Positions 1 to 64,000 of a stretch of 64,000 nt of DNA are shown here, one piece after another. Below the pieces are notes generated by a model. That model made no database searches. It saw only the letters and a list, made by a program, of their open reading frames with translations, and was not told the DNA's origin. The translations under genes were made by a program, and so were the position numbers. This DNA comes from Pyropia yezoensis (taxonomy: Eukaryota > Rhodophyta > Bangiophyceae > Bangiales > Bangiaceae): contig CM020620.1 of the NCBI GenBank assembly GCA_009829735.1, positions 27,064,951 to 27,128,950 on the forward strand. Direction: 5' to 3'. Every line of letters starts with the position of its first letter. Positions within the stretch are counted from its first letter, which is position 1.

Positions 1-481
1 CCGGTGTGGAAAATGTTTTTTTGGGGGACGGGGGGGAGGGGGGGAGAGCTGTGTGCGTCTATGGAAGCGACGAAGGGGGGGGGGGGGGGGGGGCGGTCGC
101 GCCGTGGCACACCCGCGGCGGCGCCTCTTCCTCATACGCACAGCTGCGTCATCCCGTACCAGGCGGGAGCCGAGGACAAAAGAAAATAAAAGGAAAGAAC
201 TGGAACAGCAGCGACAGCGACGCAGTGGGAAAAAAAAAAAAAACAAGCGCGGAGCAGACGGGCGCCGTCCCCTACTCTTCCCTCCCCTACCCACCGCCCC
301 CTACTAGCCACCCACCCCTCCCCTCCCACCGCCACCCCTAACCGCCGCCCCACCCGCCCTCATTGCTCCCCATGAGAGCCCCCTCCCCCCGCATGCCCGC
401 CCGTTGCAAACCCCCCTTGGATCCCCCACCTCCCCCCACCCGCGCCAACCCCGTGCCCACCGCAGCAGCCACCCCCAACCC
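1..481. other. gene-free edge with homopolymer runs
   Basis: No convincing gene is visible. The stretch has a G19 run (75-93), an A14 run (230-243) and C-rich sequence. It lies downstream of the minus-strand coiled-coil gene and probably holds its 3' untranslated region. Confidence 0.5.
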
Positions 482-2644
482 TCACCGGTGGTGACGTGAC
501 GACGACGGCGACGACGACGACGACAAGACGCCGACAACCAGCTGGAGCCCCCCCGCCAGCACCGCCACGGTGGCGGCGCCCAGCCCAAACGCCACGGGCG
601 GCGTCAGCGCCACGGGCGCCGCCCCCTTGCCCATCTCCCCCCCCTCCCCGTCGCCACCGCTCCCCCCATTCGTCACCCCCGCCACCGCGTCAGTCACTGC
701 CGTCGCGGCGCCGACGGCGGCGGCGCCCACCGCCCCCGCGGCGGCGCCCACCGCGGCGGCCCCCCCGCCCGCGGCAGATCGGAGGCCCCGCCCCGCCGCG
801 CCCGCCGCCGCTTCCGCCGCCGCCACCGCCGCGGCCGCGTCGCGGCGCGCGGCGGTCAGCGCGGCTGCGGCTGCCAACTGTTGGGACGCGGCGGCCGCCT
901 CGGCGGCCGCCCGTGCGGCGACCGCGTCGGCCAGCGCGGCGCGCAGCTCCTCAACCGCCGCCGCGTCGGCGGCGGGATTGCCAGACGCGGCCACCGCAGA
1001 GGTGGCCTGTGCCGCCGATGCGGCACCGTCACGGGCGGCGGCCAGCTCGGCGGCGGCCGCGGCAGCGTCGCGGCGGGCAGTCGCCTCGGCCTCCCGCGCG
1101 GCGGTGAGCGACGCCTGCAGTTCGGCCACCTGCGCCGACGCCGCCGCCTCGGCCGCCGACCGCGCGGCGGCCAGCTCCTCTACCCGTGCCGACGCGTCAC
1201 GGGTGGCGGCGGTGGACTTGGCGTCGGCCGCCGCGGTGGCGGCGGCCGCCGCCTCTTGGGCGGTCGACGCGGCCGCCTTGGCGTCGTCGAGGGCGGTGGT
1301 CAGCTCTGCTACCCGCGCCGCCGCGTCGGCCTGCACCGCGTCGGCGCGCTCGCGGGCGCCGGCCGCGTCGGCTACCGCCGTCGCCGCCCGCTCTTCCGCG
1401 GCGGCCGTCGCGGCGGCCGCCTCCTCCTTTGCAGCCACCGCTGCCGCCGCCCGCTCTTCCGCGGTGGCCGTCGCGGCGGCCGCCTTCTCCTCTGCTGCCA
1501 CTGCTGCGGCCGCCCGCTCTTCCGCGGCGGCCGTCGCGGCGGCCGCCTCCTCGGTTGCCGCCACCGCCGCCGCCAGCTCTTCTGCCCGCGCCGCCGAGTC
1601 GGCATTGGCCACGTCGGCGCGCTCCGTGGCCGCGGCCGCGGCGGCGGTGGCGGCCTCAGCCTCTGCCTTCGCCGCCGCCTGGCCCGCCTGCGCCTCGTCG
1701 ATCGCCGCGGTGAGCCGCTCCACGCGCGCCGCCGCGTCGGCCGCCGCCGACTCGTTGACCGCCGCCGCGTCGGCGGCGGCCTGGACGTTGGCGAGCGCCG
1801 CCTTGGCCTCCGCAAGCTCCTCGTCCCGCGACTCGAGCGCCGCCACCGCCTCGGCGCGGGCCGCCTCGGCCGCGGCAATGCCGTCCTGAGCCGCCGCAGC
1901 CACGGCTTCCGCCTCGGCAGTTTCCTCCCGGGCCGCCTCGACGGCGGCACGCAGGCTGGCCAATTCCGCCTCGCGGGCCTCGGCGGCGGCGGCGGCGGCG
2001 GCCTCGGCCTCGGCGGCGTTGGCCTGCGACGCGGCCAGCGCCGGCTTGAGCACCTCTAGCGCCTGGGCCCGCGACGCAGCCTCCGCCTCTGCCTCTTCCG
2101 CGGCAGTCTCGGCTGCCGCCACCGCCTCATCGGCGTGGGCAGCGTTGGCCTGCGACGCGGCGAGCGCCGGCTTGAGCACCTCGAGCTGCTTGGCCCGCGT
2201 CTCGGCCGCCGCAGACGCCTCGGCCGCTGACTCTTGCGACGCCGCCAGCGCGGGCTTGAGCACCTCCAGCTGCTTGGCGCGGTGCTCCGCCGCCGCCTCG
2301 AGCGACGACACCCGCTCCGTGGCCGCCGCGAGCGCGGCAGTGAGGCGGGCCACCTCGGCCGCCGCGTCGCCGTCGCCATCGCCACCGGCATTCGCATCGG
2401 TGCCGCCGTCAGAGTCGTGGGCGCTGGCATTGGCGACGGCAGTGTCGGTTGCGTCAGGGACAGCCGCCCTCACAGAGGTGCTCCCAGCAGAGTCCCCGCT
2501 GGGCGACGTGGCCATGTCCACGGCGGCCGCGTCTGCGGGGTCGGCGGCGTCGGCCACCGCCGCCGCCGCGGCCTTCATCGCCTTGGCACGTTGGGCGGCA
2601 GCGGCCTTGGCCTTCTTCTTCTTGCTGTCACCGGCGGCGCCCAT
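482..2644 (-). CDS. Ala-rich coiled-coil protein with C-terminal membrane anchor
   Basis: A single open frame of about 720 codons. I start it at the ATG at 2644, which opens with MGAAGDSKKKKAKAAAAQRA; the frame stays open upstream to a TTG at 2761, but that part is Pro/Phe-rich and looks like leader. The body is dominated by Ala with regular Glu/Arg/Lys, as in a long coiled coil. It contains internal repeats: RAKQLEVLKPALAASQ occurs twice near the N-terminus with a third variant (RAQALEVLKPALAASQ), and an ERAAAAVAAKEEAAAAT-type unit repeats in the middle. The last ~45 residues contain one hydrophobic segment (GLGAATVAVLAGGLQLVVGV) and a short Ser/His/Arg tail, suggesting a tail-anchored protein with its coiled coil in the cytosol. 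I do not recognise a family; a tether or golgin-like role is inference only. The opposite strand is also open but only as Ala/Ser/Arg shadow frames. Confidence 0.7.
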   Translation of the reverse strand: MGAAGDSKKKKAKAAAAQRAKAMKAAAAAVADAADPADAAAVDMATSPSGDSAGSTSVRAAVPDATDTAVANASAHDSDGGTDANAGGDGDGDAAAEVARLTAALAAATERVSSLEAAAEHRAKQLEVLKPALAASQESAAEASAAAETRAKQLEVLKPALAASQANAAHADEAVAAAETAAEEAEAEAASRAQALEVLKPALAASQANAAEAEAAAAAAAEAREAELASLRAAVEAAREETAEAEAVAAAAQDGIAAAEAARAEAVAALESRDEELAEAKAALANVQAAADAAAVNESAAADAAARVERLTAAIDEAQAGQAAAKAEAEAATAAAAAATERADVANADSAARAEELAAAVAATEEAAAATAAAEERAAAAVAAEEKAAAATATAEERAAAAVAAKEEAAAATAAAEERAATAVADAAGARERADAVQADAAARVAELTTALDDAKAAASTAQEAAAAATAAADAKSTAATRDASARVEELAAARSAAEAAASAQVAELQASLTAAREAEATARRDAAAAAAELAAARDGAASAAQATSAVAASGNPAADAAAVEELRAALADAVAARAAAEAAAASQQLAAAAALTAARRDAAAAVAAAEAAAGAAGRGLRSAAGGGAAAVGAAAGAVGAAAVGAATAVTDAVAGVTNGGSGGDGEGGEMGKGAAPVALTPPVAFGLGAATVAVLAGGLQLVVGVLSSSSSPSSSRHHR

Positions 2645-4656
2645 CGTGACGAGGGGAAACGAGGAAAGAAAAAAAAAAGGCTGCAGTACCGGTGAACGCA
2701 AGGGGGGGGTTGGGGCAAGTCGAGGGGGTTGAAAAAAAAGTCTTCGGGGGATAGGGGTCAATCAGGGGAGGCGGGGGGGGAAGGACACAGGGGGGGGGGG
2801 GGGGTCACGCGGGGAGTGCCAGGCGGTGGAGGAGGACCACGGGGAGAGAGATGCCGGTCCGGCGGCGGCTGTAAGACCCACGCAGGGGGCAACCAACACG
2901 GGTGGGCCGGGTAGGGCGGCACCGTCGGCGACGCGTCAGATGGATGGGGGCGGGAGTGGGGCGGGAGGGGGGCGGCCACGTGCGACGGGCGGTGGCGAGC
3001 GGGCCGAGGGGGTCCAACGCCGCAGGCCGTCGCGCCCACCGAGGGCACCCCCCCCCGCAAAACCCCCCTTCGCTGGCCGGCAGCAGCAGCGACCGAGCGG
3101 GACGGCGCCACGTTGCAATCTGCCCCCCCCCTCCACGGATCACGTATGCGGCACGGCGACAGCGGCGCGGGGGGCGCGACGCGGCGAGAGTGTGGAGGGG
3201 AATGGCCAACGTTGCTGTGGGAGACTGCCCCTACCCTGGACTGCCGCGGCAGCTGCTGCGCTGCAGCCCGCGGGGGGTCTTTGGTGGCCCTGGCGCCGCC
3301 CGGCTGCGCCCGCAACACCAAGCATCGGCCACTCTCAGATGCGATGGGAGAGACCAAATGTGGATGGCCTGCGGCCGGCCCAGACAGCAGACGTGCAGGA
3401 AGAGGGGGAGAGGAGGGTGGGGGCAGGCCGCGCACGGGCCTCCCCACTGGGATACACCAGCTGGCTACAGCCTGGACACGAAACTCCGGCCAAGGCGAGC
3501 GAGCGCTCCCCGTTGGGGCGTCGGGAGCGTCGGCGGGGGGGCCCCCATTCAAACGCGGCGGTCCCCTACCCACCCCCCCCCTCCGACAGCACCCCCATTC
3601 AAAGCAGGCGAGAGACTGTGGGGGGGGTGGGGAGGGCCCAGAAAATAATCCTCTCGCGTATATCTCGGTTGTGCACACGACCACGCGAGGGGGTCAGCCG
3701 TGAGTGCCGCCGCCAAAGTAGGGAGGCGACGAGGAGAGGGACCTGACCGGGACGGCCCGCCCCCCGTCCCCCCCACAAGGCGGGGTCGCCGAGGAGGTTG
3801 CTGCATCTCGTGTGGGAGCCGTGCGAGATCTGCCCCCCGCTGGGAACCCTTTTTGCAAGCGCGCTGGGAAACCTTGTTTCAAGCGCGCCACATACGGACG
3901 ATGTCGGGGGGGGGGCCCCGGCCGGGCGGGGGTGGGTGATGCGCAATTTTTGCACCAGCAAGAGAGAAGAGCGAAAGCGCGTCGGGGGCGGACACTGCTT
4001 GCAAAGCAGGACTTTTGGGCACAGCACGTGCGGCCGTGCGGTAACGAGTTTTGGCCTCTGCGCGGAGCGTCGCGTCCCCCCCTTCTCCCCACCCATATCC
4101 CATGCCCACCAATGTCCCCGTCCTCGGCCGCTACGTTGTCGCACGCTCCCGCCGGGGCCTCGCCGCTGGCGCGACCAAAGCATTGGGGGGCAGCGGCGTT
4201 AGGCGAGGCGTCCTCGTCGTGCCCTCTACAGCTTGCTGCCTACGAGTGGACGGGCCACGGTTGGTCATGCCGGCGCCTCTGGTGTGGCAGTGCGAGACGG
4301 TGGGGCGGCTGCAGCGGCGCGGTGTCGGAGCGTCGTCCATCGTCAATGGGGGACGAGGGGCCTGGGGGGCTCCGTGGAGCGGCGACGCCGCCGTGGTGAC
4401 GAGGAGCTGGTGTCGCAAGCGGTCAGGACTTCTCTGTTTCAAGAACACAATCTGTACCGGCCAACAAGACCGTAGGGCTTGTCCCCCGACACATGCTACG
4501 AGTCGCGCAGGCGGCAACAGAGAGCCAAGAAAGACTCAGGTATCCGCCACCTGCCGCTCCTTTTAACGCCTGGCTTCTCGCTGTACCCCCTTCCTCCAAA
4601 AAAAAAAACAGAACCCACGCTTCCCACCCCCCCCTGCCCCCACCAACCCCCTCGCC
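2645..4656. other. gene-free GC-rich spacer
   Basis: Two kilobases of G- and C-run-rich sequence between two minus-strand genes, for example G-runs near 2790-2802 and 3905-3915. Many short ORFs occur on both strands, but none shows a domain, signal peptide or consistent composition. It should hold the promoter of the coiled-coil gene and the 3' end of the exonuclease gene. Confidence 0.45.
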
Positions 4657-5093
4657 TCATTCTGCCATGGCGGGCACATCCCGGAGCCCCACCTTTTGCA
4701 CGGTCACCCCCCCTACCACAGCCCCCCAGTTTGGCCCGCACGCCCCCGCGCCCACCCCCACACACGCCCTCCGCAGCGCGGCGCGCGTCCGGTACGACCG
4801 CCCACACGCGCCGCACACGTGCACCGACACGGCCGAAAGGTCGAGGGTGGCAGCCGGCGCCAGCGCCGCCGCCGCCGCCGCCGGCGATGTGGCGGCGGCG
4901 GCCAGGTGGATGGCCACCGCCACCCGCGCGTCTTCGGCCGCGTACGCCAGCTGTGCCGCCGACAGGGGGCGCGCCGCCCAGTTGCTCCGGGCCGTGGCCT
5001 TGCGCAGGTCCACCGCAAGGTACTTGGACGCGAGCGCGCGGAGGGAGGTGCGAGGGAGGGGGGGGGGTGGGGGGGTTTTCCCGGCCTTGACGC

Positions 5094-5127
<34 letters not shown>

Positions 5128-6167
5128 CCCACCGCCACGCGAGGCGTCACCATTGGCGGGGCCCTTGCGACGCTTCCCCTGTGCTCTTCCAGGCTTGCCG
5201 CCGCCCTCGGTGGGAGGCACGCCGACAGCAGCAGACCCCCCCGCCCCCGCGGGGGCCGCATCGACCGCCCCCGCCCCCCCGGCCCCGCCCACCCCCCCGG
5301 GGGCATCCCCCTCCTCCTCCCCCAACCGGCCGAGCGGCGCCAGGTCCACCACCCCCCGCACGACCCCCCCCAGCGCCGGCACCGCCTTGCCATACCATCG
5401 GGCCAGGTGCAAAAGGTCATCCGCCACGCCCACCCCCAGCACCGACACGGCGCCGCTGGACAGGAGCGGCGCCAGCGCCGCCGACAGCGCCGCGGCGGCG
5501 GCGGCCGACGCCCGCCCCGCCCCCCCCGGGTCCAGCGCCAGTAGGTCCACCACATAGGCCGTGTCTGGCGGCGGCCCGCCGGCAGTAGCCCCCGCCAGCT
5601 GCAGCGTCGCGGGCGGCTGCGGGCGGGCGCCCCGCACAAAGGACGGCTTCGTTTCCGTGTCGAGGCCGAGGAGGGTGGACCGCGCCAGCGCCGCGCCCGC
5701 CGCGGTGACCGCCGCGGGGGTGGCAACGAGGATGGGGCGGAGGGGGGGGGGGGAGTGGGCGCCAGGGGGGCCGGCAACAGCGGCGGCAGGGGGAGGGTGA
5801 GGGGGGGCGGGGATGCAGCGACGGCGGCAACGGCGGCGGCGGCAGCCGCGGGCAGGTGGACCGCCTCGCCGACTGCCACCGCCCCGTCCGCGGCGATGGC
5901 GGGGGCGGCGGCGGGGGAGGCGGCGGGGGAGGCGGCAGCGGCGGTGGCGGCGGCGGCAGCGTTGGCGGGCTGGGCGGGGGCGCCCGCCGCGTTGGCCGCC
6001 CGCTGCCGCTGCCGGCGGCGGCGGCGGCGGGCCGTCTTCATGGCGGGGGCGACCGTTTGGGGCATGGCGCAGCGGAGGAGGGGGTGGCCACGCTGCGGGA
6101 AGGGCGCGACGAGCGCCGCCGCGGCGCCAAGGGTGGGGAAGGGGGCAAAAGAGAGGGGGGGCCGCAT
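4657..6167 (-). pseudogene. DEDDy 3'-5' exonuclease (RNase D/WRN-like), frame broken at a G12 run
   Basis: The downstream frame encodes a 3'-5' exonuclease domain: motif I LLGLDTET (about 5670-5650), motif II GVGVADDLLHLARWYG, and motif III YAAEDARVAVAIH with the Tyr-x3-Asp spacing of DEDDy enzymes. An insert of about 100 residues rich in Gly, Ala and Pro, with a Gly13 run coded by a GGC repeat (near 5097-5130), separates motifs II and III. The C-terminus has a CGACGRSYRTRAAL segment that may bind zinc. The likely N-terminus lies in another frame, from the ATG at 6167 (or 6041, before a poly-Arg stretch). It is Ala/Pro-rich and could be an organelle transit peptide. The frames meet at a 12-base G run (5742-5753), so either a sequencing or slippage indel or a short intron separates them. 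Expected role: 3' trimming of RNA or DNA ends. The exonuclease call is firm; the gene model is not. Confidence 0.72.
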
Positions 6168-8318
6168 GATCCACGCTGCACGGAGGGGTGGTGGGTTGGG
6201 GGGCGGGGCTGCCGCCCGGACGACGAGGGAGCTTTCAACGAGAGGGGCGGGGTAGCTCCAACGACTGGCAGACGAGAACGCCCGCGCCAGGCCCTCTCGG
6301 TCAGGCGAGGCTGTTCACGACCATTTTTCCCCTCTCTTTTTCGTCAGCCCAATTACGTATTCGTCAGGAGGACGTCAGTGCACGGAAATCCTCGACGTCC
6401 AGCGACGTCATCCCCAGCGGGATCCGCGGCTGCGCGCGATGAGGCCCGTTGTGTTCTCCCCCTTCTTGCCCTCTTGCGATAGTTGCTGTCTTTTTTGGTC
6501 AGAGGCGCCCCGGCCCTTCATGGGATGTGGACAGCGGCGGGGGGGCTCACGGCTGTGGGATGGACCCCGGTGACAGGGCGGTGGAGGCCGTCCACAGGCG
6601 GAACGGCCGGCTCCCGCTGGCGGTGCACCGGCGCGCGGACTGCGGCCGATCGGCAGGCGAGCTGGTCCCTAGAAGAGCGGCCGAGCGGCCGCGGGGGCGA
6701 TGCAGCCGTGCACCATGGCGATGCAGCTGCGCAGCAGGGCGGCCGGGCTCCCGGTCGACAGGGTGGCCGGGTGGACACACCGTGCGGGTCTTGGCGGCCG
6801 CGTGGGGAGTTCGGTAGCCGGGCAGCTGTATGGGCGTGCGGCCAGGGTGGCAGCGTGGCAAGGCCACCGGGTAATCAATTGCAGGCGGGCCTGTTATGTG
6901 GTGCTGCCGCCGCCGGCTCCGCACAGCAGCAGGCGGGCGGCCACCCGGCTGGCCGGCCGGGCGGCGGGTGAGTGGGGGCAAACTGGCAGGGCCATTGTGC
7001 GGTGCTGTCGTCGCCGCTGCTGCACACCAGCGGGCGGGTGGGTGGTCGGTCGGCTGGCCGAGTGGCTGGTGGGTGGGCGCACGCTGGCTGGGTGGTTGCG
7101 TGGTGTGGCTACCGCCGCTGCTTGCCCATGTCGGGCTGGCGGCGGGCGGGCGCGTAGCGACGCACGGGCTACCTACTGCAGCTGCCGCCGTGGCTGCTCG
7201 CGCGCGAAGTGGGCGGCGGGTGGGTGCGTGCTGCCGCCTCTGCTGGTCATTGTTGCTGCCGGTGATCCTGCAGGCCGGCGGGGATCTTGGCCGGGCGGGC
7301 GGCAGCATGCTTCCGCGCCTCATCCGCGCTGCCATCACAAGCGCAGGCGCGCGTGAGAGTGGCAGCGCAGGCAGCCGCGCTCTTGTGCCGCTTTTCCTGT
7401 GCTGCTCCGCAGTACCCGTCGCTGCTGACGCGCGGGCGTGTGTGCTGGCGGCGGCGCGCTTTTTTAGCTGGGACCGCGCGGGGGTAGGCGAGCGGGTGGA
7501 CGGACGTCGCGCTGGAGCTCCTGCTGTGCATCTCTGCCGGAGACTACGGGCGCGCGCGGGACCACAGGCCGCGCCGAATGGTCAAGTGCTGAATAGTGGC
7601 GGACGCTTGCGCCACATTCTGGGAAGCTGCCATTTCCCCCACGTTTTGCTTGAGGCCGGTCGGCAGTTTTCCCAGGGAGAGGCGAAGAGAAACGTTGGCG
7701 CCCGCTTGTCGGGATGGCATCCCCCGGCCGGCGGTGGGGGAGAGGCGTGGACGATGGCAAGTCTCGTTTGTTGGGTGGAGCGGGGCATCCCCCCGCACGG
7801 GCTCGGCCCACACCGTGCAATGGCCTCTGGCCGCACGTTACTACATATCTCCAGATATGTGGGCCTGTTCTTTTCACATGTGCGGCCGGTGATCGCCCGT
7901 AAAGCGGCGCCTCGGGCTTGAAAGAGGATGGGCGGCTGCCCCAATCGTACGGCCAGCCTGCGGCGGGGATGAGCCGCGGTCGATGGAAGAGTCGTTGGCC
8001 TAAAGCTTCTAGTGGCGCAGGGCCCACGCCCCCCCCGGCTCGACCAACACATCCATGGCTGCGGGCCACACCTTGTCATGGGGCGTGACCCGCACGAAAA
8101 AAAAAAGACCATGCATGGGCGCGAGCTTTCCCGCATGCCGCCCGAGTAAGTCGAACGGACCATACCGCGACGCGGCACAAGTCAACAGGCCCAGAAGGTA
8201 CTGTACAGTACGCACACTCCCCGCTCTGCCTCGTCACTCAAAAGTCCCGTGAGTGCGAACCCTTTCAGCCCTCCAACGAGTCTCTCCCTCTTCCCTGTCC
8301 CTTCCTCCCCCCTTCGCC
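6168..8318. repeat. gene-poor stretch with degenerate ~100-bp repeats
   Basis: No gene is recognised. From about 6870 to 7180 three loosely similar units of roughly 100 bases follow each other. Each has a GGTGCTG(C/T)CG(C/T)CGCCG-like block, then CAGC-rich and GGCGGGCGG-type sequence. ORFs on both strands here are low-complexity Pro/Arg/Gly shadows. A perfect 14-base palindrome lies at 8198-8211. Confidence 0.4.
8198..8211. promoter_or_regulatory. perfect palindrome upstream of the Cys-rich ORF
   Basis: GTACTGTACAGTAC is a perfect 14-base palindrome ending 107 bases before the ATG at 8319. It could be a site for a dimeric regulator. That is inference from symmetry and position only. Confidence 0.25.
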
Positions 8319-8738
8319 ATGTGCCATCGAGTCAAGCACACGTTTTTGTGTGGGTGCGAGGAGCTGAGTGATCCCGTCCGGTGCGCGGCTGCGCGCCAGG
8401 CCAATACAACATGTCCCAACCCTCGCTGGTTGGCAGGTGCAACCGTCGCGCATAATAAAGTGTGTGAGGAGTGTGCAGCGGAAGCGGCGGCGCCGAGCGC
8501 AGAAGGGAACCAAGCGGCAGAGGCGACACAAGAAACCGTGACGGTTGCACATGACAACCAGAACCAAGAGGCCGCAATGTCGTTGCCAGGGTGCGGGGGA
8601 TGTCCGGCTCTCCGCGGGGCACCTCTCGCGCGTGCTTGCGTGGGAAGAAAAGAGTGCTTGCCTCAACTACCAGTACGCCTGAACTGTGGAACATACAAAC
8701 AAGAAACACACTGCCAAACCGTGTACGAGGAGAAGTAA
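8319..8738 (+). CDS. small Cys-rich protein, possible zinc binder
   Basis: A 139-residue frame starting at the ATG at 8319, which opens MCHRVKHTFLCGCEELSDPV. The frame is open 22 codons further upstream, but that part is Ser/Pro/Leu-rich and C/T-rich at the DNA level, like a leader. Cysteines fall at residues 2, 11, 13, 22 and 32, followed by a VCEEC pair and later CGGC and further Cys. This layout resembles small uncharacterised eukaryotic (notably fungal) proteins that begin MC and carry a CG(C/H) motif, thought to bind metal. No signal peptide or membrane segment is seen. Local base composition is more balanced than in the GC-rich flanks. Could be a real small gene or a first exon; function unknown. 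Confidence 0.45.
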   Translation: MCHRVKHTFLCGCEELSDPVRCAAARQANTTCPNPRWLAGATVAHNKVCEECAAEAAAPSAEGNQAAEATQETVTVAHDNQNQEAAMSLPGCGGCPALRGAPLARACVGRKECLPQLPVRLNCGTYKQETHCQTVYEEK

Positions 8739-8838
8739 CAAACTCGTCACGAACATAGCGCAGAAGAGTCCAGCCGACCGTTGACAACTCAGGCACCACC
8801 CGCGCGACACCACTGGTCCACCATCAACACCATGCTAG

Positions 8839-10300
8839 TCATACAGTAAGCGGGGCCACAGGAGGAGCTTCGGAGTCCACCACAACCTCGAGGTTCTCGA
8901 CAAAGGTAACCAGCCGTGTAAAATCTTGCGTGTCCCGCGCAAGTGTTAGCAAGCAGAGCGTACACCCAACCTAGCGAGGCGCCTCTGCCGAAGTCAACCA
9001 GGACGGCTCGGTCGTCGTCTGAGAAAGTCACGACGTTCCACGGTTTGACGTCTCCCCAAATGCGATGAGGACTCAGGCCATGTAGGTAGTCAAGTACGCT
9101 CCGGATGTCGATTGTCCACCACGCCTTCTATGCCGTCGTGGCCTTCGTGACTTCACCGAGGTTGGGCCCGTCTACGAACAAAGCCCGACCATGTTGCGGT
9201 TTGTTGGCAGAGTAGCAAGCGCGTTGACCTCCCGCACAAAAATAAAAGATCGGCCTTGAAGGGAACGGTAGACCTGCTTCAAGAGGTAAAGGGCACGAGG
9301 CTCCTTCTTGACGTACACCTTGACAGGTTGCAAGACGGCGACACGTCCTCCACGATGAAAAGCTCCGTCTGCTGGTGGTATAATCGGATGTCAGGCTGCT
9401 CCAGTAGGTCAAGAGGCACAGGTCTTGGTGCATCCGCATAAACATCGGTGCTACGGAGTTGAACCGGTGGTTGTCGACTTTCACCTCCCCGTACTGCGTC
9501 TTGAGCTGCTTGCGATACGGCATCAACAACAGCAGAGGCTCAAAACGAGCGTCCGGATTACCGACGATTGGTGCAAGTGCGCACCAACTGGGGTCCAGCC
9601 AACAACCGGCGGATTGGATCGTAAATCACGCCTTACAAACCCCGAATCGCGGCGCTCGCACCAGTTTATTCCTTGTTCGGGTCGGTTGCTCTGACCGAAT
9701 ATGAGGCGGTTTACTATAGAAGACTCGTTTTTGACACGACCAAGTTTCTCATTTTCTTCTGCCAGTCGTTGCAGCTCGACGAGCTCTTTCTGCTCATGCT
9801 CTTTGTTCTCCACCTCCTCGTCTCGGCTGTCTCTCACTGCCGTTTCTGTGGCAACAATACATGTGACGTACGTTCCATCGGACGTGAGGAAAGCGTCGAG
9901 TACAAAAGGGTTCAGGAGGGCTATATTCGTGGGCAATGGTGGAATTCACGGTACAGGCGCGCCAGCCATCCGCATCAGTCTTCAAATTTGTGCGCCAGCT
10001 GGGGCCACGGGGCTCTTGATTAGACGACTTGCATGGTGACGTTCCCAGTACATACTGGAATTTTCTGTTGAGCGAGGGTGTCTGACTTCCCCAGAAAGAC
10101 CAGATCGCATCGCAAGCGGTATTCTTTTCGCTGCTGATGGAGGCTACTCTGGTCCCGAATACTATAAGGCGGACATTCTCCCGGGACCTGTATCTCTGGT
10201 CGGGCTTCTGGAGAAGAATGAGTCGTCGAAAGTTAGAGCAAACCCACCCACGTGGACTATCGGGGCGACTGAAACGAGGCCATATATCGGTTTTCGGTAT
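8839..10300 (-). pseudogene. decayed protein-kinase-like gene
   Basis: Reading the minus strand gives a kinase catalytic loop HRIWGDVKPWNVV (about 9030-9067), with the D-x-K-x-x-N pattern, followed by LVDFGRGAS (DFG at 8987-8995). Upstream pieces look like the N-lobe: VKVYVKKEPRALYLLKQVY and FIFVREVNALATLPTNRN, a plausible beta3-Lys and alpha-C Glu region. Further upstream are protein-like fragments LNPFVLDAFLTSDGTYVTC, a Glu/Lys-rich helix (9750-9850), and YRLRCDLVFLGKSDTLAQQ (about 10070-10130). These pieces lie in different frames, and one in-frame TAG separates VDGPNLGEVTKATTA from the catalytic loop. The C-terminal end is most likely the stop at 8839, after another frameshift. The GDV-P-N style recalls kinases found in Crinkler-type proteins, but that link is only an impression. 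Not functional as read. Confidence 0.6.
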
Positions 10301-12020
10301 TCAAGTCCTACTTCCCTTTCGTCACAACCAGAAAATCACTTCAGACAATCAGACGAGCATATCACCACGCGCCCGATAGTCAGTTGAGTATCCGTGTGAC
10401 TAAAACTCGCTGCTTTGGTCACCCCGAGTGTCAACGGACCAACGGAAGTCTCGCTGGGCTTCATCTGATTGGCTCTCGCTTCGTTACCAGAATATGCGAT
10501 TTCGCTCTGTAATGATACATGATAGTCCATTACCGGATAGTCCCGTTGGTGGGTACGCCCTAAGCCGCCACTATTCCGCTGCGAAGTGTTTCCACAGTGT
10601 GCTTTTTGACTGTGGAAATACAAGACGAACCCCAAGAGCATCCCTCGTGCTCACATATTGCAGTTCCGCGAATGTTCTCTCATGGAAACAAGAGCAACAG
10701 TGTGACGACAAGGCCATGAGCCAACCGCGTGCTGGGAGCTCGCAGTGGACCAATAGCGTGCTGTGGGGCTTTCCTGTTGATCAGGCGATGATTGGCTGCA
10801 GTCGCGGCTGACCTGGTACCGAACGCTGGTTGGTCAGGTAGCTGTTGTTTTCTCTCACGGTCTCGGCGGATTTCCCTCCATCTCGGCTCATTCCACTCAA
10901 GAGCACTGGGAGAGGTCGCAGCTGGTTCCAGCGATGCCTGTTCCCTCTTCGATGTGGGCAGAAGTCTCAGATCGTACTGTTTCCACACCAACGCGGAGCA
11001 CTCCTTGGCCAGTGGTGTGCCATCTGAGGCATGCCATTGACCTGTTGTGGGCCTGTTGTTGTTATTGTCGTCATGCGACAAAATTCGGGGAACTGCAATA
11101 TCTAAAAAAAAGCTCGTTCGCACCAAAAATGCACTAAGATGACTAATTGTGCAGTGCAGATAGCGAAGGCGAGGGAAAGGTTCCGTGGGGCTAAAACACC
11201 AACCCATCCAGCTACTTTTTTTTTGCGATAGCTCAAGGCACGACTATCGGTGCTGAGCCAAATTCTGACCTTCCCCAGACTTGCGTGGGGCATTGCAGTC
11301 CACTTATTTCTGAAACGTGGTGAAGACCCCGATTTATCGGGCGCTGAGTGGCCACAGTTGCTTGGGGCTAGTGCACAATCGTGCATGTCTTCCCGCAATT
11401 TTGAAGGGAAGTCGTGTCACCCTTGCTCACTTTTCAGATGGAGGCACGTGGTTGGTTTGGCCGCTCCGATGGCAGGATAGCTCTGAGCTATCCTCTCAGC
11501 TACATTTGGCTCAGCGGATAGCTCATAGCTATTCTATATGGGTTTTAGGTGCACTGATAGATATTGCTGCTTGCTGAATTTTGTCCTGGTGCCCCGAGAC
11601 CGATACATATAGTCAACTTCTGAACTGGACATGCACCGCATTAGCTGGAAAGCGCCATCAGCTGCTTGACAACCCAATCATCTGGTCGCATGCCTGGCCA
11701 GAAGGGGCTGCACCTGCTTCTTACGCTTTCCTCTCAGAAGATTGTGGTTTTTTACTGTCAGGAACTCTTCGCCGGGAGATCTTGGCAGAACCACTTGTTT
11801 CCCCGGAGATATAAAGAAAGTAGAGGCGATTTCATCTTGCGGGGGCGCATCGGCCTGAGAGTCGGTCTCAGAGGCGTGTCTGATTGGCTGAGAGCCCGTC
11901 TGAGAGAGTCAGTCTGGGTCCACTAGCACAGATTTCAGAAATCAGCAATGTGCTCCGAGCTAAAAACCCATGTAGTGTATGGGTTTTGGGCCACACCAAA
12001 ATACACGGTCGAACAAGCTC
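10301..12020. other. gene-free, less GC-rich stretch with inverted repeats
   Basis: No credible gene. A 21-base perfect inverted repeat (arms AGGATAGCTC and GAGCTATCCT around one T) lies at 11474-11494, and a related GATAGCTCATAGCTAT follows at 11515-11530. A hairpin with arms AAAACCCAT and ATGGGTTTT and a 7-base loop lies at 11963-11987. CCAAT-like boxes occur near 10750 and 10790. Possibly remains of small non-coding elements. Confidence 0.4.
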
Positions 12021-12403
12021 ATAGGGGGCTGATTGGGGTTGCTTGTGGACAACAATCTGTTAGCAGGGCGATTCGGTCCCCAACAGTCCGATAGGGCGCT
12101 GATTGGGCATTGCTGTCGGCAACCATCCCGTGTGGGGTACCTTGCAGATTGTTGTCGGCAGCAACCCGTTTGGAAGCTGTATGGGGATTGTTGTCGACAA
12201 AATTGCTATTGGTGGCTGTTAAAAAATTGTTCTTGACAACAATCACGTCCGTGACTGAATGGGAATCGCTGATGAAAAAATCCCTGGGCTGAATGGGGAT
12301 TGTTGACGAAAAAAGCTCCATTGAAGACTGTTGGAGATTGTCGTGGACGACGGTACGTTTTGCTGGGCCGATTGGGAGTTGTCCTCGACAACGATTCTGG
12401 GGC
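12021..12403. repeat. degenerate ~38-bp minisatellite, about ten units
   Basis: Units of roughly 35-45 bases follow each other. The recognisable core is GATTGTTGTCGACAACAAT, diverged in each copy (for example TTGTGGACAACAATC, GATTGTTGTCGACAAAAT, AGTTGTCCTCGACAACGAT). Units are separated by a TGxxTGGG(G/C)C-type spacer. The core contains the self-complementary GTTGTCGACAAC. A long minus-strand ORF over this tract (12019-12702) is a by-product of the repeats and I do not call it a gene. Confidence 0.65.
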
Positions 12404-12956
12404 GGTGTAGTGGGCATGGAGGGCAAGCAAAGAACATTCAACAGCAGTCGCACAGCAAGAAGTAACGCATCCCTAATCTGCAAGCAGTCTGCCGGCTGCA
12501 GTAGAGTGAGCAAGTGTACAGCATGACTTTCGTTGGTGGAAGGGACGCCCAGAGATGATGACGGCAACAGTAGTGGACAATGGAAGAAACAGCGATCTGT
12601 CTTTCGACCGTTGCTCAGCTCGCCAAGCTTTCCCCCAATGTCACCAGCACAGAAAGAGGGATCCAGCTCACACAGTAGTGTAGCGCGCTGCCAAAGCATC
12701 ATTCGAGAAACTTTCTTGAACGCCGGGGGGGGGGGGGGGGGGGGGGGATGGTCGGGGGGGTCGGCGGCCGCTACGGTCGCCAGGCACCGTGGCGGCGAGC
12801 GCGTCCAGCAGCGACTTCACGGGGGAGGGGTGTCAGGGAGAGGGGGGGGGCGGGAGGAGGACGTGAGAGGTCAGGCGGGGGGGGTGCGGGGGGAAGGGGG
12901 GGGGGGTGTCTGGCGGCAGCCCCCGGCACGGGGGGGCCGCTGGGACATGCGTCAGG
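12404..12956. other. gene-free stretch with G23 run; upstream region of the secreted-protein gene
   Basis: No gene. A 23-base G run (12725-12747) starts a G-rich tract that is similar, in reverse complement, to 63350-63590. The similarity runs to the ATG at 12957, so this is probably the 5' untranslated or promoter part of a duplicated gene. Confidence 0.5.
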
Positions 12957-13374
12957 ATGCGCTTCAAGCGGCTAGCGGCGGCGGCGGTGGCGGTGGCGGC
13001 GGTTGCGGTGGCGGTGACGGCGGTGGCGGAGGCTGGGCCTCTGCCTTGCCCTGTTTGGCGGCGGGGGGGGTGGCGGCGCGGCGGGAGGGCCGTGGGGTTG
13101 TGATGGGCGCGACTACGGCGCCGCCGCCTCTGCCGCTGCTGTTGCCGCTGCAGCTGTCGCTGCCGCCGCTTGAGGAAAAACGGGAGGGGGTGTAGGCACC
13201 CGGCGGGGTGGGGGCGGCGGCAGCGGCTGTGGCGGGAGTGGCGGCGGTGGCGGCCTTGCCATGGGCGGCGGGGGGGAGGCAGACGAGCTGGGGCGGCGGG
13301 GCGCCGATACGAGCGCCGGCGGCGGCATCAGAGGCATGGGCGGCTGTATGAGCGGCAGCATCGTATGAGACCGG
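12957..13374 (+). pseudogene. Gly/Ala-rich secreted protein, left copy, frame broken
   Basis: From the ATG at 12957 the protein opens MRFKRLAAAAVAVAAVAVAV and runs on to TAVAEAGPLPCP. This is a textbook signal peptide: basic start, hydrophobic Ala/Val core, small residues before the likely cleavage. The first frame stops at 13103. The following Gly/Ala-rich part (GGPWGCDGRDYGAAASAAA, about 13070-13140) is in another frame and then reaches a stop near 13170. Further Gly-rich coding similarity continues to about 13370. The right-arm copy on the minus strand matches this order of segments, which supports a real gene family. The break lies in a G-run near 13060. Secretion to the cell wall or matrix is inferred from the signal peptide and Gly-rich body. 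Confidence 0.5.
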
Positions 13375-13886
13375 AACCACTGCAATTCGCTGCATGTTTT
13401 TTACGCATTTCAACCCCTTTTGAAATGCAACATATGCAGTACAATGTCTGCATTTTACCTGCACCAAAGAGCCGTCGAAGTTACGCAGGACAGCGATTAT
13501 GGAGCCGCGCATGCAACGCGATGCAGTGCAAACTGCAAAGAAAACACTCAGTGAGTTGAATAGGCATAGCAAGGAGTATCCGGCAGGAACCGAATGCGGG
13601 CCTGTTCGCTTTCGGTCCATGTGGAATTGTCGTTCGATTTTTTAGCACTTTCTTTGATGCTTATTCAAATGGTAGTTGCCAGCACGTCGCACGCCCGCGA
13701 GTGCCAATAAGGCATCGAGGCGGGCCACCTCGATCACCGAGATCCTGGGCACAGACACCGACACAGACACGGCCACATGCGGTGTCCGTGTCCGGGCACA
13801 GTGCCGGTGTCTGGCGTGCGCCAGACAGAGGGCGCAGACACAGGTATGCCCCAGACAACTGCGACCACGGCCGTCCCCAGCCCCCG
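13375..13886. other. spacer before the retroelement stack
   Basis: No gene recognised. A perfect inverted repeat with 9-base arms TGTCTGGCG and CGCCAGACA lies at 13808-13827, in a tract rich in GACAC/GTGTC words, about 60 bases from the insertion point of element C. CCCCG at 13882-13886 is the left target duplication of that element. Confidence 0.45.
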
Positions 13887-14531
13887 TGTGGCGTTCTGAG
13901 CCCCTGGGACCGTTGGAACCCGGGAGACTGACTTGGGACCCGGCTAGCAGCGTTACGTGGAACCACGCGCTGGCCGAGGATCCCTGCATCGGTGGCCCGG
14001 GGCAGTGGCGACACGCCCGGTGCCCTGATTGGTCACCCGGAGCGGTGGACTTGCCGGGCTGGGGCGTACTGACCTTCGGTTTATTTGTTTGATTTTTCGC
14101 ATTTGTTTTCCTTGCGTGATTTCGTGTCTTTCCCCTTTTTTCTTACTGGGTTTTTTTCGGGGATTGACATTTGTGTGTGGGGGGATTTCGCTTGCTTTTT
14201 GTGTGTTGTCCCGGTGAGCGGCCGGTGCCTTGCTGGCACTTGGCCCGCTGGGGGCGCCCTCTGGGGGCCTCGCTCAGGGCCCCTGGAGGGGCCAGGGGGG
14301 GAGGTTCTTGAGGGGTGCTCCGGGGTTCTCCCCGGGGCCATCTTGTAAAATCAACAGTACTTTGGGTTCCTTCTCCCTCGGGCTTTTGTCCTGTTTGCGT
14401 TTGCTTCGTATCGTGGCGGGCGAGTGGATCAGCAAGGGCTCTTACCTGTTCCTTCTTGGGCTTCGGACTGTGGTCTCTGTGTGTGTGGTTGTGGTTTTTG
14501 GGTCCGGGAATCTGGGTCCCATTGCGCTACA
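13887..14531 (+). repeat. 5' LTR of element C
   Basis: 645 bases starting TGTGGCG and ending GCGCTACA. It matches 56678-57321 with few differences, including a T-rich block (14085-14165 against 56870-56955). Confidence 0.9.
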
Positions 14532-14535
14532 TTTA

Positions 14536-14553
14536 TGGTGGAGCAGCAGGGGA
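14536..14553 (+). promoter_or_regulatory. primer-binding site of element C
   Basis: TGGTGGAGCAGCAGGGGA starts four bases after the LTR and begins with TGG, the complement of a tRNA CCA end. The same 18 bases occur in families B and D, so all use one tRNA, which I cannot identify by eye. Confidence 0.8.
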
Positions 14554-14672
14554 GAGCTTTACTCTTCTCCCGTATCGGGACAGCCCTCTTCTTTCTCTGT
14601 GGCGTTTGGTTCCTTGGTTCCCGCTTCTGGTAACGAGATCGTTTGGTTCAGGTCGAGTGCCGGACGGCCAAC

Positions 14673-16347
14673 ATGACGGACCCTGTCCCTTCGGGCGGTC
14701 GGGGCCGTGGTGCGCCGTCGGACGTTTCGATGGTTACTCCCGCTGGCCGTGGCCGTGGCGGTCTCTCGGGTCCGTCGAACCGTGGCAGTGGCGGATCGAC
14801 AGGGATTCCTCGTCCGGGGACAGCGCCCCCGGGGTGGGATCCGGCCTACTACGGGTCAGGATTTACGTGGGGACGCGGGTTCCGAGTCAGGGACCCGAGT
14901 TCCACCTTCGGCTACTGTTACTGGGTCCCCGGATATTGTGTCCACACTGGAAACGTTTCGAGATGAGATTTTGGCTACTGTTTCCCAGGCCCTGAGCCAG
15001 AATCCTGCTGGCCAGGGTGGGCCCCGTGATACCAGTCGTTCCGATCGTTCTCGTTCCCACCATCACCGGCGTCGTCATCATTCGAGTGGCTCCTCTTCCT
15101 CTTCTTCCTCTGGTACCACATTTTCATCCGTTTTCGACGAGGAGGACCTGGAACCCATTCGGAACCCACGAACCGAGCCCCAGGTAATCAAGTGTTCCGA
15201 CGATCGTTTTGCTCGGGTCCTGGACTATCGTATGTACCGCCTACGGAACAAGAAATCGACCTATGGAACGCGAGAAGCACGCAAGATGGGACGGGTTGCT
15301 CGTAAAATGAAACACTCTTTTGCTGGGTACCCTAGTTTCTCTGGGAAAGAGGCCCTCAAGGTGTTCACGTGGCTCCGCAAACTGGTTAAGGCATGTAACG
15401 ATACTGGGGTTTCCGAGGGCATGGCCCTGTACGCGATCCCTCATTTCCTGTCTGGGGACACGGAACTGAGGTACACTCGGGCCCTCCCGGACTCCTCAAG
15501 CGCGTCAGGTGGCGCTTCGATCACTAGTTACCCCGAGGCTGTTAACTGGTTCCTTGAAGCGTACGCTGCACCCCATGCGTTGGCACTGGCGCAGGATAAA
15601 TTCAGTCGGGCCGCCAAGGAACCAGATGAGAGTATCGAGGTCTTTGCGGTACGCTTACGGGGTCTGACGGAACTATGCGGAAACATCCACACCGAAGGTA
15701 CTATGAAACAGCAGCTGCTTCAAGGGCTCCCTGAGTACCTACGTACGGACGCATTTGTCAACAATATCCCTGAACGTACGTACCAGCAGCTGGTAACGTT
15801 TACTGCAGGCAAGAACAAGGCGGCTACCGAGGTTATCAAGATGGCCCGAGGGTCCTCTGTGACCAAGGCTGGCCCCTCAGGAACCGTCTGCAGACCCACT
15901 GAACCGAGGCCCAATCGTTCGTTGGACTCATCCCCGTTGATGGCTGTTATTCCTATGGGCCCTTCTACGATCCTTAAGGGCCCCCTCGAGAAGGAAACTG
16001 AGAAGAACGGGTCGGGTCAAGTGTTTGGGTTCAAGGGACCCACGCCCCAGTTCCTGGGAGTACGTACCATGGACAGTCGACGCCCGTACCGTTGTTACCT
16101 TTGTTGGGAACCGGGTCACATGGCCCATCAATGTTTTATGTTGTCTGAGGTCCAACGGAAAGCGGTTATCCAGGCCCGGGACTCGTTCCTTGCGGCCACT
16201 CGTGGACGGAGTCAGAGTACCGATGTAAAGCCGAACGCGGACCGCCAGTTCCATCATCAGATCCGGGTTGCTATGGTTCAGGCCCTTTGTGAAGGGATAA
16301 ACCTCTCGGATGACGAGGCGGACCAAGAGTACCTAGTGAACGTGTAG
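14673..16347 (+). pseudogene. gag: gag of element C, 3' end cut off by insertion of B3
   Basis: The likely start is the ATG at 14673 (MTDPVPSGGRGRGAPSD), a Gly/Arg/Pro-rich leader. That frame shifts near 14870 into the main frame, open to the stop at 16347. The main part has a capsid-like helical region (KMGRVARKMKHSFAGYPSFS through LQGLPEYLRT) and a CCHC zinc knuckle CYLCWEPGHMAHQC near 16095-16135, so the product packages RNA in virus-like particles. The final TAG comes from the B3 LTR. The original coding continues after B3 at 40311 and ends at a TAA at 40346-40348. Confidence 0.85.
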
Positions 16348-16708
16348 CACAATAGGGTATCCGCTGCACGTCCACTCTCAGGGAACACTCACCACGGGGG
16401 ATCGGCACCAACGTCACCGGGAGGCCATGGTTGCTGTCCTTGGAGCGCAAGCCACGGGACCAAGATGGGAGCCCAAATGGGAGGGGTTTGTTGTTCTGCC
16501 TTGGCCGGCGGTAGATTCGCCGCCGGCCCCCTCGTTATAAACCCTCGGAGACACTACTAACTACCCTCCACCCCAAGATGCAAGTCCCTCTGGTCATACG
16601 TAACTTATAGATACCGTGACCAGTACGGACTCTCAAATTGAAAGCCAAGAATTAGAAGTAGCCCCCCCCTAATATTAGGGTCACAATACGGACAACCATA
16701 TTGCTACA
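16343..16708 (-). repeat. left LTR shared by B3 and B1, apparently chimeric
   Basis: 366 bases, TGTAGCA to TGCTACA. Its outer half carries B3-type bases (ACAATAGGGTATCCGCTGC, ACCAAGATGGG). Its inner half carries the B-type variants seen at 21089-21451 (GGCGGTAGATTCG, CCAAGAATTAGAAG). Confidence 0.8.
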
Positions 16709-16721
16709 TATCCCCCCCTTA
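16709..16721 (-). promoter_or_regulatory. polypurine tract of B1
   Basis: On the minus strand this reads TAAGGGGGGGATA directly before the 3' LTR, the usual place for plus-strand DNA priming. Confidence 0.7.
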
Positions 16722-17296
16722 GATTCGGCCCGTCCTCGGGTCGAGTTGCATTCGGGTTACCGAATGTAAGTGGGTCGCGTGACCGTTTTCCAGTCGGGTG
16801 GGGCTTTGCGCCCTGTCGCGACAGACACCCCTTTTCGAGGTTGTCTGAGGGGGGTGCCCCCCTTTGTGTGGTACACACACGATCCGTTTTCCGGACCGTT
16901 GAATTCCCTATGCGGGTTTCTGTTCACGACCCCCCTTTCCGAGGGGTGGTGCAAGCGGATCCGCCACCAGGCGTCTGGTGGTAGGGGGGCCCCTCTCGTG
17001 AGACGATTGAGTGGGTGGCGGGGGTTGCCCGCGTTGCGTGGGGGGCGGTTGGGAGTGACCCCCCTTGGTTACCCCGTGTGGGGGCGCGTGGCCCCGATCC
17101 AGGTGCCTGGGTGGAGCGCCCTCGTAGCTCGGCAGGCGCGGGTCGTCCCGCGCTACCGTATCGCTCGTGTCGAGCTGTGTGGTTATAAGCGCGGGTGCCC
17201 GCGCTTCCCTGGCTCGTCCGCGCGAGCGTTCCTCGTACCGGGTCGAGCCGGTTGCGGCTTTCTGGCACGGGACGCCCCTGCTACCCCGGTTGCACC

Positions 17297-19673
17297 ATGT
17301 CGGACCCCCAGGTACCCGGGGGCGAGGACGACCTCCTGCTTGAGGAGGAGGAAGAGGTGATGGTGGACGACGTTCTCGTCTCTGCCACCGCTGCCGAGTG
17401 CTTCTTGGCGAGCTCGTTCGAAGACGAGGGCGACCGGGTAACCGTCCGCGTGGCCCCGGGAGGTGCGCCGGGCGGTTTGTCGTCCGTGTGCAGCGGCACG
17501 ACGGCTCCGTCGGGTGGCGGGCAACCGCGTGTAGCGGCTGCCTCTACCCCTACTCCTCCGGCGGCCCGGATGGCTTCTGTCGCCGGTGCCGGCGCGGCTC
17601 TACCTCAAGATGCCGTCGCCGGCGTGTCGGATGGTCGTGGCGGCACCCCGGCCAGTCCGGCGGGTCAAGACGGCGCGGGTGCCCGCTCGGTTGGTGTATC
17701 CGCGTCGGCGGGTAACGGGTCTACCCCCGCCGCCCCCGTGGTGCCCACGTCGGGTCCGGGTGGCGGCGATGCTCTGCCCGCGGTGCCGCGGACGCGTGAT
17801 GGTCAAGAGGTATCTACCCCGATGGCAGTGGACTCCGGGAGTTACTCCGGGCGGGCGCCCGCCCTTCTTCTTCCTCCTCGGCCCCGTGCACCTCCGGCAC
17901 CGGCCCATCTGCCGGTGGGGCATCCCCCGGCGCCCCCGATTCTTCCTGGTCCTGCCCGGGTTGCCCCGTTGGGTGGCGGCGTCGCCGTGGCGGCGGGTCA
18001 ACCCGCCATGTCGATGTCCGATTTGGTGGCTCGGGTTCGAGGCATGACTGTGCACGAGTCGATGGAGTCCGCTGGGCGGATGCGGGTGGACTTCCACCGG
18101 CCGCGTCTCCCTGGAGAGACCTCCCGGCGCGTCAAGGTGGACCGGAGTTGGGAGCGGGAGTTGGTGCGGCTGGTCAACCAGCCGAACGCGGTGCGAGTGG
18201 AACACCATTGGATCCTGAGTCAGCCGGACGACCGGCATGCGCAGCTCTGGCGCATTCGGGTGGGGCGGGGTGAGGTCTACCTCGACTCCGCCTTCGGGGT
18301 ATGCGACTTGATTGCCCCCGCGTTGCCGCGGGAGGTTGACTACCCGGCTAGTGCTCGGGGGATTGCGGCGGCGGCGGAGCCGGTTGCGTTTGGGGAGACG
18401 GTGGGTGATACCGGCCGGTATCCCGGGTTCGAGTACTTCCCGGGGGTATCCCCGTACCTGACGTTGACGGCTCCGTACCCGCCTATGGCGGGGTTGAAGT
18501 CGGCGTCGAGCTGGCGACGTAACCAGGGTGTCATGGCAGATGGCAGATGCGTTCCGCATCGATATAACGTGTGCGTTGCAGACCGGTAACGGTCGCGCGC
18601 TGGTGTACACTGGCGTGCGCCCGCCTCTGTGGCAGGAGGGGTGGGAACCCTCCCCTGCTTTCCGGTTTGACACCGGCTCCTGTCTCCGATACTTCGGGAG
18701 TGTGTTGGCCTCCCGGCCGGTCCACCCGTTGCAGGGTACCTTCACCCTTGAGGTTACCCTCGGGCAGGCGTCCTCCTTCTTGCTGTCCGTCCGCCGGCAG
18801 GGGCGCCTGTTTCATCTTCCGACGGGTGTCCGTCGGCACATCGCGCAGTTGGGCGTGGACCTGATAGCCGCCAAGACCGGGTTGGCCCGAGAGCTCGAGG
18901 CCCTGCTGGCTGTTCACGATGCCGTGAACTGGGCTGGGGTGTTGGTCCTTCCCCCGTACCGGGATCCGCAGGCTGGGGCTTCCCCCTTGCCTCGTCACTC
19001 GTTGCGTATCCGGCGTACTCAGCCGGGTGAGCCTAGTTGCCATGGGTGGGCGTCCACCGAGGCTGTTGCTGACTTGGGTATTCCCATGGTTATCCATGAC
19101 CCTCTTCAGGTCCTTGCCCCGTGGTTCGGTAACCCGATACCGGCGGCGGTTGGCCGTCGTTCCCGAGAGTGGGGCTCTGCGGGTGGGGAGCGTGAGGTGT
19201 CCCGTCGTCGGGCGGAGTCCCGCCGGGGTTACGGTGGAGCCCCTTCGGTGGGGTCCTACCGGGCCTCATATCAGGCGCCACCGGCTCCGGTGGTGGCCGT
19301 GTCGGCTCCTCTGGCTCCTCTGGCTGCGCCAGTGTCCGCTCCCGCCCCTGTCATACAAGACGGGAGCCCCCGTCTCTGGTATGGGGGCGTTGACGCCCTT
19401 GTTGCCCGCGCAATGCGGGCGGGTCTCTCTGTTAGCTGGGGGGATATCCCCCCAGGTGCTGCGCTGGTTGGGTCAGCGCGTTGCTTCGGTGGCGTGCTTG
19501 ACCGCCTCCAGAAAGCTCTGGAGGATGTGGAGGCTGGCCGCAGCACCCTCGTCCAGCTATGCACCGAGGTAACTCGGGTGATTGACCGTCGTGAGATTGC
19601 CGACCGGTGGAGCACGGAGGTATACGCGCTTACGCGTGAGGGGCCTCCCTCGGGCAGTGGGTCTACCCACTGA
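17297..19673 (+). pseudogene. antisense ORF of element B1, split in two by a 7-base duplication
   Basis: Lies on the strand opposite to gag-pol, between the polypurine tract and the end of integrase. Part 1 starts at the ATG at 17297 (MSDPQVPGGEDD) with an acidic N-terminus, then a long Ala/Gly/Pro/Ser-rich linker, then a compact region (RELVRLVNQPNAVRVEHHWI onward), and stops at 18589. Part 2 runs in another frame from about 18540 to the stop at 19673. It holds the core shared with family D: CLRYFGSVLASR, RRQGRLFHLPTG, LLAVHDAVNW. The frames meet at a tandem GGCAGAT repeat (18535-18548); one copy fewer would give one frame of 789 codons. No signal peptide, membrane segment or known catalytic motif is visible. 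Not an obvious envelope protein. Function unknown. Confidence 0.7.
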
Positions 19674-20123
19674 GGAGTGCTATTGGTTGTGAGGGAGAGG
19701 GCCCCGGTGACCCATATGGTGGCCAGGTATTAGTGAGTATAAACTCATCCCCCGCTGGGGCGTTTGCATGATACCAATGCCTGCCATTGGGGAGTGCCCC
19801 GTCTGACTTAGTCGTGGCTTGCCTCGGTTCTTTCCCGCATCCCCCAACCCATCCTGGTTGGTTAATACTCATGAAGGTCAACCTTCTTGGTCCGTCACTT
19901 GCCTCCTGGCTGAAGGTTTACCTTGGTGTAAGCCTTAGGTTACTTTGAGATTATCGGAGTTAGTCATCTCCTTCAAGTAAACTAGTAAAAGTCAGTAGCT
20001 TACTTAGTTTGCCTAAGTCCGCTCCAACTTAGTGAAACTAAGTCTTGACGAGTCCATGTGACACCCTACTTAGTAGGTATAAGCCTCCCCCCCCAACAGC
20101 CGAAGTCGGTGTCGGTTGGGTTG
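19674..20123. other. spacer between convergent ORFs of B1 with inverted repeats
   Basis: Between the antisense ORF stop and the integrase stop. It contains stems such as GAAGGT/ACCTTC (about 19874-19887), CTTAG/CTAAG words near 20000-20045, CCTAC-TTA-GTAGG (20067-20079) and a CCCAAC/GTTGGG hairpin around 20095-20122. The same layout is found in B2. Confidence 0.6.
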
Positions 20124-21088
20124 TTACAGTAGGCGTCGTCGCCTCATGTAAGGCATGAGGAGTTGGCGGGGTATATTCGCCGCCTGTTCCCAGGTGGGTG
20201 AGTCGTATCTGACCCACATAACCTTGACGTACCAGGGTCCTGGTAGGTCCGGGTCGGTGCGTCCGACCACGCTCTCTACTTGGTATGGAATCCCATCCGG
20301 TCCCACCGGGTCATCTGACCGGTGGGTTGTAAGAGCTTCATGTAGCAACCCAGCTGGTACCGGCTGAGGCTGTTCCGGCTTCGGAGCAGGGTGACATCAT
20401 TCACACTGATGCGTTGGATCTCCGTATCGGAGTGTAAGATAACAGAGTGGTCATCTCTGTGGAGAATCTGGTACGGTCCCTTGACCGGTTGCATGAGTTT
20501 GTTCCCCCGGAACTTCTGGTGTCTGATGTAGACCCAGTCACCTGTTACCAGGGTTGCGTTGCGTACCCGTAGCCGGGCGTCAAAGTTCTTCTTGTATCGA
20601 AGTTGTGTACGGTCAAGGGCACCCTTGAGGTTGGGTATCATCCACGATAGCTTGGCCAACCAAGCTAAGTGGATCCGTTCGGCCGGTCGGCCCTTCGGTA
20701 TATCATACCGAGTGCATCTGCCCGGTGGCAGCGTCAGGTTACCGACGCCCATCGGCATGACCCATTCCAGGGGGGCAATGGTGGTACTCCGGTGGGGCCT
20801 GGCATTGTATGCCAGGGTCAAGCCGGACAGAAGCCTGTCCCATGTCGTGGTGTGTTCCACCACATAGCATTGGAGCATCTTGACGATGGTGCGGTTGAAC
20901 CGCTCCACCTGCCCGTTGGACTGCGGGTGGTAGTCGGATGCCCGCCGGGGTTCGATACCGAACATGCCTAGGACCTTAGTGCAGAATGCTGACGTAAGGT
21001 TTGCTCCGTTATCGGAGAGGAGTTGCTTCATTACTCCGTAAGCACTGATCCAGTGGTCAACCACTGCGTTCATGATGGTGTAGGCCGT
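20124..21088 (-). pseudogene. pol: integrase C-terminal half with chromodomain, element B1
   Basis: Encodes the second half of the integrase core (LLSDNGANLTS, then NGQVERFNRTIV carrying the catalytic Glu) and a C-terminal chromodomain. A two-base deletion near 20385-20392, compared with B2, puts the chromodomain (DLPGPWYVKVMWVRYDSPTW) in another frame. The 5' half lies at 31765-32483, across the inserted B2. The chromodomain should bind modified histone tails and steer integration. Confidence 0.8.
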
Positions 21089-21451
21089 TGAAGCACTATA
21101 GGTATCCGTCGCACGTCCACTCTCAGGGAACACTCACCACGGGGGATCGGCACCAACGTCACCGGGAGGCCAAGGTTGCTGTCCTTGGAGTGCAAGCCAC
21201 GGGACAAAGATGGGAGCCCAAATGGGAGGGGTTTGTTGTTCTGCCTTGGCCGGCGGTAGATTCGCCGCCGGCCCCCTCGTTATAAACCCTCGGAGACACT
21301 ACTAACTACCCTCCACCCCAAGATGCAAGTCCCTCTGGTCATACGTAACTTATAGATACCGTGACCAGTACGGACTCTCAAATTGAAAGCCAAGAATTAG
21401 AAGTAGCCCCCCTAATATTAGGGTCACAATACGGACAACCATATTGCTACA
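21089..21451 (-). repeat. 3' LTR of B2 (left)
   Basis: 363 bases. The outer terminus reads TGAAGCA instead of TGTAGCA; the inner terminus is TGCTACA. Confidence 0.88.
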
Positions 21452-21464
21452 TATCCCCCCCTTA
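21452..21464 (-). promoter_or_regulatory. polypurine tract of B2
   Basis: Reads TAAGGGGGGGATA on the minus strand immediately before the 3' LTR, as in B1. Confidence 0.7.
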
Positions 21465-22035
21465 GATTCGGCCCGTCCTCGGGTCGAGTTGCATTCGGGT
21501 TACCGAATGTAAGTGGGTCGCGTGACCGTTTTCCAGTCGGGTGGGGCTTTGCGCCCTGTCGCGACAGACACCCCTTTTCGAGGTTGCCTGAGGGGGGTGC
21601 CCCCCTTTGTGTGGTACACACACGATCCGTTTTCCGGACCGTTAATTTCTCGATGCGGGTCTCTGTTCACGACCCCCCTTTCCGAGGGGTGTGCAAGCGG
21701 ATCCGCCACCAGGTGTCTGGTGGTAGGGGAGCCCCTCGTGAGACGATTGAGTGGGTGGCGGGGTTGCCCGCGTTGCGGGGGGGCGGTTGGGGGTGACCCC
21801 CCTTGGTTACCCCGTGTGGAGGGGGCGTGGCTCCGGTCCAGGTGCCTGGGTGGAGCGCCCTCGTAGCTCGGCTGGCGCGGGTCGTCCCGCGCTGCCGTAT
21901 CGCTCGTGCTGAACTGTGTGGTTATAAGCGCGGGTGTCCGCGCTTCTCTGGCTCGTCCGCACGAGCGTTCCTTGTACCGGGTCGAGCCGGCCTCGACTTT
22001 TCTGCAAGGGGCGCCCCTGCCACCCCGGTTGCACC

Positions 22036-24412
22036 ATGTCGGACCCCCAGGTACCCGGGCGCGACGACGACCTCCTGCCTGAGGAGGGGGAAGAGGTGAT
22101 GGTGGACGACGTTCCCGTCTCCGCCACCGCCGCCGAGTGCTTCCTAGCGAGCTCGTCCGAGGACGAGGACGACCGGGTGACCGTTCGTGTGGCCCCGGAA
22201 GACGCGCCGGGCGGGTTGTCGTCCGTGTGTAGCGGTACGACGGCTCCGTCGGGCGGCGGACAACCGCGTGCAGCGATGGGCTCCACCGCTACTCCTCCGG
22301 CGGCCCGGATGGCTTCTGTCGCCGGTGCCGGCGTGGCTCTACCTCAAGACGGTGTCGCCGGCGTGGCGGATGGTGGTGGCGGCCGCCCGGCCAGTCCGGC
22401 GGGTCAAGACGGCGCGGGTGCCCGCCCGGTTGGTGTGTCCGCTGCGGCGGGTAGCGGGTCTACCCGAGCTGCCCCCGTGGTACCCACGTCGGGTCCGGGT
22501 GGCGGCGATGCTCTGCCCGCGGTGCCGCGCGCGTCTGGTGGTCCAGGTGGTTCTACACCGATGGCAGTGGACTCCGGGAGTTACTCCGGGCGGGCGCCCG
22601 CCCTTCTTCTTCCTCCTCGGCCCCGTGCACCTCCGGCACCGGTCCATATGCCGGTGGGGCATCCCCCGGCGCCCCCGATTCTTCCTGGTCCTGCCCGGGT
22701 TGCCCCGTTGGGTGGCGGCGTCGCCGTGGCGGCGGGTCAACCCGCCATGTCGATGTTCGACTTGGTGGCTCGGGTTCGAGGCCTGACTGTGCAAGAGTCA
22801 ATGGAGTCCGATGGGCGGATGCGGGTGGACTTCCACCTGCCCCATCCCCGTGGAGAGTCCTCCCGGCGCGTCAAGGTGGACCCGAGTTCGGAGCGGGAGT
22901 TGGTGCGGCTGGTCAACCAGCCGAACGCGGTGCGAGTGGAACACCATTGGATCCTGAGTCAGCCGGACGACCGGCATGCGCAGCTCTGGCGCACTCGGGT
23001 GGGACGGGGTGAGGTCTACCTCGACTCCGCCTTCGGGGTATGCGACTTGATTGCCCCCGCGTTGCCGCGGGAGGTTGACTACCCGGCTAGTGCTCGGGGG
23101 ATTGCGGCGGCGGCGGAGCCGGTTGCGATTGGGGAGACGTTGGGCAGTACCGGTCGGTATCCCGAATTTGATTACTACCCGGGGGTATCCCCGTATCTGT
23201 CGTTGACGGCCCCCTACCCGCTTATGGCGGGGTTGAAGTCGGCGTCGAGCTGGCGACGTAACCATGGTGTCATGGCAGATGGCAGATGCGTTCCGCACCG
23301 ATATAACGTGTGCGTTGCAGACCGGTAACGGTCGCGCGCAGGTGTACACTGGCGTGCGCCCGCCTCTGTGGCAGGAGGGGTGGGAACCCGCCCCTGCTTT
23401 CCGGTTTGACACCGGCTCCTGTCTCCGATACTTCGGGAGTGTGTTGGCCTCCCGGCCGGTCCACCCGTTGCAGGGTACCTTCACCCTTGAGGTTACCCTC
23501 GGGCAGGCGTCCTCCTTCTTGCTGTCCGTCCGCCGGCAGGGGCGCCTGTTTCATCTTCCGACGGGTGTCCGTCGGCACATCGCGCAGTTGGGCGTGGACC
23601 TGATAGCCGCCAAGACCGGGTTGGCCCGAGAGCTCGAGGCCCTGCTGGCTGTTCACGATGCCGTGAACTGGGCTGGGGTGTTGGTCCTTCCCCCGTACCG
23701 GGATCCGCAGGCTGGGGCTTCCCCCTTGCCTCGTCACTCGTTGCGTATCCGGCGTACTCAGCCGGGTGAGCCTAGTTGCCATGGGTGGGCGTCCACCGAG
23801 GCTGTTGCTGACTTGGGTATTCCCATGGTTATCCATGACCCTCTTCAGGTCCTTGCCCCGTGGTTCGGTAACCCGATACCGGCGGCGGTTGGCCGTCGTT
23901 CCCGAGAGTGGGGCTCTGCGGGTGGGGAGCGTGAGGTGTCCCGTCGTCGGGCGGAGTCCCGCCGGGGTTACGGTGGAGCCCCTTCGGTGGGGTCCTACCG
24001 GGCCTCATATCAGGCGCCACCGGCTCCGGTGGTGGCCGTGTCGGCTCCTCTGGCTCCTCTGGCTGCGCCAGTGTCCGCTCCCGCCCCTGTCATACAAGAC
24101 GGGAGCCCCCGTCTCTGGTATGGGGGCGTTGACGCCCTTGTTGCCCGCGCAATGCGGGCGGGTCTCTCTGTTAGCTGGGGGGATATCCCCCCAGGTGCTG
24201 CGCTGGTTGGGTCAGCGCGTTGCTTCGGTGGCGTGCTTGACCGCCTCCAGAAAGCTCTGGAGGATGTGGAGGCTGGCCGCAGCACCCTCGTACAGCTATG
24301 CACCGAGGTAACTCGGGTGATTGACCGTCGTGAGATTGCCGACCGGTGGAGCACGGAGGTATACGCGCTTACGCGTGAGTGGCCTCCCTCGGGCAGTGGG
24401 CCTACCCACTGA
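22036..24412 (+). pseudogene. antisense ORF of element B2, split in two by a 7-base duplication
   Basis: Same length and layout as the B1 copy, with the ATG at 22036 (MSDPQVPGRDDD). The first frame stops at 23328 and the second runs from about 23280 to the stop at 24412. The Ala/Gly/Pro-rich linker differs from B1 by many substitutions, while the second part is nearly identical. The GGCAGAT repeat at 23274-23287 again separates the frames, so the split is older than the separation of B1 and B2, or the frames are joined in some regulated way. The shared core includes CLRYFGSV, GRLFHLPTG and VHDAVNW. It converges with integrase, leaving a 478-base gap. No family recognised. Confidence 0.7.
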
Positions 24413-24890
24413 GGAGTGCTATTGGTTGTGAGGGAGAGGGCCCCGGTGACCCTTATGGTAGCCGGGTAGTAGTGAGTATAAACTCATCCCCTTTGGGGGC
24501 ATTGCTTGCCTCTGTTTGCTGCCCTGGGGAGTACCCCTTCTGGCTCAGTGGTGCCTTGCCTCCCGCCCAACTTCTTCCGGTTGGTTCATGCTTGGGGAGG
24601 TCATCCTCCCTCACTTTGTGTCTTGGCTTGGGGAGGTCATCCTCCCGTGTAAGCCCCCTAGTTACTTCGATATTATCGAAGTTAGCCTTTACCTTTAAGT
24701 TAACTTATTAAGGTTCAGGCTTTACTTAGTTATCTAAGCTTGACTCTACTTAGTTGCCTAAGCTTGGTTCGACTTAGAAACCTAAGTCTGATTTGACTTA
24801 GAAACCTAAGTCTGCCAAAACCATGTCACACCCTACTTAGTAGGTATAAGCCTCACCCCCCAACAGCCGAAGTCGGTGTCGGTTGGGTTG
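24413..24890. other. inverted-repeat array between convergent ORFs of B2
   Basis: Stems in order: CTTGGGGAGGTCATCCTCCC twice (24591-24610 and 24627-24646; GGGAGG/CCTCCC arms); ACTTCGATA/TATCGAAGT (24664-24682); ACCTT/AAGGT around AAGTTAACTT (24691-24714); two CTTAG/CTAAG stems (about 24724-24740 and 24750-24765); GACTTAG-AAAC-CTAAGTC twice (24771-24788 and 24795-24812); CCTAC-TTA-GTAGG (24832-24844); and CCCAAC/GTTGGG (24859-24887), ending next to the integrase stop. A role as two-sided 3'-end or terminator region is inference. Confidence 0.7.
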
Positions 24891-27800
24891 TTACAGTAGG
24901 CGTCGTCGCCTCATGTAAGGCATGAGGAGTTGGCGGGGTATATTTGCCGCTCGTTCCCAGGTGGGTGAGTCGTATCCGACCCACATAACCTTGACGTACC
25001 AGGGTCCTGGTAGGTCCGGGTCGGTGTGTCCGACCACGCTCTCTACTTGGTATGGAGTCCCATCCGGTCCCACCGGGTCATCTGACCGGTGGGTTGTAAG
25101 AGCTTCATGTAGCAACCCAGCTGGTACCGGCTGAGGCTGTTCCGGCTTCGGAGCAGGTGTGACATCATTCACACTGATGCGTTGGATCTCCGTATCGGAG
25201 TGTAAGATAACAGAGTGGTCATCTCTGTGGAGAATCTGGTACGGTCCCTTGACCGGTTGCATGAGTTTGTTCCCCCGGAACTTCTGGTGTCTGATGTAGA
25301 CCCAGTCACCTGTCATCAGGGTAGCGTTGCGCACGCGTAGTCGGGCGTCGAAGTTCTTCTTGTATCGAAGTTGTGTTCTGTCAAGGGCACCCTTGAGCTC
25401 AGGAATCATCCACGATAGCTTGGCCAACCAAGCTAAGTGGATCCGTTCGGCCGGTCGGCCCTTCGGTATATCATACCGAGTGCACCTGCCGGGTGGCAGC
25501 GTCAGGTTACCGACGCCCATCGGCATGACCCACTCCAGTGGGGCGATGTTTGTGCTCCGATGTGGCCTGGCATTGTATGCCAGGGTGAGGACGGACAGAA
25601 GCCTTTCCCAAGTGTTTGTGTGCTCGGCCACGTAGCACTGTAGCATCTTGACGATGGTGCGGTTGAACCGCTCCACCTGCCCGTTGGTTTGCGGGTGGTA
25701 GTCGGTTGCCCGACGTGGTTCGATACCGAACATGCCTAGGACCTTAGTGCAGAATGCTGACGTAAGGTTTGCTCCGTTGTCGGAGAGGAGTTGCTTCATG
25801 ACTCCGTATGCGCTGATCCAGTGGTCAACCAATGCGTTCATGATGGTATATGCCGTATCATTCGGGATGGCTGCCGCTCGTGACAGCTTGGTGAATCAGT
25901 CTGACATGACTAGGATGTACCTGTTCCCTTCTTCCGTTACCGGAAGTGGCCCGAGTATGTCGATAGCGACCTGCTCGTTGGGCCCATCCGGTGGGAACAG
26001 TTTCATGGCAGACGCCTGCCTATGTAGACCATGCGGTTACGTGCACATGGGTGGCATCCCCTTACGTGGTCGATTACGTCGACGGCCATTGCTGGCCAGT
26101 AGAAGAACCTTCGCATTGCTGCGAACATACGTGAACCCCCCGGGTGTCCGGCTGTAGGGTTCTCGTGTTCTCGTTCGATGACGGCTTGCCGTAAGGACAC
26201 GGGAACCACGACTTGATGTCGTCCATCGGCGGGTGCCCGCCGGTATATGAGTCCGTCTTCATTCTCCGAGAAGATGCCGGCCGTGCCGGCCAGGAGGTTA
26301 GCGCGATGGCGTCTACAGTCGTCGTCATTGGCTTGTGCCTCGCGGAAGTCCGCGAGAGTCAGTGGGCATGCTCGGTGTGCCATGGTATGGTCAACCATAC
26401 CTTGGGTGGCGTTACCCACCATGCAGACCGGTACCACCGGGATGTCCTCGTTCACCGGGCGGGTATCCCCGCTCGGGGTGTCGAGTCGGGACAGCGCGTC
26501 TCCGAGGTGGTGGGTTGACCCAGCCTTATACACGGTGCGGTAGTCGTGCTCGGCCATCTTCAACCTTCATCGGGCTAGCCTCCCATGGCTGTCGGAATCC
26601 TTGTCACCAAGGTTGAGGAGCCATCGTAGGGGTTCGTGGTCGGACCTCACGATGAACCTGGAGCCCTCCAGGTATGGACGGAGCAGTTGCACTGCCCATA
26701 TAACCCCGAGGCACTCACGCTCGGTGGCACTATAGTTACGCTCAGCCGGGTTGAGTGTCCGGCTGAAGTACCCTACCGGACGTAGGTCCGGGATAACGCT
26801 ATCGGAACCGATCAACGTCTCTCCCTGTAACAGGGTGCATCCCACTTGTGTATCGCATGCATCGACATCGATGACGAAGGTACCCCGTCGGTGCGGTAAC
26901 GCAAGGACGGGTGGGGATAGTAGGGCTCGCTTCAGCGACTCGAATGCCTCCTCTTCGCTAGGCGAAGGGGGTTGGAGTACCTTGGGCAGGGTACTGCTCG
27001 TAAGAACCGTTAACGGTTTAGCTATCCGAGCGAAGTCCTTGACGAACCGTCGGTATACGTTGCACATTCCCAGGAAGCTCTTGAGCTGCGTCTGGGTGCT
27101 AAAGAACCGGGCATCCGGGAGTGCCCAGGTATTAGCTTCGAGTACCCCTAGTTTACCAGGGGTTATCTGGTGGCCCAGATACTCGACCGTCTGTTGGAAG
27201 AAGGCGGACTTCTTCAGACGCAGGGTTACCCCGGCGTTCCGCAAGAGGGTGAGTACCTCGTCAACATGTTGCACATGGTCATCCATGTTACGCGAGAAGA
27301 CGATGACGTCATCGAGGTACACTAGGCAGTTACGCCACTTCACCCCCGACAGTAAAATGTCGATAGCCCGCTGGAATGTAGCGGGGGCGTTGGACAATCC
27401 GAAGGGCATCCTTAGGAACTCGTACACTCCACTGTGACAGACGAATGCCGTCTTGGGGATATCCTCGTCCGCCACCGGGATCTGCCAGTATCCGGCATTG
27501 CAGTCGATGGTGGTAAACACCGTAGCTTCCCCCAGGGAGTCGATGCATTCATCCATCCTTGGTAAAGGGTATGAGTCCTTCTTGGTAACCAAGTTGAGGC
27601 GTCGATAATCGATGCAAAACCGAGGGGTTTGATCCTTCTTCGGTACGATAACGACTGGGGCACCACACTCCGACATCGAAGGTCGTATCACCTTCGCTTC
27701 GCTCATTCTCTTCACTTCTCCATCAACGATCTCTCGTTGCATAGGTCCCGCTAGGTGCGGTTGTGACCGCGCTGGTCGAGCACCTGGTACCAGGTCTATA

Positions 27801-29077
27801 CGATGTTCGGTTGCCCCAATGGTACCCAAGGCCCCGCCTGTCCTCATGACGTCGTGCTTTCTTAGCATCCGTCGTACCCCTTCGGCTACCGAAGGGGGAA
27901 GGTGGTCGAGGTCAGCCTCGGCCAGGGCCTTCAATGCTTCTTGGTCCTTTGACGGCATGTCCGCCGAACGCGCCGATGGGTTAGGCTTCCCGTCATCGGG
28001 TTGCTGTCGCTCGGTGGTCTCGGCGACCGCCAGCACCTCAAGTGGTTCCACTTGACCTTCCTTGTCAGGGGTAAGGATATCTCCTTCGTAGAGCTCGGCA
28101 ATCCCGAGGACAGTTCCCTTCGGGAGGGTGACTGCCATACGGCGATAGTTCGCCATCACTAGGAGGGACGACCCTCCTGCTGGGAGGTCTATGAGACTGT
28201 TGGCCATGGTCAACCCATGGCGCTTGTAGGTTCGTAGGTTGGACCGGACTCTGCAGATGCCTGCAAGGTCGCAGTTAACCGGGAGGACTGTCTCCGGCAA
28301 CGGCTCAAAGCGAGTTCGCTTGGCCAACCGAAGTGTCTTCGGCTCGACACCTGCGTATACCTCAGCCACGTTAACGTGGCTCCCTTGTAGCGTCAGGTCC
28401 CTGACGATAGCCGTATGTCCTCGCTTCGTCCCGTCGGCTTCTTGAAGCTCGACGGTCCTCCGGCCTGGCCGGATTGCATCGACGTGAACGTTGATGAAGG
28501 TGCACCCCAGTATGCAGGGCACCGAGAGGGTCTCACACACCAGGAATTCGATTTCCGTAGTGAGTTCCCCGATGGTAACCCGCAGGGACATCGCTGCGGT
28601 CGTCCGAATGAGGCGACCATTCGCGTCCTTGATGGTGGGTCCCCGAGTCACCCTGACTCGCGGAAGCCACTTCTCCGGGAGGGTATCCTTCCGGACCAAG
28701 TGAGGTCCAGCCCCTGTATCCAGTACAGGGTAGTACGATCGGGTCGACTGGGGGTCAACCCCCAGTGTGGCTGATACCTTGAAGTTCTCCAAGGTGAACA
28801 GCACGTGGCCTACACCGATATCCGGTGTAACTCGGGCATCCTGAACAGGGCCCTTGTCTGATTCCATGTTACGGGGATTCCCGTCCTCTCCTCCCAACCT
28901 TGGTGGATGGTCATCAATCCCCTGACGCCGTGTCGTCGGGGCCGGAAGGTGTACCCGGGGGTTGATGCGGCGTCGACTCAACCGCGCTCTCCGGGGGGCT
29001 TTCCCCGCGGTACTCCGGGGTGGCTTGCTTGGGTTACCCCAGCGCCCCCCGGTCATCCTTCCTCTCACTCGTTTCCC
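24891..29077 (-). pseudogene. pol: pol polyprotein of B2 (PR-RT-RNaseH-IN-chromodomain)
   Basis: Read from the gag frameshift site at 29077. An aspartic protease with VLDTGAGPHLV (about 28725) is followed by reverse transcriptase with FCIDYRRLNLVTKKDSYPLP and the active site LVYLDDVIVFS (about 27310). RNase H follows (IDVDACDTQ, ERNYSATERECLGVIWA). Then come the integrase HHCC zinc finger (HENPTAGHPGG to CHPCARNR), the DDE core (SDNGANLTS, NGQVERFNRTIV) and a chromodomain (LPGPWYVKVMWVGYDSPTW). Breaks: TGA in place of Trp after SDSHGRLAR (about 26564), a one-base deletion near 26015-26030 after CARNRM, and TGA after LVMSD near 25895. Domain order is that of Ty3/gypsy chromoviruses. Confidence 0.9.
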
Positions 29078-31176
29078 GCCCTTGGTCGGGTGCTGTCCGC
29101 CGGGACATCCGGCTGAGGAGGTGCCTCCTCGACGGCCATTACTCCACCTGGAGCTGGCTGCCTACCCGGTGCGGGTCCGGGTGCTCTGGCGGGATACCCC
29201 CCGGTGGATGCCTTGCGTTGCGCCGCTGCCCGCCGAGACTCCTCGGGGATGAGTGGGCAGGAAGACAACCAGTGCTGGGGATCCCCACACAACATACATC
29301 TGGACGTACCGGTCCCCCCTTGAGTTCGCATCGGGGTAGCCCCGTAGCTGCGGTTACCTCCCTCTGGCGCCCGAGTGCCTGCTCCCTGGCAGGCCTTGGG
29401 TCCTTGCGTCAACCGGAACATGGACTCCCCCAACCGGTTGGGTCGGCCCGCAATCTGCGGAGGTGCCTCCGTGCGCACCGCCCATGTTGGCAAGGGTTGG
29501 TGAGGGTTACCCGTCACCGGGGAGTACCCCGTAGTCCGTACGTACGGGACGCGACGTCCCGTGCCCTCGCTGACCTGGAGCTGGGTCCCCGCCGGAGCGA
29601 TGTACGCTACCGTACCATGCTCATCAATCACCGGCGTAGCCGGTAACAGCAGGTGGCCCTGCTGGTCAACCAGTGGTTCCTCCTCGCTCGTGGGGGCGTA
29701 ATCGGTAGCCACCAGTACCGGTGCGGCCTTCCGTTCCATCTTGTCTTGCCTCGGTACCGGGGTAGGACTGGGCTTGCTCCCCTCACCCTTGGGCTTTGAG
29801 GCCAGAGCACACTCCGGGTGAAGCACCCGGTAGGCGTCCCCCAGGGACTTGCACATATGCATCAGTCGACTGAAGTTCGTCCGTGCCGTGTTGGCGCCCC
29901 GTGCGGATATCCGCACGTAGTTGGGTACTCCTGCGAACAGGATGGCTCGTAGCTCCCCTTTACCGAGGAGCTTCCCCAGCTCGTAGTCGAGCTCTTGGAT
30001 CCGGCGTCCAAACATCTCCTCATCCTCCCAGGACTGGGCGGTGGCAGTGCGAAGGGCCCGGTAGTGGTCCTCGCACTTGTCCTCACTGAGGTAACTGCTC
30101 AGCAGCTCCTTAAGAATCCCACGGTAATCCATGGGGGTGGCCGCGACCCTCATTCCCGGCATCGGGGATGCCTGGCGAAGGATGCCTCGCACCCGTTCAT
30201 CAACTAAGAAGCCGATGACTGCCAACGGGCGTCCGTTCGGCCCTCCGAACATAGGGACTCCCTTCATAAGGGTCTGCATAGAGCGGATCGCCCGATGCGA
30301 CGTATTACGCATCGATTCCGATACGGTGGTAGAGCGGTCCTCCAAACGATAACGTTCTGGAGTAAGAACCGACCGGAAGACCTCGTTGACGATCTCCGTG
30401 TCAGCGTCCTGGATATCCAGTCGCTTAGCCAGTTGATGAGCAAACTCATCGGACTCCACCCGCTTCAGTAGGCTCGCAGTTACCTGCGCGGTCATAGCTT
30501 CCACCACTGAAGATGGTACTTCAGGCGTCGGCACCTCGGGAACCCGAGTTGCCTGGCCTCCTTCGGCGTGGGGATACTGTGAGAGGGTACCCCCTCCCCC
30601 AATAACCGACTCTCCAACGGCGTAAGTATCCGCCGGGTCGTGTCCGCGGAGTCCGCTTCGGGTGCTCCGAGCGTATCGCTCCGTGTGACTCCGTTCGAAC
30701 TCTGCCGACGAGTCGGATCCATACCCCATTGTGTCCGGGGGTTGTCCAGGAGTAGCAACACCAGGGTTGACCCTGGTGGACTCCGAAAGTAGTCCGGCCG
30801 GTTCAAACCGTACCGGTGTGGGAGGAACACGACGAGGTCCCGTCGTGTGGCGTGTTGACATCAACACTGCCATTGCGTCCTCCGTCCGCTCTTGACGGGC
30901 GTCGAGTCCGGAAAATCGGGCCTCGATGCGGGCCAATGATGCCATCAAGGAATCCCCTGGTGAAGGAGGCGGCGGAGTGAGGTCGGTCGATGACAGTTGA
31001 GGCGGGCCCCCGCCTTCTGCCGTCCGAGCCGTGCCAAACGTCGATCCGGCACCGGAAAGCATTGGCGTCTCAATGTTGTCGATCGGGTTCCCGATCTCGG
31101 TTCCCGTAGTCACCTCCGGGGTCGGCGTCGACGCCGATCCGTCATCTTGAACGTTCCCCGTCTCTTGGGTAGACAT
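29065..31176 (-). CDS. gag: gag of B2, with internal 24-residue deletion
   Basis: Starts at the ATG at 31176 (MSTQETGNVQDDGSAS); a GTG two codons earlier is less likely. The N-terminus is acidic and Pro/Thr-rich. The capsid-like helical part runs to about residue 480, and the zinc knuckle CMLCGDPQHWLSSC lies near 29245-29290. The frame is intact to the TGA at 29065. Compared with B1, 72 bases are missing near 30208, removing a helix of the capsid region (from FKAAADKALVNEGLALEILP), so the product is probably defective. The 3' end overlaps pol at the frameshift site. Confidence 0.85.
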   Translation of the reverse strand: MSTQETGNVQDDGSASTPTPEVTTGTEIGNPIDNIETPMLSGAGSTFGTARTAEGGGPPQLSSTDLTPPPPSPGDSLMASLARIEARFSGLDARQERTEDAMAVLMSTRHTTGPRRVPPTPVRFEPAGLLSESTRVNPGVATPGQPPDTMGYGSDSSAEFERSHTERYARSTRSGLRGHDPADTYAVGESVIGGGGTLSQYPHAEGGQATRVPEVPTPEVPSSVVEAMTAQVTASLLKRVESDEFAHQLAKRLDIQDADTEIVNEVFRSVLTPERYRLEDRSTTVSESMRNTSHRAIRSMQTLMKGVPMFGGPNGRPLAVIGFLVDERVRGILRQASPMPGMRVAATPMDYRGILKELLSSYLSEDKCEDHYRALRTATAQSWEDEEMFGRRIQELDYELGKLLGKGELRAILFAGVPNYVRISARGANTARTNFSRLMHMCKSLGDAYRVLHPECALASKPKGEGSKPSPTPVPRQDKMERKAAPVLVATDYAPTSEEEPLVDQQGHLLLPATPVIDEHGTVAYIAPAGTQLQVSEGTGRRVPYVRTTGYSPVTGNPHQPLPTWAVRTEAPPQIAGRPNRLGESMFRLTQGPKACQGAGTRAPEGGNRSYGATPMRTQGGTGTSRCMLCGDPQHWLSSCPLIPEESRRAAAQRKASTGGYPARAPGPAPGRQPAPGGVMAVEEAPPQPDVPADSTRPRAGNE
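29071..29077 (-). promoter_or_regulatory. -1 ribosomal frameshift heptamer, gag/pol of B2
   Basis: On the minus strand the sequence is GGGAAAC in phase G GGA AAC, three bases before the gag TGA at 29065-29067. Slipping back one base enters the pol frame, which is open through the site. The copy in B1 is at 34984-34990. Confidence 0.75.
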
Positions 31177-31382
31177 AGTCACAATCAGTCAACCGACGTA
31201 ACAATCACCACGAATAAGAGAGCGAGGGGGTAGACTGGGGAGAGTAACAATAGATCACAGTCAAAGGTAAAAACTCAACACAATCGATCAGGTCGCAGCA
31301 CCACGAGTACAAGAAAAGGACCGGATCCCTATCCGTGTGCCAGGGCCAAAGCCGGCGTCACCAAAGGGGTGACGGAAACCCG

Positions 31383-31400
31383 TCCCCTGCTGCTCCACCA
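31383..31400 (-). promoter_or_regulatory. primer-binding site of B2
   Basis: Reads TGGTGGAGCAGCAGGGGA on the minus strand, one base after the 5' LTR. The same site is present for B1 (37368-37385) and B3 (39923-39940). Confidence 0.8.
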
Positions 31401-31401
31401 A

Positions 31402-31764
31402 TGTAGCACTATAGGTATCCGTCGCACGTCCACTCTCAGGGAACACTCACCACGGGGGATCGGCACCAACGTCACCGGGAGGCCAAGGTTGCTGTCCTTG
31501 GAGTGCAAGCCACGGGACCAAGGTGGGAGCCCAAATGGGAGGGGTTTGTTGTTCTGCCTTGGCCGGCGGTGGATTCGCCACCGGCCCCCTCATTATAAAC
31601 CCTCGGAGACACTACTAACTACCCTCCACCCCAAGATGCAAGTCCCTCTGGTCATACGTAACTTGAAGATACCGTGACCAATACGGACTCTCAAATTGGA
31701 AGTTAAGGGTTAGAAGTAGCCCCCCTAGTATTAGGGTCACAATACGGACAACCATATTGCTACA
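31402..31764 (-). repeat. 5' LTR of B2 (right)
   Basis: 363 bases, TGTAGCA to TGCTACA on the plus strand. It is followed directly by GCCGT and the interrupted B1 integrase. Confidence 0.9.
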
Positions 31765-34700
31765 GCCGTATCGTCCGGGATTGCTACTGCCCATGACAGC
31801 TTAGTAAAGCAGTCCGACATGACCAGGATGTACCTGTTCCCTTGTTCCGTTACCGGAAGCGGTCCGAGTATGTCGATAGCGACTTGCTCGTTGGGTCCAT
31901 CCGGAGGGAACAGTTTCATAGCGGATGCCCGCCTATGAAGACTCATGCGATTCCGTGCGCACGGGTGGCATCCCCGCACGTGGTCGATTACGTCGACGGC
32001 CATTGCTGGCCAGTATAAGAACCTTCGCATTGCTGCGAACATGCGCGAACCCCCCGGGTGTCCGGCTGTGGGGTTCTCGTGTTCTCGTTGCATGACGGCT
32101 TGTCGTAAGGACACGGGAACCACGACCTGATGCCGTCCATCGGCGGGTGCCCGCCGGTATATCAGTCCGTCCTCGTTCTCGGAGAAGATGCCGGCCGTGC
32201 CGGCCAGGAGGTTAGCGCGATGGTGTCTACAGTCATCGTCATTGGCCTGTGCCTCGCGGAAGTCCGCGAGGGTCAATGGGCACGCAAGGTGTGCCCTGGT
32301 ATGGTCAACCATACCTTGGGTAGCATTACCCACCATGCACACCGGTACCACCGGGACTTCTTCGTCCACCTGTCGGGTATCCCCGCTTGGGGTATCGAGT
32401 CGCGACAGCGCGTCCCCCAGATGATGGGTGGAGCCGGCCTTATATATGGTCCGTAGTCGTGCTTGGCCATCTTCAGCCTCCACCGGGCTAGCCGACCGTG
32501 GCTGTCGGAATCCTTGTCACCAAGGTCGAGAAGCCATCGTAAACGTTCGTGGTCGGACCTTACGATGAGCCTGGAACCTTCCGGGTATGGCCGGAGCAGT
32601 TGCACTGCCCGTATGACTCCGAGGCACTCGCGCTCGGTGGCACTATAGTTACGCTCAGCCGGGTTGAGTGTCCGGCTGAAGTACCCTACCGGATGTAGGT
32701 CCGGGATAGCATTATCGGCACCGATGATGGTCTTTCCCTGTAGCAGGGTGCATCCTATTTGGGTGTCGCAGGCGTCGACGTCGATGACGAAGGTCCCGCG
32801 TCTATGCGGCAACGCAAGCACGGGTGGGGCTAGCAGAGCTTGCTTGAGCAGCTCGAATGCCTCTCTCTCGCTGGGCGAGAAAGGTTGGAGTACCTTTGGC
32901 AAGGCACTGCTCGTCAGAACCGTTAGCGGTTTGGCTATACGAGCGAAGCCCTTGACGAACCGTCGGTATACGTTGCACATTCCCAGGAAGCTTTTCAGCT
33001 GTGTCTGGGTGGTTGGGTATTGCGCATCCCGGAGTGCCCGGGTATTAGCTTCGAGCACTCCCAGCTTACCTGGTGTGATCTGGTGACCCAGATACTCGAC
33101 TATCTGCTGGAAGAAGGCGCACTTCTTGAGGCGCAGGGTTACCCCGGCGTTCCGCATGAGGGTGAGTACCTCGTCGACATGTTGCACATGGTCATCCATG
33201 TTACGCGAGAAGACGATGACGTCGTCCAAGTACACCAGGCAGTTACGCAACTTGACTCCCGACAGTATGATGTCGATGGCCCGTTGGAATGTGGCGGGGG
33301 CGTGGGACAATCCGAAGGGCATCCTTAGGAACTCGTACACGCCACTGTGGCAGACGAACGCCGTCTTGGGAATATCCTCTTCCGCCACTGGGATCTGCCA
33401 AAACCCGGCATTGCAGTCGATAGTGGTAAACAATGTGGCTTCCCCCAGCGAGTCGATACACTCGTCCATCCTTGGTAAAGGGTATGAGTCTTTCTTGGTA
33501 ACCAAGTTGAGGCGTCGATAATCGATGCAAAACCGAGGGGTTTGATCCTTCTTCGGTACGATCACGACTGGGGCACCCCACTCCGACATCGAAGGTCGGA
33601 TCACCTTAGCTTCACTCATCCTCTTCACTTCCCCATCAACGATCTTTCGTTGCATAGGTCCCGCACGATGCGGTTGCGACCGCGCTGGTCGAGCACTTGG
33701 TACCAGGTCTATACGATGTTCGGTTGCCCCAGTGGTACCCAGCGCCCCGCTGGTCCTCATGACGTCGTGCTTTCTTAGCATCCGTCGTACCCCTTCAGCT
33801 ACCGAAGGGGGAAGGTGGTCGAGGTCAGCCTCGGCCAGGGCCTTCAATGCTTCTTGGTCCTTTAGCGGCATGTCCGCCGGAGCCGCCGATGGGTTAGGCT
33901 TCCCGTCATCGGGTTGCTGTCGCTCGGTGGTCTCGGCGACCGCCAGCACCTCAAGTGGTTCCACTTGACCTTCCTTGTCAGGGGTAAGGATATCTCCTTC
34001 GTAGAGCTCGGCAATCCCGAGGATAGTTCCCTTCGGGAGGGTGACTGCCTTACGGCGATAGTTCGCCATCACAAGCAGTGATTACCCCCCTTCTGGGAGG
34101 TCTGCGATACCATTGGCCATGGTCAACCCATGGCGCTTGTAGGTTCGTAGGTTGGACCGGACTCTGCAGATGCCTGCAAGGTCGCAGTTAACCGGGAGGA
34201 CGGTCTCCGATAGCGGCTGAAAGCGAGTCCGCTTGGCCAGCCGGAGTGTCTTCGGTTCTACGCTTGCGTATACCTCAGCCACGTTAACGTGGCTCCCTTG
34301 TAGCGTCAGGTCCCTGACGATCGCTGTCTGTCCTCTCTTCGTCCCGTCGGCCTCTTGCAGCTCGACGGTCCTCTGGCCCGGCCGGATTGCATCAACGTGA
34401 ACGTTGATGAAGGTGCACCCCAGTATGCAGGGCACAGATAGCGTCTCACATACCAGGAAGTCGACTTCCGTAGTAAGCTCCCCGATGGTGACCTGCAGCG
34501 ACATCGCTGCGGTCGTACGAATGAGACGACCATTCCCATCCTTGATCGTGGGTCCCCGAGTCACCCTGACTCGCGGAAGCCACTACTCCGGGAGGGTATC
34601 CTTCCGGACCAAGTGAGGTCCAGCCCCTGTATCCAGTACGGGGTAATACGACCGGGTCGACTGGGGGTCAACCCCCAGTGTGGCTGATACCTTGAAGTTC

Positions 34701-34990
34701 TCCAAGGTGAACAGCACGTGGCCTACACCGATATCCGGTGTAACTCGGGCATCCTGAACAGGGCCCTTGTCTGATTCCATGTTACGGGGATTCCCGTCCT
34801 CTCCTCCCAACCTTGGTGGATGGTCATCAATCCCCTGACGCCGTGTCGTCGGGGCCGGAAGGTGTACCCGGGGGTTGATGCGGCGTCGACTCAACCGCGC
34901 TCTCCGGGGGGCTTTCCCCGCGGTACTCCGGGGTGGCTTGCTTGGGTTACCCCAGCGCCCCCCGGTCATCCTTCCTCTCACTCGTTTCCC
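31765..34990 (-). pseudogene. pol: pol of B1 (PR-RT-RNaseH and integrase N-terminal half)
   Basis: Same domain order as B2: protease DTGAGPHLV, a TAG stop just after VRKDTLPE (near 34583), a TAA stop near 34079-34081, then an open reverse transcriptase and RNase H (LVYLDDVIVFS near 33220). A frameshift near 32455 lies after RLARWRLKMAKHDY. The integrase zinc finger and first catalytic Asp (VAIDILGPLPVT) follow and stop being B1 at 31765, where B2 is inserted. The rest is at 20124-21088. The gag frameshift heptamer is preserved at 34984-34990. Confidence 0.88.
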
Positions 34991-35097
34991 GCCCTTGGGA
35001 GGGTGCTGTCCGCCGGGACATCCGGCTGAGGAGGTGCCTCATCGACGGCCAGTACTCCCCCTGGAGCTGGCTGCCTACCCGGTGCGGGTCCGGGTGC

Positions 35098-37161
35098 TCA
35101 GGCGGGATACCCCCCGGTGGATGCCTTGCGTTGCGCCGCTGCCCGCCGAGACTCCTCGGGGATGAGTGGGCAGGACGACACCCAGTGCTGGGGATCCCCA
35201 CACAACATACATCCGGACGTACCGGTCCCCCCTTGAGTTCGCATCGGGGTAGCCCCGTAGCTGCGGTTGCCTCCCTCTGGCGCCCGAGTGCCTGCTCCCT
35301 GGTAGGCCTTGGGTCCTTGCGTCAACCGGAACATGGACTCCCCCAACCGGTTGGGTCGGCCCGCAATCTGCGGAGGTGCCTCCGTGCGCACCGCCCATGT
35401 TGGTGAGGGTTGGTGAGGGTTACCCGTCACCGGGGAGTACCCCGTGGTCCGTACGTACGGGACGCGACGTCCCGTGCCCTCGCTGACCTGGAACTGGGTC
35501 CCCGCCGGAGCGATGTACGCTACCGTACCATGCTCATCAATCACCGGCGTAGCCGGTAACAGCAGGTGGCCCTGCTGGTCAACCAGTGGTTCCTCCTCGC
35601 TCGTGGGGGCGTAATCGGTAGCCACCAGTACCGGTGCGGCCTTCCGTTCCATCTTGTCTTGCCTCGGTACCGGGGTAGGACTGGGCTTGCTCCCCTCACC
35701 CTTGGGCTTTGAGGCCAGAGCACACTCCGGGTGAAGCACCCGGTAGGCGTCCCCCAGGGACTTGCACATATGCATCAGTCGACTGAAGTTCGTCCGTGCC
35801 GTGTTGGCGCCCCGTGCGGATATCCGCACGTAGTTGGGTACTCCTGCGAACAGGATGGCTCGTAGCTCCCCTTTACCGAGGAGCTTCCCCAGCTCGTAGT
35901 CGAGCTCTTGGATCCGGCGTCCAAACATCTCCTCATCCTCCCAGGACTGGGCGGTGGCAGTGCGAAGGGCCCGGTAGTGGTCCTCGCACTTGTCCTCACT
36001 GAGGTAACTGCTCAGCAGCTCCTTAAGAATCCCACGGTAATCCATGGGGGTGGCCGCGACCCTCATTCCCGGCATCGGGGATGCCTGGCGAAGGATGCCT
36101 CGCACCCGTTCATCAACAAAGAACGGGAGGATCTCCAGGGCCAGCCCCTCGTTAACGAGGGCCTTGTCCGCGGCTGCCTTGAAGATAGCTAAGAAGCCGA
36201 TGACTGCCAACGGGCGTCCGTTCGGCCCTCCGAACATAGGGACTCCCTTCATAAGGGTCTGCATAGAGCGGATCGCCCGATGCGACGTATTACGCATCGA
36301 TTCCGATACGGTGGTAGAGCGGTCCTCCAAACGATAACGTTCTGGAGTAAGAACCGACCGGAAGACCTCGTTGACGATCTCCGTGTCAGCGTCCTGGATA
36401 TCCAGTCGCTTAGCCAGTTGATGAGCAAACTCATCGGACTCCACCCGCTTCAGTAGGCTCGCAGTTACCTGCGCGGTCATAGCTTCCACCACTGAAGATG
36501 GTACTTCAGGCGTCGGCACCTCGGGAACCCGAGTTGCCTGGCCTCCTTCGGCGTGGGGATACTGTGAGAGGGTACCCCCTCCCCCAATAACCGACTCTCC
36601 AACGGCGTAAGTATCCGCCGGGTCGTGTCCGCGGAGTCCGCTTCGGGTGCTCCGAGCGTATCGCTCCGTGTGACTCCGTTCGAACTCTGCCGACGAGTCG
36701 GATCCATACCCCATTGTGTCCGGGGGTTGTCCAGGAGTAGCAACACCAGGGTTGACCCTGGTGGACTCCGAAAGTAGTCCGGCCGGTTCAAACCGTACCG
36801 GTGTGGGAGGAACACGACGAGGTCCCGTCGTGTGGCGTGTTGACATCAACACTGCCATTGCGTCCTCCGTCCGCTCTTGACGGGCGTCGAGTCCGGAAAA
36901 TCGGGCCTCGATGCGGGCCAATGATGCCATCAAGGAATCCCCTGGTGAAGGAGGCGGCGGAGTGAGGTCGGTCGATGACAGTTGAGGCGGGCCCCCGCCT
37001 TCTGCCGTCCGAGCCGTGCCAAACGTCGATCCGGCACCGGAAAGCATTGGCGTCTCAATGTTGTCGATCGGGTTCCCGATCTCGGTTCCCGTAGTCACCT
37101 CCGGGGTCGGCGTCGACGCCGATCCGTCATCTTGAACGTTCCCCGTCTCTTGGGTAGACAT
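35098..37161 (-). pseudogene. gag: gag of B1, premature stop
   Basis: ATG at 37161 (MSTQETGNVQDDGSAS). It has the complete capsid-like region, including the segment missing in B2, and the CCHC knuckle CMLCGDPQHWVSSC. Compared with B2, an Arg codon is replaced by TGA at 35098-35100, about 40 codons before the usual gag end at 34978. This would also stop the ribosome before the frameshift site. Confidence 0.85.
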
Positions 37162-37386
37162 AGTCACAATCAGTCAACCGACGTAACAATCACCACGAAT
37201 AAGAGAGCGAGGGGGTAGACTGGGGAGAGTAACAATAGATCACAGTCAAAGGTAAAAACTCAACACAATCGATCAGGTCGCAGCACCACGAGTACAAGAA
37301 AAGGACCGGATCCCTATCCGTGTGCCAGGGCCAAAGCCGGCGTCACCAAAGGGGTGACGGAAACCCGTCCCCTGCTGCTCCACCAA

Positions 37387-37749
37387 TGTAGCACTATAGG
37401 TATCCGTCGCACGTCCACTCTCAGGGAACACTCACCACGGGGGATCGGCACCAACGTCACCGGGAGGCCAAGGTTGCTGTCCTTGGAGCGCAAGCCACGG
37501 GACCAAGGTGGGAGCCCAAATGGGAGGGGTTTGTTGTTCTGCCTTGGCCGGCGGTGGATTCGCCGCCGGCCCCCTCGTTATATACCCCCGGAGACACTAC
37601 TAACTACCCTCCACCCCAAGATGCAAGTCCCTCTGGTCATACGTAACTTGTAGATACCGTGACCAGTACGGACTCTCAAATTGAAAGCCAAGGATTAGAA
37701 GTAGCCCCCCTAACATTAGGGTCACAATACGGCCAACCATATTGCTACA
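37387..37749 (-). repeat. 5' LTR of B1 (right)
   Basis: 363 bases, TGTAGCA to TGCTACA. It abuts the cut zinc-knuckle codons of B3 gag, beginning TCTCC at 37750. Confidence 0.88.
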
Positions 37750-39716
37750 TCTCCGCACAACATACATCCGGACGTGCCGGCCGTCCTGGGCGTCCGCGTC
37801 GGGTTGGCTCCATAGGTCCGGTTGCCTGCGTCGGACGCCCGAGTGCCCGCTCCTTGGTAGGCCTTGGGTCCCGGTGCCAGCCGGAGCATGGACTACCCCA
37901 ACCGGTTGGCTCTACCAGCGATGTACGGAGGTGCCTCCGTACGCACTGCCCATGTCGGCAGGGGCTGGTGGGGGTTCACCGTAACCGGGGCATACCCCGT
38001 AGTCCGCACATACGGGACGCGCCGACCCGCTCCCTCGTTGACCTGGAACTGGGTCCCAGCCGGGGCGATGTACGCTACCGTACCATGCTCATCAATCACC
38101 GGCGTCGCCGGTAGCAACAGGTGGCCCTGTTGGTCAACTAGAGGTTCATCCTCACCGGTAGGGGTATGTTCGGTCGCCACCAGTACTGGTGCGGCCTTAC
38201 GTTCCACCTTCTCTGGACTCGGTACCGGGGTAAGACTGGGCTTGCCTCCCTCACCCCTGGGCTTCGGGGCCAAGGCGCATTCCGGGTGTAGCACCCGGTA
38301 GGCGTCGTCTAGGGACTTGCACATATGCATCAGTCGACTGAAGTTCGTCCGGGCCGTATTGGCTCCCCGTGCGGATATCCGCGCGTAGTTGGGTACTCCT
38401 GCGAACAGGATGGCCCGTAGTTCCCCTCTACCGAGGAGCTTCCCCAGCTCGTAGTCGAGCTCTTGGATCCGGCGTCCAAACATCTCCTCGTCCTCCCAGG
38501 ACTGGGCGGTGGCAGTGCGAAGGGCCCGATAGTGGTCTTCGCACTTGTCCTCACTGAGGTAGCTGCTAAGCAACTCCTTCAATATACCACGGTAATCCAT
38601 GAGGGTGGCTGCAACCCTCATTCCCGGCATCGGGGATGCTTGGCGGAGGATGCCTCGAACCCGCTCGTCAACAAAGAACGGGAGGATCTCTAGCGCCAGC
38701 CCCTCGTTGACGAGTGCCTTGTCTGCGGCTGCCTTAAAGCTATTCAAGAAGCCGATGACTGCCAACGGGCGTCCGTTGGGGCCCCCGAACATAGGGACTC
38801 CCTTTATAAGGGTCGGCATCGAGCGAATCGCTCGGTGCGAGGTCGTACGCATCGATTCCGATACGGCAGTGGATCGGTCCTCCAATCGATAACGTTCGGG
38901 AGTCAGTACCGACCTGAAGACTTCGCTGACAATCTTCGTGTCCGCGTCCTGGATATCCAGTCGCTTCGCCAGTTGATGAGCAAGCTCATCGGACTCCATC
39001 CGCTTCAGTAAGCTCGCAGTAACCTGCGCTGTCATCGCTTGCATCAGTGACGCTGGAACTTCCGGCGTTGGCGCCTCGGGTACCCGAGTTGCCTGGCTTC
39101 CGTCGTCGAGGGGGTAATGGGAGACGGTACCGTCTCCTCCCATCGCCGACTCTGTTCCGGCGTAAGTGTCCGCCGGACCATGTCCGCGGAGCCCGCTCTG
39201 GGTGCTCCGAGAATAGCGCTCCGTATGGCTACGGGCCAACTCACCCGACGAGTCGGATCCATAACCCGCCGTGTCCAGGGGATGTCCAGGAGTAGCAACA
39301 CCGGGGTTGACCCTGGTGGCCTCCGAAAGTAGTCCGGCCGGTTCGAACCGTACCGGTGTGGGGGGGACCCGACGGGGTACCGTCGTATGGCGTGCTGACA
39401 TCAGCACGGCCATTGCGCCCTCCGTACGCTCTTGACGGGCGTCGAGCCCGGTGAACCGGGCCTCGATGCGAGCCAATGATGCCATCAGGGAGTCCCCTGG
39501 TGAAGGTGGCGGCGGCGTGAGGTCGGCAGAGGACAGTTGCGGCGGGCCCCCGCCTTCTGCCATCCGAGCCGTGCCAAACGTCGATCCGGCACCGGAGAGC
39601 ATCGGCAATTCAATGTTGTCGATCGGGTTACCGATCCCGGTTCCCGGGTTCAGCTCCGGGGTCGGCGTCGACGCCGATCCGTCACCTTGAACGTTCCCGG
39701 TCTCTTGGGTAGACAT
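37750..39716 (-). pseudogene. gag: gag of B3, truncated in the zinc knuckle by B1
   Basis: ATG at 39716 (MSTQETGNVQGDGSAS). The sequence is clearly diverged from the B1 and B2 gags but has the same layout, including the capsid segment lost in B2. A TAG replaces the Glu after AGRANRLG near 37890. The frame then continues to the start of the zinc knuckle (CMLCG), where the B1 LTR begins. Confidence 0.85.
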
Positions 39717-39941
39717 AGTCACAATCAGTCAACCGACGTAACAGTCACCACGAATAAGAGAGCGAGGGGGTAGTTAGGGGAGAGTAACCGTAGATCGCAG
39801 TGAAACGCAACCACCCAAAACAATCGAACAGATCGCAGCACCACGAGTACAAGAAAAGGACTGGATCCCTATCCGTGTGCCAGGGCCGAAGACGGCGTTA
39901 CCAGAAGGGTGACGGAAACCCGTCCCCTGCTGCTCCACCAA

Positions 39942-40305
39942 TGTAGCACAATAGGGTATCCGCTGCATGTCCACTCTCATGGAACACTCACGACGGGGGA
40001 TCGGCACCAACGTCACCGGGAGGCCAAGGTTGCTGTCCTTGGAGCGCAAGCCACGGGACCAAGATGGGAGCCCAAATGGGAGGGGTTTGTTGTTCTGCCT
40101 TAGCCGGCGGTGGATTCGCCGCCGGCCCCCCCGTTATAAACCCTCGGAGACACTACTAACTACCCTCCACCCCAAGATGCAAGTCCCTCTGGTCATACGT
40201 AACTTATAGATACCGTGACCAGTACGGACTCTCAAATTGAAAGCCAAGGATTGGAAGTAGCCCCCCTAATATTAGCGTCACAATACGGCCGACCATATTG
40301 CTACA
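39942..40305 (-). repeat. 5' LTR of B3 (right)
   Basis: 364 bases opening TGTAGCACAATAGGG, followed by GAACG, the right target duplication in element C. Confidence 0.88.
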
Positions 40306-40335
40306 GAACGTCGGTTCCCAGGAGCCGGGACCCTC

Positions 40336-40342
40336 GGGAAAA
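40336..40342 (+). promoter_or_regulatory. -1 ribosomal frameshift heptamer, gag/pol of C
   Basis: GGGAAAA in phase G GGA AAA, followed by GAG and the gag stop TAA (40346-40348). The -1 frame is open through the site into pol. Confidence 0.7.
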
Positions 40343-43300
40343 GAGTAACGGGGGGCGGATCGAAACGGTCCCCTCCCCATCGTCGGGATAGTACCTGCTC
40401 GTTTGCAACTGCGTTGGGGTTCTCCAAGATCTTTGAGAGCCCCGTTATACCTGTACGTTCTGAGTCATCGATTACTTTGAAAACCCCTTGTTCCTGTTTG
40501 CCCTCTCTGGCACGACGATCGAAGTCTGGGCTCCGACGTCGGATGGGGATGAAGAAGCCCTATGGGTTCAAGGGTACCTTGCTTGTGCTGCGTAAGAGAA
40601 ACTTTGCTTTGAATGCTTTGGTTCGATTGGACAAGGAGGAACCGAAGGACACCACTGCTATCCTGGACACTGGTGCTGGGCCAAGCGTGGTACGTGAGGA
40701 CATCCTCCCTGACGGGTGGCGACGACTGGCGTCGAGAGCCCCCAAGTCGACGCATGTGTGTGACGCCTCGAGTCAGTTGTTACGGGCCCGTGGGATCGTG
40801 GAACTATCGCTTATTGTGAACGGGAAGCCGATGGAGCTCGAGTTCCTCGTGGTCAGGGCCCTCTCGGTACCGTTGATCCTCGGAGGGGACTTTCAGAAGG
40901 AACACGTTAAGGCGATCTACCCTGAAACAGAGTCTGTGCTTTGGAACCTGGGTTTCCTGACGTACGCCAAGAGAACGTGGGACGGAAAGACCAAGATCAC
41001 TTCTCCTGTGAAGGGTAAACCCGTACGCCAAGATCCTTATGCCCTGTACCTCTCTAAGGGTGTAACTTTGGCACCTCGATCCCTCCAAGCGGTCTACGTC
41101 AAGTGCGGAACGAATGGACGTTGTTTACTTTATGAACGACCGCACAAGATGGCTAAGAAAGGGCTCCATCTGCATAACGCCATGGTTCACGTACGGACCC
41201 GGCGGGACTTCCGGATCCACATCATGAGCATCTCGAACCGGGCGGTCAACTTGCCCGAGAACTTCGCCGTAGGCCTCGCTATCCCGTACGACGGACCCGT
41301 GCTCGAGGTCCCCACTGGTTACTTTCCGGCCCCAAGTGAGGGGGCCGACCCTATTGTTACGCTGGGAACCGAGCAAGGGAACACGTCAGGTCAGGCGTCG
41401 TCACCGGGGGGCGAGACCCCGAAAGGATCCGATGGAACCACGGTGCCCGATCCGGATACAAAGGGGAAGACGTCAGACGGAACCCCGGTCAAGATGCCCA
41501 AGGTGGCGTACGAGCTGATCCCGCCTGAACTTCAACAGGCTCTACGTGAACTTTTGGAGCGCTACAAGGGTCTTCGGGACGGACAACTGGGACGCATTAA
41601 CGTGACACCCCACCGGATCACTTTGAAGGACGGGGCCCAGCCTATTCGTTCCCAACCGTACCGCACCGGGCTCCATCATCGGGACCTGATCAAGGAACAA
41701 GTGGAAAAGCAGACCAAGCTCGGGGTCATTGAACCGTCTCAGGCTGAGTGGTCGTTCCCGGTCGTCTTAGTCCCCAAGCCCGATGGTACCCCGCGGTTCT
41801 GTGTTGACTACCGCAGACTGAACGATGTGACGGTTAAGGACACGTACCGGTTACCGAGGATGGACGACTGTATCGACTTTTTGGGAGAAGCAACCGTGTT
41901 TTCGATGTTGGACGCCAACTGTGGCTACTGGGAGATCCCGGTTGCTGCAGAGGACCAGGATAAGACGACGTTCACGTGTCACGAAGGAACCTTCCGGTAC
42001 ATAAGGCTCCCCTTTGGTCGTACGAACGCTCGGGCTACGTTTCAACGGGCCATTGACATGATCCTGTCCGGGGTTAAGTGGAAGACGTGCCTCGTATACC
42101 TGGACGACATTATTGTTTTCTCTAAGAACCCGACAGAACACCTGGAACACCTGAAAGAGATCTTTGGGCTACTCGCGAAGGCCGGTGTTTCCCTTAAGGC
42201 CAGCAAGTGCTTTTTGCTTCATGACGAGGTTGAGTACCTTGGCCATATCGTCGGCAAGGGACAGCTCCGCGTGAACGAGAAGAACCTAGTCGGGCTACAT
42301 GAAGCCAAGAAGCCGAGAACCAAGGACCTACGCAGTTTCCTGGGAATGTGTAACGTTTACCTTTGCTTTGTTAAGGCCTATGCTCAGGTGGCCCGCCCTC
42401 TGTTGGCTATGACAAGTACCAAGGTACCCGTCCCTCTGCCTCCTTTCACTCCGGCTCAGACGGACGCGTTCGAGGAACTGAAGTACCGTCTGACCCACAC
42501 GCCGATCCTGGCGCTTTCGCGACGCTCGGGCCAGTTTATTGTGGATACCGACGCGAGAGCTGCCCAGATTGGATGCTTTTTGCTACAGGAACAAGAGGAC
42601 GGGGCCTACAAGCACGTGGGTTACTGGAGCAGGGTCCTGACACAAGCGGAACGGAACTAAAGTACCACGGAACGCGAGTGTCTTGCCGTTGTCTGGGCTC
42701 TCTCTCTGTTACGACCGTACCTAGAGGGGACACGCTTCGTTGTACGCACGGACCACACCGCTTTAAAGTGGATGTTACACATGGACGGAGCCCATTGACG
42801 TTTGGCTCGTTGGCGACTCAGATTAGCCGAGTACAGTTATACCATTGAGTCCCGTCCTGGTCAACACCACCATGCTGCAGACTTTATGTCCAGGCTAGAA
42901 ACTACGGGACACGACCGAGGACCTATACCTGAGGAGATACCTTCCCTGTTAACTATGGCCAACTTTGTTACCGGATGGATCCACCCGAACTTCAAGACAC
43001 ACAAGAGGTACCCACCGTTGTCGGTTGGCAGGATCCTTAAGGCTCAGGGAAACGACAAGCGTTGCAAGGAACTTCAGGAAGAGATGAACCGGAACGCCAA
43101 CACGCGGTACGGGGAAGCACCTGAAGGGTTACTTGTACGACTGGCTCCTCTGGACCGAGCCGTTCAGATTGTGGTCCCCAAGGAACTACAGCAGGAGGTA
43201 CAGACTTTGGAACATGAACCAGGCCACGCGGGACACCCAGGGATCAATAAGATGTATACCTCTATGAGACGAACGTTCTACTGGGAAACTATGGTGGCCG

Positions 43301-44594
43301 ACGTGCTTGTTTTTGTTACCAACTGTACCGCTTGTTCCAAGGGTAAGGTTCAAGGACGGCGACGTACCAATCCGCTTAAGTTGCTCCCCGCCACGGATCC
43401 CTATCAGGACGTATGCCTTGACCTGTTGGGACCCTTGCCCGAGACAGTGAACGGGAACAAGTACCTTCTGGTTATCGTGGACAGGTTTACCAAGCTTACC
43501 CGAGTGGTACCCATTAGTAGTCAGGACGCGGAAGTGGTGGCCTCGGCCTTTTTGGATACATGGGTCGCTTCTTACGGGCCCCCGGAAACGTTACTGACAG
43601 ACAATGGGCCCCAGCTGGCGTCCACGCACTTCCGTGGCGTCTGCAGTATGCTTGGGATCAAACACGTAACGTTTACCACGTACCATCCGCAGACCCAAGG
43701 ACAAGTGGAACGCTTTAACCGTACTATCGTGGCCCGGTTCCGTACGTCCATCGAGGACCATCAGGACCAGTGGAACGAATTGGTTTCCGTGCTTACCGTG
43801 GCGTACAACACAAGGCCACAACAGAGTACCGGCGTGGCCCCGTTTGAGTTCGTTATCCCTAAATGCGTGCGTACCTCTGCACTGGACCAGCTCCCAAGGT
43901 CCCCGTATCCCAAAAGGTTCAGTGGCAAGGCACACCAGGTACGCGAGATAAGACGGGCCCACCTGAGGAACCTAGCCTTCACGGTACGCAAGAACCTTGA
44001 CCTGGCCCAGCGTCGGTACAAGAGGGGTTACGAAAAGCGGGTTACGCCTGTGAACGAGACCCTTCGCGTGGGAGACTGTGTGTACGTGGATACCAACGAC
44101 GACAGTCGGAAGAAACTGGACCGAAGAGTCAAGGGTCCCTATCGGATCGGGGACGGGGATGGGCACACGTTCACGGTACTGGTTGAAGGGATCTGTGACC
44201 GGGTTAGTAGTGACCATGTGGCACGTGCAACCACACCCTCTGGCCAGACGGACTCCACGTCCATGTTGCATGGTCCGCAAGAACCGGTTGTACCCCTGGA
44301 CCACAGGACTCTGGCACCTTTTTTGTTTGGGAACGTTTCTTGGGGCACGACAGGGACCAGAAAGGGAACCTTCGGCTGTTGGTACGCTGGTGGGGTTATG
44401 CCCAGTCCGAGGATACCTGGGAACCTTATCACAAGCTCGACAGGGCCAAGGTTACCCAGTACTGTGAATGTGTTGGTACCGAACCTCCACTGCGGGAGGA
44501 GGAGGCCATCGTACAACTCGAACCCTTCAAAGCTATCTATGCTGTGTGGCCCCGGAACCTTGAACCGGGCGCGGATATGTGGCCCCGTTGCTAA
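40336..44594 (+). pseudogene. pol: pol polyprotein of C (PR-RT-RNaseH-IN-chromodomain)
   Basis: Entered by the -1 frameshift at 40336. Protease ILDTGAGPSVV (about 40660) is followed by reverse transcriptase with FCVDYRRLNDVTVKDTYRLP and LVYLDDIIVFS (about 42095-42120). RNase H is broken by TAA at 42658-42660 after AERN and by TGA near 42796-42801. Integrase has the HHCC finger (HAGHPGIN, CTACSKGK), the core VCLDLLGPLP, LLTDNGPQLAS and QGQVERFNRTIV, and then a frameshift near 44335. The chromodomain (LRLLVRWWGYAQSEDTWEPY) lies in the next frame, ending at 44594. Three breaks make it non-functional as read. Confidence 0.9.
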
Positions 44595-44959
44595 CCCTGG
44601 GCCACGCCCCCTTGACCTGGTCAGTCGGACCCCGCCGAGGTCAAGTGCCATCCAAGAGGCCCATGAGCATGGGAAGGTCACAGGTTCAACATAGGGTCCC
44701 AGTCAACATGTATGTAGCAAGGAATAGATTGATTTTCTTTGAAAAAAGGGCTACTTGGAATTCTGTTTCTGGCTAACCTTGGGTTGGTTCTTTCCCACTT
44801 TCCCCCATTACACTCACCTCCCTTTCAGGGATTACAAGATAGGGTGATTATCGGAAGGGGGGCAGGACTACCAAGAGGAAGGCAAGAAGCAGTGGAAACT
44901 TTATGACCCTCCAAGCAACAAGACGTAGGGTCAACACATGGAACACGCTCGCAGAACCC
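44595..44959. other. spacer between convergent ORFs of C
   Basis: 365 bases between the chromodomain stop and the antisense ORF stop. It is less GC-rich, with a TTTTCTTTG block near 44735. No gene is seen. Confidence 0.5.
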
Positions 44960-46147
44960 TCATACCCTCGCTAACCTAGTACCTACGGAAGCGACTGTCG
45001 GGACGAATAGACTCTTCCTCGTCCATGTCGTCCCGGCCACCGACCCGAGAACTTTCCTGGGTCCCTGCCAGGCACGTCGCGCGGCTGCCTCGGCGTTACC
45101 CAACTCGGCACCAAGGTCCCCACCGATCCCGTTACGGTCAAACAGGTTCAGTAGCCCTTTGTAGTCTGGGTTACTGGAGCCCCCTTGAACACGGGTCCAC
45201 TCGGCTACATGGGCCCCAAGGTTAACCGTCGCGTGAAGGGAAGCCGACAACAGGGGCCCTACATGAGCGTTAGGAAGGACGTCGGCGGGGCCCCCAAAAA
45301 AACTGCGTAGCCCAAGAACCGCCGTGGTCGTCACGTTTCCCTCCAGGTCCATAAGTTCCGCGTCGGGCACGTCCCCATGGTCCAGAAGGTTAGCCACGTA
45401 CATGGTACGACCCCCGGGAGGGTTGGAACGATGACCAGCTGACCCCGATGACCGAGCGCCCGGAAACCCCGAGGGACCTGCGGGGACCACCTCGCCCGAC
45501 TGATCAGCGTTCCCGTCCTGGGCCCCGAGTATCTTACGCCCATCCAGTACGTCCGACGAGTACGGTAGGTCCAATGGGGCCAGGTCCTCGGCTACCAGGG
45601 CCGCCCATACGCCGTCCCGACTCTCGAATCGAACCCGAACGAAAGAACCGCGATCCTTGCGACGTTTCCCAGAAGCAAGGAGACGCTCACGGAGCCCCGC
45701 CACGGAAACCACTTGGTCACTGAGGGCCAGAAGGGCGTCCTGGTCCCGCACTGCCGCCTCGTCCACGCCACCGGGACGCTGACAGATGGTACGGGTACCA
45801 TCGCGCTGGATCCACGTACGCAGGGGCCGAGAGAAAAGGCACAGGTAACTCTCCCGCCGGGAGAGCTCGAGCAGGTACACCGCACATTTGGCAGCCCATT
45901 CCGTCCGAAACACGTACCAAGCGAACGCGTCCGACGGACGAAGAAGTTCCGTGAAGTAACACCGGACCGCATGAAGTTCCACAAGGGCCCCGAATGGTAG
46001 TTCCACGTTCTCGAACCAGTGTGGAACCCGAACGTAATGGAGCCCACGGGTAGCCGCTGAACAGCTGGGGAACTCTTGTTGAGTTCCACCCGACCAGGAA
46101 CCGACTCTTGTCACGATGGTGCCGACTGAACACCAGGCTAGGTAGGG
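44960..46147 (-). pseudogene. antisense ORF of C, 3' part
   Basis: An open minus-strand frame of about 395 codons, opposite to gag-pol of C, in the position where B and D carry their antisense ORFs. Its N-terminal side aligns loosely with the D core: NVELPFGALVELHAVRCYF, then LLELSRRESYLCLFSRPLR against the RRGMLWHLP region. The C-terminal part has no recognisable motif. A protein-like stretch just upstream (about 46060-46185) lies in a different frame, so there is at least one frameshift. The 5' part lies beyond D, at 55575-56105. Function unknown. Confidence 0.5.
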
Positions 46148-46185
46148 TCACTTGGTACCCGGGACGGTTCAGGTACGGGGTAGAC

Positions 46186-46655
46186 TGTGGCAGTATTGAC
46201 CCCCAGGTAGGGGGGCAACACGTGCCATGCCAGGGGCGGCAGGCCACTAGCCTGATCCGTTCCTCCCCCTGCATTTGGGCCCATATTCCCTAAGTTTTGG
46301 GATAGTTAGCTTAGTAGTAAATTCAACTTGCATTTGAGGGTTTTCTGCATTTATCGTCTTGAATTTTCGTGTGGCCCGGTGGGCAGGTGCTGGGGTGGGA
46401 GATTCTGAGTGGCGAGATTCTGAGGGGACCCTGGGGGGATAAGGGGAGGGACAACGGGGCTTGGCCCTGCGTCCCCGTCCCGACCAAGAAACTGTTGGAC
46501 CACACACCATCCTCTTGTTTGTCCGTGGGGGGTTTGCCCCACAACAGGGACAGCGTGTGTGCGACTTGCACTTCTTCCGGTTCCCCCGACACGGGAGGCA
46601 GCCCTAGCACACCGCCCCAACTTGGGTGTCGTGTGTGCAAGTGGTTTTTGCCACA
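46186..46655 (+). repeat. 5' LTR of D
   Basis: 470 bases, TGTGGCA to TGCCACA. Confidence 0.9.
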
Positions 46656-46657
46656 TT

Positions 46658-46675
46658 TGGTGGAGCAGCAGGGGA
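46658..46675 (+). promoter_or_regulatory. primer-binding site of D
   Basis: TGGTGGAGCAGCAGGGGA, two bases after the LTR; identical to the sites of B and C. Confidence 0.8.
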
Positions 46676-46774
46676 CAGAGGTAAACTTTACCTCCGGGTG
46701 CACCCGGGTGTAGGGGGCCCTCTGTCTCAGAGGAACGGCGGACTTGGACCGTGTCATAGGGATCGTCAGCCAAC

Positions 46775-48722
46775 ATGGCCAGCTCGGACCCCCCGTCGTC
46801 CGGGGAGTACACGGGTGACGCACGTACTTCAGTGCCTTTGAATACTGGTGAGACACAGGTGGGTATACCTGGGGTCGCAGAGGGCCTGGGGGTCCCTCAA
46901 GCCAGCAGGACTGGAAGTGCGGGCGGGCAACAGGCCACCCCGACTCAGTCGGGAGTTCACTCGGGTGACACTTCTGATGTGGGTGGGCCGAAGTCTGGCC
47001 ACCGTGTGGTAAGCTCAACGGGAACGTCCCAAGGTGTGAGGACTGTCCCCGCGGGTTCCACTCGGGTTGGAGCCAACTATGGCTTGGAGCCGTCGCCAAC
47101 TATGCTTTCGGAGGACGGCGGACCTCCGTTGGTCGGCGATGGGCTCGCGCCCATGCCCCCCGTTTGAGACCCCTGAGGAACGTGGTCACCCCTCAGGTGG
47201 ACTCCCGGAGGCGTACCGAGACTCAACTGGAGTCGTCAATCCACTCCTCGCGGAAACTCTCCGTCGGGAGGCGACCAATGTGTTGCGGCAGACTTTGCCG
47301 GACCTGGTGGTCACGATGACGAGTACTATTCTGAATCAGATTGTGGCGAGTTTGCCACATGGCCTTAATGTCCAGACCGGATTTGGGCTTTCGAGCCCGC
47401 AGGTGCAGGGGGAATCCCTCCTCACGCCTATCTCGGGTCGCCCCGAACAGGGGGCGACACCTGTGACTCCCAACGAGGGAGCCACACCATACTGGGTGGG
47501 GCGTACGCCCTTTATGGGGGAGTTCCCCCCGGAAACGCCGGCGGCTACACCAAGCGCGCCGCGCCAGACCGTGGGCACTGAGGGTGAACTTGCCCCGGTG
47601 CCACAGCGGCTGTTCCCTCAACGTGAGGTGCCGCCCAAGATCCAGGTAGCCAACCCGGTCAACCAGAGGATCTCTGATTGTGAGACCTACGCCCTCCACA
47701 ACAAGTCGGTGGTGTATGGTTCTGTCCAGGCCCGAGCCATGGGTCGTGCCAAGAAGAATGCACTTCATTCTTTTGGGCACAAAGCGGAGTGGGATGGAAC
47801 TGCCCCCCTCCGTGTCTTTGAGTTTCTACGTCGTTTCACAAAAGCCTGTGACGACAATGCCATAAGTGAAGGCATGGCTTTCTACAGGCTACAGGAGTTT
47901 ACGAAGGGCGACCTGCGGACAGAACTTATGTCCGTCATGCCCAGCTCCTTAAGTGGAGGCGCTGGGGAGGTGACGTCCTATTTGGAGCTCGTGAACTGGT
48001 TACTGAGAGCCACGGTTGATGAAGCAGCGTTGGCTTCTCAAGTCGAGGAGTTTACGCAAGCCCACCAGGAAGAGGCCGAGGACGAGTTGTCCTCTGCGGA
48101 GCGAGTCCGTAAGCTCAACAATCTTTGTGGGTTTCTTCATCCACAAGCTGCGGTGAAGAGTCGGTTTGTGGAGGGACTCCATTGGTCAGTCCGGATGGAG
48201 TCCCGCGAGCATAACACTGCCCGGGCGACCCTGGCCGAGTTGGCAAGGTTCGCCTACCGCAGGGGTGAGGCCTATTGCAAGTTGCAGGAGGAACAACGCC
48301 AGGAGCGTCAGGCCGAGTTGGCCAAGGAACGCGAGGAGGCGCGCCGGACCAGAGAGTTGAGAGAGGCACGCCGAATCCGCAAGGAGAGAGTGGAAGCTGC
48401 CGTGGGAACTTCCCAGGGTACCTCTTCGTCTTCCCCAGTCGGGCAGACCCCTCCCGGAACAGACAATCGGTGTTGGAACTGCAACTCCGATGGACACTGG
48501 GCATATGATTGCCCCAAGTTGAGTAAACGCATCCAACAACTTGTTAGGAATGCGAGTAAGAAGTCGGCTACGAACGAAGTACGTTCACGCCGCGAGGGTG
48601 GGTCTCGACCGGTCGTCGCGGTCGCCACACCCTCGGCGGAGGAGGCGGACACGTCGTCCTCGGACTCGTCGTCTTCCTCCCCGCCCTCAGAATCGGACGC
48701 CAAGTCGGCGGGAAACGAATGA
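46775..48722 (+). pseudogene. gag: gag of D, frameshifted at a C6 run
   Basis: The ATG at 46775 (MASSDPPSSGEYTGDARTS) opens a Gly/Pro/Ser-rich leader. At a C6 run near 47157-47162 the frame must shift to continue into the main gag frame, open to the TGA at 48720-48722. The main part has a capsid-like region (KALHSFGHK-type start near 47750, CGFLHPQAAVKSRFVEGL), an Arg/Glu-rich helix (48290-48400), the zinc knuckle CWNCNSDGHWAYDC (48473-48512) and an acidic Ser tail. Ends next to the frameshift heptamer. Confidence 0.85.
48710..48716 (+). promoter_or_regulatory. -1 ribosomal frameshift heptamer, gag/pol of D
   Basis: GGGAAAC in phase G GGA AAC, then GAA and the gag stop TGA. Slipping back one base continues into the pol frame. 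The context GCGGGAAACGA(A/G)TGA is shared with family B. Confidence 0.75.
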
Positions 48723-51700
48723 CCGTTGGAGCTGGCCGTCCGAAGCTCACAACGGCAGCCTCGGCCAAGTGGGCCAAGAGGACGAACCAACCGTGCCGGA
48801 TACTGCGGCGACCTAAGGGAGTCCGCCCACCTCGGGTAGGACTCCCCAAGAACGTAAACCCACGTCGGGTCATCGCGGTGCTGACGGGTGAGAACTTCCA
48901 GGTGGCTGGACGGGTGCAACTTGCCCCCGGCCGCGCCTGTTGTGCCCGTATCGTACTTGATACCGAGTCAGGAGCCTCCTTGATACGCAAGTCGCTATTA
49001 CCAAAGGAGGTGAAGCTCCAACGCTGGAGGTCCAAAGCTGATCATATGATTAACATCAATGGTGGGGTACTTCCCATCGTTGGTGCCGTGACCCTACCAA
49101 CTAGGTTGGGGACCCATGAGGTCGACGTGACATATGGTGTAGTTAAGAATTTATCGGTACCCCTGCTTCTGGGTACCCCTTATGTTATCACACAAGTGCC
49201 TTTGATTTGTGGCCCTGAGTACTTGGTCAAGTTGATGAATGGGGAGACTATCCCCATCCTTGGTAAGGGAAAGTCTGTGGCTCCTGTGACAGTCTCACAG
49301 TCGAAGCCTGTTTGCTCTGTGAGGGAAGGGCTTACTGCTACCCTGCGTTTAGCCCGTAAAGTCACGTTGCCCCCCAACTCGGTGGCGCACGTTGACGTTG
49401 TAACTGATTATACTGGGAACGGGTTGGTGCACCCTTACCCCCGTCTTGCTCGCAAGCAGCAAGTGCACGATGCCCTTGGCACGATGGACTCCAAAGCCGG
49501 AGTCCCGTGGAGGATCCAGGTGATGAACCTGAGCTCGTCGCCCCAGTACTTCAAGTCGGGAGCCAAGTTCGGCTATATCGACCAACACGAGGGACCGGTA
49601 GTAGCGGTCACCCTCAACGCGGGCGCAAGTAGCGACCCGAAGTCCGGAAAGGAGAAGCATCAAGCCAGGTCGGCCGCCTCTCCTCGGCCCCATGTGAACA
49701 TGGAGGGTGTCCCCCCCAGGTTGAGGGTTCAAGTTGAACGCCTCTTGGACCAATATCACAAGTTGTGGGATGGTCAATTGGGACTCATGAGAGCTACCCA
49801 ACACCGGATCGAGTTGAAGCCCGGTGCACCCCCTATACGCCAACAACCGTATAGGGGAGGACCCCGTTCAAGGGCCGTCGTTAAAGAGCAAGTTGCTAGC
49901 ATGGAGGCCCTCGATGTGATCGAGGCCAGCAACGCCGAGTGGGCGAGTCCGGTGGTTATCGTCCCCAAAGTTGATGGGACCCCCCGGTTCTGTATCGACT
50001 ACCGTAAGCTCAACGAGAGCACGGTGAAGGACAGTTATCCCCTACCTAGGATGGACGACTGTCTGGACTCTCTGGGGGAGGCGAACGTGTTCTCTACCCT
50101 GGACTGTAACGCGGAGTACTGGCAAATTCCCATTGCCCCGGAAGACAGGCATAAAACTACCTTTACCTGTCACTGTGGTACCTACCAGTGCAAGCGTCTA
50201 CCGTTTGGCCTGTGTAACGCGCCGGCAACTTTCCAGCGCGCTATGGACATGATTCTGGCCGGAGTACGGTGGCAGATCTGTCTCGTGTACCTAGACGATA
50301 TCATTGTGTTCTCCCGAAGTCCGGAGGAGCTCATTGGCCATCTTGGCCAGGTGTTCAAGCTACTTGCTGACGCCGGTGTGTCACTGAAGGCGAGTAAGTG
50401 CCACCTCTTCACTCAAGAGGTGGAATACTTGGGACATGTTGTTCGTCCGGGGCGTCTCAGTTTCAACGAGAAAACTTGAGGGCCATCCGTAAGGCTCAGT
50501 ACCCCCGGACCCAGACCCAGATGAGGAGCTTCCTCGGGATGTGTAACGTGTACCGACGTTTCACCAAGGGCTTCGCCAATGTGGCGAAGCCGTTGAATGA
50601 GTTAGTGAGCTCAACGCTCCCGAAGAACCTGTCTCCCCCAAGTCGGGTGGAGCAGGAATCCTTTGAGACTCTTCGGGACCTTCTGCTGAAGCCCCCTATC
50701 CTGGCTATTCCCAGGTTGGGAGGCCACTACATCCTGGATGTGGACGCTAGCTACGACCAACTTGGTTGTGTGTTGCTTCAGCAGCAGCCGGACAAGGAGG
50801 ACTTGCCGGTGGGATACTTCAGCAAGGGGCTGAACTCGGCCGAGAAGAACTACGGAGTCACCTAGTTGGAAGGACTCGCAGTGGTATGGGCGGTGACGTC
50901 ACTTCGTCACTACCTGGAGGGTGCGAAGTTCCTCATCCGCTGTGACCACCGCGCGTTGCAGTTCATCTTTAAGACGGACTGTACGAACACTCGTCTCAAT
51001 CGGTGGAGGGTGCGACTGGCACCCTTCAGCTTTGATATTGAGTACCGACCTGGCAGGCAACATGCCCTTGCCGACGGCCTCTCTCGGGTACCTACCGAGG
51101 GGCTGGACACTAACCCAGTCGATGAGGACATCCCCATCGGGGGGGTAGTCACGCGCTCGGGTCAGGCGTTGAACCCCGAGGCGCCAGGGAACAAGAAGTA
51201 CTTGCCCCTGTCCCTGGACGAGGTGGTGAAGGCCCAGGCCGAGGATCTCTTCTGCAAGTCGCAGAGGGATACACTGGATACAGTGGCGGAGACGCGGTTC
51301 TTTCTGGTAGACGATGGCCTCCTCATGAGGAGGGGGGTATTCCAGGGGACCGAACAACTTGTCGTCCCCGCATCCCTCAAGGACAGTATCCTTGAGAGGG
51401 AGCATAACGCTCCCACAGGTGGACACCTGGGGTCTAGTAAACTGTACCAGACCCTGAGGACCAGGTACTACTGGCCGTCCATGGTGGTGGACATCTACAG
51501 TTGGGTGGCTGCCTGCACAAGTTGTGCGCAGAACCGTCTGATGGAACGGCGGCCTACTACGGCTATGCTATTGTTACCGGCCAAGGAACCCTTTGCCGCG
51601 TTGGCGATGGACATCCTTGGGCCACTGCCAGTGACCGAGGAGGGCAACCAGTACCTCCTGGTCATCTATGACCGCTTCACGAAACTTACGCGAGCGATCC

Positions 51701-52701
51701 CACTGGCAGAGATCACGGCCATGTCGGTCGTGTCGGCCTTCCTAGATCACTGGGTTGCCGCGTATGGCATCCCAGATAGTACACTATCGGACAATGGACC
51801 GCAATTTGCGTCTGTACTGTTTCAGGGAGTGCTGGATATGTTGGGGGTTAAGGCAAACTATGCCACCCCCTACCACCCACAAACTAATGGGCAGGTGGAG
51901 CGCTTCAACAAAACTATTGTTAGGCAGCTGCGCCACTATGTGGGTGAGCACGTGAAGACGTGGGACCAATATATTTCTATTCTTACTACTGCCTAAAATT
52001 CGCAGGCTCACTCATCTACCGGGGAAGTGCCCCTCGCTTTTGTGACCCCCCGTCGCGTGCGGTCTATTGCTGTGCGGCGGTCGCTCCCAACTAGGGAGGA
52101 TGGTGGCAGTACGCCTACTCCTACTGAGAGTAAGGCGGAGTTCGCTGCTAGGCTTGAACACCTCATCCCTAAAGTCAGGGCTGAGATGGACAAAGCACAA
52201 AAGCGCTACAAGCGTACCTTTGACAAAAAGGTGCGCAATGCTAAGCATGTCCCCGAGCAGGGTGACTGGGTGCTGGTTCACTCACACACCCCAACTGGGG
52301 GTAAGTTGGTATTCCAGACGAAGGGGCCGTACCAGGTCCTTCGTACTGATGGGCGGCGCTTCACCATCGAAAGTGACGATGGGGTCCGCACAGTGAACGG
52401 ACAGGACGTGGTCAAAGTTGCACCACCGCCTGCAGGCGACCCAGCTTGGGCGCGTGCTTTGGAAGCGTGGCGCCTCCTCTCACTGCCTGCGGCCAAACAG
52501 GGCCCGCAGGAGTACGTGTTCGATAAGTTCATCGACCACAGATGGGATGAGGACACTAACCGCCTCATGTTGAGGGTGCGTTGGTTTGGCTACATAGCCA
52601 AGGATGATACGTGGGAGTATGTGGAGGACCTTCCCGCTGAGAAGGTCCGGGCATACTGTGCCCGGAATGAGATAGACCCTAACAGCCCTCCCTCAACGTG
52701 A
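48710..52701 (+). pseudogene. pol: pol polyprotein of D (PR-RT-RNaseH-IN-chromodomain)
   Basis: The protease carries VLDTESGASLI, an unusual DTES in place of the common DTGA. Reverse transcriptase has FCIDYRKLNESTVKDSYPLP and LVYLDDIIVFS (about 50281-50313). One base is missing from an A-run near 50470-50475 (after LSFNEK), and RNase H then continues in the next frame with a TAG at 50863-50865. Integrase has the HHCC finger (HNAPTGGHLGS, CTSCAQNR), LAMDILGPLPVT, LSDNGPQFAS and NGQVERFNKTIV, and is interrupted by a TAA at 51994-51996. The tail resumes in frame and ends with a chromodomain (NRLMLRVRWFGYIAKDDTWE). Non-functional as read. Confidence 0.9.
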
Positions 52702-52812
52702 GGGATGGCCGAGTAACAGTGCCAAGAGAGTGCTTCAAGTCGAAGTGGTACGCAGAGTGGCTTTTAACTACAGCCCTAACCCTCACACTCTCGCAACAAA
52801 GGCAGCTGCCAA
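52702..52812. other. short spacer between convergent ORFs of D
   Basis: Only 111 bases separate the pol stop from the antisense ORF stop. No strong stem array is apparent, in contrast to family B. Confidence 0.6.
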
Positions 52813-54756
52813 CTAGGCATGCATGCTAGACTCTCCAACTCCACGGCCCTCGCCCTCACGTAGAGGTGAGCGGCGAGACCCACGGCGATAACGCTCCCCA
52901 CCCGTCGGAGGGGGCGGCGGCTCCAAGTCGGACCCGTCGCGCCCCTCACGGTCGCGCAAGTGGCGACGACCGCGGCTACCCTTCTCCTTGGTCTTGCGCG
53001 CAAGTTGGCGACGCAGACGCCGGACCGACTCCGACTCTGACGGAGTCGAGGACTCCGAGATGGAGTAAGACAACTCGTCTTCCGACACAGAGGGAGAGCG
53101 CCGCGAGTGTCGGCGACGACGGCGAGGAGGCGAGTATGCCCGGCTCGCACGACGTTTGCCACGCCCAAGTGGGGCTGGCTGGGGCATAATCGCCCCAATG
53201 CGAGCCAACTCGGCCGTCATAAACTCCGCCACCGACTCGCAACTCGCGGTCGCCACTGCAGTACGAACGCGCTCCTCAAGTTGAGGAGTCTCGGAAGCTT
53301 GAAGGGTTGCGGTCGACGCGGCCAACCAGGAAATGGTGCGCACCAACGTGGTGATCATCATCTCTGAGGTTAGAGGCGTGGGCGGTAATACTAACTTGGG
53401 GTATACCGTCAGGAGGGTGGCCCCCAAGTTGAGGGACACCGGGGTGGACGACTCAACGGCCACGCTAATCGGGATGTCCCCGTGCGGCTGGTAGGGGACA
53501 GGAGGAAGCGGAGGGGCACGCCGAGGTAGCGGGACCCGGGTGTAGCTGCGACCCCGACTTGGGGCCCTCGCAGTGGGTTGAGTCATATGGTCATCATATG
53601 AGGGCACGGCCATAACTATGGGCTTGTCCGGGGGTGGCGCAGTGTGGCGATCCACTCCCGGGGCATATGGGTAGTCCCCGATGCCCAACCTCTCGCGTAG
53701 GACCACACGGCCGTCGTGAAGTTCACGAGCGACCCACACGAACTGGCGAAGTGCGCCATCGTTCTTGGGCCCACGAGTGGGGCGGCGCAACTTGTGCTCA
53801 ATGCTCTCCCACTCGATAAACTTGTGAAGGCGGAGCATCTCCTCAAGTAGAGTGAGTTGTCCTGATGAGCACCCCTCAGCAACTAGCTGATGGGTGAGCT
53901 GTTCCAGACCTTGGATAAGCCGGAGGGGGAGATGCCAGAGCATCCCCCGCCGCTGAACACAAGACACCGAGGTCGACATGACCTCGAGGAGCCACTGGGT
54001 GGCCAACATGGCCCACACCAGGTGATCAGGGCCAGCCGTCAACATGACGGAGCCGAAGTGGTCAAGCAACCGTGGCAGCAACGCCGGGAACCCGTAGGGG
54101 ACCTCAACTTGAGGCCACCACTCGGGCTTCTTCGGATAGTATTGCTCCTTACTGGCAGCAGACTGCTGAGGGAACTCAAGTTGAGCCGAGGTCACCAAGT
54201 AGGGACCTCGCCGGAAGTCCTTCTCCATCCGCACATCAAAGTGATGAGTGTGCGGATCGGCCTCGTGAAGGTACGTGGGGCGAGTTGCCACAGCGTCCCA
54301 AGTAAAGGTCGGCAAGTCGCCGGGACCCGGGATAGTTCCCCCGCGGTCCACCATGGCCTTGGCACGCTGTACATCTTCGACCTCCTCGTCGTCCAGGAAG
54401 GCAAACTGGTCCGTCCTGAAGCCGGCTGGGAACCCGACCCTACGGGGATACTTCTCCCGTAGGCGGTCCCATACCCGACCCATCGCTGCGCCAAGTCGGC
54501 CACAGCGAAGAACAGTCAACCCCTCCTCATAGAGAGGCCAAGCGGGGTAAAACCACCGCCCCAAGGCCTCACGCGGGACAACTTGTCCCGCCTCCGGGGG
54601 AGATCCCGCAGTCAACCCAAAGCCGGGTGACGCGGGAGTCCCATCCCCCGGAGCGATCGCGGAGCCCCCGCCGGAAGTCCCTGCGGGCGCTGCACCGTAG
54701 GAGGTGTCCTCCATACGTTCGTCAAAAGAATCTGTCTCCACTCCCGGGGTAGCCAT
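52813..54756 (-). CDS. antisense ORF of element D, intact
   Basis: An unbroken frame of 647 codons opposite to gag-pol. I start at the ATG at 54756 (MATPGVETDSFDERMEDTS); the frame is open 57 codons further upstream, but that part is Pro/Ser-rich leader. Layout: a Gly/Ser/Pro N-terminus; an alpha/beta-looking middle (FDVRMEKDFRRGPYLVTSAQ, LLDHFGSVMLTAG, RRGMLWHLPLRL, MLRLHKFIEW) that aligns with the family B antisense protein; a Pro-rich linker; then an Arg/Ser-rich basic tail (YSPPRRRRRHSRRSPS, RRLRRQLARKTKEKGSRGRR) that could bind nucleic acid or act as a nuclear signal. There is no signal peptide or membrane segment, so it is unlikely to be an envelope protein. That it is the only long open frame left in D, while gag and pol are broken, is notable. 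Function unknown. Confidence 0.75.
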   Translation of the reverse strand: MATPGVETDSFDERMEDTSYGAAPAGTSGGGSAIAPGDGTPASPGFGLTAGSPPEAGQVVPREALGRWFYPAWPLYEEGLTVLRCGRLGAAMGRVWDRLREKYPRRVGFPAGFRTDQFAFLDDEEVEDVQRAKAMVDRGGTIPGPGDLPTFTWDAVATRPTYLHEADPHTHHFDVRMEKDFRRGPYLVTSAQLEFPQQSAASKEQYYPKKPEWWPQVEVPYGFPALLPRLLDHFGSVMLTAGPDHLVWAMLATQWLLEVMSTSVSCVQRRGMLWHLPLRLIQGLEQLTHQLVAEGCSSGQLTLLEEMLRLHKFIEWESIEHKLRRPTRGPKNDGALRQFVWVARELHDGRVVLRERLGIGDYPYAPGVDRHTAPPPDKPIVMAVPSYDDHMTQPTARAPSRGRSYTRVPLPRRAPPLPPVPYQPHGDIPISVAVESSTPVSLNLGATLLTVYPKLVLPPTPLTSEMMITTLVRTISWLAASTATLQASETPQLEERVRTAVATASCESVAEFMTAELARIGAIMPQPAPLGRGKRRASRAYSPPRRRRRHSRRSPSVSEDELSYSISESSTPSESESVRRLRRQLARKTKEKGSRGRRHLRDREGRDGSDLEPPPPPTGGERYRRGSRRSPLREGEGRGVGESSMHA

Positions 54757-55083
54757 GGCTCTCCCCAAGTTGGGGAGAGACGCCCTGGCTACAGCGGCCC
54801 GAGACCCGCCTCGAGTTGAGGGGCACTCGGATCGTGGGTAGACGGGTGGCCTCCCCAGCGAGGGGCGGCCCCGTGGAAGGTGAAGGGGAGGTGGTGGTGA
54901 TGGTGAAGTGTGAACCGAGAAGAGCAAGCTGCCGAGTGGGCAAGCTTGAGGAGAGGGGCGGTCAACGTGACCGCCTCCACATACGCGTTACGTACTCAAG
55001 GGGGGGGACAGCAAGTCGCGCCCCCAACGCCGAGACGTGCGTTTACGCACCCCCTCACAGGGCCGACCGGGTCGGTCGGAACT

Positions 55084-55096
55084 GAGGAGAGGGGAG
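55084..55096 (+). promoter_or_regulatory. polypurine tract of D
   Basis: GAGGAGAGGGGAG directly before the 3' LTR. Confidence 0.75.
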
Positions 55097-55565
55097 AGTG
55101 GCAGTATTGACCCCCAGGTAGGGGGGCAACACGTGCCATGCAAGGGGCGGCAGGCCACTAGCCAGATCCGTTTCTCCCCCTGCATTTGGGTCCATAGTCC
55201 CTAAGCTTGGGATAGTTAGCTTAGTAGTAAATCCAACTTGGATTTGAGGGTTTTCTGCATTTATCGTCTTGAATTTTCGTGTGGCCCGGTGGGCAGGTGC
55301 TAAGGTGGGAGATTCTGAGTGGCGAGATTCTGAGGGGACCCTGGGGGGATAAGGGGAGGGACAGCGGGGCTTGGCCCTGCGTCTCCGTCCCGACCAAGAA
55401 ACTGTTGGACCACACACCATCCTCTTGTTTGTCCGTGGGGGGTTTGCCCCACAACAGGGACAGCGTGTGTGCGACTTGCACTTCTTCTGGTTCCCCCGAC
55501 ACGGGAGGCAGCCCTTGTACACCGCCCCAACTTGGGTGTCGTGTGTGCAAGTGGTTTTTGCCACA
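55097..55565 (+). repeat. 3' LTR of D
   Basis: 469 bases; the first base is A instead of T (AGTGGCA), and it ends TGCCACA. Confidence 0.9.
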
Positions 55566-55574
55566 GAGACCCGA

Positions 55575-56105
55575 TCAGGTACAGCCTGAAGGTGCGGCAG
55601 GTAGGGTCCCTTGGAAGAGTTCCATGCGGACCGCCTTGAACCGTTCGACGTACCCGACCTCGTCCTCGTGCCGCACAATCGTGATCGATAGGGAACGGTC
55701 CGCAAGGACAGGGATCCGAGCTTCCGGCATCACTGCCATATGCTTACGAAACGAGTTACCCGGACAGCTCCCGTCCACGGCTCGAAGGATCCCATGGGCC
55801 CGGGTACCAGTAACTCGACCTCGCGCCTCCTCCCGACGCCACGCCGTAACCGTCTCGGGTCCGAAGTCCTCAGGAACCACGCCAACTATGGCCGCGTACG
55901 ACTGGCCCGCCCCGGTTCCCTCTTGGTTCGCAGGTAGTTCGTCTGGCCCCGTAACAGGGCCACCTTGAACAGCACGTACGCCTTGCCCACCCGGTACGAC
56001 TGGCCCAGGAGCGGGGCCACCTTGAACAGCTCGGTCACCTCGAAGGTCGGGGACCACAGGGCCCGCGCCAGCAGGCGAACCCGCCGCGGCGCTGCCGGTA
56101 TCCAT
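55575..56105 (-). pseudogene. antisense ORF of C, 5' part
   Basis: The likely ATG is at 56105 (MDTGSAAAGSPAGAGPVVP). A Gly/Ala/Pro leader contains a repeated RAVQGGP(A/V) unit, followed by QSYAAIVGVVPEDFGPETV and FKAVRMELFQG. The last part resembles VRMEKDFRRGPYL of the D protein, better so if a frameshift is allowed. A TGA ends the frame at 55575, nine bases before D begins. The remainder lies at 44960-46185. Upstream codons to 56234 are Pro/Ser-rich and probably not translated. Confidence 0.5.
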
Positions 56106-56677
56106 GGGGGCCCAGGTGGAGGGGAACGTGGTGGTACGTGTGGTGGGGTACGTGGGCGGCGGAGACGGAGAAGGGGAACGAGGAAGCGGGGGAGAACGAG
56201 GTGAACACGGGAAGCGCCGCGGGGACGATGGCACAATGGGACCCGGGTGCTGGGGACGAGGGAACCGGTGAGGGTGCTCTTATCCACTGGCCCCCTGCGT
56301 TCCAAATGGTACCAGGGCTGCGCTCACGTTTCGCTGGCCCCCGCCTGTGCCCCTACACCGCGTCACCCCCCCCTAGCGTGCGGCGCCACATGGGGAGGGC
56401 GAAGGGGAGGAGGAATGCAGGTGGGCGGCCGGCGCGGGCTGCGCCACACCCCCTTTGCTTCCCCTGCGCGTGGCCCACACCTCTCCTTTACCCGCCCCTG
56501 GCCAGTCTGAACGGGTTCCCCCTGGCACGAGACACTTGTCGGGGGGCCCCTGTTGACAGACGCTGGCCCCACATCCCGTCCGTTGTGCCCCTGTTGTAAC
56601 CCTGTCAGACGTTCCCCAGTTCCTTTCCTCGGCTTCCTTGTTGGCCGGCGGGACGCTCGGCCCTAGTGAGGAGGCCA
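56106..56677. other. upstream region of the C antisense ORF and polypurine tract of C
   Basis: No gene. It should hold the promoter for the antisense ORF. The weak purine tract GTGAGGAGG near 56666-56674 lies before the 3' LTR. Confidence 0.4.
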
Positions 56678-57321
56678 TGTGGCTTTCTGAGCCCCTGGAA
56701 CCGTTGGAACCCGGGAGACTGACTTGGGACCCGGCTGGCAGCGTTACGTGGAACCACGCGCTGGCCGAGGATCCCTGCATCGGTGGCCCGGGGCAGTGGC
56801 GACACGCCCGGTGCCCTGATTGGTCACCCGGAGCGGTGGACTTCCCGGGCTGGGGCATACTGACCTTGGTTTATTTGTTTGATTTTTCGCATTTGTTTTC
56901 CTTGCGTGATTTCGTGTCTTTCCCCTTTTTCCCACTGGGTTTTTTTTCGGGGATTGACATTTGTGTGTGGGGGGATTTCGCTTGCTTTTTGTGTGTTGTC
57001 CCGGTGAGCGGCCGGTGCCTTGCTGGCACTTGGCCCGCTGGGGGCGCCCTCTGGGGGCCTCGCTCAGGGCCCCTGGAGGGGCCAGGGGGGGAGGTTCTTG
57101 AGGGGTGCTCCGGGGTTCTCCCCGGGGCCATCTTGTAAAATCATCAGTACTTTGGGCTCCTTCTCCCTCGGGCTTTTGTCCTGTTTGCCTTTGCTTCGTA
57201 TCGTGGCGGGCGAGTGGATCAGCAAGGGCTCTTACCTGTTCCTTCTTGGGCTTCGGACTGTGGTCTCTGTGTGTGTGGTTGTGGTTTCTGGGTCCGGGAA
57301 TCTGGGTCCCATTACGCTACA
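56678..57321 (+). repeat. 3' LTR of element C
   Basis: 644 bases, TGTGGC to ACGCTACA, followed by CCCCG. It lacks the nested insertions seen inside the element. Confidence 0.9.
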
Positions 57322-57344
57322 CCCCGCACCCCCACACCCTCTTT

Positions 57345-58115
57345 CGCCGCTGCCCACCGCCTCCGCCACCGTGATCACCACCGCCACCGCCGCCGCAGCC
57401 CACAGCCTCCACCACCGTCGCCGTCAGCCACAGCCCCTGTGACCGCCACCGCCACCGCCTCCCCCAACATGACCGCCACCGCTTCCACCACTGTTGCCGC
57501 CGCTGCCTGCGAAACCGTGGCCGCCACCGCCGCGGCCTCCCCGTCCGTGGCCGCGACCGCCACCGCCGCCGTGGCCGCCATCATCTCGCGCACCACAGCC
57601 GCGACCGCAACCGCGTCGCCCACCGTGACCGCCACCGCCTTCGCCACTGTGGCCGCCGCCGCCGCCCCCGCCACCGTGGCTGCCACACCCTCGCCCACCG
57701 TAGACGCGACCGCGATGACCTCCGCGACCGTGGCCGCCACCGCCACCGCCTCCCTCACTGCGGCCGGGACCGCCTTGGCCACCATGGTCGTCAGCGCCTT
57801 GCCCACCGCAGCCGCGATGGCCAACGCCTCGGCGACCGTGACCGCCACCACCTCCGCAACATGGCCGCCGCCGCTTTCGCGACTGAGGCCGCCACCGTCA
57901 CCGCCTCCCCCATCGTGGCCGCCACCACCACAGCCCCCCTTACCGTGGCCGCGACCGCCTCCGCCGCCTTGGCCGCCATCGCCTCACCCACCGTGGCCGC
58001 GACCGCCTCCGCCACCATGGCCGCCACCGCCTCGCCCACCTTGGTCGCGACCGCCCCCGCCTCGCCGACCGTGGCCGCCACCGGGTCGGCCACAGTCTCC
58101 TCCACCACCTCCACC
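57345..58115. repeat. GCC-rich minisatellite, 24-30 base units
   Basis: Degenerate tandem units of the type GCCACCGCC...ACCGTGGCC. In one plus-strand frame they read as Thr/Ala/Val units of 8-10 residues (ATASPTV-like); on the minus strand they read Gly- or Val/Ala-rich. Long open frames here on both strands follow from the repeats and are not separate genes. Confidence 0.6.
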
Positions 58116-58724
58116 ACAGGCATGATGCCGGCAGGGTGGGGGGGGTCGTGGTGGTGCGAGGGGGGCCTGGGGGGGGCCGTTTGTGCGGGGGTGCACCACA
58201 TGCCCATACCCGCCGCCGAGGGCGCCGCCCATGCCAACGGAGCCGCCCATGGCGTGGCTGCCCAGGCCGCCGCCCATGCCAACGGCGCCGCCAACGGCAT
58301 GGTTGCCCAGGCCGCCGCACTTGCCGCCGCCCAAGCTGCCGCCAATGCCGCCGGACACGCCGCTATCGTCGCCGCCGGCGCTCGTATCGGCGCCCCACCC
58401 TCCCAGCTCGCCTGCCCCCCCGCCGCCGCCCCTGGCAAGGCCGCCAACGCCGCCGCCGCCGTCGCCGCCGCCGCCGCCCCAACCCCACCGGGTGCCTACA
58501 CCCTCTCCCGTTGTTCCCCCAGCGGCGGCAGCGGCAGCGGCAGCGGCAGCAGCAGAGGCAGAGGCGGCGGCGCCGTCGTTGCGCCCGTCACAACCCAACG
58601 GCCCTCCCGCCGCGCTGCCACTTCCCCGCCACTGAACCGGGCAAGGCAGAGGCCCAGCCTCCGCCACCGCCGCCACCGCCACCGCCACCGCCGCCACCGC
58701 CAAGGCCGCCGCCGCTAGCCGCTT
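57984..58724 (-). pseudogene. Gly/Ala-rich secreted protein, right copy, 3' part
   Basis: From the transposon junction the minus strand reads KRLAAAALAVAAVAVAVAAV and then AEAGPLPCPV, GGPLGCDGRNDGAAA and a long Gly-rich body with GGLGNHAVGGAVGMGGGLGS-type repeats. It matches the left copy segment by segment in inverted orientation and keeps one frame where the left copy is broken. The start codon and first residue are 4.6 kb away, at 63347-63349, because a DNA transposon sits between. Confidence 0.55.
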
Positions 58725-59373
58725 GCCGCACACACGCCTACTCAACGCCCATCGCACCGGCTCTTTTGGATTTTCCGTTGTTGCATGCAGTCCCATTGGA
58801 TGCCGACATCAATTCTTTCATCCCATTGGACAGCAATCGTCTGTCGGCAGCTTGCTACGCCACGCACATGGCATTGGCCACGTTTCATAGAGAAAGTCGC
58901 AAGCTGTGACAAGCGTTGGTCGATGAGCGCTGTGCGCGCATCCGAAGCAGAACACTTCAGCTGAACCCTCGGCACAGAGTCAATTGGGTCATCGGAATCA
59001 GACACTGCTCAATTGAATGGCGATGGCCTGCTCGTCACTGCAGCTGGCCGCGGGCGGCCGGCCATCCACAAAGGTGTTCCCCCGTCGCCCAAAGATCCAG
59101 GTCGGGCGGCCCACGGGGCACCAAGATCCTGAGTGAGCCGACTGGCTATCACGAGTGCACTCGTGGCCAAGGCCATCGTCAGCCAGCAATGGCGCGTGCG
59201 CTGGCGGCCGCCGCCTCCACCTCCCAGGACATGGCAGTGGGGATAGCGTCTTGAATCTGCCACGTGCCCGCTCAGCGCTGGGCGGGGAACGGGTCGTCAG
59301 CACCGCGCGGGCCTATCGGTATTGGTGGCTGCGGAGCCCTACGCTAAGAACTTCAAACGCTTCAATACACTGT

Positions 59374-61154
59374 TTACTTCCTACCAATCTTTGTCCTCTT
59401 GATGTATGTCAGGACGGTCCGCTCAACCTCAGCAAACTGCGCCCGTGCCCAAGCCTCGCGCTCGGCTTCCGCTTTGGCTAAGGTCGCCTGACTGTGGCGC
59501 AGGCCACGCTTGTTCGCATCGAGCCGCTTGTCGCCGGGTTTGGGGTTGTGGACCCCAGGTCGAGCCTTCTTGCGGATGGCTGACCTCAACCGCACGGTCG
59601 CGAGACTCGTCCAACTCGCGAGAGCCATTGAGGCCACGAGCTTGCCGCACGACTGCAACTCGGTGTCAGCTGTGAGCCGCGCCGCATTCTGCTTGTAGAA
59701 TCCGTGCCATGCCTCGATTGCTTGTTCCGCATAAAGGCCAAGGCTGCCAAAATGCGCCATGAAAGCCCCGGGTGGCACAGCAGGATGTGGAGCTTAGGCG
59801 AAACATTGACCCACGGAAACCGCCCAGCGAGCAAAGCAACGAGCCGCTCGGCCCCAACAGTGAACTGCTGCTGCTCCGCAGCAGATATGTCGTCGGCCCG
59901 GATCAGGGTGGGGACGATCCCACGCCACAAGTCCCAAGCCTTTGCGTAGCTGCTGCTAAGCCCTTCCGACACGAGCCCGTCCAGTGCTTGACAGACGATG
60001 CCGCTCCGCGCGGCAATCCGGTGGCAATGCCTGCCAATGAAGTTGCCCCCGTGGTACGGGACCGGCCGTACTCCAACGCCCCAGAGCAATTTGTTCGCAA
60101 GGTCCAACGCAAAAAGAAGCGCAGCTGCGGCGCCGCGCTCAAAATGTACGGCCTCAACCGCTAGCCGCAGCAGTCGTAGCGTAGCTCCAATTGTCAGGTG
60201 CAGTGGTTGTGGAACAGTCTGGCGGGGATCTACGGCCACAAGGGGGATGTTCTCGACCGACAAGTGGGTGGCTTGACTCATGGTCTCAATGCGTGTGCAC
60301 ATGAGCGCCTCACGCATGCCCAATAGTTGTGAGTACAACCTAGGAAAAGTCAACGGAGGGGGAGGCTTGACGTCCTGAAGCGTGCCGTACTTGACGTCGG
60401 GGGCGCGCTGCGCCCGACTGGGTGCTCGTGTGCGGAGACACCACAGGCCGGGCATCGTTGCGCTCGGTCCCTTGTGTCCAACCACGGTGCACAGCGCCTC
60501 GTAATCTTCTGACAGGAAAAGACGGACGGCTCGTCGGTGACCCCCAACCACAACACCATACAGTAACAGGTCTTGAATCTGCGACACGTGAGATTCCAAC
60601 ATAGCCGCCACCTGTGGGTACTTGTCTTTCTGGCAGGGGCACGCAGCCAAAAGGAGGGTGTTTCGGACGTTGTTTGGTTGGTCTTGATTCATGAAGCCGA
60701 GCACAATCTTCTCAGACGCTGGCGCGCCACCCTTGTCCAATCCGAGTGACAACTGCACGTCGCGCATGTCGTCGGGCGGACACCCGTCGGGATACGCTGG
60801 TTGTCCATCGTCTGGTACCACGTAGTCACGCGTCTGCCTCACGAGCGCACCCTCGCGAGTGCGCACTGGGCGCTCCCTGAAGACACCGGCGTTCCACAGG
60901 GCGCTCAAGCGTTGCTCTACAGCAGCGCGCATATTCTTGATATGCGCACCTGATTCATCAATCTGCACTGCTGCTGCAGGGCTCCGTGCCATAGCCGCTC
61001 TGGCGCTCCTGAGGGCGTGGGTGCTTGCCATCCCACAATTCTCAGTGCCAAGAGAGAGTCGTAAAGAGTTGTTCTTTTGTCGCTTAAGCCGAGAGCTGCT
61101 AAAATGCCGACCTGGTCGGCTGCTGACAAAGGAGTTGAGGTTGACGACGCGCAT
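59374..61154 (-). pseudogene. transposase-like protein, frameshifted
   Basis: The main frame (61154-59586) has VQLSLGLDKGG, KIVLGFMNQDQPNNVRNTLL, and RLFLSEDYEALCTVVGHKGP followed by PGLWCLR. This order of Asp-containing motifs and the LWC pair resembles uncharacterised, transposase-like proteins found in many eukaryotes. After a one-base shift near 59775 the C-terminal part (59778-59374) continues with HFGSLGLYAEQAIEAWHGFY, a motif with a Glu at the expected position of the last acidic residue of a DDE core. So the likely role is DNA cleavage and strand transfer of this element. The family name is uncertain. The frame relation with the upstream repeat domain changes near 60960-61040. Confidence 0.55.
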
Positions 61155-62869
61155 CGTCCTGCTCCGTTCGAGTGTCTTGCATCACCCGCTAAGCGCTTGT
61201 TTCTCTGGCTCTTGAGGACCTTGTCCTTCAGCTGCATGCCTGTGCGGCTGTAAGAACTAACCCGCCCATTCCTGTGCTTCACAAGGATGGTCTCAGGCTT
61301 CGCACGTGCGAGCAATGCCGTCATCGTCTGGACCTCAAGAAGTTCCTCAACATCTTTGGTTGTCCGCGCCGCCAGTACTCCAGCCAGATAGGCACGCGCG
61401 ACACGACGAAGATCCGACTCCTCCGCCATCACACAGCACGTGACGGGGGGAGCGCCGGCGCACGTAGCGGGGACGCCACCCAAACCGCACGCGAACCTTG
61501 CAGGCGCGCTGTCGACAGCGGAACTTCCAGTCGCGCGCGGGCAGCACCTGAGACAGGGGGCGCTACCGCCGACGGCGATGCCGCCACCCAGCCGGCGGGT
61601 GCAACTTGCACGCGTGCTGTCGACCGTGGGCGGGTCAGCCGCGCTGGGGGAGCACGTGTGGGAGGGGGCGCTAGCGCCGACGGCGATGCCGCCACCCAGC
61701 CGGCAGGTGCAACGTGCACGCGCGCTATCGACCGTGGGCGCGTCAGCCGCGCTGGGGGAGCACGTGTGGCAGAGGGCGCCACCGCCGGCGGCGATGCCGC
61801 CACCCAGCCGGTAGGTGCAACCTGCAAGTGCGCCGTCGACCGCGGGAGCGCCAGTCGCGTGCGGGCAGCACATGAGGCAGGGGGCGCCACCGCCGACGGC
61901 GACGCCACCACCCAGACGGCAGCTGCAACCTGCACGCACGCCGTCGACTGCGACAGCGCCAGTCGCGCGCGGGGAGCACGTGTGGGAGGGGGCGCTAGCG
62001 CCGACGGCGATGCCGCCACCCAGCCGGCAGGATCAACTTGCACGCGCGCCATCGCTCGCGGGAGCGCCAGTCACGCGCGGGGGGCAAGTGAGGGAGGGGG
62101 CGCCGCCGCCGACGGTGATGCCGCTCCCCTGATGGCAGGTGCAAGTTGCATGTGCGCTGTCGACCGTGGGCTCGTCAGCCGCGCTGGGGGAGCACGTGTG
62201 GGAGGGGGCGCTATCGCCGACGGCGATGCCGCCACCCACACAGAAGGTGCAACATGCAGGCACGTCGTCCACAGTGGAAGCACCGCTTGCGCGGGGGGAG
62301 CATGCACGGGGTGGGGCGACACGGCTCGCGCGGAGGATACTTTCCAGACCGCACGCTAGAGTTGCAGGCCCGCCCCTCACAGAGGAACCGCCGGTTCTGC
62401 GCGGCTGGGTCGCCGGCGCGCACGCGGCACCGGCGATTCCATCACCGTGCAAAAGTAGGGCAAGTCCATCAGCAGGGCTCCTACGCCTCTTCTTGCGCAT
62501 TTCGCGTTGGTAGCAAGGGTTGCACTCGCCTCTTGGAACCCCATCCAAGTCGTTGTAAGTAGGGTTCCGGAGTCTTGATGTTGGTAGTGCTGCAACCGAC
62601 AGGAGTAGGAGCTGGTCACGTGCGCGAGCCGGGTCGCCCTCGGCCGCTCGCTTCCACTCCTCGGCGGTGGCACAGTCATTCAAGAAGAACAGGGAACATC
62701 GGCTACAGCAGAAAGCAAGCGCAGAGCCAGAAAAAACTTTCTTCATCTCCGAGGAAGAGAATACACGCCTGTTGGGATGTGTTAGATCAGCCCTTGCGTA
62801 GAAAACATGCAGACTCATCGCTGAGAAGGAGAACAGTGGTTCACAACACATAGCCAGAACGGCCTGCAC
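60917..62869 (-). pseudogene. N-terminal region of the transposon protein with 36-residue Cys repeats
   Basis: One minus-strand frame runs from about 62869 to 60917, interrupted by a TGA near 62030 where a TGC-ACC pair reads TGA-TCC. It begins with MSLHVFYARADLTHPNRRVF and a Cys-containing segment (FCCSRCSLFFLNDC, about 62700), a basic stretch (REMRKKRRR), then the repeat domain, then AEESDLRRVARAYLAGVLAA. It probably formed the N-terminal part of the transposase in a single protein, but frameshifts prevent certainty. Confidence 0.45.
61460..62432 (-). repeat. 108-bp tandem repeats, about nine copies
   Basis: The word GCCG(A/G)CGG(C/T)GA(T/C)GCC recurs at 61568, 61676, 61784, 61892, 62000, 62108 and 62216, exactly 108 bases apart. 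Degenerate copies lie on either side (about 61460 and 62324). Each unit codes 36 residues with two Cys clusters, for example CTCRLGGGIAVG then HTCSPSAADAPTVDSARA. Confidence 0.85.
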
Positions 62870-63331
62870 TCAAGGAACAGAATAGCCGTCACTAAGTGGG
62901 CACATCACAGTGCTTGTCGGGGCGATGCACAGATAATTGGCAAGCGTACCTCTGTCCGTCGACCGGGGAATGCCCGTACTCATTGCGTCCCTGCATTCCG
63001 CGCGGAGGCAGTCCTCAAGAAGAAACGAGTCTGGAACTGACCACACAGGGAAGCGAATCCGCCAGTATGTCTGGATGCAGCCGCGGGTCACTGTCTTGGT
63101 CGCAGTGTCTGGAAGCGTCGCCGGACGCAGACACCCTGCCACGAATCGTTGACCGCTGCTGCGAGCAAGGATGGTTCACTTTCCACGATGACGGAAAGCG
63201 CGCGCGCCGGCACGCAACCGATTTGCGGGGGCCGCAGTTGATTTTGCCTTCTCCAGGCAGTCGCAGTTTCCATGGCCGTGCTGTAATGGGGCATCGTATT
63301 TTCGTCCGAGTTTCAATTCTAAAGAGCCACC
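62870..63331. other. transposon end region without a gene
   Basis: Minus- and plus-strand ORFs here are short and unlike each other. It would be the 5' non-coding part of the transposon, up to its terminal repeat at 63332-63343. Confidence 0.4.
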
Positions 63332-63343
63332 TTGAGTAGACGT

Positions 63344-63590
63344 GCACATCCCGATGCAGGTCCCAGCGGCCCCCCTGTGCCGGGGGCTGCAGACAGACGC
63401 CCCCCCTCACTCCCCCCCGCACCACCCACGCCTGACCTCTCACGTCCTCCCCCCGCCCCCCCCCTCTCCCTGACACCCCTCCCCCGAGAAGTCGCTGCTG
63501 GACGCGCTCGCCGCCACGGTGCCTGGCGACCGTAGCGGCCGCCGACCCCCCCGGACCCCCGCAAACTCCCCCCCCCCCCCCCCCGCGTTG
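63344..63590 (-). pseudogene. start codon and upstream region of the right secreted-protein copy
   Basis: The inverted match to 12725-12970 includes the poly-G tract (C17 at 63568-63584 on the plus strand) and an ATG at 63349-63347 followed by TGC. The transposon begins directly after. The coding part continues at 58724. Confidence 0.5.
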
Positions 63591-64000
63591 CTATCGACGG
63601 CGGTGGCGCAGGCATTTACCGCCACCACTCCCATGCCTAACGTCCCTGCCGCTGCACGCGGCTGCCGCTCAGGTGACTGGCGACGGTGGCGGCCGCGCTG
63701 GCTGGCGACGGGGGCGGCCGCCGACCCCCTTCACAGATCTGGGTGGCGGGGGGGGGGGGCGGGAGGCAGAGGGCAGCCACTGTCTATCGCCTCCGCAGCG
63801 ACCTTAGCCACAGAAGCTGGAACAGGGGGCGCACACGTGGTGGCGGATCGACGGGATTGGCCTCCAAAATTATACAAGAAGATTTTGTAAGTTTCTTCAA
63901 AGAACTCTTCTCCATTTAAGAAGTCTGTAAGACCCGGAGAGGTGTCATTTGTAAGTGCACATGAGCCCTGAAGTACGAGCACGACAGAGAGATGCTTCCA
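63591..64000. other. gene-free right edge
   Basis: GC-rich to about 63800, then balanced sequence. A minus-strand frame (63982-63731) with SCALTNDTSPGLTDFLNGEE and FFEETYKIFLYNF could be a fragment of a gene running off the window, but there is too little to name it. Confidence 0.3.

Follow-up and report, generated by a model that had tools for sequence, protein, structure and literature searches.

Why should a retrotransposon carry a long ORF that faces its own pol? The question is raised by a 64,000-nucleotide stretch of Pyropia yezoensis DNA (the window), in which LTR elements of three families, B, C and D, each have such an ORF. The original prediction took them for three diverged chromovirus families and reasoned that, if each keeps an antisense ORF, the ORF must have a function.

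Three nested families with an ORF opposite to pol

Element C is bounded on both sides by CCCCG, and its LTR has at least 40 genome matches at 96-100% identity. The LTR pair of D is 96.6% identical, with flanks (TAGAC and GAGAC) alike in four of five letters. In Pfam, the pol of C matches RVT_1 (9e-30), rve (7.1e-15) and Integrase_H2C2 (7e-15), and RT identity among B, C and D, in a comparison that also took in loci L001-L008, is 62-70%. All three are Ty3/gypsy elements judging by their LTRs, a PBS with the common core TGGTGGAGCAGCAGGGGA, and the Pfam order protease-RT-RNase H-integrase, in which the protease shows up only weakly, in B and C. The chromovirus assignment is partly supported: by chromodomain it holds for D only, where the domain lies over the Pfam cut-off; B scores 15.6 bits and falls under it, and the C ORF tested had no chromodomain match at E<=0.1.

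Table 1. Retrotransposon features in the window.
Feature	Position	Strand	Remarks
Element C 5' LTR	13887..14531	+	starts TGTGGC; 97.5% identical to 3' copy
B elements	16343..40305	-	array of partly deleted units with five LTR copies (about 363 nt) in common; inserted in C
B antisense ORF copy 1	17297..19673	+	broken, 430 + 377 aa (P0001, P0002)
B antisense ORF copy 2	22036..24412	+	broken, 430 + 382 aa (P0003, P0004); stop 478 nt from pol stop
B chromodomain, weak	24891-25841	-	Pfam
B RT + RNase H	26567-29056	-	Pfam
B gag, putative	29065-31176	-	assigned by place
Element C pol (RT, RNase H, integrase)	40543..44694	+	two ORFs; Pfam
C antisense ORF, C-terminal part (P0007)	44960..46147	-	stop 265 nt from pol stop
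Element D	46186..55565	+	LTRs 46186-46655 and about 55098-55565; inserted in antisense ORF of C
D pol C-terminus with chromodomain	52186..52701	+	Pfam Chromo 27.0 bits, cut-off 25.1
D antisense ORF (P0005), 647 aa	52813..54756	-	stop 111 nt from pol stop; start about 342 nt from 3' LTR
C antisense ORF, N-terminal part (P0006)	55575..56105	-	cut off by D insertion
Stretch kept in C short form	55892..56674	-	leader + about 71 codons of antisense ORF; edge is the common breakpoint
Element C 3' LTR	56678..57321	+	upstream of antisense ORF on the ORF's own strand

The antisense ORFs named in the original prediction are present in B, C and D at the positions and on the strands it gave, but their description had to be amended: each B "ORF" in the window is a pair of ORFs that overlap but lie in different frames (17297-18589 and 18540-19673; 22036-23328 and 23264-24412), and the two C pieces are one ORF split by element D. 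Elsewhere in the genome, a single frame stays open for at least 825 codons in 20 of 30 B loci, the C relatives P0009, P0010 and P0012 have 529-585 aa, and 66 of 68 matches to the D ORF are stop-free. The C-terminal C piece has at least 108 genome matches (34-100% identity), and 24 of 58 near-complete C antisense matches contain a stop. An ORF of at least 250 codons thus lies on the reverse strand between pol and the 3' LTR in D (647 aa), in B (at least 825 codons) and in the C relatives.

In all three families the antisense ORF lies before the 3' LTR and runs tail-to-tail with pol, as had been claimed. Each of the 30 D loci and each of the 30 B loci shows this arrangement, all of them having been picked for the ORF. 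The C count started from the integrase and covered all 108 P0007-type matches plus ten further places (90 of the 108 gave the same result): among 73 C-type integrases, 38 have an antisense ORF match no more than 4 kb away, convergent in every case, and 35 have none among the matches listed. Seventeen of these integrases belong to a stop-free pol frame of at least 1400 codons; eight have an antisense match, one has a match at 6.7 kb, and eight have none among the matches listed.

The antisense frame evolves as a coding gene

Selection was measured in D and B, with identical rows counted once. Among the 29 distinct rows of the D set there are 365 variants. Of these, 163 are shared, with 31 nonsynonymous and 132 synonymous changes (expected 111.1 and 47.4) and a distribution of 20/14/129 over the codon positions. 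Omega for shared variants is 0.10 in the D antisense frame and 0.21 in the D pol C-terminus, used as a control; in five segments of the antisense frame it ranges from 0.02 to 0.20 (segment analysis without L035 and, for B, without L039 and L040). Nonsense variants are missing from the shared set (0 vs 4.5 expected) and nearly so from all variants (1 vs 11.4 expected). Variation in the D LTR and leader was set aside, the alignments being full of gaps.

For B, omega of shared variants is 0.47 over the whole frame, made up of 0.26 for codons 236-430, 0.28 for codons 431-789 and 0.70 for codons 1-235. Because the B sets take in broken loci as well as loci whose upstream DNA is unrelated, the N-terminal value is noisy; repeated on the 20 open loci, the analysis gave 0.25, 0.25 and 0.59 for the same three segments. 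Four of the other five frames have omega above 1, and the mirror frame, which has wobble positions in common with the antisense frame, gives a weaker signal (0.19 in D, 0.53 in B). Singleton omega is below 1 as well (D 0.49, B 0.85), so part of the signal may stem from picking loci by protein similarity; yet singletons of the pol C-terminus stand at 0.52 too. The antisense frame is, with hardly any room for doubt, a coding gene under purifying selection, and the dN/dS test in this respect bears out the original prediction.

Probably one gene rather than three

The three antisense proteins are homologous. A profile of C relatives, built with the window sequences excluded and run against the 603 window ORFs, found only the C pieces (P0006, E 2.1e-56; P0007, E 4.9e-134; one of them in another frame too, 45720-46289) and, at 1.9e-13, the antisense ORF of D. 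When the D antisense ORF was compared by blastp with the 603 ORFs and 603 reversed decoys, the only matches besides itself were the antisense ORFs of C (2.6e-5) and B (3.3e-5 and, for copy 2, 3.8e-5), and a combined C and D profile recovered both B antisense ORFs at about 4e-5, the best match outside antisense ORFs being 0.15. Profile-profile comparison with hhalign gave 2.3e-5 for D-B, 1.4e-5 for D-C and 0.0018 for B-C, vs 0.2-0.62 for three gag controls (D profile against gag of B and of D, C profile against gag of B). The B-C pair is weak by blastp also (0.06), so the kinship of B and C leans on D as a link. At default filters, the B and D profiles, each alone, miss each other. With the D profile, moreover, a single reversed decoy came up at 7e-7, low-complexity sequence being the probable cause.

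Identity of the antisense proteins across families and species is about 18-35%, and a Pyropia vietnamensis protein is related to P0009 (34% over 83% of its length). Divergence across families is similar to that of gag, for which identity is 29-36% between C and D and 25-27% between B and D. The search for relatives on viral contigs confirmed none.

Judged from these alignments, the antisense genes of B, C and D very probably have a single ancestry. Homology of the proteins implies one ancestral gene and, probably, retention by descent within one clade. Of the argument that three diverged families each keep an ORF, the conclusion that the ORFs are coding and under selection stands; the premise of three separate keepings probably falls.

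Conservation in the protein (roughly 530-790 aa) centres on a core some 200 residues long, clearest in C and D (QxEFP...P.W..VEVP[FY]G), whereas the ends are variable and partly of low complexity. P0005, P0009, P0010 and the B protein from locus L064 matched none of the Pfam families at E<=1, and four proteins compared with NCBIfam gave nothing at E<=0.1; P0002 has a sub-threshold Pfam match to DUF6214 (16.7 vs 26.6 bits, E<=0.1). A structure model reached a mean pLDDT of 34.9, is unusable, and therefore supports no biochemical role.

The original prediction also placed the antisense promoter beside the polypurine tract or within the 3' LTR, which could then work in both directions. In B, TATAAG or CATAAG occurs about 113 nt before the antisense start codon (exact TATAAG in 10/30 loci), which would fit, weakly, a private promoter rather than a bidirectional 3' LTR; no TATAAG-type core-promoter-like motif was found in D or C. 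A promoter motif conserved across families was rejected, with 3 shared 9-mers between D and C (3.0 expected) and 1 between C and B2 (3.56 expected); D and B2 share 6 (1.88 expected), mostly C-rich.

A short form of C has multiplied

Many copies of C are of a 9.0-kb short form that lacks more than 1 kb. The breakpoint is common to them: 11 of 41 DNA matches span query positions 314 or 318 to 1100, and 2 more partial matches have the same start. Their LTRs are 97-98% identical to the C LTR of the window, and 3 of 10 short near-C copies have a stop-free pol frame of over 1,400 codons. In a sample of 29 near-C places, taken from the top of the list of 73 C-type integrase matches, 13 have the full form. 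Multiplication of the short form, together with the 35 integrases that have no match nearby, argues against an essential role in cis; the multiplied short form, with its open pol frames, also lends indirect support to action in trans.

Tentatively, the protein may be a trans-acting helper common to related elements: short C would have lost much of the gene once, multiplied with an intact pol, and now live on the helper or escape it. Full-length C would supply the helper, and perhaps D and B as well. If so, this would be a natural helper and cheater pair built on an antisense accessory gene without known domains. Because long and short C forms co-exist with near-identical LTRs, the purpose of the gene can be tested from natural copies.

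What the protein may do

We consider it rather probable that the ORF is an ancestral accessory gene of a red-algal Ty3/gypsy clade, located on the minus strand in the interval from pol to the 3' LTR, whose protein acts in trans. The gene, convergent with pol, would encode an accessory protein made from a separate antisense transcript, and the protein would act inside the cell on the RNA, particle or integration of the element; elements without the gene could then use the protein of intact relatives. That it is an accessory regulator in trans, comparable to what has been suggested for Grande gene23 or Retand ORF4, has about an even chance.

Two other functions are each fairly unlikely. The protein might limit its own element, as copy-number control, for instance through particle interference, so that losers of the gene gain; the spread of a C form missing a large part of it fits this, and dsRNA could form where convergent transcripts overlap (discussed in PMC7264820), so that an antisense transcript could add silencing. 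Against it, omega in D is no higher than in the pol C-terminus, which would be hard to maintain unless the product also helps, and the full form still holds the 13 near-C places counted above. Equally, a structural or assembly protein (a second capsid, a chaperone or an envelope-like protein) would accord with the gag-like rate of evolution and the size of roughly 500-800 aa. The hhalign controls argue otherwise: gag of B resembles neither the D nor the C profile, gag of D does not resemble the D profile, and on these grounds a gag duplicate was rejected; the A4 profile has no PDB match at E<=1 and, as above, Pfam gave none. Six proteins show no transmembrane segment (highest 19-residue hydropathy 0.98-1.53), which together with the antisense orientation speaks against an envelope-like ORF.

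Capture of a host gene kept in one lineage is very unlikely: additional ORFs are known to arise by capture (PMC7264820), against which stand the missing Pfam match and the eight database relatives, all unnamed, with a gene-model label or "hypothetical". Still less probable is that the antisense RNA alone matters and the frame is incidental. Antisense non-coding RNAs are known in other retrotransposons (PMC7264820); here, purifying selection on amino acids in D and B, the missing nonsense variants and the protein homology across families and species lead us to take RNA as the sole explanation as refuted. Chance frames are a negligible prospect and likewise taken as refuted by selection, homology and shuffling: GC is 63-67% in the stretches tested and the window is rich in long frames, yet none of 500 dinucleotide shuffles (means 200 and 219 codons) reached the longest stop-free stretches of D (724 codons) and B locus L064 (825), while the C N-terminal piece alone (234 codons) was matched in 60 of 500 and is ordinary in length, so that the case for C rests on homology.

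Comparison with known antisense genes

One parallel is with retroviruses. HBZ of HTLV-1 is a bZIP protein; the algal proteins have no bZIP or other Pfam domain, and the algal element is not a retrovirus. The likeness to HBZ and to APH-2 of HTLV-2, antisense genes from the 3' end of a retroelement, is one of analogy only (PMC7264820, PMC11963269). Reports of antisense extra ORFs, with no function assigned, go back a long way, and plant extra-ORF proteins are reported as highly heterogeneous, with 314 groups in Ty3/gypsy (PMC6317226). Among the papers listed in searches of an open-access library, none dealt with antisense ORFs of gypsy elements from red algae.

Among retrotransposons, the fungal element Boty of Botrytis has, by its description, an antisense ORF at the same place, between pol and the 3' LTR, and extends the arrangement beyond plants (PMC7264820). 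In Retand elements of the Tat lineage, an antisense ORF with Transposase_28 (PF04195) lies there and is common to a whole lineage (97% of clusters; PMC11963269). Retand is, however, a non-chromovirus of flowering plants, and a Retand-type ORF was rejected for the algal elements since PF04195, like any other Pfam family at E<=1, is absent from the four red-algal proteins. Alike in both place and strand are gene23 of maize Grande and the antisense ORF of rice RIRE2 (aORF-3R), which are kept in most copies of the family and for which an accessory role has been proposed (PMC7264820). Grande has a reported antisense transcript, its own promoter and a nuclear protein, whereas the algal gene is described here from its sequence. 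What the red-algal case adds is one homologous protein family that spans three element families and a second Pyropia species, under selection as strong as that on the pol C-terminus.

Convergence and selection

The tail-to-tail antisense ORFs of the Ty3/gypsy families B, C, and D are real: they are present where the original prediction placed them, and their stop codons lie 111 nt (D), 265 nt (C), and 478 nt (B) from that of pol. In-frame stops are absent from 66 of 68 genome matches to the D ORF, and at 20 of 30 loci the B ORF is one uninterrupted frame of ≥825 codons; both B copies in the window have a split antisense frame. None of 500 dinucleotide shuffles each was as long as the D or B frame, and 60 of 500 equalled the C N-terminal piece taken alone. 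C ORF matches of at least 330 residues (n = 58 among the matches listed, identity 36–100%) comprise 34 stop-free sequences and 24 with at least one stop. The pol C-terminus is convergent with the antisense ORF at 30/30 D and 30/30 B loci, a count from which copies lacking the ORF are absent because the loci were found via it. Of 73 C integrase places among the matches listed, 38 lie within 4 kb of an antisense ORF match and 41 within 12 kb, always convergent (38/38 and 41/41).

Selection identifies the D and B frames as coding. For omega, each variant was scored as synonymous or not against the same base changes placed at random, with CpG sites kept separate. This check, of the dN/dS kind proposed with the original prediction, gave values below 1 on shared variants in D (0.10; singletons 0.49) and B (0.47; singletons 0.85). 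Other reading frames of the same DNA exceeded 1 on shared variants, except the mirror frame, which uses the same wobble positions and had a weaker signal (0.19 in D, 0.53 in B). By segment, shared variants gave 0.02–0.20 in D and, in B, 0.70 at codons 1–235 and 0.26 and 0.28 in the other two segments. Selecting loci on protein similarity may strengthen this signal; it is insufficient alone as the cause, because the D pol C-terminus, which played no part in locus choice, gave 0.21 (shared) and 0.52 (singletons), and the 20 open B loci alone gave 0.59, 0.25, and 0.25 in the same three segments.

One ancestral protein

Homology indicates that the C ORF is coding as well, and sequence similarity points to an antisense ORF that is ancestral to B, C, and D. 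Single blastp comparisons gave 5e-8 (D–C), 1e-7 (D–B), and 0.06 (B–C); profile–profile comparisons gave 1.4e-5, 2.3e-5, and 0.0018, respectively, with gag controls at 0.2–0.62. Of the 603 ORFs in the window, a C profile built from relatives outside it matched the D ORF and the C pieces (one of them in a second frame too) and no others; blastp of the D ORF with reversed decoys added found, itself aside, nothing but the C ORF and the two B ORFs. Two results run counter to a shared origin: the D profile matched one reversed decoy (7e-7), probably because of low-complexity stretches, and the B profile on its own matched B only. Between-family divergence is similar to that of gag. Database searches yielded the related proteins P0008, P0009, P0010, P0012 (84 member sequences), P0013, P0014, P0011 (EukProt), and, from Pyropia vietnamensis, the hypothetical protein P0015, which shows 34% identity over 83% of P0009, an antisense-ORF protein of a C relative. 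D and most C relatives have the core motif QxEFP...P.W..VEVP[FY]G.

The original prediction would put an antisense promoter next to the polypurine tract or in a 3' LTR that could work in both directions. No motif common to B, C, and D stands out upstream of the antisense ORFs; in B, TATAAG or CATAAG lies about 113 nt upstream of the antisense start codon (TATAAG in 10/30 loci).

Nested elements

Repeats, mostly LTR retrotransposons, make up 48% of the P. yezoensis genome according to the excerpted genome report (PMC7423979); the genome searched here spans 107.5 Mb, with the window on contig C3. RT identity is 62–70% among B, C, and D and 38–45% between these and a further gypsy family of this genome. 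All three had been called chromoviruses; by chromodomain this holds only for D, the one family in which a chromodomain exceeds the Pfam cut-off.

Features of the nest and its surroundings
Feature	Position	Strand	Details
Nest	13884–57321		C hosts both the B array and D; B units partly deleted, LTRs in common
C 5' LTR / 3' LTR	13887–14531 / 56678–57321		CCCCG flanks element
B array	16343–40305	minus	Splits C; five LTR copies
D	46186–55565		Within C antisense ORF; second split of C
Primer-binding core	14531–14570, 46655–46700, ends of B LTRs		TGGTGGAGCAGCAGGGGA, common to B, C, D
Direct repeats	57401–58083		Overlapping, diverged, clustered; adjoin C 3' LTR
Inverted repeats	12725–13359 with 58335–58732 and 63344–63581		79–90% complementary, 45–50 kb apart, flank nest
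108-bp-spaced repeat	61434–62381		Seven in-register copies within long minus-strand frames
30–33-bp-spaced repeats	1308–2311		With diverged longer units; within 720-aa minus-strand ORF (482–2644)

Natural loss and possible function

LTR and leader DNA matches across the genome (contigs C1, C2, and C3) revealed two C forms with similar LTRs. Full copies with paired LTRs (n = 5) measure 10,076–10,086 bp; two short copies, without a large part of the antisense gene, measure 9,010 and 9,011 bp; a third copy related to them measures 8,929 bp. Short copies have one breakpoint in common near antisense codon 71 (query position 314 or 318), from which 11 of 41 leader matches extend to the leader end and at which 2 partial matches start. 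Near-C integrase places (n = 29 among the matches listed) comprise 13 full, 10 short, 1 other of the same spacing, and 5 that lack a leader match. In short copies the breakpoint lies 1,104–1,110 nt from integrase residue 480, and this interval may still hold remains of the C-terminal portion of the ORF; in most full copies the distance is about 2,177 nt (1,851–1,862 to the match start in 10/13, plus 317). Because short copies multiplied, some with a stop-free pol frame (>1,400 codons in three short and three full copies), the antisense gene seems dispensable in cis for C to spread.

The antisense proteins tested had no match in Pfam, NCBIfam, or PDB, a search for transmembrane segments found none, and structure prediction gave a model of unusable quality. 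By likeness to plant-element antisense ORFs, as excerpts of PMC7264820 and PMC11963269 describe them, the protein would be an intracellular accessory factor acting in trans. The protein family appears undescribed in the open-access literature searched; a layout of this kind is already known from plants and fungi.
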